Of a stretch of 34,675 nt of DNA, positions 1 to 34,675 are shown in pieces. Position numbers and translations under genes: made by a program. The notes under the pieces were generated by a model. That model saw only the letters and a list, made by a program, of their open reading frames with translations. It did not search any database and had not been told where the DNA came from. The DNA comes from Paludibacteraceae bacterium (GTDB taxonomy: Bacteria > Bacteroidota > Bacteroidia > Bacteroidales > Paludibacteraceae), in NCBI GenBank assembly GCA_017401985.1, contig JAFPNK010000057.1, positions 1 to 34,675 on the forward strand, written 5' to 3'. Numbering within the stretch: position 1 is the stretch's first letter; the number at the start of each line of letters is the position of its first letter.

Positions 1-213
1 ATAATATAGTAAAAAGAGGCTCAGAAATGGTATTTTGGGGCAAAATTGCGCAAATTATCTCCCAGAAATCTCCCCGTTACCACCCCGTTATCACCCTGTA
101 ATCACCCCCTTTTTGGTCGTTTTGGAGTTGTGGTGGTTGAATATCCGGTGCGAGGAGGAACTGGCGGCAAAGATGCCACCAAAGGGGAAATCGCATAAAA
201 AAACGCACGCACA
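1..213. other. Left-edge region upstream of the nadK promoter, no convincing gene
   Basis: No convincing gene is seen. A frame open from base 3 to a TAA at 99-101 has no start inside the window and could be the tail of an upstream gene, but its peptide is not recognisable. Bases 72-104 hold three copies of an 11-base tandem repeat (CCCCGTTACCA and two variants). A weak stem is possible between 162-169 and 174-181. A frame that is open from base 35 into nadK is judged non-coding upstream of 278, because the nadK promoter lies inside it. Confidence 0.5.
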
Positions 214-245
214 TTTGCATATTCCAAATATTTGTTGTAACTTTG
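214..245 (+). promoter_or_regulatory. Bacteroidetes-type promoter of nadK
   Basis: The -33 element TTTG is at 214-217, followed by a 20-base spacer and the -7 element TAACTTTG at 238-245, which fits TAnnTTTG. Transcription should start near 250, giving a leader of about 27 bases before the ATG at 278. The -33 box is followed by CATAT, an extension shared with most other promoters in this window. Confidence 0.8.
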
Positions 246-277
246 CAGTCGAATTTAAATTAGCGTATTGTGGCCTT

Positions 278-1171
278 ATGACAATTGCTGTATTTGGAAA
301 TGCGATGAAGTCTGACACCTTAGTGGCGGTGCGACATATATTGCAATTTATGAAAGAGAAGGGCGTTCATGTGTTGCTATCACAGGAATTACGCCAGGAA
401 TTGGATTTGCGTGAGTATCCGGTTTTTGATGACGGTTTCATTAACGGAGACACGGCCAAGCCGTTGAATGAGGGTCCGATTGATTTCGCCTTGTCGGTTG
501 GTGGAGATGGTACGTTCCTTACCAGTTCCGCTGCCATCGGACAGAAGAACATTCCTATTTTGGGTATTAACTGCGGCCATCTGGGTTTTCTGGCAGAAGT
601 GCAGACCGAACAGATGGATGATATCATGCAGAAACTGGTGGATGGCGAGTACACGATTGAGCAACGCAGTCTGCTGCATCTCACGGTGTTAGACAAAGAG
701 GGCAATAAGCGCGACGGGTTGATTCTCGCGCCGAATGCGCTGAACGAGATCGCCATTCTCAAAGAGGGTTTGAGTAGTATGCTGCAGATCGAGTTGAAGG
801 TAAACGGTGAGTACCTGCACACGTATAACTCGGACGGTTTGGTTATTGCCACTCCGACGGGCAGCACGGCGTATAACCTGTCTATCGGTGGCCCGCTGAT
901 GGCGCCGCAGAGTCGTGGCATCATTCTGACGCCGATTGCGCCGCATAGCCTAACGGTGAAGCCGCTGGTAGTGCCGGACGACTGGAAATTTGACATTCGT
1001 GTCAGCAGCCGTTACGATGCGTTTATGGTGTCGGTAGATGGCCGTAGTCAGAGTTTGAGTACGGACATGAACCTGCATATTGAGCGCGCATCGTATACCG
1101 TCAAAGTGGTGCAGATAGGCGACAACAGTTTCTTGAAGAGTTTAAGGACCAAGTTAAATTGGGGTAAGTAG
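278..1171 (+). CDS. nadK: NAD kinase
   Basis: Phosphorylates NAD to NADP with ATP in the cytoplasm and so sets the NADP(H) supply. The protein has 297 residues, normal for the family. The diagnostic GGDGT motif is at residues 75-79, the ALNE segment is at about 154-157 and the DGLVIATPTGSTAYN block at 186-200; these build the NAD and ATP sites. The ATG at 278 is chosen because the protein then begins MTIAVFGN, as nadK homologues do, and because a good promoter ends at 245. The frame is open 81 codons further upstream, but that peptide is proline-rich and unlike the family. The gene is followed by a 114-base gap with an inverted repeat and then lgt. Confidence 0.95.
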   Translation: MTIAVFGNAMKSDTLVAVRHILQFMKEKGVHVLLSQELRQELDLREYPVFDDGFINGDTAKPLNEGPIDFALSVGGDGTFLTSSAAIGQKNIPILGINCGHLGFLAEVQTEQMDDIMQKLVDGEYTIEQRSLLHLTVLDKEGNKRDGLILAPNALNEIAILKEGLSSMLQIELKVNGEYLHTYNSDGLVIATPTGSTAYNLSIGGPLMAPQSRGIILTPIAPHSLTVKPLVVPDDWKFDIRVSSRYDAFMVSVDGRSQSLSTDMNLHIERASYTVKVVQIGDNSFLKSLRTKLNWGK

Positions 1172-1179
1172 CTCGCATG

Positions 1180-1255
1180 ATACTCATCAAAACCGTACTG
1201 CCCCGTACTGCGGCTCCGCGTCCCCAACACGCTCCGCACGCTTTTGATTGAGTAC
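1180..1255. repeat. Nested inverted repeat between nadK and lgt
   Basis: The outer arms are 1180-1192 (ATACTCATCAAAA) and 1242-1255, whose reverse complement is GTACTCAATCAAAA. An inner stem pairs TGCGG (1209-1213) with CCGCA (1234-1238) and CGT (1219-1221) with ACG (1229-1231). There is no T-run after the structure, so a simple intrinsic terminator is unlikely. It could be a dispersed palindromic element or a structured RNA between two cotranscribed genes. Confidence 0.6.
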
Positions 1256-1285
1256 ATGTTCGCTTAAAGAAAAAGTTTATAGAAT

Positions 1286-2233
1286 ATGGTATTAGATTTT
1301 ATCACATGGGACGTGAGTCCGTATATTTTTGGTGACAGCGGCGTTCGCTGGTACGGTTTGCTGTGGGCGATCGGGTTGTACGTGTGCTGGAAGATCAACG
1401 AGCAGATGTACAAGAAGGAGAATTGTCCTGCCGAGTGGCCGGATCTGCTTTTCTTTTGGATGGCCGCGGGTGTGATTATCGGTGCGCGTCTGGGACACTG
1501 CTGGTTCTACGAGTGGCATCATACCAACGACCCGATTCAGATCTTCGGTTGGACATTCAATTATCGTAACCCGTACATCGAGCACCCGCTTCGGCTTATT
1601 AAGATCTGGGAAGGCGGTTTGAGCAGTCACGGAGGTGCGATCGGTTTGATCATCGCAGCAATCTTGCTTAACAAATACAAATACAGCAAGTACCCGCAGT
1701 TCGGCACCAGTTGGTTGTGGATCTTGGACCGTTTGTGTATCGGTGTGTGCATCACGGGCGCGCTGATTCGTTTGGGTAACCTGATGAACAGCGAGATTTA
1801 CGGCGACCCGACTACGTTGCCGTGGGGCTTCATCTTCGTGAACGATCCTTATGCGCCGAAAGATGCCCTTACCGGGCAGGTATTAGCCTGCCATCCGACG
1901 CAGATATATGAGATCTTGTATTGTCTGGTGGCCTTTGCTATCACGTACCCGATGTATAAGTTCACGCAGGCGCGTCGTCGCGAAGGACTGCTGTTGGGCG
2001 TGTTCCTGGAGGTGGTATTCTTCACCCGTTTCTGCCTGGAGTTCATTAAGTTAGACCAAGAGGCGTTTGAAGCGGGACACTTGTTCAATATGGGACAGTT
2101 GCTCAGTATTCCGTTCATTGCGTTAGGTATATACCTTATTATACGCGCATATAGGCGACCGCTCAGTCCGGTGGTGGAGAAGCAACCGGAATCGTTGGAC
2201 CCCAAATACCGGAAGACAAATGACAAAAAGTGA
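1286..2233 (+). CDS. lgt: Prolipoprotein diacylglyceryl transferase
   Basis: Transfers diacylglycerol from phosphatidylglycerol to the lipobox cysteine of prolipoproteins, the first step of lipoprotein maturation, in the inner membrane. The protein has 315 residues and several hydrophobic segments. The conserved GGLSSHGGAIG stretch is at 110-120 (His115) and the Lgt signature IRLGNLMNSE is at 161-170, with the essential Arg and Asn residues. The C-terminus carries a basic tail. It overlaps fmt by 14 bases, so the two are probably translationally coupled. Several lipoproteins in this window would be its substrates. Confidence 0.95.
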   Translation: MVLDFITWDVSPYIFGDSGVRWYGLLWAIGLYVCWKINEQMYKKENCPAEWPDLLFFWMAAGVIIGARLGHCWFYEWHHTNDPIQIFGWTFNYRNPYIEHPLRLIKIWEGGLSSHGGAIGLIIAAILLNKYKYSKYPQFGTSWLWILDRLCIGVCITGALIRLGNLMNSEIYGDPTTLPWGFIFVNDPYAPKDALTGQVLACHPTQIYEILYCLVAFAITYPMYKFTQARRREGLLLGVFLEVVFFTRFCLEFIKLDQEAFEAGHLFNMGQLLSIPFIALGIYLIIRAYRRPLSPVVEKQPESLDPKYRKTNDKK

Positions 2234-3152
2234 TTTACGAATCGTTTATTTAGGAACGCCGGAGTTCGCAGTCGCCAGTCTGAAGGCGCTGGTAGAAGGC
2301 GGATATAACGTGGTTGCGGTGGTAACTATGCCGGATAAGCAGGCAGGTCGCGGGCACCAGATGCAATTCTCGGACGTGAAGAAATATGCGTTGGAGGTTG
2401 GGTTGCCGGTGCTGCAGCCTGAGAAATTAAAGGACGAAGCGTTCGTAGAGGAGTTACGTAGTTACCACGCTGATTTGCAGATCGTGGTGGCATTTAGGAT
2501 GCTGCCGGAGGTGGTCTGGGCGATGCCTCGGTTGGGTACGTTCAACCTGCATGCCTCGCTGCTGCCGCAGTACAGGGGTGCTGCGCCGATTAACTGGGCC
2601 GTGATGAACGGAGATAAAGAGACCGGTGCGACCACGTTCATGCTGAAGCATGAGATAGATACGGGTAATATGATTTTGCAGGAGCGGATACCTATCGGAG
2701 AAGACGAGAACGTGGGTTCGGTACACGACCGATTGATGGCCATGGGAACGGGACTGGTGACACGCACGGTGGATCTGATTATCGAGTGTGAGAATAAAGG
2801 AATCGAAGTGCCGACTACGCCACAACCGGAGATTAATGAACTGCGTCCGGCACCGAAGATCTTCAAGGAGGACTGCGAGATTAAGTTCTCGGAGAAGACA
2901 GCCGAAGAGGTACATAACTTCGTGCGCGGACTGAGTCCCTACCCTGCTGCGTGGGCGAATCTCGAGATTAACGGACAAGCGTTTGAGAACGTGAAGATAT
3001 ATTCGGTCGAGATCACGAGACCACGTGATCCCGAGACCACAAAAGGGGAAATCATTGTGCCGTGTAAAGAAGGTGCTGTACGCATTCTCGAGTTGCAAGT
3101 ACCGGGTAAGAAACGAATGGACGCACGCTCATTCCTGAATGGACTACATTAA
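2220..3152 (+). CDS. fmt: Methionyl-tRNA formyltransferase
   Basis: Formylates initiator Met-tRNA using 10-formyltetrahydrofolate, for translation initiation. The 310 residues match the family length. The N-terminal Rossmann-like formyltransferase domain carries the catalytic trio as Asn109, His111 and Asp147, around the signature SLLPQYRGAAPI (113-124). The C-terminal OB-type tRNA-binding domain begins at about 210. It starts inside the end of lgt and its own end overlaps the next gene by 14 bases, so lgt, fmt and the HD gene form one unit. Confidence 0.95.
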   Translation: MTKSDLRIVYLGTPEFAVASLKALVEGGYNVVAVVTMPDKQAGRGHQMQFSDVKKYALEVGLPVLQPEKLKDEAFVEELRSYHADLQIVVAFRMLPEVVWAMPRLGTFNLHASLLPQYRGAAPINWAVMNGDKETGATTFMLKHEIDTGNMILQERIPIGEDENVGSVHDRLMAMGTGLVTRTVDLIIECENKGIEVPTTPQPEINELRPAPKIFKEDCEIKFSEKTAEEVHNFVRGLSPYPAAWANLEINGQAFENVKIYSVEITRPRDPETTKGEIIVPCKEGAVRILELQVPGKKRMDARSFLNGLH

Positions 3153-3696
3153 GCTCATAGATAAGTACTACGGCGATTATCCGGAGTTGCGGCATGTACT
3201 GGTGACACATAGTCGTCAGGTGGCAGACCGTGCGCTGAAGATAGTCGATGCCCACCCCGAATGGGAAGCACAAGGCCTCGTCGATCGGCAGTTCATTGAA
3301 GAGGCGGCGATGCTGCACGATGTTGGGATTATCTTCTGCGATGCGCCGAAAATCTACTGCACCGGGCCGCACAAGTATATTGAGCACGGTTATCTTGGTG
3401 CGGAGTTATTGCGTTCGGAAGGCTTGCCCAAGCATGCGTTAGTGGCCGAGCGTCACACCGGAACGGGCATTACGATTGAGCAGGTAGAACGGGAGGAATT
3501 GCCGATCCCTGAACGCGATTACTGTCCGCAGAGTCTGGAAGAGAAGATCATCTGCTACGCGGATAAGTTCTACAGCAAAAGTCACCTTGGTGAAGAGGTG
3601 GATATCAGCAAAATCAAGTATAATATCTGGAAATACGGCCACGCAGCATTTGTGCGTTGGCAGGAGTTAGTGGATCTCTGTGGCGAGAACCTCTAA
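3139..3696 (+). CDS. HD-domain phosphohydrolase
   Basis: A 185-residue protein of the HD superfamily of metal-dependent phosphohydrolases. The metal ligands are visible as His24, the His60-Asp61 pair (LHDVG), and His83 and His106 further on, an arrangement typical of small HDIG-type proteins. The substrate cannot be told from sequence; nucleotides or cyclic dinucleotides are common for the superfamily. It overlaps the end of fmt by 14 bases and is the last gene of the nadK-side group. The stop at 3694-3696 is only 11 bases from the stop of the convergent DUF3078 gene, and no terminator hairpin is seen between them. Confidence 0.85.
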   Translation: MDYIKLIDKYYGDYPELRHVLVTHSRQVADRALKIVDAHPEWEAQGLVDRQFIEEAAMLHDVGIIFCDAPKIYCTGPHKYIEHGYLGAELLRSEGLPKHALVAERHTGTGITIEQVEREELPIPERDYCPQSLEEKIICYADKFYSKSHLGEEVDISKIKYNIWKYGHAAFVRWQELVDLCGENL

Positions 3697-3707
3697 TTGC
3701 TAAACGT

Positions 3708-4902
3708 TTACCTGAATTTATGCGCAAAACCGATGGATAGCAGTTCACGGAACTGTATTTTGGCGTGCGTATCGCCGGTCATGATGACAGAACTATCGTA
3801 CCGAGGATGAAGCATCAAGCGTGCGGACATGAAGCGGTTGATGATAAAATCGCAATTCACCTCCAGATCCAGTTCCACGTGCCGGTAGTTGGTGTACATG
3901 TAGAACTTCGATTCGATTGCCACCTCTCGCACGGGTTTCCACAGATATTCGACACGGAGGGAAGAACCGATATTATGTTGGGTCTGCGTTCCGAGTTCCA
4001 AGCCGTAATCAGTCACGCTCACCCGCGCGGTGTCCATGATATGAATGACCTTATAGGACAGCGGAGAGAACGAGATGGAGAGGTTCTTAACCGGCTTGTA
4101 ATCAAGACCGAAGCCTACGTTGAAACGCAAAGGCGAGAAAGGCGCGGACTTGAGATCCATCGAATTGGATTTGTAGGTCGGTAACAGGCGTGTTTCCAGT
4201 TCCGCCGACAAAGAGGTGTACAATTTGGGAACGATGCGATAATTGGCTTTGGAGTAGAGTCGCAGCAGGTCATCGGTTGTGTTCACCTTATGCAGGCTAT
4301 CTGCCGAAACGGTCGAACCGCCTATTCGCCATTCGCCGGTGTTCTCCCACGTGAAGCGCTCCGTGATATAATTGATTTGTCCTTTGGCGATGCCGAGTCC
4401 GGCGAAGGAGGACGATCCGCCTTGATACCAGTTACTGGTTACGTAGTTCTGCGTTACCTGCAGCATCAGCGTGGCTTCTTTGCGCCAAGGTGTTTTCATT
4501 TCCCGGATGGCACGCAACACGTCTCTGCGGTCTTCCTCCGCATCCTTAATCCACGATTTCTCTATCTCTACAGCAGGTATCTCTGCGGCGATCTGCTCCA
4601 TGACCTGCGCTTCATTCGCAGCGCGAAGCGAATCCAGATACGATATTTCGCGGGCAATCGAATCCATACGTTGTATATCCGCGTAAGTCAGGGTGTCTAT
4701 GGTGTCGTTGGCATGCAGTTCAGCGCTCTGCGCGGCCACCAAGTCGAGTAAGAGCAGATCGACGTCCGAGGTGGTCTGCATGTCCTGCAACTTGAACGTG
4801 TCGGGATAGAGTCGGACACTATCCGTTTGTGCCGCCAGACTGGTGGCGGCACAAAGGAGAATCGATATTAGAATATATCGATATTTCGATATTTTGAATT
4901 GA

Positions 4903-4910
<8 letters not shown>
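3708..4910 (-). CDS. DUF3078 family outer-envelope protein
   Basis: A 400-residue secreted protein with an N-terminal signal peptide (hydrophobic core at about 13-25, ending SLAAQ). Residues 30-135 are acidic and helical. From about 145 a beta-rich region begins with [17 protein letters not shown], characteristic of DUF3078, followed by alternating-hydrophobicity strands that end in HKFR, as expected for an outer-membrane barrel. The function of DUF3078 is not known to me. Its ATG overlaps the last 8 bases of secA, so it is probably translated by coupling to secA. The codons around the start contain three copies of the octamer TCGATATT, so the N-terminal [10 protein letters not shown] segment is partly repeat-derived. 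Confidence 0.85.
4862..4893. repeat. Octamer repeat at the start of the DUF3078 gene
   Basis: TCGATATT occurs at 4862-4869, 4878-4885 and 4886-4893, spaced by multiples of eight. It lies in the codons of the signal-peptide n-region and h-region. It belongs to the general pattern of short tandem repeats at gene starts in this window. Confidence 0.75.
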
Positions 4911-8253
<3,343 letters not shown>

Positions 8254-8259
8254 CTATTT

Positions 8260-8298
8260 ATTTACAATTTAATCATTTACCATTTGTTCATTTTTGTG
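8260..8298. repeat. Degenerate 7-8 base repeat in the secA leader
   Basis: Five loose units starting ATTT (ATTTACA, ATTTAATC, ATTTACC, ATTTGTTC, ATTTTTG) run through the 5' untranslated region of secA. It is more degenerate than the other arrays. Confidence 0.5.
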
Positions 8299-8319
8299 CT
8301 TTGCACACAAAATGCGGTG

Positions 8320-8350
8320 CAAAGGTACTACTTTTTTTTCATATATGCAA
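8320..8350 (-). promoter_or_regulatory. Promoter of secA
   Basis: Read on the minus strand, TTG is at 8350-8348, followed by a 20-base spacer and TACCTTTG at 8327-8320. The -33 region reads CTTGCATATATG, the extended form seen at most promoters here. Transcription should start near 8315, giving a leader of about 60 bases. It is divergent from the lipid kinase promoter. Confidence 0.8.
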
Positions 8351-8409
8351 GTACAAAATGCATACCAACGTGTTTTTTATGCCAAAATGGCAGTTTTGCG
8401 CGCGCTCGC

Positions 8410-8440
8410 TTGCGTATGTCAATACTTTTTTGTACTTTTG
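8410..8440 (+). promoter_or_regulatory. Promoter of the lipid kinase and long operon
   Basis: TTG is at 8410-8412, followed by a 20-base spacer and TACTTTTG at 8433-8440. The extended -33 region CTTGCGTATGTC is identical over 12 bases to that of the DHH phosphoesterase promoter. Transcription should begin near 8445, about 26 bases before the ATG at 8471. It is the only promoter of this type seen ahead of the run of genes reaching to 17327. Confidence 0.8.
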
Positions 8441-8470
8441 CACGTCGAATTATGTGAATTTATTGAACTT

Positions 8471-9364
8471 ATGAAAAATATTGCTTTTATCATCAACCCT
8501 GTTTCGGGTTCGAAGGAGACACAGAGTGCGAAGCGGAAACTGCCGAAGTTAATCATGCAGACGCTGGACGCAGAGCAGTGGTTACCGAACATCATCTTCA
8601 CTGAGTACGCGGGTCATGCGACCGAATTGGCGCACCAGTACGCGCGCATGGGATTTGATGCGGTAGTGGCCGTAGGCGGTGACGGTACAGTGAATGAGGT
8701 TGCTCGCGGTCTGAAGGACACGAAGACGGCTATGGGTATTCTGCCGATGGGTAGCGGAAACGGTTTTGCGCGTCATCTGAATATCCCGATGCGTGTGAAC
8801 AAAGCGCTGGAGATGATCAATCACTCGGAGCCGATTAGCGTCGATTACGGTCTGGCGAACGGCAAGGTGTTCGTAAGCACCTGCGGAACCGGTTTTGATG
8901 CGCTGATTGCCAATCAATTTGCCGGCAGCAACAAACGCGGGTTCGCTACGTACCTACAGGACGTGATCAAAGATATCTTCTCTTACACGCCGCAGAACTA
9001 CCACCTGATCGGTGACGGTTTTGATGTGACGCATAAGGCGTTTCTGATTACGTTTGCGAATGCGAACCAGTGGGGCAATGATGCGATGATTGCGCCTAAG
9101 GCCAGCATTCAGGACGGTAAGATGGATATTATGATGATGTCCAGCCATGCCTTGCTCGGCAGCGCCGGTCTGGCATTACGTCTGTTCGCAGGCAGCATTG
9201 ACGACAGCCATTTTATGAATACGATTCGCGCGAAGGAAGTGACGCTCGAACGCGAAGAACCGGCACCGTTCCATTTGGATGGCGATCCGGTGGTGATGGA
9301 GAAAGATATTCACATTAAGATTGTTCCCGACGGGCTGCGAGTGCTCGTAGAGAAACGATTCTAA
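8471..9364 (+). CDS. YegS/diacylglycerol kinase family lipid kinase
   Basis: A 297-residue soluble kinase of the DAGK catalytic family, expected to phosphorylate diacylglycerol or a related lipid at the membrane. The nucleotide-binding motif GGDGT is at 69-73 with the following NEVARGL, and the GSGNGFAR motif is at 94-101. The C-terminal beta-sandwich half contains the lipid-domain pattern FHLDGDPV. The ATG at 8471 is chosen over an open extension of 59 codons because a promoter lies inside that extension and the protein then starts [13 protein letters not shown], as in homologues. It is followed after 26 bases by dut; those bases contain an octamer repeat. Confidence 0.93.
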
Positions 9365-9386
9365 CTAGACGACTAGACAACTGGAT
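9363..9386. repeat. Octamer repeat between the lipid kinase gene and dut
   Basis: Three units, AACTAGAC, GACTAGAC and AACTGGAT, begin on the lipid kinase stop codon and end just before the dut start codon. Confidence 0.65.
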
Positions 9387-9390
9387 AATT

Positions 9391-9825
9391 ATGGAACTGA
9401 AGATCATCAATAAGAGTTCGAATCCGCTGCCGAAGTACGAGAGTGCACAGGCGGCAGGAATGGATATACGGTGTAACATCACCGAAGCTATCACGCTTCA
9501 ACCGATGGAGCGGAAGTTGATTCCGACGGGTTTGTTCATTGAACTGCCGGCCGGTTACGAAGCGCAGATTCGTCCGCGCAGCGGACTGGCTCTCAAACGC
9601 GGTCTGACGGTATTGAACACCCCGGGTACTATCGATGCCGATTATCGCGGCGAGGTTGGCGTGATTCTCATCAACCTGAGCGGTGAACCGCAGACGATTG
9701 AACCGGGTGAGCGTATCTGCCAAATGGTGATTGCGCGTCATGAGACACCGGAGGTTGTGGAAGTGAATGAACTGAGCGACACCGAACGCGGTGCCGGAGG
9801 CTTCGGACACAGTGGTCGTAAGTAA
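9391..9825 (+). CDS. dut: dUTP diphosphatase
   Basis: Hydrolyses dUTP to dUMP and pyrophosphate, keeping uracil out of DNA and supplying dUMP for thymidylate. The 144 residues are typical of the trimeric family. All five motifs are present: AGMDI (22-26), RPRSGLALK (61-69), [10 protein letters not shown] (79-88) with the catalytic Asp84, GERICQMVI (106-114) and [10 protein letters not shown] (133-142). The stop TAA abuts a heptamer array that runs into the next gene. Confidence 0.97.
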
Positions 9826-9827
9826 AG

Positions 9828-9862
9828 GTTATAGGTGAAAGGTTATAGGTGAGAGGTTATAG
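9828..9862. repeat. Heptamer array spanning the dut/TPR junction
   Basis: Five uninterrupted 7-base units alternate GTTATAG (1st, 3rd, 5th) with GTGAAAG and GTGAGAG (2nd, 4th). The fourth unit supplies the GTG start codon of the TPR gene, and units 4-5 encode its first residues. Confidence 0.95.
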
Positions 9863-10868
9863 GCACATATTAGTCGTTGTTCTTGGTTCCTTGTTCTTGG
9901 TTCCGGCATGGGCCAAGAAACCGGTGGCGCATACGCCGGTTCTTACGGTGGAGCAGGAGCAACAATTCACCTACTACTGGTACGCCGCCAAGCAGGCCAT
10001 TGAGGAGGAGCGTTACGCGGATGCGTATGCGTTGCTCGAGTTCTGTCGGCTCATCAACCCGAACGATGCGCAGACGACGGCTTTCTTAGGCGTGTTGTAC
10101 AACGGCATGGGCCAGAAAGCACGGGCGCGGCAGACCTACCGGCGTGCTTTCGAACTGGCGCCAGGCGATCAGTGGTTCCGATACAGCGATGTACTCTTTA
10201 AGTCCGGTACCAAAGAGGATCGAAAAGAAGCCATCCGCGTTTGCGAGACGGCATTCAAACAGCAGAAAGAGTCCGTGAAGAACCACAAGCGGGATCAGGT
10301 GGAGAACGATTTGTTGGAAATGTTGCGCAAGGCCTATATGGAGGACGGGCAATGGAAGAAAGCGCTCGCCATACAAGACGAGATAGACCGCATCACGGGC
10401 TTTGACGATTACAGTGCTTATTACCGTTATCGCATCTATGTGCGTTGGGGTAAAACGAAAAAAGCCATTGAGGTGATTGACCGATATATCGAGCAGGACC
10501 CGACGGATGTACGTTTCTTGAAGTTCCGCATTGAACTGCTGGAATATACCAAAGCGCCGAAGGAGGACATCTATCGCATGTACGACCGCGTGCTGGAGGT
10601 GGAACCGTACAACTTGGAAATTCTCAATTCGTATGCCTATATGATTGCTACGCAGGGCGGAGACCTTAAGAAAGCGGAGCGAATGAGTGCTATTACGATT
10701 CGGGAAGAACCCAACAGCCCCTATTACCTGGACACCTACGGATGGATACTGCACCTGCAGAACCAGGACGATTTGGCGCTCTTCTATCTCAAACGCGCGC
10801 TGTGGAACGCCACGGAAGAAACGGTTCGGGCGGAGATAGAGAAACACATGAGACAGATATCCAAGTGA
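9849..10868 (+). CDS. Tetratricopeptide repeat protein, secreted
   Basis: A 339-residue protein with a signal peptide (MRGYR followed by a hydrophobic core ending VPAWA) and TPR-type helical repeats over the rest, for example YYWYAAKQAIEEERYADAYALLEFC and YSAYYRYRIYVRWGKTKKAIEVIDRYIEQDP. Such proteins are protein-interaction scaffolds, probably periplasmic here. The order dut, TPR protein, DUF4292 lipoprotein, M23-like protein is, as I recall, conserved in Bacteroidales. The start is GTG at 9849: an in-frame TAG directly precedes it, so no earlier start is possible. That GTG lies inside a heptamer array, and the hydrophobic core is encoded by a second heptamer array at 9879-9906. Confidence 0.85.
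   Translation: MRGYRHILVVVLGSLFLVPAWAKKPVAHTPVLTVEQEQQFTYYWYAAKQAIEEERYADAYALLEFCRLINPNDAQTTAFLGVLYNGMGQKARARQTYRRAFELAPGDQWFRYSDVLFKSGTKEDRKEAIRVCETAFKQQKESVKNHKRDQVENDLLEMLRKAYMEDGQWKKALAIQDEIDRITGFDDYSAYYRYRIYVRWGKTKKAIEVIDRYIEQDPTDVRFLKFRIELLEYTKAPKEDIYRMYDRVLEVEPYNLEILNSYAYMIATQGGDLKKAERMSAITIREEPNSPYYLDTYGWILHLQNQDDLALFYLKRALWNATEETVRAEIEKHMRQISK
9879..9906. repeat. Heptamer array encoding the TPR protein signal peptide core
   Basis: Four units, GTTCTTG, GTTCCTT, GTTCTTG and GTTCCGG, encode the VLGSLFLVP part of the signal peptide. A related TTCCTTG array encodes the signal peptide of the lipoprotein gene starting at 20774. Confidence 0.85.
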
Positions 10869-10889
10869 TTGAAGATTGAAGAATGAAGA
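10868..10889. repeat. Heptamer array at the TPR/DUF4292 junction
   Basis: Units ATTGAAG, ATTGAAG and AATGAAG, followed by a decayed AATAGAAG, run from the last base of the TPR stop codon. The ATG of the DUF4292 gene (10883) lies in the third unit. Confidence 0.9.
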
Positions 10890-11434
10890 ATAGAAGATAT
10901 ATTGTATTGTTTTTGGCAGCGCTGCTGATGGTAGGTTGCGGTACCAAGAAGAAGATTCAACCCACGCCGACCGAACCGGTTGCGCCGGCTTGGCATACCT
11001 GTGTGGTGCAGGGCGCTCATGCGACCGTCAGCAGAGGCAACGACCGGTTGTCTGCCACCGTGAACATGCAGACCGTACGCGACTCAATGATCATCATCAG
11101 CGTGATGCCGATGCTCGGAATAGAGATGCTGCGTCTGGAGGCCACCCCGCAACAGATGATTGCCATTGACAAGATACACGGTCAATATGCCGTCACCACC
11201 TTCGAGCAACTCAATCGTCAGTTAACGCCGCAGCTGACCTGGCAGATCTTACAGCAGATCAGCACGGCCGAATTGCCAACCGGCCCCAACAGAGCACGCC
11301 TGCAATACACGCTCGGCAAAGAGACCATTGATATTATCATCGATTATACCACGCCGCAGACCGATGTGCCGGTTCGAATGACCCAACAACGTTTGGACCG
11401 CTACACGAAGGTGGACATCAGTAAGTGGCTGTGA
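10883..11434 (+). CDS. DUF4292 family lipoprotein
   Basis: A 183-residue lipoprotein: a short basic start, a hydrophobic core and the lipobox LLMVGC with Cys at residue 19, followed by lysines. The body matches what I know of DUF4292 in Bacteroidetes, a LolA/LolB-like beta-rich fold, with segments such as DSMIIISVMPMLGIEMLRLEATP and the C-terminal RLDRYTKVDISKWL. By fold it may handle lipoproteins or lipids at the outer membrane, but this is an inference. Its start codon is inside a heptamer repeat, and its stop codon begins the next array. Confidence 0.8.
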   Translation: MKNRRYIVLFLAALLMVGCGTKKKIQPTPTEPVAPAWHTCVVQGAHATVSRGNDRLSATVNMQTVRDSMIIISVMPMLGIEMLRLEATPQQMIAIDKIHGQYAVTTFEQLNRQLTPQLTWQILQQISTAELPTGPNRARLQYTLGKETIDIIIDYTTPQTDVPVRMTQQRLDRYTKVDISKWL

Positions 11435-11458
11435 ATAGTGAATAGTGAATAATGAATA
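11431..11458. repeat. Heptamer array bridging the DUF4292 stop and EnvC-like start
   Basis: Three perfect GTGAATA units and one ATGAATA unit. The stop codon TGA of the upstream gene is in the first unit and the ATG of the downstream gene starts the fourth unit, so the repeat makes up the entire junction. Confidence 0.95.
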
Positions 11459-12624
11459 TTTTTAGATACATCGTATTAAGTTTGGCTGTCGCCTTCTCGG
11501 TAAGCCTTAGTGCGGAGACGGTGAAGGAGCTGCAGGCCAGGCAGAAGAAACTGCAGGAAGAGATAGAGCAGACCAATAAGATGCTCGGTCAAACCAAGCG
11601 TGACGAGACCGCCACGCTCAATAAGTTGCAACTCATTGAACGCAATATTCGTAACCAGAAAGAACTGATTCGAATGCTGGACAGCGAGATTACCGCCCTC
11701 GATTACGAGATGACGATGCTCGGTGGCAAACGTGACTCGCTGCAGGTGGTGCTGGAGCAGCATAAAGAGGAGTATGCGGAAATGATTCGTCACAGTCATT
11801 ACACCCGCATGCAGCAGTCCCCTCTGTTGTTCCTGCTCAGCAGTGACAGTTTTCAACAACTGGCGCGTCGGGCGCGGTACCTGCAGGAGGTCGCGCATTT
11901 CCGTCAGGAGCAGGTTCGGCGTATCGAGAGCACGCAGGCGGAGATAGACATACAGAACGAACTGCTGCAAGCCAGCAAACGGGACAAAGAGAAAGCACTC
12001 ATTACGCGTCAGCGGGAACAGGAGAAGCTCAAACGGGACGAACGCAAACAGCAGGCCATGCTCAATCAGCTTAAGACCAAAGAGAAAGACCTGACCAAGA
12101 AACTGAAGCAGCAGCAGAAGAAAGTGGCGGAGCTGAACAAAAAGATTGATGACATGATTCGCAAGCAGGCGAATGCGAATGCATCCCTCACCAAAGAGCA
12201 GCAACTCATTGCCGGCGGATTCGAAGCCAATAAAGGCCGATTGCCTTGGCCGGTTGAGAAAGGTGTGATCAGCGGACACTTCGGCAGACAGCAGCACCCG
12301 ATATACGCCCAAGTGACGATTGACAACAAGGGTATCTACCTGCAAACGGTAGCCGGAGCCAAAGCCCGCGCCGTGTACAAAGGAGAGGTGACCAGCTGTT
12401 TCATGATTGCCAACACCTACGCCGTCATCATTCAGCACGGTAACTACCGCACCGTCTATTCTAACCTCAGCAAGCTGAACGTCAAACAAGGCGACCAAGT
12501 GGATACCAAACAGGTGATTGGTACCATCTTCACAGACCCCGAACAAGACCAAAAAACGGAATTATACTTCCAGATTTACAAAGATAGAAACATTTTAAAT
12601 CCTGAATTATGGATAGCAAAGTAA
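11452..12624 (+). CDS. EnvC-like murein hydrolase activator, degenerate M23 domain
   Basis: A 390-residue secreted protein. A signal peptide (to about residue 21) is followed by a long charged coiled coil (about 22-250) and a C-terminal LytM/M23 domain (about 265-390) beginning WPVEKGVISGHFGRQQHP. The catalytic zinc ligands of true M23 peptidases are missing: the HxxxD region reads YAQVTIDNKGIYL and the usual HLHFE is replaced by ELYFQI. This fits EnvC-type proteins, which bind and activate amidases at the septum rather than cleave peptidoglycan. It is preceded by a DUF4292 lipoprotein and overlaps the FKBP gene by 16 bases. Confidence 0.87.
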   Translation: MNIFRYIVLSLAVAFSVSLSAETVKELQARQKKLQEEIEQTNKMLGQTKRDETATLNKLQLIERNIRNQKELIRMLDSEITALDYEMTMLGGKRDSLQVVLEQHKEEYAEMIRHSHYTRMQQSPLLFLLSSDSFQQLARRARYLQEVAHFRQEQVRRIESTQAEIDIQNELLQASKRDKEKALITRQREQEKLKRDERKQQAMLNQLKTKEKDLTKKLKQQQKKVAELNKKIDDMIRKQANANASLTKEQQLIAGGFEANKGRLPWPVEKGVISGHFGRQQHPIYAQVTIDNKGIYLQTVAGAKARAVYKGEVTSCFMIANTYAVIIQHGNYRTVYSNLSKLNVKQGDQVDTKQVIGTIFTDPEQDQKTELYFQIYKDRNILNPELWIAK

Positions 12625-13154
12625 AGGTGAAAGGTGAAAGGTTAAAGGTGAAAGGAATCGCAATACTTGCGATTATACTCGTGTGCTTTGCCGGTTGCAA
12701 AGAGAACAAATGGGCGGATTGGAAAGTACAGAACGAAGTATGGCTGCAGAACAATGCGCAGCAGGACGGCGTGGTGGTGACCTCCAGCGGATTGCAGTAC
12801 AAGGTGATTGCTGACCCGGGCAAGGACTTCGGCGAACCTTACCCTAACACGACCAGCACCATTCTGTGCGATTATACGGTTGAACTGATTAACGGATACG
12901 TGGTGGAGAGTAACAATAACGTCTCCATTTCGCTCAGTTCCACTATTCCCGGCTTTGCCGAAGGTTGCCACAAAGTGCATGTACACGGGGACGTAGAACT
13001 CTATATTCCCGCCTACCTGGGTTACGATTACTCCAAGCACGAGAGCGGTGAGTACAATGCGGCCGAAGGTTACGGTACCGAAGGTACCACCGGTTATATA
13101 CCACCCTATTCTACCCTCATTTACAAAGTGCATATATGCGGAATCTCCAATTAA
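12609..13154 (+). CDS. FKBP-type peptidyl-prolyl isomerase lipoprotein
   Basis: A 181-residue lipoprotein with Cys30 in the lipobox VCFAGC. The mature part has the FKBP pattern: SSGLQYKVI, DYTVELINGYVVESN, IPGFAEGCHKVHVHGDVELYIPAYLGYD and IPPYSTLIYKVHI. Several of the usual aromatic pocket residues look substituted, so isomerase activity may be weak. The role is probably periplasmic folding of secreted proteins. The start overlaps the end of the EnvC-like gene. Residues 4-16 (KVKVKGERLKVKG) come from a heptamer array, giving an unusually long, highly basic n-region before the signal core. Confidence 0.8.
   Translation: MDSKVKVKGERLKVKGIAILAIILVCFAGCKENKWADWKVQNEVWLQNNAQQDGVVVTSSGLQYKVIADPGKDFGEPYPNTTSTILCDYTVELINGYVVESNNNVSISLSSTIPGFAEGCHKVHVHGDVELYIPAYLGYDYSKHESGEYNAAEGYGTEGTTGYIPPYSTLIYKVHICGISN
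12621..12654. repeat. Heptamer array at the start of the FKBP gene
   Basis: A 6-base partial unit (GTAAAG) is followed by four heptamers: units 1, 2 and 4 are GTGAAAG and unit 3 is GTTAAAG. The stop codon of the EnvC-like gene (12622-12624) lies in the partial unit. In the FKBP frame the array encodes VKGERLKVKG. Confidence 0.95.
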
Positions 13155-13636
13155 GTTGGTTCGCTTGTGTGCTGTGTGCGTTGTTGGGACTGAGCGCTTG
13201 TGAAGGCTCGTCGTTCCGGAACAGCGTACCGGCGTACCCCGTGCGCGTGGTGGTGGACACACGCTCCGGGGCGTTTGTGCATTTTCAACCCACTAATCTT
13301 AATGCGAACGTGGTGGTTAACCGCAACGGGTATTTTCTGAACGGAGAGTACGTGCTGCCCTTAGGTGCGACCGACATGTACGGTTACGGAGGCGTGGTGC
13401 TCTTCGTCAGTCTGTACGGTTACGATGCCTACGATCTGGCGTGCCCGTACTGCGCGTTACACGGACAGAAACAGTCCTGTACCATCGACGGTTTCTATGC
13501 CGAATGTGACAAGTGCGGTGAGAAATACGACCTGGGCTCCGGTTACGCACTGCCTACACAAGGCCTCAGCCACGAAGCGCTACGAAGACTGAACATCATC
13601 AATTCCGACGGCAAACTAACCGTCACGCAACAATAA
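13136..13636 (+). CDS. Rieske-like four-cysteine lipoprotein
   Basis: A 166-residue lipoprotein (lipobox LLGLSAC, Cys22). The C-terminal half has the layout of a Rieske fold: a first loop ACPYC (Cys103, Cys106), a second loop CDKCG (Cys124, Cys127), then YDLGSG and a final proline-containing strand. Classical Rieske proteins use CxH and CxxH to bind 2Fe-2S; here both loops are CxxC, so zinc or a rubredoxin-type iron site is more likely. An extra Cys115 is present. The physiological role is unknown. It overlaps the FKBP gene by 19 bases and shares one base with the next gene (TAATG). Confidence 0.6.
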   Translation: MRNLQLSWFACVLCALLGLSACEGSSFRNSVPAYPVRVVVDTRSGAFVHFQPTNLNANVVVNRNGYFLNGEYVLPLGATDMYGYGGVVLFVSLYGYDAYDLACPYCALHGQKQSCTIDGFYAECDKCGEKYDLGSGYALPTQGLSHEALRRLNIINSDGKLTVTQQ

Positions 13637-14040
13637 TGATTACAAAAGACGATTTATTCTCCATCGGTTATCTGAAGCGCACGCATAACGATGACCTGCC
13701 GGAATTCGTGTTCGTGCAACGCGACGGGCTGTTCGTGCCTTTCCGTTCCGAACAGATCGCGTCCCTCATGGGCGAAGAGATCTGGTTGCAGCGAAGTGAT
13801 ATAGAGGAGATAGAAGACGGCATGTTCCTCTGGCAGGACCTGGTCGGATACACGGTCATAGACAAGAAAGCGAATGGCGAAGGAGTAACCGTAGGTGTGA
13901 TTGCCGAGGTCGATGAGAGTACCATCAACACGCTCGCCACGCTGGAAGACGGACGAATGATGCCGCTGCACGAAGATTTTATTATTGCTATCGACGAAGA
14001 CGCACATGAACTCCATGTGCAACTACCTTTTGAACTATGA
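13636..14040 (+). CDS. rimM: RimM-like ribosome maturation factor, shortened
   Basis: RimM binds ribosomal protein S19 and helps mature the 30S head. The 134 residues keep the general order: an N-terminal beta-barrel part (FSIGYLKRTH, GLFVPFRSEQI, EIWLQRSDIEEIEDGMFLW), then the PRC-barrel part (LVGYTVIDK, GVIAEVDESTINTLATLEDGRMMPLHEDFIIAIDEDAHELHVQLP). The family is usually about 165-180 residues; here some 30-40 residues of the first barrel are missing after TH, where homologues have a GxRG-type segment. It lies in a coupled chain (TAATG upstream, ATGA downstream) and directly precedes an RNA methyltransferase, which agrees with an RNA role. Confidence 0.72.
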   Translation: MITKDDLFSIGYLKRTHNDDLPEFVFVQRDGLFVPFRSEQIASLMGEEIWLQRSDIEEIEDGMFLWQDLVGYTVIDKKANGEGVTVGVIAEVDESTINTLATLEDGRMMPLHEDFIIAIDEDAHELHVQLPFEL

Positions 14041-14600
14041 GTCTCAAACTGACAACGGCCGAAATGGGTCGCATGAATATCGACCAGTATCGCGAAGCGG
14101 ATAAACTGCCGTTAGTGGTGGTGCTGGATAACGTACGCAGCCAGCATAACGTAGGGGCTGTGTTCCGTACGGCGGATGCGATGCGTATTGAGCGCGTGGT
14201 GCTCTGCGGTATCTGCTGCTGCCCGCCTAACCAAGAGATCCACAAGACGGCGCTGGGTGCGGAAGAGAGTGTCGATTGGCAGTACTACCCTCAGACCTTA
14301 GACGCTGTGCGCGCCTTGCAAGCGGAAGGATACACCGTGTATGCCGTCGAACAAGCACACGACTCCGTCACACTCGAAGAAGTGGCAGAAAAGGTGAGAG
14401 GTGAGAGGTTAGAGGTGAGAGGGATCGCCGTCGTATTAGGCCATGAAGTGTTCGGTGTTCAACAAGAAGTAATAGATCATTGCAGTCAATGCATAGAGAT
14501 TCCTCAATATGGAACGAAGCACTCGATGAACGTGTCGGTAACGGCAGGCATCGTGATGTACCGCTTAGCCTCCTCTCTCCGGCACGCGACAAGAGCGTAG
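14037..14600 (+). CDS. TrmH/SpoU family RNA 2'-O-methyltransferase
   Basis: A 187-residue SPOUT methyltransferase using S-adenosylmethionine to methylate a ribose in tRNA or rRNA. The three family motifs are present: LDNVRSQHNVGAVFRTADA (30-48), VVLGHEVFGV and IPQYGTKHSMNVSVTAGI near the end, which form the knot and cofactor pocket. Between motifs 1 and 2 the protein contains KVRGERLEVRG, encoded by a heptamer array. The start overlaps the rimM stop (ATGA). The end overlaps the U32 peptidase frame by up to 121 bases, so motif 3 is encoded in the same DNA as the U32 N-terminus. Confidence 0.88.
   Translation: MSLKLTTAEMGRMNIDQYREADKLPLVVVLDNVRSQHNVGAVFRTADAMRIERVVLCGICCCPPNQEIHKTALGAEESVDWQYYPQTLDAVRALQAEGYTVYAVEQAHDSVTLEEVAEKVRGERLEVRGIAVVLGHEVFGVQQEVIDHCSQCIEIPQYGTKHSMNVSVTAGIVMYRLASSLRHATRA
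14394..14421. repeat. Heptamer array inside the TrmH-family gene
   Basis: Four units: 1, 2 and 4 are GTGAGAG and unit 3 is GTTAGAG. It encodes VRGERLEVRG in frame. The order of units and the following GGATCG parallel the array at 12627-12654, which is followed by GAATCG. Confidence 0.95.
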
Positions 14601-16024
14601 CCCAAGCTGCTATCCAAGCAGGAGCGGATGCCATCTATATCGGCGCTCCGGCTTTCGGTGCACGACAAGCAGCCGGTAACAGTCTGGAGGACCTCGAAGA
14701 GGTCGTTCGTTATGCGCATACGTACGGGGTGCAGGTGTTGGTGACGCTCAACACGCTGCTGTACGAACACGAGTATGCGCAGGCGGTACAGATGGCACAT
14801 GACCTGTACCGCATCGGCGTGGATGCGCTCATCATTCAGGACTTACATCTTCTCGATTACAATCTGCCCCCTATTCGTTTGCACGCCTCCACCCAATGCG
14901 ACAACCGCACGCCGGAACAGGTGGCGTACCTGCGCGACCGGGGATTCAAACGCGTGGTACTCGCCCGCGAACTATCTATAGACGAGATACGTGCTATTCA
15001 TGAAGCGGTGCCGAATATCGAACTGGAAGCCTTCGTACACGGTGCCCTCTGCGTATCCTATTCGGGACGGTGTTATATATCCGAAGTGCTGGCTAACCGC
15101 AGTGCCAACCGAGGTGCCTGTGCACAGTTCTGCCGCATGGCGTATGACCTGCTGGACGCGAACGGGAACGAGGTGCCGGATGAAAACGGGCAACCTATCC
15201 ATCAGCGGTACCTGCTCTCGCTGCAAGACCTGGACCGCAGTGCGTACCTCAATGAACTAATCGAAGCCGGCGTAACGACCTTCAAGATAGAAGGACGACT
15301 CAAAGATGCGGATTACGTAACGAACATCACCGCGTACTATCGGGAGAAAATTGATAGTCTTACAGCGAAGCGGTCCTACAGCGATAGCGGTCTTACTTCC
15401 TACAGCGAAGCGGTCTACAAACGCACGTTTGTACCAGATCCCGAGAAGACTTTTCACCGCGGGGCAACCGATTACTTCCTGCACGGCCGCACACGACCGA
15501 TGGCCAATTGGGACACGCCCAAATCGACAGGCGAATATATCGGTGAGGTGCTTGAAGCGCATGGGAATAGTCTGCGCGTGCGGCTTAAGCAAGGCGTCAC
15601 GCTCCATAACGGCGACGGTCTGACCATCGGAGCGGAAGGCTTCAACGTCAACGGCGTGGAAGGAAACATCGTGAAGATTAACAAAAACCTTTCACCGCTC
15701 ACCGCTCACCTTTCAACTAAATTATTCCGAAATCTGGATACAGAGTTCGTGAACAATTTGCACTCCGAACGCCGCATCCCCGTGGATATCCTTTTCCGCG
15801 AGACGGAAGAGGGGTTCCTTCTGCGTATCGGCGATAAAGAACAACATTTTGCTTATGCCAAAGAACCTGCTCGCAATGCGGAGAAGGCGTTGGAGACCAT
15901 CCGTACGCAGCTCAGCAAACTCGGCGACACGCCGTACATTGCCCGCGAGGTGCGAATAGAAACCCAACCGTATTTTATACCGATTAGTGTACTGAACGAA
16001 TGGAGACGAACTACGATCATCTGA
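14480..16024 (+). CDS. Peptidase U32 family protein, main part
   Basis: A 514-residue protein of the U32 (collagenase-like/RNA-modification associated) family. The TIM-barrel part runs from LLSPARD (31-37) through QAGADAIYIGAP. The U32 signature FVHGALCVSYSGRCYISEVLANRSANRGACAQFCR is at about 185-219, with cysteines that in related proteins can hold an Fe-S cluster. A DUF3656-like region ends at IPISVLNEWRRTTII. Homologues start near residue 29, but the only in-frame ATGs are at 14480 and 14489, giving a long overlap with the TrmH gene. Two repeat-derived inserts are present: about 294-312 (TAKRSYSDSGLTSYSEAVY) and 403-413. The usual C-terminal cysteine segment is in the next frame. Confidence 0.8.
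   Translation: MQSMHRDSSIWNEALDERVGNGRHRDVPLSLLSPARDKSVAQAAIQAGADAIYIGAPAFGARQAAGNSLEDLEEVVRYAHTYGVQVLVTLNTLLYEHEYAQAVQMAHDLYRIGVDALIIQDLHLLDYNLPPIRLHASTQCDNRTPEQVAYLRDRGFKRVVLARELSIDEIRAIHEAVPNIELEAFVHGALCVSYSGRCYISEVLANRSANRGACAQFCRMAYDLLDANGNEVPDENGQPIHQRYLLSLQDLDRSAYLNELIEAGVTTFKIEGRLKDADYVTNITAYYREKIDSLTAKRSYSDSGLTSYSEAVYKRTFVPDPEKTFHRGATDYFLHGRTRPMANWDTPKSTGEYIGEVLEAHGNSLRVRLKQGVTLHNGDGLTIGAEGFNVNGVEGNIVKINKNLSPLTAHLSTKLFRNLDTEFVNNLHSERRIPVDILFRETEEGFLLRIGDKEQHFAYAKEPARNAEKALETIRTQLSKLGDTPYIAREVRIETQPYFIPISVLNEWRRTTII
15361..15415. repeat. Element B copy 1, inside the U32 gene
   Basis: Three TACAGCG-AGCGGTC units, at 15361-15375, 15377-15392 and 15401-15415, with TTACTTCC between the last two. 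The 40-base block 15376-15415 matches 25746-25785 in the DHH gene at 34 positions. Here it reads in the coding direction. Confidence 0.85.
15690..15717. repeat. Heptamer array inside the U32 gene, reversed orientation
   Basis: Units CTTTCAC, CGCTCAC, CGCTCAC and CTTTCAA are the complement of the GTGAAAG type. It encodes LSPLTAHLST. It is the only clear coding array of this family with the pyrimidine-rich strand as sense. Confidence 0.9.
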
Positions 16025-16185
16025 TGACTTGCCGATACTGCCTGCTGTTCGAGTTAGGGCACTGCCGCAAGACGAATCCTTATCCGCACGATAAGGAGCC
16101 GCGTTATTTGCGTTTGCGAACCGGTCAAATGCTGCGCCTCACGTTCGATTGTAAGAATTGTCAAATGCTCATAGATAAGGCATGA
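16000..16185 (+). CDS. Detached C-terminal cysteine segment of U32 peptidase
   Basis: A 61-residue frame. The peptide has MTCRYCLLFELGHC, then PYPHDKEPRYLRL, then LRLTFDCKNCQMLI, which matches the C-terminal end of full-length Bacteroidales U32 peptidases as I know them (CLRYELGxC ... FDCKNCQM). It lies one frame away from the U32 gene and overlaps its last 25 bases. Roughly 50 residues that usually link the DUF3656 part to this segment are absent. It may be a separately translated metal-binding subunit (ATG at 16000) or the remnant of a deletion plus frameshift. It overlaps the next gene's start by 4 bases (ATGA). Confidence 0.65.
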   Translation: METNYDHLMTCRYCLLFELGHCRKTNPYPHDKEPRYLRLRTGQMLRLTFDCKNCQMLIDKA

Positions 16186-17327
16186 TGCATCAACTACTCT
16201 GTATATTGGCATTGATACTCCATGTTCATTCGGGACAAAGCATCCAAACGGCAGTGGACAGCGCGCGCACGGTGTATGCCGAGCGGGGAGAGCGAACGAC
16301 GATTCTGATTGAACCGGGTACGTATCAGGAGCAGCTGACCATCGATGTGCCGGGACTGAAACTAAAGAACGCTTCGCGCCATCCGTCTATTGCGCTTAGG
16401 AACGGAGGCGTGGACTGCGATCCCAATGCCGTTCGTATCAGCTGGTACTACGGGCACGGGTATCAATACAAGAGTATGGACACCATCAATTACGGCGGCA
16501 GTCGTTCGCGGCGATGGAACGCGTCCGTACTGGTGACCGCACCGGATTTCTATGCGGAGAACATTATTTTCGAGAATAGTTTTAACCTCTACGTGTCGGA
16601 AAGAGAGGCGCAGGACAGTCTTTATGTGCTGCCGGAATATACTGCTCGTCCGATGCCTGAGCGTCCCAAGCAAGCGGGTTCGACGGCCGTGCAACTCAAA
16701 GCCTATCGCGAACGCGCTGCCGCGCTTTCCTTCACCGAAACGGCTACTCATGCGCATCTGAAGAACTGCCGCGCCGTGGGACGGCAAGACGTGTTATACG
16801 GTGACCAAGGCGCTTCTGTCTATTGGCAAGAGGGCATATTGCAAGGAGGCGTGGATTTTATCTTCGGTGCCATGACCTTAGCGGTAGATAAAGCCTTGCT
16901 TATTGCCGCTATCAACGGGGAAAAAGGAGACAAGTGTTATATTGCCGCCGGCCGCAGCGAAGGCACACGAGGCATGCTCTTCTACAAATGCCATATTCGC
17001 CTTGCCACAGAAGAGGAGTTACAAATCATAAATCATAAATCACAAATCACAAATACCACACCTGCGGTCTGGTTATCCCGCCCTTGGCGTTCCTGGGGTG
17101 AGACCGTGTGGGCCTATACGACTTGGGAAGAAGGGATTGTTCACCCCGAGGCGTGGAGTACCGGATTGATACAAAAACGTCCGGAGTATGATGCACTCAA
17201 CCCCTGCCCGAACAGTTACGAATACCGTTCGCAAGGGGACATAAAAAACCGCCCGGCGTGGGTGAAGATTTTGTCCAAACCCATCTTACCGGACGGTACA
17301 CGCATTCGCGTTAGTAATTGGCGATGA
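16182..17327 (+). CDS. Pectinesterase-like enzyme (CE8)
   Basis: A 381-residue secreted right-handed beta-helix enzyme expected to remove methyl esters from pectin homogalacturonan. A signal-like N-terminus (MMHQLLCILALILHVHSG) is followed by SIQTAVDSA and IEPGTYQEQL, typical of CE8. The catalytic signatures are present: GRQDVLYG (Asp near 203), GGVDFIFG (Asp near 225) and LSRPWR (Arg near 303). A heptamer array inside the gene encodes QIINHKSQITN in a loop before the LSRPWR strand. It is an odd carbohydrate enzyme at the end of a housekeeping-like run, with no other pectin genes nearby. Its stop codon abuts the stop of the convergent lipoprotein gene. Confidence 0.88.
   Translation: MMHQLLCILALILHVHSGQSIQTAVDSARTVYAERGERTTILIEPGTYQEQLTIDVPGLKLKNASRHPSIALRNGGVDCDPNAVRISWYYGHGYQYKSMDTINYGGSRSRRWNASVLVTAPDFYAENIIFENSFNLYVSEREAQDSLYVLPEYTARPMPERPKQAGSTAVQLKAYRERAAALSFTETATHAHLKNCRAVGRQDVLYGDQGASVYWQEGILQGGVDFIFGAMTLAVDKALLIAAINGEKGDKCYIAAGRSEGTRGMLFYKCHIRLATEEELQIINHKSQITNTTPAVWLSRPWRSWGETVWAYTTWEEGIVHPEAWSTGLIQKRPEYDALNPCPNSYEYRSQGDIKNRPAWVKILSKPILPDGTRIRVSNWR
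17022..17056. repeat. Heptamer array inside the pectinesterase gene
   Basis: Four units of the form YAAATCA (CAAATCA or TAAATCA) are followed by a decayed CAAATAC. The array is in frame and encodes QIINHKSQITNT. Confidence 0.9.
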
Positions 17328-17714
17328 TTACTTATCGAGCGTCAAATCAACACGCTTGTTGTCGCCTTTCTTAACGGTTACAGCGGTAGATCCGCGAATA
17401 TCGCCTTCGTTATCGAATACTGCGAAATACAGCGTCGTCTGGTCGTCCAGAAGTTCCAGATCCACTACAGAAAGATTGAATACGGCTACACCGTCATCCT
17501 CTGTTACTACTCGCGCAGATGCGAAATCCACGTCGGAATAAGCACCTTCCCAGTTGTCTGCACTGAACATGTAAACAACAATGCCGCTCTGCGGAATACC
17601 CAATTTGCTCTTAACGGTTACGTTAACGGTAGCCTTGGTCGGAAGAGCAAAGTTACAGCTCGCGAAGAGCATAACTACCAGTGCCAATGCTGCAAAAATA
17701 AAACCTTTTTTCAT
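17328..17714 (-). CDS. Small lipoprotein with Ig-like beta fold
   Basis: A 128-residue lipoprotein: MKKGFIFAALALVVMLFASC with Cys20 as the lipidated residue. The mature part is beta-rich (KATVNVTVKSKLGIPQSGIVVYMF ... TVKKGDNKRVDLTLDK) and resembles a single carboxypeptidase-regulatory or Ig-like domain, but no family is recognised with confidence. It lies 52 bases downstream of nadC on the same strand and has no promoter box of the usual type, so it is probably cotranscribed. Its stop codon directly abuts that of the pectinesterase gene. Confidence 0.75.
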   Translation of the reverse strand: MKKGFIFAALALVVMLFASCNFALPTKATVNVTVKSKLGIPQSGIVVYMFSADNWEGAYSDVDFASARVVTEDDGVAVFNLSVVDLELLDDQTTLYFAVFDNEGDIRGSTAVTVKKGDNKRVDLTLDK

Positions 17715-17766
17715 ACTGATTTGTTTTTAATTAGTGAATAAATAATTATTATTGATTGATTGTTTG

Positions 17767-18663
17767 TTATTCTTTCACTGCCTTAAAGCTCATATCGAGA
17801 CTCTTATAGCTGTGGGTGAGGGCACCTACGGAAACGAAGTCCACGCCTTGCAGCGCATAGTCGCGAATCGTCTCAATCGTAATACCTCCCGAAGACTCAA
17901 TCTCCATATGACGGCGACTACCCGAATGGCTTTCCGTCTCGGTCACAGACCGCTCCCACGCACGAATGATATCCACGGCCTCTTTGGTCTTCGCAGGCGT
18001 GAAGTTATCCAGCATGATACGATCGGGAATATTGGTAGCGAGCGCCTCATTGATCTCATCGAAATTACGCACCTCTATCTCAATCTTCAGGTCTTTGCCC
18101 TTCTCCTTACAATAATCGCGTGCACGCGTGAGCGCATTGGTGATGCCTCCGGCGAAGTCCACGTGGTTATCTTTGAGCAGAATCATATCGAACAACCCGA
18201 TACGGTGGTTCATACCGCCACCTAACGCCACTGCCTCTTTCTCCAAGTACCGCAATCCCGGCGTGGTTTTACGCGTATCGAGCACATGGCAACCCGTGTC
18301 TGCAATCAGGCTCTGGTACTTATGCGCCGTCGTGGCAACACCGGACATGCGCTGCATGATGTTCAGCATCGTACGCTCGATCTGCAACAAACTCAGTTCC
18401 TTGCCATACACCTTAAAGGCTACGTCTCCCGGCTTCACATGATCGCCGTCGTGCATGTACTGCTCTACGCGGCATTCGGGGTCGAAATAGTTAATGATCT
18501 CTTTCGCAACCTCTACACCGGCCAACACACCCGTATCCTTGATAATCAGCTGCTGGCAACCCATTTGGGTAGCAGGAATACAACTGAGCGAGGTGTGATC
18601 ACCGTCACGAATATCTTCCTCAAACCAGATAGCGATCAGCTTACGAAGTTCTTCTTTTTTCAT
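17767..18663 (-). CDS. nadC: Nicotinate-nucleotide diphosphorylase (quinolinate phosphoribosyltransferase)
   Basis: Converts quinolinate and PRPP to nicotinate mononucleotide in de novo NAD synthesis; nadK elsewhere in this window acts later in the same cofactor route. The 298 residues include LDTRKTTPGLR (128-138), GGGMNHRIGLFDMILLKDNH (148-167), EIEVRN (195-200), IMLDNF (216-221), ESSGGI (256-261) and FVSVGALTHS. The start at 18663 (MKKEELRKLIAIWFEED) is chosen over a much longer open frame because a promoter lies just upstream of it. About 13 extra residues (ERSVTETESHSGSRR region, 237-251) sit before the ESSGGI strand compared with typical members. Confidence 0.95.
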   Translation of the reverse strand: MKKEELRKLIAIWFEEDIRDGDHTSLSCIPATQMGCQQLIIKDTGVLAGVEVAKEIINYFDPECRVEQYMHDGDHVKPGDVAFKVYGKELSLLQIERTMLNIMQRMSGVATTAHKYQSLIADTGCHVLDTRKTTPGLRYLEKEAVALGGGMNHRIGLFDMILLKDNHVDFAGGITNALTRARDYCKEKGKDLKIEIEVRNFDEINEALATNIPDRIMLDNFTPAKTKEAVDIIRAWERSVTETESHSGSRRHMEIESSGGITIETIRDYALQGVDFVSVGALTHSYKSLDMSFKAVKE

Positions 18664-18683
18664 AAATTTCCTAATTTTGGGCA

Positions 18684-18715
18684 CAAAATTACACTTTTTT
18701 TTGCACATATGCAAA
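18684..18715 (-). promoter_or_regulatory. Promoter of nadC
   Basis: On the minus strand TTTG is at 18715-18712, followed by a 20-base spacer and TAATTTTG at 18691-18684. Transcription should start near 18679, about 16 bases before the nadC ATG. It overlaps the divergent promoter at 18700-18731: the two -33 boxes form the inverted repeat TTTGCACATATGCAAA (18700-18715). Confidence 0.85.
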
Positions 18716-18731
18716 TTTTTTATTAATTTTG
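18700..18731 (+). promoter_or_regulatory. Promoter of the outer-membrane barrel gene, probably leaderless
   Basis: TTTG at 18700-18703, a 20-base spacer and TAATTTTG at 18724-18731. The start codon is at 18736, only four bases after the -7 box, where transcription itself should start. It shares its -33 region with the opposing nadC promoter. Confidence 0.8.
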
Positions 18732-18735
18732 CGGC

Positions 18736-19392
18736 ATGAAAAAGAAATTTTGGGTATTTATCATTCTTTTCTGCCTCCCTGCAGGGGTGATGGCGGAGAA
18801 CCAGTGGGATTATATCAACCGTCGTCACGAGGTGCGTATCGGTTGGGGTGACCAGCTCTTCGAGAGCGTCATGTGGCACAAGCCCACTACTATCATTTCG
18901 AACATGCCTACCACATGGGAGAAGACGTATCATGAGGATTATCACTATGACCAGCACCTCTGGACAGAGTACCAGTACCGCGTGACGCACTGGTTCTCGT
19001 TCGGTGGTATGATTGACCTGAGCGAGGTGCATTGGGATGACGTGACGCGTAACGGAGCCGGAACGGAAGTGAGCCGCAGCAGAGGACATTATTTCTGCAA
19101 CGTGGTGCTGATGCCGACCGTGCGGTTCACGTATTTCTTCCACAATAACGTCAATCTTTATTCGGGTCTTGGCTTCGGAATGGACATCAATAGCGGTACC
19201 GAGACGAACATGTTCGGTAAGCGCACGGATGTAGGCGCCGCACTCAACATCACCCTTATCGGCCTCAGCGCCAACTACGACCGTTGGTTCTGGACCGTTG
19301 ATTTCGGAGGTATGTACGCGCTGCGTAATACCAACACTATTTTTATGGCATCGTCACGAATCATTAATGTCGGCTTCGGAGCCCGTTTCTAA
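18736..19392 (+). CDS. Outer-membrane beta-barrel protein
   Basis: A 218-residue protein with a signal peptide (MKKKFWVFIILFCLPAGVMA) and then amphipathic strands with alternating aromatic residues, for example HEVRIGWGDQLF, YRVTHWFSFGGMIDLSEVHW, RFTYFFHNNVNLYSGLGFGMDI and a C-terminal RIINVGFGARF. The terminal phenylalanine is typical for barrel assembly by Bam. The size suggests an eight-strand barrel. No specific function can be named. It is followed after 3 bases by the lipase-like lipoprotein, so the two are probably cotranscribed. Confidence 0.8.
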   Translation: MKKKFWVFIILFCLPAGVMAENQWDYINRRHEVRIGWGDQLFESVMWHKPTTIISNMPTTWEKTYHEDYHYDQHLWTEYQYRVTHWFSFGGMIDLSEVHWDDVTRNGAGTEVSRSRGHYFCNVVLMPTVRFTYFFHNNVNLYSGLGFGMDINSGTETNMFGKRTDVGAALNITLIGLSANYDRWFWTVDFGGMYALRNTNTIFMASSRIINVGFGARF

Positions 19393-19395
19393 ATT

Positions 19396-20784
19396 ATGAA
19401 ATATCAAATATCAAAAACGAAGTTAATCGCGCCCTTGCGGCAGAGAAATATCAAATATCAAATTGTGCTGCTCGCCGCAGTACTGCTCGCTTCCTGTCAG
19501 TTCCGCGAGAACGAATGCGTTGATTTCACGGATTTGGACGGGGCGAAGGATCTGAAGTTCCAAGTCATCAGCCAGCATGAGACCGACCTGAGCGAAGGCC
19601 TGCCGATGAACTGTTACCTGCCGGATGGCACTTCCGTTTGGGATTATACCGAAGAAGCCGAAGAAATAGAAGAGACAGACGGACCCCAACCGAAGAAAAC
19701 CAGTAGCGTCACCGGTACGGCGATTGTGCAGGAGTTACTCAAGTACGGCAAGCAGAACAAGGTCATTGAGATAGTCGGCACCTACCCCAGTGTGGACGGA
19801 CAAGGTAACCCCGTAGTGCTGTCCGGTAAGGTGATGCTGCCCAAGGGACGCAAACCCAAACGGCTTATTCTCGTCAGCCACTACACCGTGGGTTCGAACG
19901 GCGAAGCGCCCAGTAACTGCTTCTCGCTCGAAGGCATACTCGTTAAGTTAGGTTACGGTCTGATTCTGCCCGACTACCGCGGGTACGGCATCACCGTCAA
20001 TGATGTGCACCCGTACCTCGTGATGATGGAAACGGCTATCAATGTGACGGATATGTATTTCGCGGTGCGCGACTGGCTCAAAGCGGCGAACATGGAACCC
20101 GAGAAACCGGAGATCTACCTGATGGGTTACAGTCAGGGCGGTGCGAACACCATGGCGGTGGAGTACTTGTGCGAAACGGCGTATGACGATCCGAGCGATC
20201 CGGATTACTACATCCCTATCCACCGCGTGTTCGCCGGTGGCGGACCGTATGATGTCAAAGCTACCTACGAGCGTTTTGTCAATACCGACACCGCCAGTTA
20301 CCCGATTGCCGTTCCGCTCGTGCTGCAAGGCATGATCAAAGGTAATAACCTCAACATGGAGTTAAGTGACATGATGCAACCCTGGCTTTGCGAACACATT
20401 GACGAGTGGGTGAACAGCAAACAATACACCACCGGACAGATGAACAAACTGCTCGGCACTTACGTGACGCACGAACTGCTGACCGAGGAAGCGATGAACC
20501 AAACTTCCGACAAAGTGGCGGAACTGTACAAAGCGATGACCGAAAACTCCGTCGTAACCTACAACTGGGAACCGCAGGCACCTGTCTATATCATGCACTC
20601 GATGGACGATGAGACCGTACCGTACACCAATGCCACCAATGCCAAAGCACGGTGGCACAATGCGAACATAACGTATAACTTCGGCCACTACGGAGGACAC
20701 GTCAAGACCTGCTTGCGATTCATCTACACCGTACAAACATTATTAGAGCAAGAAGAAGCAGAAAGGAGTCAATATGAAAAATAG
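19396..20784 (+). CDS. Alpha/beta hydrolase lipoprotein, secretory-lipase-like
   Basis: A 462-residue lipoprotein (lipobox LLASC, Cys34) with an alpha/beta hydrolase fold. The nucleophile elbow GYSQGG has Ser near residue 245, the acid is likely Asp in the MDDETVPY segment near 402, and the His is in GHYGGH near 430-435. The segment PKRLILVSHYTVGSNGEAPSN and the lid region resemble secretory lipases and large esterases. The substrate is unknown. The n-region before the signal core is unusually long and contains KYQI twice, encoded by two copies of an 18-base direct repeat. It overlaps the next gene by 11 bases. Confidence 0.8.
   Translation: MKYQISKTKLIAPLRQRNIKYQIVLLAAVLLASCQFRENECVDFTDLDGAKDLKFQVISQHETDLSEGLPMNCYLPDGTSVWDYTEEAEEIEETDGPQPKKTSSVTGTAIVQELLKYGKQNKVIEIVGTYPSVDGQGNPVVLSGKVMLPKGRKPKRLILVSHYTVGSNGEAPSNCFSLEGILVKLGYGLILPDYRGYGITVNDVHPYLVMMETAINVTDMYFAVRDWLKAANMEPEKPEIYLMGYSQGGANTMAVEYLCETAYDDPSDPDYYIPIHRVFAGGGPYDVKATYERFVNTDTASYPIAVPLVLQGMIKGNNLNMELSDMMQPWLCEHIDEWVNSKQYTTGQMNKLLGTYVTHELLTEEAMNQTSDKVAELYKAMTENSVVTYNWEPQAPVYIMHSMDDETVPYTNATNAKARWHNANITYNFGHYGGHVKTCLRFIYTVQTLLEQEEAERSQYEK
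19398..19462. repeat. 18-base direct repeat at the lipase lipoprotein start
   Basis: GAAATATCAAATATCAAA occurs at 19398-19415 and 19445-19462, 47 bases apart; each copy contains two ATATCAA heptamers. The segment between encodes KTKLIAPLRQRN. The second copy alone would give a normal short signal-peptide start. Confidence 0.95.
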
Positions 20785-21697
20785 CATTAAGACCGTATGG
20801 GGTCGACTAATCGTTTTAGTCCTTGTTCCTTGTTCCTTACTCCTTTGCCCTTCCTGTGACCCCAACGCCAGATGGGCATCGGAGAATGTGGGGATAAACA
20901 TGCGGGTGGAGGCCATTTCCGCCGGGTTCATCATATGCGAGTTCACTACCACCCAAGAGGCGTATTATCTGATTGCTATCGAAGAAGCACGGCCGGGTTA
21001 CAACCCCATGGAGCACCAGAAGTCGTTTATGAGTTCGGCGCTCGACTCCGCATACGCGGCGTATCTCGATTGGCGTAACGAACTGTGGCGCAAAGATGTG
21101 TTCAATGTGGCTCCCTTCTCCAGTCACTCCCTGCAGTACGGCAACGAGTATTATACCTTCACCGGCCTCAAACCGGACACCGAATACTGGGTCTACGCGT
21201 TTGTCGTGAACCCGGCTTCTATGGAACCGGCCGGACTACTGGTGCTGGATAGCATCACCACCCCGACTTACAGTGACATCCATATGCAATACGAATACCG
21301 CGTCAAGGGACTATGGGACTACACCTACCCCATGGATGATTACGGGATCATAGAGACCCGTTTCCCCTATCTGGCCATCACATGCGACAGTACGCAAGTA
21401 GCAAAAGAGGGACTGACACCGGAGAAGTATTTCGCACGCTGGTACACCGAACAATACAACCATCCGGAGAACGCCAAAATCCTGTATGGCGTCAAAGCCG
21501 TAGAGAACGACGGTGTGAGCAGTTGGGTGGAGTTCGAAGAAGGACACACATACTACACCACGATTGCCAGCTTTGACGGACCGTACAGCCATATGGTGAC
21601 CTATAAGTTCACCTGGACCAAAGACTTTCAGTGTTACTTCAGAGAAGACTATGAAGCTTTGATCGTGGACAATTATGACTTTGACTCCGACGAATGA
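20774..21697 (+). CDS. Lipoprotein with fibronectin-III-like region
   Basis: A 307-residue lipoprotein: MKNSIKTVWGRLIVLVLVPCSLLLCPSC, with Cys28 as the likely lipidated residue. The first part (GINMRVEAISAGFIICEFTTTQEAYYLIAI ... GNEYYTFTGLKPDTEYWVYAFVV) has the fibronectin type III strand pattern, and the second part repeats a similar layout (FEEGHTYYTTIASFDG). No enzymatic motif is seen. It is probably a surface or periplasmic binding protein working with the lipase-like lipoprotein it overlaps. The signal-peptide core is encoded by degenerate TTCCTTG heptamers. Confidence 0.7.
   Translation: MKNSIKTVWGRLIVLVLVPCSLLLCPSCDPNARWASENVGINMRVEAISAGFIICEFTTTQEAYYLIAIEEARPGYNPMEHQKSFMSSALDSAYAAYLDWRNELWRKDVFNVAPFSSHSLQYGNEYYTFTGLKPDTEYWVYAFVVNPASMEPAGLLVLDSITTPTYSDIHMQYEYRVKGLWDYTYPMDDYGIIETRFPYLAITCDSTQVAKEGLTPEKYFARWYTEQYNHPENAKILYGVKAVENDGVSSWVEFEEGHTYYTTIASFDGPYSHMVTYKFTWTKDFQCYFREDYEALIVDNYDFDSDE
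20819..20853. repeat. Degenerate heptamer array in a lipoprotein signal peptide
   Basis: Five units (GTCCTTG, TTCCTTG, TTCCTTA, CTCCTTT, GCCCTTC) encode LVPCSLLLCPS. They are related to the array in the TPR gene signal peptide at 9879-9906. Confidence 0.75.
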
Positions 21698-22164
21698 AAA
21701 TCACCCTTCTGGTCGTTGGTAAGACGACCGATGCCCGCATTGCCTCGCTCATTGACGAGTACCGTCAACGGCTCACGCATTATGTGCCGTTTGAGTTCGT
21801 GGTGCTGCCGGATCTGAAGAATGCCAAAGCGCTGAGCGAAGAGCAGATCAAGGCGGCGGAAGGGGAACTTATTCTACGCGCCCTCACACCGGCCATGGAG
21901 GTGATTCTGTTGGACGAACACGGCCGCGAGATGCGGTCGGTCGAGTATGCCGATTGGTGGCAGAAGAAAATGGGTTCCGGACGCGACCTCACGCTCATCA
22001 TCGGCGGCCCCTACGGCTTCAGCAAAGCGGTGTACGACCGCGCAGACGGCAAGCTGTCGCTCAGCCAAATGACCTTCTCTCATCAGATGATACGAATAAT
22101 GGCCATTGAGCAGATCTACCGCGCAATGACCATTCTTCGGGGTGAACCGTACCACCATGAGTGA
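21694..22164 (+). CDS. rlmH: 23S rRNA pseudouridine(1915) N3-methyltransferase
   Basis: Methylates pseudouridine 1915 in helix 69 of 23S rRNA, on assembled ribosomes. The 156 residues match this very conserved family: MKITLLVVGKTTD at the start, EVILLDEHGREMRSVEYADW, the cofactor-binding LIIGGPYGFSKAVYDRAD, LSLSQMTFSHQMIRIMAIEQIYRA and the C-terminal GEPYHHE. The start overlaps the preceding lipoprotein gene by 4 bases (ATGA). The stop TGA at 22162-22164 directly abuts the stop of the convergent M23 gene. Confidence 0.97.
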   Translation: MKITLLVVGKTTDARIASLIDEYRQRLTHYVPFEFVVLPDLKNAKALSEEQIKAAEGELILRALTPAMEVILLDEHGREMRSVEYADWWQKKMGSGRDLTLIIGGPYGFSKAVYDRADGKLSLSQMTFSHQMIRIMAIEQIYRAMTILRGEPYHHE

Positions 22165-23193
22165 TTACCTCACTCTTATCTTCATGCCAATCTGAAGGAT
22201 CTTCGTCTCCTTGATGTTATTCAACTGACACAGTTTCTTAACGGTGGTGCCGTATTTCTTGGCAATGCCGCTCAGCGTATCTCCTTGTTTCACTTTGTGA
22301 TACTTCATCGCCGCCTGCTCTGCGCGTTGCTGCTTCAGGGCTTTGATACCGATGACGTATTCGTCGCTGTTACGCAACTGTCCTGTAGTGAAATCAATGA
22401 ACTTAGCGGGGTCGATAGCTTCGCCCAGGTAGCGAATCTCGAAGTGCAAGTGACTGCCGGTGGAACGGCCGGTGTTACCACCTAAACCGAGCACATCGCC
22501 TGCCTGCACACGTTCGTATTCATCCACGAGCGGACGACTCATGTGACCATAGACGGTCTCCAGACCGTTGGTGTGACGAACGACCACAAAATAGCCGTAG
22601 CCGCGCGGATCCCAACCGACGATACGCACCTGACCGTCCCATGCCGAACGTATCGAATCGCCGATCTGCACCTTGATGTCCGTTCCTTTATGCATCCGGT
22701 AACGGCGCCATCCGTAACTGCTGGTCACGTAGCCGTTATGCGGCAAACGGAAGCCCGCCATCGGGATATGCACATCGTCTTTCAGACTGTCGAACATCGT
22801 GCCGTAGGGGTTCACGCGCTCGTCTGTCCAAATATGATTATAGATACTGTCCGCCGGGTGATTGTTCATCAGCGCCGTGTCGTTCATCATGAACTGCGGT
22901 GCCATCTTATAAATCACATCGCCGTCTTTGGTGCGCACCACGATCTTACGCGGCAGCACTTCCAGGTCACAACCCAAGATCAGCGTATCGTGCGAGAACA
23001 AACCGGCCAGACACTCCGGCAGCGGAGTTGCCTTTACATCCAACTCATCCAAGTCTTCCAACTCATCTCCTTCACTGTCTACAGCCGTACTGTCTATCGG
23101 CAACTGCTCAGCAGCCACAGCCGGCACTTCCTGCGCATTTAATGGAAGCAGAAGCAGTGAAAGCAAAATCCACAAAGATACAAAATAACGCAT
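22165..23193 (-). CDS. M23 metallopeptidase with C-terminal LysM domain
   Basis: A 342-residue secreted endopeptidase acting on peptidoglycan cross-links. The signal peptide is [21 protein letters not shown]. The M23 domain has zinc ligands intact: His168 and Asp172 in [10 protein letters not shown], and His248/His250 in [15 protein letters not shown] lies between. The C-terminal LysM ([29 protein letters not shown] ... [11 protein letters not shown]) binds glycan. The start at 23193 is preferred over an upstream in-frame one at 23238 because it gives a clean signal peptide. Even so the gene overlaps the end of the EF-hand gene by 55 bases. Unlike the EnvC-like protein in this window, this one should be catalytic. 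Confidence 0.92.
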
Positions 23194-24782
23194 ACTAAAC
23201 AAACTAATAATAAGATTATACCTAACGACAGAAGCCATTTTGCTCCTGTGCTCATTCCTTTCTTAAACGGGTCCTTGGTCAAGGGGAACTTAACCTGCTC
23301 GGTGAGCGTACGACCGAACGGAACCGAGATGAGTGCATCCGCATTCACTGCCCATCCGTTCGCATTGAGCACCGGAGCCAAGTTACGACGACGCAGTTTG
23401 AGCCACGCCATCACCATACTCGGACCGCTGATGAGAAGCAAGATGCCGACGAACACGAGGATCTGTTGCCACCAGGTTAAGGTGATCCATCCTTGTGCCA
23501 CGCTCACTAACATCGTACCGATCATACCTAAGGCCATGCCGATGGCAGCGAAGATACCGGCGAACTTAGCTATATCGAAAGCCGGCTTCGGCGCTTCCCC
23601 TTCACCTTTCACCATCAGCCCTTCGCCCTTACTGGTCATATCGCCCATCACGGCTGCATCTTTCTCCGCAGCGGACTTATTGATCTTCTCTTCAATCCAT
23701 TTCGACAGCTTGCGATACGGCGTCCAGAAGGCTTGACGAATAGAAATCGGGTTATCAATGATCTTGAACACCGTAGCGTCGTAATCGAGTCCGGCATTGT
23801 CGTAGAACACACCGTTCTTGCCGACGCTCAGGTTCTTAATCTCACCTTGCGTCATGGCAGCCACGATCTGCATCTTCTTACCCTCTTTCTTGTTCACGCA
23901 GTCGCAGTACAGCAGATACATACCGCTCAGCGGAGCCTGTGCGTCATGCTTCGGCAACTCGTTCACGCGAATACACAGACGACACGCGCGCTGGTCGATG
24001 ATCAGCGTTCCGGCTTGGAACGAAGCGATCGTCTCGGGGTTATGGTCATAGAAATCCTCGAACGCCACATAACTGCGCAGCAAGCGGTAGAAATCGCGAT
24101 GCAGCAACAGCAGCTTGCGCAGCGGAGCGTATTCGGCTTTGGCTGCCGCGAGTTCACTTTCAACTCTCGACTTTTCAGTCTCCACTGCCGATTCCCATTC
24201 GGCTATCTTCGCGCCCATTTCGAGGAACTTCTTCTCCGTCATGCCGGGCTTCGGAGTCTCTTCCGGGATAACCGCCAGACCCAGTTTCTGCAGTTTCTCC
24301 TGCTCAAAATAGGCGGCATACTCCGTCTGCTTCTCTTTGTACGCGGCAATGACGTCTGCCTCGTACGGTGCATCGGGCACTGCCTGCGCCTCCACCGTCA
24401 CGGTTTCTATAGCTGCTTGCACGGCAGCGAGACTAACCACACCATCAGACGCTAACCGCTCACCCATAACCCGTAACCCTTCATCGGCGATATTTTCAAT
24501 CGCGATGCTATCGCTCTGCTCCAGCAGCGTGTCGGGGTTCTTGAGGGTAGCGCACAGCCAATCAGCCGTAGCAATCACCTCTTTGAGACGCAACTGACCG
24601 TCGCCGTCCGCATCCATCAGACACAACGATTCGGAACTGATCTCCAAACCATTCACCGGACAGGACAGCACCGTCCATTTTTTCTTGTCCAACTCACCCA
24701 GGTGACGAATATCCTCACCCGATTGAATACGTACGCGTGTTGCACCGCCTACGTTGGCAAAACTCCATTTGTAATCGCTCAT
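23139..24782 (-). CDS. EF-hand containing membrane protein
   Basis: A 547-residue protein without a signal peptide. A single EF-hand loop [12 protein letters not shown] is at 57-68. Residues 140-240 are charged and helical. Membrane segments are at about 405-470 (two or three) and 522-545, and the protein ends in a cysteine- and phenylalanine-rich tail ([11 protein letters not shown]). I recall similar uncharacterised proteins in Bacteroidales but no assigned function. Two heptamer arrays interrupt it: near 102-111 (LRVMGERLA) and 383-395 ([12 protein letters not shown]), both apparently in linkers. It lies 25 bases downstream of the DHH gene and is probably cotranscribed. Confidence 0.7.
23598..23633. 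repeat. Degenerate heptamer array 2 in the EF-hand gene
   Basis: Five loose units (CCCTTCAC, CTTTCAC, CATCAGC, CCTTCGC and CCTTACT as read on the plus strand) correspond on the coding strand to GTGAAGG-type heptamers encoding [13 protein letters not shown]. Confidence 0.7.
24450..24477. repeat. Heptamer array 1 in the EF-hand gene
   Basis: Plus-strand units CGCTAAC, CGCTCAC, CCATAAC and CCGTAAC. On the coding strand they encode LRVMGERLA; the units that would place TGA in frame carry GTT. Confidence 0.9.
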
Positions 24783-24807
24783 ATCCTTAATTCTTTAAAT
24801 CATTCAC

Positions 24808-25926
24808 TCATTCATTCTTTACATACTTCGCGTATGTTTTCTCAAATAGTGCAACGGCTTGGTTCAGACTGCCGAACAGCTCGCCTCCGGAGGCATTGGC
24901 GTGTCCGCCGCCGTGGAACACTTCGTTCGCCCATACGTTCACCGGCCGGTCTCCTTGCGAGCGGAACGAGATACGAATGCGCGGCTTGGGTGTGCCGGGT
25001 TTGGGACGCTCCTCACGCATATAGACCGAGTAACGCACATCGGCAATCTGCAGCGGCATGTTCACCAGTCCCTCCGTGTCACCGGCTTTGTAGTGGTACT
25101 GATCCAACTCGTCGGCCGAAAGGGTGATGAGCGCCAGGTGATGCTCCGGATAGATACGCATCTTACGGTACAGCGCGTAGCCTATGAGCCGCATGCGGTC
25201 CGTGGAGTACTGATTGAACACCGCGTCGTAGATTGCATCTTTCCGCACGCCCGCACGCACCAGTTCAGCCACGATTTCGTATAACTCACAACTGGTGGAG
25301 TTATATTGAAAATTACCCGTATCGGTCATCAGACCGGTGTAGATACAGGTGGCAATCTGCGTGTTTACAGCGAAGCGATCATCGACTATCAGTCGATACA
25401 CTATCTCGCAGCTGGAACTGGCTTCGGGAAACGAGAACTCTACATTAGCCCACGACCCTTCACCGCTAACCGATAACCGCTCACCGCTCATCTTTATATG
25501 GTGATCAATCATAATCTTCGGGCACGTGTTGGCCATCATCTTCTCGCCCATCGGTCCGATGCGTTTAGGGTCGTTGAAGTCTGTGCAGATGAACAAGTCC
25601 GCTTGCTCAATCAGCGGGTCGCACACGCGGGCATTCCCCTCGTACACCTTCACCTGCTCCACCCCTGGCATCCAATTGAAGAACGCCGGAAACGCATTCG
25701 GCACAATCACACTCACCTCTCTTACAGCAGGCGCTGCCTGCGGTCCTTCAGCGTCAGCGGTCTTACTTCTTTCAGCGAAGCGATCCATCACATAGTGATA
25801 TACCGCCAGCGCCGAACCCATCGCATCGCCATCGGGTGCCATGTGGGTCACAATCACTATTCGCAGCGCTTTTTCTATCAGCGCCTGCGCCTGTTCAACC
25901 TGCTTGCTATCTAACGTACACGCCAT
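24808..25926 (-). CDS. DHH family phosphoesterase (NrnA-type)
   Basis: A 372-residue protein of the DHH/DHHA1 family; NrnA members degrade nanoRNA and dephosphorylate pAp. Motifs: THMAPDGDAMGSA (27-39), the DHH triad at 141-143, MTDTGNF (200-206) and the substrate-binding GGGHANASGG near 339-348. The start at 25926 (MACTLDSKQVEQ) is used because the -7 box of its promoter occupies 25946-25953; an upstream in-frame start would be untranscribed. Two insertions relative to the family are repeat-derived: about 48-68 (element B) and about 146-157 (KMSGERLSVSGEG, heptamers), the latter directly after the DHH motif. It is the first gene of a minus-strand operon with the EF-hand and M23 genes. Confidence 0.9.
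   Translation of the reverse strand: MACTLDSKQVEQAQALIEKALRIVIVTHMAPDGDAMGSALAVYHYVMDRFAERSKTADAEGPQAAPAVREVSVIVPNAFPAFFNWMPGVEQVKVYEGNARVCDPLIEQADLFICTDFNDPKRIGPMGEKMMANTCPKIMIDHHIKMSGERLSVSGEGSWANVEFSFPEASSSCEIVYRLIVDDRFAVNTQIATCIYTGLMTDTGNFQYNSTSCELYEIVAELVRAGVRKDAIYDAVFNQYSTDRMRLIGYALYRKMRIYPEHHLALITLSADELDQYHYKAGDTEGLVNMPLQIADVRYSVYMREERPKPGTPKPRIRISFRSQGDRPVNVWANEVFHGGGHANASGGELFGSLNQAVALFEKTYAKYVKNE
25365..25380. repeat. Single element B unit in the DHH gene
   Basis: TTACAGCGAAGCGATC matches one unit of element B. It encodes DDRFAVN on the coding strand, just before the conserved TGLMTDTG strand. Confidence 0.6.
25457..25491. repeat. Heptamer array in the DHH gene
   Basis: Plus-strand units CCTTCAC, CGCTAAC, CGATAAC, CGCTCAC and CGCTCAT. 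On the coding strand they encode MSGERLSVSGEG, inserted immediately after the DHH metal-binding motif. Confidence 0.92.
25721..25785. repeat. Element B copy 2, inside the DHH gene
   Basis: It has the same layout as copy 1 in the U32 gene: two TwCAGCG-AGCGGTC units, TTACTTCT, then a final unit TTCAGCGAAGCGATC. Here it runs against the coding direction, and the reading frame stays open (DRFAERSKTADAEGPQAAPAV). Confidence 0.85.
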
Positions 25927-25945
25927 ACTATTCCAATTTACGCTG

Positions 25946-25976
25946 CAAAGGTACAAAAAATAAATGACATACGCAA
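25946..25976 (-). promoter_or_regulatory. Promoter of the DHH phosphoesterase operon
   Basis: On the minus strand TTG is at 25976-25974, followed by a 20-base spacer and TACCTTTG at 25953-25946. The -33 region is CTTGCGTATGTC, identical to that of the lipid kinase promoter. The start of transcription near 25941 gives a leader of about 15 bases. Confidence 0.85.
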
Positions 25977-26019
25977 GTATGCGCGTGTATTTTTTGCAAA
26001 ATGAGCAAAAAACAGCTGC

Positions 26020-26047
26020 CTTTCAACTTTCAACTTTCAACTTTCAC
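26020..26047. repeat. Heptamer array in the promoter of the BspA-like gene
   Basis: Three perfect CTTTCAA units and one CTTTCAC unit lie 10-38 bases upstream of a -7 box, across the place where a -33 element should be. Confidence 0.95.
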
Positions 26048-26057
26048 CTTTTTTTTG

Positions 26058-26065
26058 TACCTTTG
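26058..26065 (+). promoter_or_regulatory. -7 element of the BspA-like gene
   Basis: TACCTTTG fits the -7 consensus and is 50 bases before the ATG. No TTG/TTTG is found at the usual distance; the position near 26035 is occupied by the heptamer array. The nearest TTTG is at 25992-25995, too far upstream for a normal promoter. Confidence 0.6.
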
Positions 26066-26115
26066 CAGCCGCAAAGGTTTGCCGCTCTTTTTAGAAACAT
26101 AAAAAACACGATAAT

Positions 26116-26985
26116 ATGAGAAAACTTTTGACTCTTTTCATTGCGCTTGCAACAAGCGTGGGAACGTTATTTGCCGAAAGCGGCACATGTGGAGAGAACC
26201 TCACATGGACTTTGGACAATAATGGTGTATTGACCATTTCCGGATCGGGAGCAATGACAAATTGGGACTGGGCGGACGAAGGAGATCCCAGTCCATGGTA
26301 TCAAAACACCAATATTCAGGAAATCATCATCAAAAGCGGTGTCACAAACATTGGAGAGTACGCTTTCTTTGATTGCAGCAATTTAACTTATATCACTATC
26401 CCTAATAGTGTGAAAATTATCGGACGAAATGCTTTCTCCGGTTGTAATAGTCTTACAACCATTGCTATTCCCAACAGTGTCACGACCATAGGGGGCTACG
26501 TATTTAGTTCATGCGAGAATCTAAGATCGGTCACTATCCCGAGTAGCGTAACAAGCATTAGTGAAGCGATTTTTAGTGCTTGTGACGAACTGATTAGCAT
26601 TGTGGTAGAACAGGGCAATCCGGTTTACGACAGTCGAAATGATTGTAATGCCATTATAAAAACGGCGACGAATACGCTTGTTGCTGGCTGCAAAAACACC
26701 AGAATTCCTAATAGTGTCACTGCTATTGGCGACGATGCTTTCTTCTACAGTTCTCTGACATCCATCACCATTCCTAACAGCGTCATCACTATCGGAAATG
26801 AGGCGTTCTATAGCTGCAGCAATCTGTCTTCTGTTACAATTGGCAATAGTGTAAAAACAATTGGCAACAATGCCTTTTGGAGCTGTACCGGTCTAACGAG
26901 CATCATCATTCCTAAAAGTGTCACCTACATTGCGGACGATGCGTTTGATGATTGCCCCGACTTGAAAATAAGACACGAAGAATAA
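26116..26985 (+). CDS. BspA-like leucine-rich-repeat surface protein
   Basis: A 289-residue secreted protein. A signal peptide (MRKLLTLFIALATSVGTLFA) is followed by the GTCGENLTWTLDNNGVLTISGSGAM domain often seen at the start of such proteins, and then 23-residue repeats of the Treponema-type LRR_5 pattern (xLTxITIPNSVxxIGxxAFxxCxx) from about 75 to the end. BspA proteins bind host proteins or other bacteria. It has no T9SS sorting domain and simply stops after the last repeat (DLKIRHEE). The gene is visibly richer in A and T than its neighbours, which may reflect transfer. It lies 69 bases upstream of the surface operon. Confidence 0.88.
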   Translation: MRKLLTLFIALATSVGTLFAESGTCGENLTWTLDNNGVLTISGSGAMTNWDWADEGDPSPWYQNTNIQEIIIKSGVTNIGEYAFFDCSNLTYITIPNSVKIIGRNAFSGCNSLTTIAIPNSVTTIGGYVFSSCENLRSVTIPSSVTSISEAIFSACDELISIVVEQGNPVYDSRNDCNAIIKTATNTLVAGCKNTRIPNSVTAIGDDAFFYSSLTSITIPNSVITIGNEAFYSCSNLSSVTIGNSVKTIGNNAFWSCTGLTSIIIPKSVTYIADDAFDDCPDLKIRHEE

Positions 26986-27054
26986 CAAACGATCTACTGG
27001 GTCTGCCGGGTTACACTGGTGCAATTCTTTTCCGGAATAATTGACTGACACCCC

Positions 27055-28554
27055 ATGAAACGCCTTCTCTATCTGACTCTCTGCGTGCTCTGCAGCCTGA
27101 CGATGGTTGCGGCGGATGAAGTGCCGACTGCTACGCTGCAGCACGGCGATCAGATGACTCCTTTCTTCGGAGACAGCGCGTTCCTTCAAGCCAATAGAGC
27201 TGCGGTAGATGGCGATGTGATTACGCTGAATGCGAGTGTATTTCGCGGCGATACGGTTCGGCATTCGATTCGTATATACGGAGAATATGGTGCGTTCCCC
27301 AACACCAGCAGCAGCAACACCTACACCACCACCGTCGGACATTATACTTACTACAATGATCCTTCCTCGAAAACATTAGAGATTATAGCAGATAATGTTT
27401 TTATAGAAGGAGTGGCTTCTTCTCGGGTATATTTGTGGCAGATTAGCGGCTTCACCTTCAAACGAAGTGCTTCTTCTGTCGATAGCAGATACAATACAAC
27501 TCATACAAACACGCTGATCGACCAGTGTTATATCGAAGATGAAAAAGCCAATCTATCCGGCATGAATTATACCATCAAGAACTCCGCCATTCACACTTTC
27601 AGCAGATCCAACAGATACGCTGTTAATCCGTTAGCAACCATCACCAACTGTTTCATAGATTGGTTCTACCGAAGCGGAAATACGGATGCCTACTGGATTA
27701 TTCAACCGCAAGCCGTCTATACCAATTGTATTTTAGGTTTGGATGCCTACACAGAGGGTTCACCGGAGTACCAATCAAGTGGTCTGCCCGAAGTGCAATG
27801 GAAAGCACCGTCAGAATTTCACTATAATTATTTTTACCGATTCAATCTGGAGCACTACTCCGAGTACTATGTGCCTTTCTCTTTTGCTTCCAATTGCGTA
27901 AATGAGGGCAACGAAGTTAACAGCGCGAATTCGTCAGCCGTAAGTTGCGAAGGCAATTATTATGATTTCACGCCGGTATGTGTCGGTTGGTTTAGAGAAC
28001 GTACTACATGGGCACCCATGACCGGTTCAGATGGCACACCGGTAGGAATAACAGGAGGCACCGGCTATTCGCAGTATCCGGGCATTCCTAAAACTTATCT
28101 CGGTTGGGCAGGACAGCCAACGAATATTGCAGGGCAATTGAAACGTAATATATATGTATTCACTTATCCTGAGAATCCGGGAGACACACCGGAAGCGGAT
28201 TTCTTTGAATACTGGATAGACGACCCGTACGGAGAGGGAACCATCCTACGCATGGACACGCTAGCCGAAGATAATTATTCCAGATATCAACTAAACGATT
28301 ACACCTTTGACTGTTCCCGTCTTTCTGCCGGAGAGCATATACTATATTACCGTGCCCGAGACTCCTATGGAGCTTACAGCCCGCTGCACGTTGATACTTT
28401 CTACCGCACGAACCCGTATGACGAGGTGATGATTCTGCCGTACGAGGCGACAGAATTAGTGGGTGACCAGCAGACGGCAAACCCGACGTATATGGCATAT
28501 CCGACGGAGATAGAAGAGAGCATGCCGCCTATTGAATGTAAGGACACGAACTGA
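27055..28554 (+). CDS. Secreted beta-helix-like surface protein
   Basis: A 499-residue protein with a signal peptide (MKRLLYLTLCVLCSLTMVAA). The middle part (about 95-270) has short repeating strands of the type YTIKNSAIHTF, ATITNCFIDWF and AVYTNCILGLD, which suggests a right-handed parallel beta helix, as in pectate-lyase-like or adhesin proteins. The C-terminal part (about 375-450) looks like an Ig or fibronectin domain (FFEYWIDDPYGEGTIL ... LSAGEHILYYRARDSYGAYSP). No catalytic motif or T9SS signal is seen, so the function is unknown. Its TGA overlaps the ATG of the next gene by one base, so the two are coupled. Confidence 0.7.
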   Translation: MKRLLYLTLCVLCSLTMVAADEVPTATLQHGDQMTPFFGDSAFLQANRAAVDGDVITLNASVFRGDTVRHSIRIYGEYGAFPNTSSSNTYTTTVGHYTYYNDPSSKTLEIIADNVFIEGVASSRVYLWQISGFTFKRSASSVDSRYNTTHTNTLIDQCYIEDEKANLSGMNYTIKNSAIHTFSRSNRYAVNPLATITNCFIDWFYRSGNTDAYWIIQPQAVYTNCILGLDAYTEGSPEYQSSGLPEVQWKAPSEFHYNYFYRFNLEHYSEYYVPFSFASNCVNEGNEVNSANSSAVSCEGNYYDFTPVCVGWFRERTTWAPMTGSDGTPVGITGGTGYSQYPGIPKTYLGWAGQPTNIAGQLKRNIYVFTYPENPGDTPEADFFEYWIDDPYGEGTILRMDTLAEDNYSRYQLNDYTFDCSRLSAGEHILYYRARDSYGAYSPLHVDTFYRTNPYDEVMILPYEATELVGDQQTANPTYMAYPTEIEESMPPIECKDTN

Positions 28555-31500
28555 TGCGCAGATGGATTTCCTTAGTATGGTGTGTGTGGCTGATGAGCAT
28601 AGCGGTCAGTAACGCGCAGAACACGGAAGGACGGGAGTTCTGGCTGACGTATCTGCATAACCTGCGGAATGCTGACCTGTCGCTTATCGTGTCTTCCCGT
28701 TCCAATACCATCGTGACCGTGAACAATCCCCGCACAGGCTGGAACGCTTCATTCTCCGTGCAAGCAGGACAGGTTACTCAATTCGCCATTCCGTCAGAGC
28801 AAGCGTACATGAGTTCGAACGGACAAGTCGAGCAAAAAGGCCTGCATGTCACTTCCACCGCTTCTATCTCGCTCTATGCCTCTAACTACGCTGACTATAC
28901 CTACGATGCTACGCTCGTGCTGCCGGTTACCGCTTTAGGAAAGAGTTATATCATCCAAGTGCCGGAAGATAAACGGGAAGGTTGTGCCGAGTTTGCGGTC
29001 GTAGCCACGGAGAACAACACCTCCGTCACCATCACTCCGCATGCCCGCACCTTAGATGGACATATCAAGAACATCCCCTACTCGGTAGTGCTGCAACGCG
29101 GAGAAGCATATCAGGTGATGAGCAAAGATGAGGGCAGTGATTTCTCCGGCAGTTTCATTCAATCCAAAGCGCCGATTGCGGTCTTCGCCGGACACGAGTG
29201 TGCGAACATAGCTGCAGACAACCACTGGTGCGACCATGTAGTGGAACAGCAGCATCCGGTGTCTATGTGGGGAAGGGAGTTCATCGTCACCAAGACCATC
29301 GGTCAAACCGGTAACCGCGTCACCGTCACCGCCCAATTGGACAACACGCGTGTGCAAGTGAACGGCGCGACGGTGGCAACCCTCCGGGCGTTGGAGAGTT
29401 ATACGTTCCGTTTGACAGATGCGAGTGCTGCAGTGACCACCAGCGAACCCACTGCCTGTTTCCTATATATAGAAGGTGCACAGCAGAACGGCTTATACGG
29501 AGATCCATCCAGCGTGACCATCACGCCGACGGCCCAATGGGTGGATGATATTAGTTTTACCACTTTCCAGACAGATGCCTCACGTGCGCATTTCGTCAAC
29601 GTAGTAACCACCTCATTGGGTGCATCATCCATGACCTTGGACGGTCGATTGATTGCCGATGCGTTTCAACCGGTAAGCGGAGATCCTTACTGGTACTACG
29701 CGCAAATACCCATCAATGCCGGTACACACACGCTGCGCACCCCTAACGCCGGGTTCACAGGATACGTCTATGGAATGGGGCACTGCGAGAGTTATGCATA
29801 CGCCTTGGGCTGCGCCACGTATTTCATTTCGCATGATGACTGGTTAGCGGTCGATCCGTACGCAGAGATAGTCTATTCGGATGCCACGTGTTATCAGACA
29901 CCCGTCACGTTCTCCCTTCGCACCAATATGGATTATACTTCCCTGCTTTGGAATTTAGGCGACGGCACCACGAGTACCGAACCGAACATCACACATACCT
30001 ATCCCTCTGCAGGTATCTATACGGTAACACTGACAGTGACGGAGGGCGAATACTCAATCACCACTCGGGCCAAGATACCGCTCGCTGCGGAGATAAGAGA
30101 CACGATTTATGCGGATATATGTGCGAACGAAAGTTATATCTATGACGGCACCGCATATAGCGCAGAAGGCATCTATCTGCTGCGTCAGACGCCTACTTTG
30201 GACTGCGACAGCCTGCTATATCTCAACCTGACTGTACATCCAACCTATGAGGTGACGGAAGAAGCGTCTTTCCCGCTGGGCAGTTCGTACGGGTGGCACG
30301 ATAAGCGGTATCGCGAAGCCGGTACATACACGGACACCCTGCCGTCAATGATGGGATGCGACAGTGTGTGCATTCTGCATCTGACCACCACCCAGGCGCT
30401 GCAGACCATGTACGACACGATTGAATGGCAACCGACGTATCGCTTCCACGGATATGATTTCCCGTTAGCCCCCGTGGACGGATACACCGATCGCGATTAT
30501 GTCGATTACACGCTGTGTTACCGCGACAAAGTGCGATGTGCCACCTATCGGGTACACTTGTCCATCATAGTGCCCCAACCACCCGAACCGCTTATCCCGC
30601 CTCTTCCCGTTCAAACGATTGACACTGCTTTCTGCCACACGGACACTATATGGTGGAACGAGCACGCTTATACCCAAGCAGGAACCTACCGAGACACTGT
30701 CTTCTCTGCGGTGGGAATAGAAGGCATCTACCAAATAAACATCAGCGATTATCGTTCCTTCTCCTCCATTAGCGTGCAGAACGTATCGTCGTATGATTTT
30801 CACGGCCGCACGTTTACCGAATCGGGTACGTATCGCGATACGCTCACCAATGCCGGTGGCTGTGATTCCATCGTCACGCTGCACCTCGGTATTATGGAGC
30901 AATGCACTATTCATACAGACGAGCACCGTAGTCTGTGCGAAGGCGAGACGATGGATTGGAACGGGCAGACATGCGTACCCGGCAATGATTACACCGCTTC
31001 GTTCGTTTCTCCGGACGGTTGTGATTCAATCGTCACACTTCACTTGACCGCATTGGAACGCAAGCAAACGAACCTGACTGTCGGACTCTGCGAAGGCGAT
31101 TATTACCGCATCGGTGAGGAGCGATTAACCGAACCCGGTACCTACACCTATTCGTTTACAAGTAGCGAAGGATGCGATTCGCTCGTCACACTCCTACTCT
31201 ACAACCAACCCCATTACGCCGACACGCTGGACACCTTCACCCGCACCGGCATACCGTACGAATGGCAAAACACCCAATACACCGATTCCGGTACGTACAC
31301 CGTCGGGCTCATTGCCTCCAACGGATGCGACAGCGTCAAGGTACTGCGATTGGCTGTGCTACCGGCTTGCCCGGAAAAGAACACCGAAGAGGTGTACGAC
31401 ACCATCATTGCCGGACAGTCGTATCTTTTTGAGCAGCAGACCTATACGCAAACCGGAGTTTATACGCATGTACTGAACGGCATGTACCGCTGCGACTCTA

Positions 31501-32273
31501 TTCGCATCCTGCATCTGGAAGTCAATCCGCTGCATCTCGCTTCCGTCGAGACCGGTGATTCGTGTGCGAATAACGGTGTACTCTCCATCGATATAACCTA
31601 CACCGGTCTGGCTCATCAAGTGCGCGTGTCCTTCGATTCGACATCCCTGCAAGCCGGTTGGCGCGATACCATCATGCCCCTGACGGATGACGGCATCATC
31701 CATCTGCCTGTCACTGCACGCGCCGGACAATACAACGCCACCATCGAACTGCTCTTCCGAGGCGAAGTGATAGACCGCTACACCCTGCCCATCCGACTGC
31801 TTTACCCCTCTTCCGTGCTCGAGCAGGCATGGAACGATGTGATTGCCGTGCTGACGCACGATTATAACGGAGGGTACGATTTTGCAGCTTTCCAATGGTT
31901 TGAAGACGGACACTTATTAGTAGGAGAGACAGGTCCGTATCTCTACCGCCCGTTAATCATGGGAGCCGCCTATAGCGCATTGCTCACACAAACCGATGGC
32001 ACGCAAATGATGACCTGCCCGCTGATTGCGCAATCGCAGCAGGATATAAGCCTCTACCCCACTATCGTTGCTCCGCGCCAAATGATCCAATGCAGAACAT
32101 CCGAACCCGGCACGCTTATCGTCTATAATGCACTGGGAACCATGGTTTTGCAGCGCGCATTGGTAGCAGGTGACAACATTTTGGAAGCGCCGGATGCAAC
32201 CGGATTACACATGGTTCGTATTCAGCTCAGAGAAGCCACTAATCACAAGACTTATAAACTGATTATCCGATGA
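28554..32273 (+). CDS. Large T9SS surface protein with IgGFc-binding-type domain
   Basis: A 1239-residue secreted protein. A signal peptide (to about 21) is followed by an IgGFc-binding-type N-terminal domain beginning GREFWLTYLHN and reaching past residue 300. A PKD domain is at about 442-502 (WNLGDGTTSTEPNITHTYPSAGIYTVTLTV). From about 510 to 985 there are eight repeats of some 50-110 residues, each ending in a CDSIVTLHL-like strand (one degenerate), typical of T9SS cargo. The C-terminus (about 1164-1239; VYNALGTMVLQRAL ... YKLIIR) is a type A T9SS sorting domain. The protein should be exported by the type IX system and anchored or released at the surface, probably as an adhesin. It overlaps the next gene by ATGA. 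Confidence 0.9.
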   Translation: MRRWISLVWCVWLMSIAVSNAQNTEGREFWLTYLHNLRNADLSLIVSSRSNTIVTVNNPRTGWNASFSVQAGQVTQFAIPSEQAYMSSNGQVEQKGLHVTSTASISLYASNYADYTYDATLVLPVTALGKSYIIQVPEDKREGCAEFAVVATENNTSVTITPHARTLDGHIKNIPYSVVLQRGEAYQVMSKDEGSDFSGSFIQSKAPIAVFAGHECANIAADNHWCDHVVEQQHPVSMWGREFIVTKTIGQTGNRVTVTAQLDNTRVQVNGATVATLRALESYTFRLTDASAAVTTSEPTACFLYIEGAQQNGLYGDPSSVTITPTAQWVDDISFTTFQTDASRAHFVNVVTTSLGASSMTLDGRLIADAFQPVSGDPYWYYAQIPINAGTHTLRTPNAGFTGYVYGMGHCESYAYALGCATYFISHDDWLAVDPYAEIVYSDATCYQTPVTFSLRTNMDYTSLLWNLGDGTTSTEPNITHTYPSAGIYTVTLTVTEGEYSITTRAKIPLAAEIRDTIYADICANESYIYDGTAYSAEGIYLLRQTPTLDCDSLLYLNLTVHPTYEVTEEASFPLGSSYGWHDKRYREAGTYTDTLPSMMGCDSVCILHLTTTQALQTMYDTIEWQPTYRFHGYDFPLAPVDGYTDRDYVDYTLCYRDKVRCATYRVHLSIIVPQPPEPLIPPLPVQTIDTAFCHTDTIWWNEHAYTQAGTYRDTVFSAVGIEGIYQINISDYRSFSSISVQNVSSYDFHGRTFTESGTYRDTLTNAGGCDSIVTLHLGIMEQCTIHTDEHRSLCEGETMDWNGQTCVPGNDYTASFVSPDGCDSIVTLHLTALERKQTNLTVGLCEGDYYRIGEERLTEPGTYTYSFTSSEGCDSLVTLLLYNQPHYADTLDTFTRTGIPYEWQNTQYTDSGTYTVGLIASNGCDSVKVLRLAVLPACPEKNTEEVYDTIIAGQSYLFEQQTYTQTGVYTHVLNGMYRCDSIRILHLEVNPLHLASVETGDSCANNGVLSIDITYTGLAHQVRVSFDSTSLQAGWRDTIMPLTDDGIIHLPVTARAGQYNATIELLFRGEVIDRYTLPIRLLYPSSVLEQAWNDVIAVLTHDYNGGYDFAAFQWFEDGHLLVGETGPYLYRPLIMGAAYSALLTQTDGTQMMTCPLIAQSQQDISLYPTIVAPRQMIQCRTSEPGTLIVYNALGTMVLQRALVAGDNILEAPDATGLHMVRIQLREATNHKTYKLIIR

Positions 32274-33154
32274 AGTCATTCCGATTCCATATACTGCTTT
32301 TGCTGCTGTGCGCACAGCTTCCTTGTGCGGCGCAGCATTATATAGGAGTGACCGTAGCCGGACATGCACCTCGGATGGTCGATCACAGCCGCCTCACGCA
32401 CCCGCAATGGACCGGAGGAGGGGATCTGGGCTTGGCGTACGAATGGCATAACAATCATGTGCTGATTCATACAGGAGTGCGCTACGCACTGCTCAACGCA
32501 GTCATGGCAGTAGATAGTCAGTTATTGGTGCAGGAGATGATTGACACGCGCGGTGTTCCTTTCACCTACCGCGGAACGCTTGCCGAACGAAGAGATGCGG
32601 CGATGGCCGGACAGATCAACGTACCGTTGTATGTGGGCGGTGCCTGGAACGGGTTTTACGGCATGGCGGGCGTGAACCTCGCCGCCGTCATGCATTCGCA
32701 GGCCATCATAACGGCGCAACTCAAGACCGTCGGCGATTATAACGGACGGTACTATGTAGATCTGGAAGACATGCCGAATCATGGGTACCATGATTATGAA
32801 CCTGTCGCATCCCATCACCCGTTGACGCTCGCGCAATTCGATGTGCGCTTGGGCGCTGAAGCAGGATATATGTTTCCGCTCTCCCATCCATCCCTGCATG
32901 CCCAACGTATTCCGGTCATGCGCATCGGCGCGTTTGCCGAATACGGACTGATCAATCAACGCACCCGTTCTACGGAGAATATCCCTCGTACGCAACCGGA
33001 TTATGAGCACTACATGAGTATCGTAATGACGCACCTCTATGCCTCGTCCGAAGAACCCTACACCACAGCACATTGGTTCACCTTCGGCATGCGAATCACC
33101 CTTCTCTTCCCTGTTTCCGATTCCGCTTTCGGCCATGGGTGCAATTGCTATTAA
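32270..33154 (+). CDS. Outer-membrane beta-barrel protein of the surface operon
   Basis: A 294-residue protein with a signal peptide (MKSFRFHILLLLLCAQLPCAAQ) and barrel-like strands (HYIGVTVAGHAP, GGGDLGLAYEWHNNHVLIHTGVRYALL, INVPLYVGGAWNGFYGMAGVNLAAV, FDVRLGAEAGYMFPL, WFTFGMRITLLFPV). The layout is that of the PorT-like or OMP_b-brl group. Its ATG overlaps the stop codon of the T9SS cargo gene, so the two are made together; it may anchor or help export the large protein, but this is inference. It is the last gene of the operon. Confidence 0.75.
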   Translation: MKSFRFHILLLLLCAQLPCAAQHYIGVTVAGHAPRMVDHSRLTHPQWTGGGDLGLAYEWHNNHVLIHTGVRYALLNAVMAVDSQLLVQEMIDTRGVPFTYRGTLAERRDAAMAGQINVPLYVGGAWNGFYGMAGVNLAAVMHSQAIITAQLKTVGDYNGRYYVDLEDMPNHGYHDYEPVASHHPLTLAQFDVRLGAEAGYMFPLSHPSLHAQRIPVMRIGAFAEYGLINQRTRSTENIPRTQPDYEHYMSIVMTHLYASSEEPYTTAHWFTFGMRITLLFPVSDSAFGHGCNCY

Positions 33155-33174
33155 TAATTTTTTCCGTACCTTTG
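33145..33174 (+). promoter_or_regulatory. Promoter of a candidate small RNA
   Basis: TTG at 33145-33147 (inside the end of the barrel gene), a 19-base spacer and TACCTTTG at 33167-33174. Transcription should start near 33179. No normal gene follows on this strand before the terminator at 33246-33269. Confidence 0.7.
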
Positions 33175-33178
33175 CACC

Positions 33179-33269
33179 CGAAATCGTTAATATAGAATTT
33201 CTATAATAGGAAATATATAAATACAGATTTATATCATGAATAATGGCAGTCTTCGGACTGCTTTTTTTT
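33179..33269 (+). ncRNA. Candidate small RNA of about 90 bases
   Basis: A promoter and a strong terminator frame a short region that folds into three consecutive hairpins: 33191-33205 (TATAGAA, T, TTCTATA), 33215-33234 (ATATAAAT, loop ACAG, ATTTATAT) and the terminator stem 33246-33261. A 39-codon frame begins at 33238 but runs through the terminator, so it is unlikely to be the product. It could be an independent small RNA, or the 3' end of the surface operon transcript with its own promoter. No known RNA family is recognised. Confidence 0.45.
33246..33269 (+). terminator. Intrinsic terminator with UUCG loop
   Basis: Stem GCAGTC (33246-33251) and GACTGC (33256-33261), loop TTCG, followed by eight T at 33262-33269. 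It would end both the surface operon and the small transcript. It has no T-run on the other strand, so it does not serve the RAYT gene. It is the only clear intrinsic terminator seen in the window. Confidence 0.9.
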
Positions 33270-33307
33270 GGATTACGCAAATAAAAAAGATAAAAAAACG
33301 AATTTTG

Positions 33308-33338
33308 CCGAATGGCATTCGGCGCAATGGACAAAATA
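33308..33338. repeat. REP-like palindrome A, beside the RAYT gene
   Basis: The perfect palindrome CCGAATG-G-CATTCGG (33308-33322) is followed by a conserved tail that ends GGACAAAATA (33329-33338). It shares 27 of 31 bases with palindrome B, inside the RAYT gene. It lies just past the RAYT stop codon. Confidence 0.8.
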
Positions 33339-33346
33339 ATGGAAAT

Positions 33347-34327
33347 TTATGCTGAGTATGATATTTCCTCGGCCATGCCGTTCATGGCGACGCAGTCATT
33401 GCGGGATATATGCTTCTTCTTGGGGTCGTATTCCCATGGGCTGAGGATAAGAACGCGACCGGCGGCAACGGCATCAAACAGACCGGCTGATGGCTTGTAA
33501 TAATCGCGGAAACCGTTGTCAGTTAGGAGGATAATATTATGTCCTTCGGCGAGCAGAACAGTGAGGACTTCCTTCTCTTGTTCGGATATGAAAGGTGAAA
33601 CCATAACAGCTCCTTGACGGGCAGCGATGACGCAACCGTTCATATAATCGCGGAGAGGTCGATCGTTGCCGTTTTGTACGGCATCTTTCACCCACTCGCT
33701 ATGAACATGAACCGGCTCGTAATGTTGGGCAAGGAGAAGTTTAGTATTGCCGACCGCAGAATATGTTCGACCGGCGATGACGATGTTCTCTTGAACGCGG
33801 AAGAAGCCCGGTTTGAGCAGTTTTGTAGCGAGCCGCTGTGGGTTCATTTTTACATATTGCATCATTGCATCCAGTTGTCCTTTGCGAGACATCGGGCGTA
33901 TAAAGGGCATTTCTGTGAAGATAGAAGGATTATTATTTTGTTCGTTGTCCCGAATGGCATTCGGGTGAATTGACAAAATATTTTCCCGGCAGTATTTGCG
34001 TGAGGCTTGCCAGAATCCGCGCACTACACTTCTAATGCTATAGGGCATTGTTTGACGAACATGCAAAATAAAGTGCACATGGTCAGGCATGATGCAATAT
34101 TGAAGGACTCGAATCTGAGGTCGATAATGTGGAATAGAACCAATGAGAAAGACTATCTCTTTCCCCAAAGCAGTCCGTTCGACAAAGGCCCTGGTCGGGT
34201 CATTATCGGGGATTATCAAGTTGCCTAAAAGAGGTTCGCGAGTGGGTACTGTCAGTGTAACATGGTAGATACCGACACCTTTCCATGCCGTTTCAGGATC
34301 TTGCCAATGCCATTTATTGTTTGTCAT
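33347..34327 (-). CDS. RAYT-type HUH transposase with C-terminal SLOG-like domain
   Basis: A 326-residue REP-associated tyrosine transposase. The N-terminal Y1 domain has GVGIYHVTLTV, the HUH motif in CIMPDHVHFILHV (His83, His85) and a catalytic tyrosine candidate Tyr158 in MMQYVKMNPQRLATK. These enzymes nick single-stranded palindromic REP sequences. The C-terminal half (about 190-326; CVIAARQGAVMVSPFISEQEKEVL ... GHNIILLTDNGF ... AAGRVLILSPWE ... ISRNDCVAMNGMAEEI) looks like a Rossmann-type SLOG/DprA-like domain, which is inference from pattern. The ATG at 34327 is used; an in-frame TTG at 34336 is possible. It has its own promoter, and one REP-like palindrome lies inside the gene. Confidence 0.85.
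   Translation of the reverse strand: MTNNKWHWQDPETAWKGVGIYHVTLTVPTREPLLGNLIIPDNDPTRAFVERTALGKEIVFLIGSIPHYRPQIRVLQYCIMPDHVHFILHVRQTMPYSIRSVVRGFWQASRKYCRENILSIHPNAIRDNEQNNNPSIFTEMPFIRPMSRKGQLDAMMQYVKMNPQRLATKLLKPGFFRVQENIVIAGRTYSAVGNTKLLLAQHYEPVHVHSEWVKDAVQNGNDRPLRDYMNGCVIAARQGAVMVSPFISEQEKEVLTVLLAEGHNIILLTDNGFRDYYKPSAGLFDAVAAGRVLILSPWEYDPKKKHISRNDCVAMNGMAEEISYSA
33950..33980. repeat. REP-like palindrome B, inside the RAYT gene
   Basis: CCGAATG-G-CATTCGG (33950-33964, extendable by a C/G pair) followed by a tail that ends TTGACAAAATA (33970-33980). A wider imperfect inverted repeat extends about 25 bases on each side. It encodes HPNAIRD of the transposase. Confidence 0.8.
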
Positions 34328-34351
34328 ATATCGCAATTAGAAAACAGTGCA

Positions 34352-34382
34352 CAAAGGTACTGCTTTTTTGCAATATATGCAA
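34352..34382 (-). promoter_or_regulatory. Promoter of the RAYT gene
   Basis: On the minus strand TTG is at 34382-34380, followed by a 20-base spacer and TACCTTTG at 34359-34352. The -33 region reads CTTGCATATATT. It starts about 10 bases after the stop codon of the upstream partial gene, so the RAYT is expressed independently. Confidence 0.85.
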
Positions 34383-34391
34383 GAGGGAGAG

Positions 34392-34675
34392 TTATTTTTT
34401 GATGTTATAATTGGTACTATTGTCGATAAATGTGACGTTCGAGCCCACTATTTTGACCTCCGAAGTGCTTTGTACCGCTTGTAATTGGTGTTCGAGGTCT
34501 TGCACTTTATGCTTCAGTTCTTCTACTTGGGCATTCGGGTCATCTATCTGCTTCATGATACGTGCGGTCTCCATAAGGACGGCAATAATCTTGCGATAAT
34601 GCTCTATATCATCGAATTCCAATTTCCGTCCCTTGCGGTCCTTTAGCCATTTTTGTGCAGGCTGATAGCCGCCGA
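34392..34675 (-). CDS. C-terminal end of a probable type ISP restriction-modification enzyme, partial
   Basis: The frame is open to the window edge (94 codons seen), so the start is outside. The upstream part reads GGYQPAQKWLKDRKGR followed by KLEFDDIEHYRKIIAVLMETARIMKQID, which I recognise as the end of the C-terminal specificity domain of type ISP single-chain restriction-modification enzymes and related N6-adenine methylases. After it comes a short coiled coil (NAQVEELKHKVQDLEHQLQAVQ) and a beta-like tail (VKIVGSNVTFIDNSTNYNIKK) not usual for the family. If correct, it belongs to a defence locus lying mostly outside the window. Confidence 0.6.
   Translation of the reverse strand, partial: GGYQPAQKWLKDRKGRKLEFDDIEHYRKIIAVLMETARIMKQIDDPNAQVEELKHKVQDLEHQLQAVQSTSEVKIVGSNVTFIDNSTNYNIKK

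Follow-up and report, generated by a model that had tools for sequence, protein, structure and literature searches.

Cyanobacterial STRR are dispersed period-7 repeats that lie mainly in intergenic DNA and count TTGGTCA among their units. The sequence-only reading of the window, by which we mean the whole 34,675-nucleotide stretch analysed here, had named them as a possible parallel to its heptamer arrays, and this parallel holds for appearance (period 7, dispersed). TTGGTCA, the sole STRR unit compared, is rare here, with a doublet in 3 of 258 loci, and many of the present arrays lie inside genes. Dispersed heptamer arrays are already known from Geobacter, Xanthomonas, Beggiatoaceae and cyanobacteria, and our statements on published systems refer to those parts of the cited papers that were available. 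Among the matches listed from the open-access literature, judged by title, none describes such arrays in Paludibacteraceae, and the open-access collection searched yielded nothing on heptamer tandem repeats in intergenic DNA of Bacteroidales.

Geobacter metallireducens carries elements of four tandem heptanucleotides that were predicted to be regulatory RNA elements (PMC2700814). The present arrays resemble them in having about four tandem heptamers and in lying both between and within genes, although this preferred size shows only weakly in the genome of the window. The Geobacter elements differ in their single GC-rich unit, the available part of the paper mentions no cross-species unit turnover, and a doublet of the consensus GGACCGG occurs in 0 of 258 loci here. 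The dispersed GGGAATC / GGGGAYT heptamers of Xanthomonas and Nostoc (PMC4692102, where Calothrix heptamers are also mentioned) share a clear four-unit preference as well as variation in length and sequence between related organisms, but in their case four units are the minimum for a G-quadruplex and the bias towards non-coding DNA is strong. In contrast, present arrays such as AAATCAT and CAATTCA contain no G tracts and still run to 4 to 5 units, many of them inside genes; quadruplex-type GGGANTN units appear as single doublets in 6 of 258 loci, and the frequent units here are free of G tracts. The present case argues that no quadruplex effect is required for arrays to favour about four units.

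The TAACTGA direct repeats of Beggiatoaceae, cyanobacteria and five Bacteroidetes (PMC4679880) likewise come in sets of two to six, with in-gene copies at protein peripheries and, in some Bacteroidetes, with other heptamers alongside, but they consist of one unit placed mostly directly upstream of start codons, and a TAACTGA doublet was found in 0 of 258 loci here. According to the available text, no transmission mechanism is evident for these repeats (PMC4679880), and the role of the Xanthomonas and Nostoc repeats was left open after a quadruplex check (PMC4692102). As in the heptamer simple-sequence repeats of both papers, 7-base units are over-represented here relative to other periods. Rickettsia palindromic elements, palindromic by name, about 150 bp long and coding for a conserved peptide, are also short dispersed repeats tolerated in frame in unrelated genes, but they are not tandem heptamers (PMC10969869). 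In the present group of uncultured gut bacteria, the favoured word varies by species and one protein loop can carry different words in different species; the dispersed heptamer arrays are genome-specific.

Heptamer arrays in the window and its relatives

A 7-base periodicity was recovered at all 14 places named by the sequence-only reading. At 13 of them, 62-95% of positions match at offset 7, whereas random 35-mers of the window average 25% and reach 75% at the 99.9th percentile; eight lie above 75%, two equal it and three (9828, 9879 and 23598) fall below. The remaining span, 19401-19461 (41% overall), resolves into a pair of short arrays, 19395-19415 and 19446-19463, separated by ordinary sequence. 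Tandem Repeats Finder recovers 12 of the 14 places at a score of at least 30, and a stricter scan (score 11) returns 11 arrays covering 10 places; 23598-23633 and 24450-24477 were detected by neither, and period 14 gives the best score for 9824-9863 and 9877-9904.

The claim that one period is favoured was borne out by counting. The window holds 11 arrays of period 7 against 0, 1 and 1 at periods 6, 8 and 9 (one third-order Markov shuffle gave 0 at period 7), a further 470,924 bases of its genome hold 40 against 9, 14 and 7, and 80 loci of related species hold 365 against 15, 68 and 37; period 7 also ranks first in the genome G015. Nine genomes of other Bacteroidales families showed no period-7 enrichment (1 in 200 kb), so period 7 is not a general property of polymerases. 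Array density in the window is about 3.7 times that of the rest of the genome sampled (11 arrays against 2.9 expected; Poisson P 2.5e-4), an unfair test because the window was chosen for its arrays. The syntenic region is denser than the background in all four sister genomes having a background sample, with 3.76 arrays per 10 kb against 0.34 in G022 (background of only 30 kb), 2.43 against 1.10 in G003, 3.52 against 1.70 in G006 and 1.50 against 0.40 in G002.

Many of the window's arrays sit at gene edges. An array of GGTTATA, GGTGAAA and GGTGAGA units (9824..9863), strongest as period 14, runs from the end of the dUTPase gene into the first part of a TPR-protein ORF, whose N-terminal hydrophobic stretch holds two copies of a 14-mer equal to two heptamers (9877..9906). 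An ATTGAAG array (10867..10898) spans the junction of this ORF with the DUF4292 gene, including the DUF4292 start, and a GTGAATA array (11431..11458) lies across the DUF4292 stop and the M23 peptidase start; in four of six sister genomes, the interval orthologous to this array holds one as well. The GTGAAAG/GTTAAAG array (12621..12655), part of the genome's frequent CCTTTMA vocabulary, covers the M23 stop together with the N-terminus of an FKBP-type ORF, and TTA replaces TGA in the unit where TGA would fall in frame. TATCAAA (19395..19415) and AAATATC (19446..19463) arrays occupy the start and the N-terminus of one LIP-family ORF, and a TCCTTGT array (20816..20853) lies in a signal-peptide-like region of ORF 20774-21697, for which no Pfam match was obtained. 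Between divergent genes, a CTTTCAA array (26020..26051) adjoins the upstream side of a TAnnTTTG-type promoter motif of the BspA-type LRR gene.

Other arrays lie within genes. A GGTGAGA/GGTTAGA array on the plus strand (14392..14422) falls in a loop of a SpoU-family methyltransferase, a TCACCGC array (15685..15717) in the U32 peptidase gene, and an AAATCAT/AAATCAC array (17021..17056) in the pectinesterase gene, the last being present in G006 with diverged units. The minus-strand ORF 23139-24782 contains a decayed heptamer-like stretch (23598..23633), the weakest of the set, and a decayed TMACCNN array (24450..24477) that has a related array as counterpart in G003 and ordinary sequence of similar length in G002, G006 and G021. 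A TCACCGC/TAACCGA array (25457..25491) lies in the DHH-family gene, also on the minus strand. Searches for RNA families (Rfam) and tRNAs gave no match in the window. By eye, the counterparts of 15685..15717 in G022 and G003 hold other heptamer-like units, below the scoring threshold.

Favoured words and the methyltransferase loop

The unit differs between loci of one genome, as had been read from the window, and comparison adds that each genome has favoured units of its own. The 62 arrays of G000 fall into 39 unit classes with 49 same-class pairs; 500 draws of intergenic heptamers gave 2.9 such pairs on average and at most 11. Across 41 genomes, the profiles of four tandem patterns differ by genome: AAATCAT and CCTTTMA have 22 and 0 matches in G022, and 3 and 56 in G015 (chi-square P 8e-38, six genomes, overlapping matches). 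Reversed controls of CCTTTMA and AATYACC were nonzero in some genomes and above the forward count in G012 (6 vs 1), G001, G002 and G033. Second variants recur at one unit position: 27 of the 45 G060 arrays carry A>C at position 1, and 26 of the 45 G055 arrays carry T>G at position 5, both genomes, like G015, being represented by stretches selected for holding a pattern. Frame selection fails to explain these variants, because neither unit nor variant gives a stop codon on that strand.

An apparent T-N-A rule on the G-poor strand was noticed by eye, TNA being found in 89% of the 62 G000 units against 57% of GC-matched intergenic heptamers. The enrichment of variable positions there is modest (0.28 vs 0.17 overall) and the units are not independent, and we make no claim for a unit grammar.

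At the methyltransferase site, which is probably an exposed loop judging from its variability, a heptamer array is present in 24 of 80 species, with 20 unit classes. The arrays measure 57 bases in L195 and 78 in L194, 69 in L171 and 90 in L180, and 99 in L186, so that L195/L194 and L171/L180 each differ by 21 bases (three units), and local change would fit these pairs. For three of four loop units tested in 20 genomes, with counts that include the loop's own array, the unit proved to be a high-copy heptamer of its own genome: the first has 100 matches there and 29, 7, 7, 6 and otherwise at most 2 in the other 19, the second 24 against at most 5, and the third 118 and 16 in its two carrier genomes against at most 6, and the reversed controls of all three were zero. 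The fourth, AATKACG (L142), matches 5 times in its own genome, where the loop itself probably accounts for 3, and is commoner in two other genomes (12 and 8). Within loci of about 20 kb, the loop unit recurs in 4 of 24 (shuffled mean 1.0, maximum 4 in 300); when one mismatch is tolerated, the count of 12 does not significantly exceed the shuffled 7.4 (maximum 14).

Of 41 intervals orthologous to arrays of the window, 12 hold an array themselves, compared with 173 of 11,744 random intervals, which are not matched for tolerance to change. Compared across species at such sites, the arrays are not conserved protein; such conservation, or a period 7 no commoner than periods 6, 8 and 9, would have spoken against the sequence-only reading by its own terms, and neither was observed. 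Through the arrays, protein loops change rapidly and in frame, and the methyltransferase loop offers a natural experiment in which dozens of related species present one loop with 24 arrays, 20 unit classes and, for three of four units, a match to the vocabulary of their own genome. This species set could separate local slippage from copying in trans and makes the origin and spread of the arrays testable.

Array size, placement and possible origins

In the 80 loci, the commonest array length is 32 bases and the fullest coding class is 4.5 to 5 units (58 of 259), and a size of 3.5 to 5.5 units accounts for 84 of the 99 coding arrays in G015; for periods 6 and 9 the most frequent size is 2 to 3 units. 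In the genome of the window, 15 of 31 coding arrays fall short of 3 units. Array length modulo 7 is uneven (36, 40, 69, 61, 93, 79 and 78 of 456; P 3e-7), but when the four sets are tested one by one only the 80 loci reach significance, and some arrays are common to related species. Arrays often end on their starting word; in G060, 33 of 42 arrays finish at two of the seven phases, and in G055, 39 of 47.

A slippage origin has been proposed for bacterial heptamer repeats, and local birth and growth by polymerase slippage in 7-base steps, the unit being whatever heptamer stood at the site, would agree with the 21-base differences between related methyltransferase loops, with the first rank of period 7 in the window, the rest of its genome, G015 and the 80 loci and with the idea of a 7-base segment contacted by the polymerase, raised in the available parts of PMC4679880 and PMC4692102. 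However, unlinked loci have units in common that vary from genome to genome, one second variant is found repeatedly at a single unit position, the copy-number distribution has a hump in G015 and in the 80 loci, and the nine genomes of other families show no period-7 enrichment. Slippage alone is a poor account of sizes, end words, shared variants and genome-specific units, and we consider it doubtful as the origin. The shared mechanism suggested earlier is supported as a period-specific, lineage-wide process, but genome-specific units, site re-use and characteristic size point beyond shared slippage.

We favour, with a probability of about one half, the reading that the arrays are dispersed heptamer elements, spread within each genome by ectopic copying together with local gain and loss of units. 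Such an element would be built of heptamers, typically 4 to 5; a strand under replication or repair would use a word of about 3 to 5 bases to switch to a heptamer array at another place in the genome, copy some units there and return by way of that word. Length would later change as units are gained or lost locally, by 21 bases at a time wherever the frame has to be preserved, and selection would retain copies free of in-frame stops at low-harm places such as gene junctions, N-termini, signal peptides and variable loops. Copying in trans, microhomology boundaries and the enzymes are the parts that we infer; the comparison, made at species level, caught no donor-recipient event, and simple copying by itself leaves the choice of 7 unexplained.

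Genome-specific units, a size near 32 bases, preferred end words and unit replacement at one site would also suit a dedicated writer, a trans-acting, telomerase-like enzyme whose nucleic-acid template would define the heptamers of the genome and which would extend breaks or gaps by a set number of units. Against it stand the several vocabularies per genome, the absence of PF00078 from G000, G003, G006 and G022 (assemblies 75-88% complete) and the lack of any candidate gene or, in the window, Rfam match, and we regard it as quite unlikely. One trans-acting template per genome, either an RNA or a master DNA array, with an enzyme writing arrays of about 4.5 units into breaks or gaps, seems unlikely; were it correct, related species would write different words into the same protein loop. 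Reverse transcriptase was rejected as the writer, PF00078 being found in 12 of 41 genomes (including G002, G015 and G018), as was loss of mismatch repair, since mutS1 lies above the cut-off in 39 of 41 (including G000, G003, G006, G015 and G022). G018, whose assembly is 54% complete, gave no mutS1 match.

In G000, 34 of the 62 arrays are intergenic or cross an ORF end and 28 lie inside ORFs, whereas 92% of random 28-mers fall inside ORFs. At G015 junctions, inverted TTTCAAT/CCTTTCA pairs occur that might fold. Both features would be expected if arrays were retained as regulator binding sites, terminators or RNA elements, and regulatory roles have been proposed for the Beggiatoaceae (PMC4679880) and Geobacter (PMC2700814) repeats. 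Yet tolerance also predicts the edge preference, related species differ in the unit used at one site, and many arrays, with many units per genome, lie inside unrelated housekeeping genes, which makes functional retention very improbable. Equally remote appear transposase-moved miniature mobile elements of the Rickettsia palindromic type: small dispersed repeats in genes, with other short ones in the same loops, would agree with them, but the flanks inspected share no sequence, the number of units is not constant and the repeats consist of heptamers in direct orientation. No palindrome or terminal inverted repeats, as in RPE or MITE, were seen by eye in these flanks, and some G015 junctions pair inverted arrays.

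Set against array-free orthologues, 110 of 144 coding arrays could be compared and gave net length differences from -27 to +26 residues with no peak at 7 residues, a scatter that led us to reject clean insertion of whole units as a general rule in coding sequence. Several array-free orthologues hold other dispersed repeats instead, and further short dispersed repeats occur in the same protein loops.

Reach of the period-7 bias

The sequence-only reading had reported 7-base tandem repeats at 14 places, and this period was recovered at all of them, one place comprising two arrays. Its claim that one period is favoured also held for the window, with 11 imperfect period-7 arrays at one threshold versus 0, 1 and 1 at periods 6, 8 and 9, and none at period 7 in one shuffle of the sequence. 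The excess continued elsewhere in the same genome (assembly of 1.95 Mb in 121 contigs, 82% complete, the window being C121), where 470,924 bases gave 40 period-7 arrays versus 9, 14 and 7 at periods 6, 8 and 9; 389,332 of these bases belong to contigs with a match to window sequence, and contigs picked by number (81,592 bases) gave 6 versus 1, 3 and 4. The window itself carries ordinary genes, among them those for a dUTPase, a TPR protein, DUF4292, an M23 peptidase, FKBP, RimM, a SpoU methyltransferase, a U32 peptidase and a pectinesterase.

For comparison across species, named genomes were searched with the window's SpoU-family methyltransferase, and of the 248 loci found the best 80 entered the comparison. 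The matches came from gut assemblies labelled mostly as Bacteroidales or Paludibacteraceae, and at least six of the 80 loci are apparently identical to contigs of the sister genomes G002, G003, G004, G006, G021 and G022. These loci (1.46 Mb) held 365 arrays at period 7 versus 15, 68 and 37 at periods 6, 8 and 9, and a further genome, G015 (383 kb in stretches selected for holding one heptamer), held 137 versus 1, 22 and 11. In 200 kb from eight further species of the genus the counts were 7 versus 3, 5 and 3, exceeded by period 12 with 9 arrays, and in 200 kb from nine genomes representing other families they were 1 versus 1, 1 and 3. Because of these counts, we regard the period-7 bias as a property of part of this group, with some occurrence outside it; CCTTTCA stands in tandem at three places in G034, a member of another family. 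Period 8 was the runner-up among periods 6 to 9 in the 80 loci (68 arrays), and in the background of G002 it gave 5 arrays versus 4 at period 7. As period-8 arrays often comprise 3.5 to 5 units too, a total length near 30 bases may be as important as the period.

Dispersed heptamer arrays are already known as a kind. Earlier reports describe 49 elements in Geobacter metallireducens, each made of four heptanucleotides and located both in genes and between them (PMC2700814), a preference for four units in Xanthomonas and Nostoc (PMC4692102), and TAACTGA arrays in Beggiatoaceae, cyanobacteria and some Bacteroidetes (PMC4679880). Those of their units that were tested were rare or absent in 258 loci. 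The present comparison adds evidence, from arrays that lack G tracts, that units turn over and that the vocabulary is specific to the genome.

Unit turnover at orthologous sites

One array (14392-14422) lies within a loop of the methyltransferase. The corresponding loops of the sisters carry AAATCTC (G022), AAATGGT (G003), AAATCGT (G002) and AGTTGTC (G006), and the G004 loop is without an array. Among the 80 loci, 24 held a loop array at a score of 11 or more, spread over 20 unit classes, and 34 did so when the score was lowered to 9. In a tree of the flanks, the sisters L167 and L176 have loops of equal length with differing units, and wholly different loops separate the close relatives L144 from L148 and L149, and L179 from L184. 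The loops of the sisters L171 and L180 differ by a 21-base step; slippage starting at a local seed is able to alter array length and may be behind such pairs. The lengths of the remaining loops do not step by 21 bases. Across all window array sites, an array was present in 12 of 41 mapped sister cases versus 173 of 11,744 random intervals, and at a stricter score in 10 of 41 versus 98 of 11,645, the intervals being unmatched for tolerance. In the loop of L197, AGATCGGAAGA breaks up the array; this insert resembles sequencing-adapter sequence, and the assembly is therefore probably wrong there.

With ORFs assigned by a simple rule that takes the longest first, 28 of the 62 arrays in the window's genome fell inside ORFs, 23 over an ORF end and 11 between genes, versus 92% of random 28-mers inside ORFs. 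The FKBP and SpoU arrays have TTA in the unit where TGA would fall in frame. The difference in length between coding arrays and their array-free orthologues ranged from -27 to +26 residues (110 of 144 compared), with no peak at 7 residues in that comparison.

Genome-specific vocabulary and array shape

At a score of 10 the window's genome has 62 arrays, which sort into 39 unit classes and form 49 same-class pairs; 500 draws of intergenic heptamers gave 2.9 such pairs on average and never more than 11. A search of 41 genomes for four tandem patterns gave profiles varying with the genome: in G000 (the window's genome), G003, G006, G022 and G015, respectively, AAATCAT matched 11, 8, 32, 22 and 3 times, CCTTTMA 32, 3, 16, 0 and 56 times, AATYACC 3, 24, 10, 0 and 4 times, and ACCCGTA 0, 1, 4, 6 and 0 times, overlapping matches inside one array each being counted (17 places account for the 32 CCTTTMA matches in G000). 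Read backward, AAATCAT and ACCCGTA had zero matches across the 41 genomes; backward CCTTTMA matched in six genomes, at most 6 times (G012, forward 1), and backward AATYACC in four (G002 8, forward 4; G001 3; G033 4; G004 1). The same-class share was 3.5 times higher within a locus (66 of 977 pairs) than between loci (1,086 of 56,993).

Four selected loop units were each searched in one set of 20 genomes, the loop's own array included; reversed controls gave zero there. CAATKCA matched 100 times in the genome that supplied it (next genome 29), AATCATC 24 times (next 5), and MAATGGA 118 and 16 times in its two carriers (next 6). AATKACG matched 5 times in its own genome, 3 of these probably the loop itself, and 12 and 8 times in two others. 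Because of these counts, three of the four units support a genome-specific source, and AATKACG does not. In a weak test confined to the flanks, the loop unit recurred in 4 of 24 cases versus a shuffled mean of 1.0 and a maximum of 4 in 300; with one mismatch allowed, the excess there was not significant (12 versus 7.4).

Array size is humped: 84 of 99 arrays in G015 genes have 3.5 to 5.5 units, and coding arrays of the 80 loci are most numerous at 4.5 to 5 units (58 of 259), versus 2 to 3 units as the commonest size at periods 6 and 9. The hump is weak in the window's own genome, where 15 of the 31 arrays in coding sequence fall short of 3 units. The commonest length in the 80 loci is 32 bases (37 of 269), and length modulo 7 is uneven with an excess at 4 (456 arrays, P 3e-7, related arrays not being independent); when the four sets are taken singly, the 80 loci alone reach significance. 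In stretches selected for holding the pattern, two of seven end phases hold 33 of 42 listed arrays in G060 and 39 of 47 in G055, and in both genomes the end word is the start word of many arrays, both inside genes and elsewhere. Start phases are less strict in G055, and AGCYAAN arrays of G015 prefer two or three phases. Many arrays at different loci also share a second variant at one position of the unit (27 of 45 in G060 and 26 of 45 in G055).

Shared genome-specific units, shared variants and the humped size are consistent with arrays being copied from other arrays of the same genome, in a step that would be entered and left via a short word; slippage predicts none of the three. A templated writer would also account for array size and specificity, but no candidate enzyme or RNA for it was found. 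Under copying, the special status of 7 could stem from the first origin of arrays or from the copying step. MutS was found in G000, G003, G006, G015 and G022.

Other repeats

A second dispersed repeat, AGCGAAGCGGTC, lies with its variants inside genes (window 15357-15420 and 25730-25795) and occupies the same methyltransferase loop in L144, L177, L191 and L211. Its exact 12-mer occurs in 35 of 258 loci, some overlapping, and it contains GCGAAGC, a very stable DNA mini-hairpin. Palindromes of the CCCTCTCCACAGGGAGAGGG type and other repeats occur in the pectinesterase and other genes (L171, L184, L187 and others) at places where relatives hold heptamer arrays, and tolerant sites thus appear common to several kinds of short repeat. 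The stretch TTTTTTTGTACCTTTGCAGCCGCAAAGG (26049-26082), which includes a small inverted repeat, is found again at many sites in the genome and is, judging by motif, presumably a Bacteroidetes-type promoter stretch. At several G015 junctions (L119 11388-11505, L137 9685-9788 and similar), about 20 bases separate a TTTCAAT array from a CCTTTCA array of opposite orientation, a composite that might form an imperfect hairpin.
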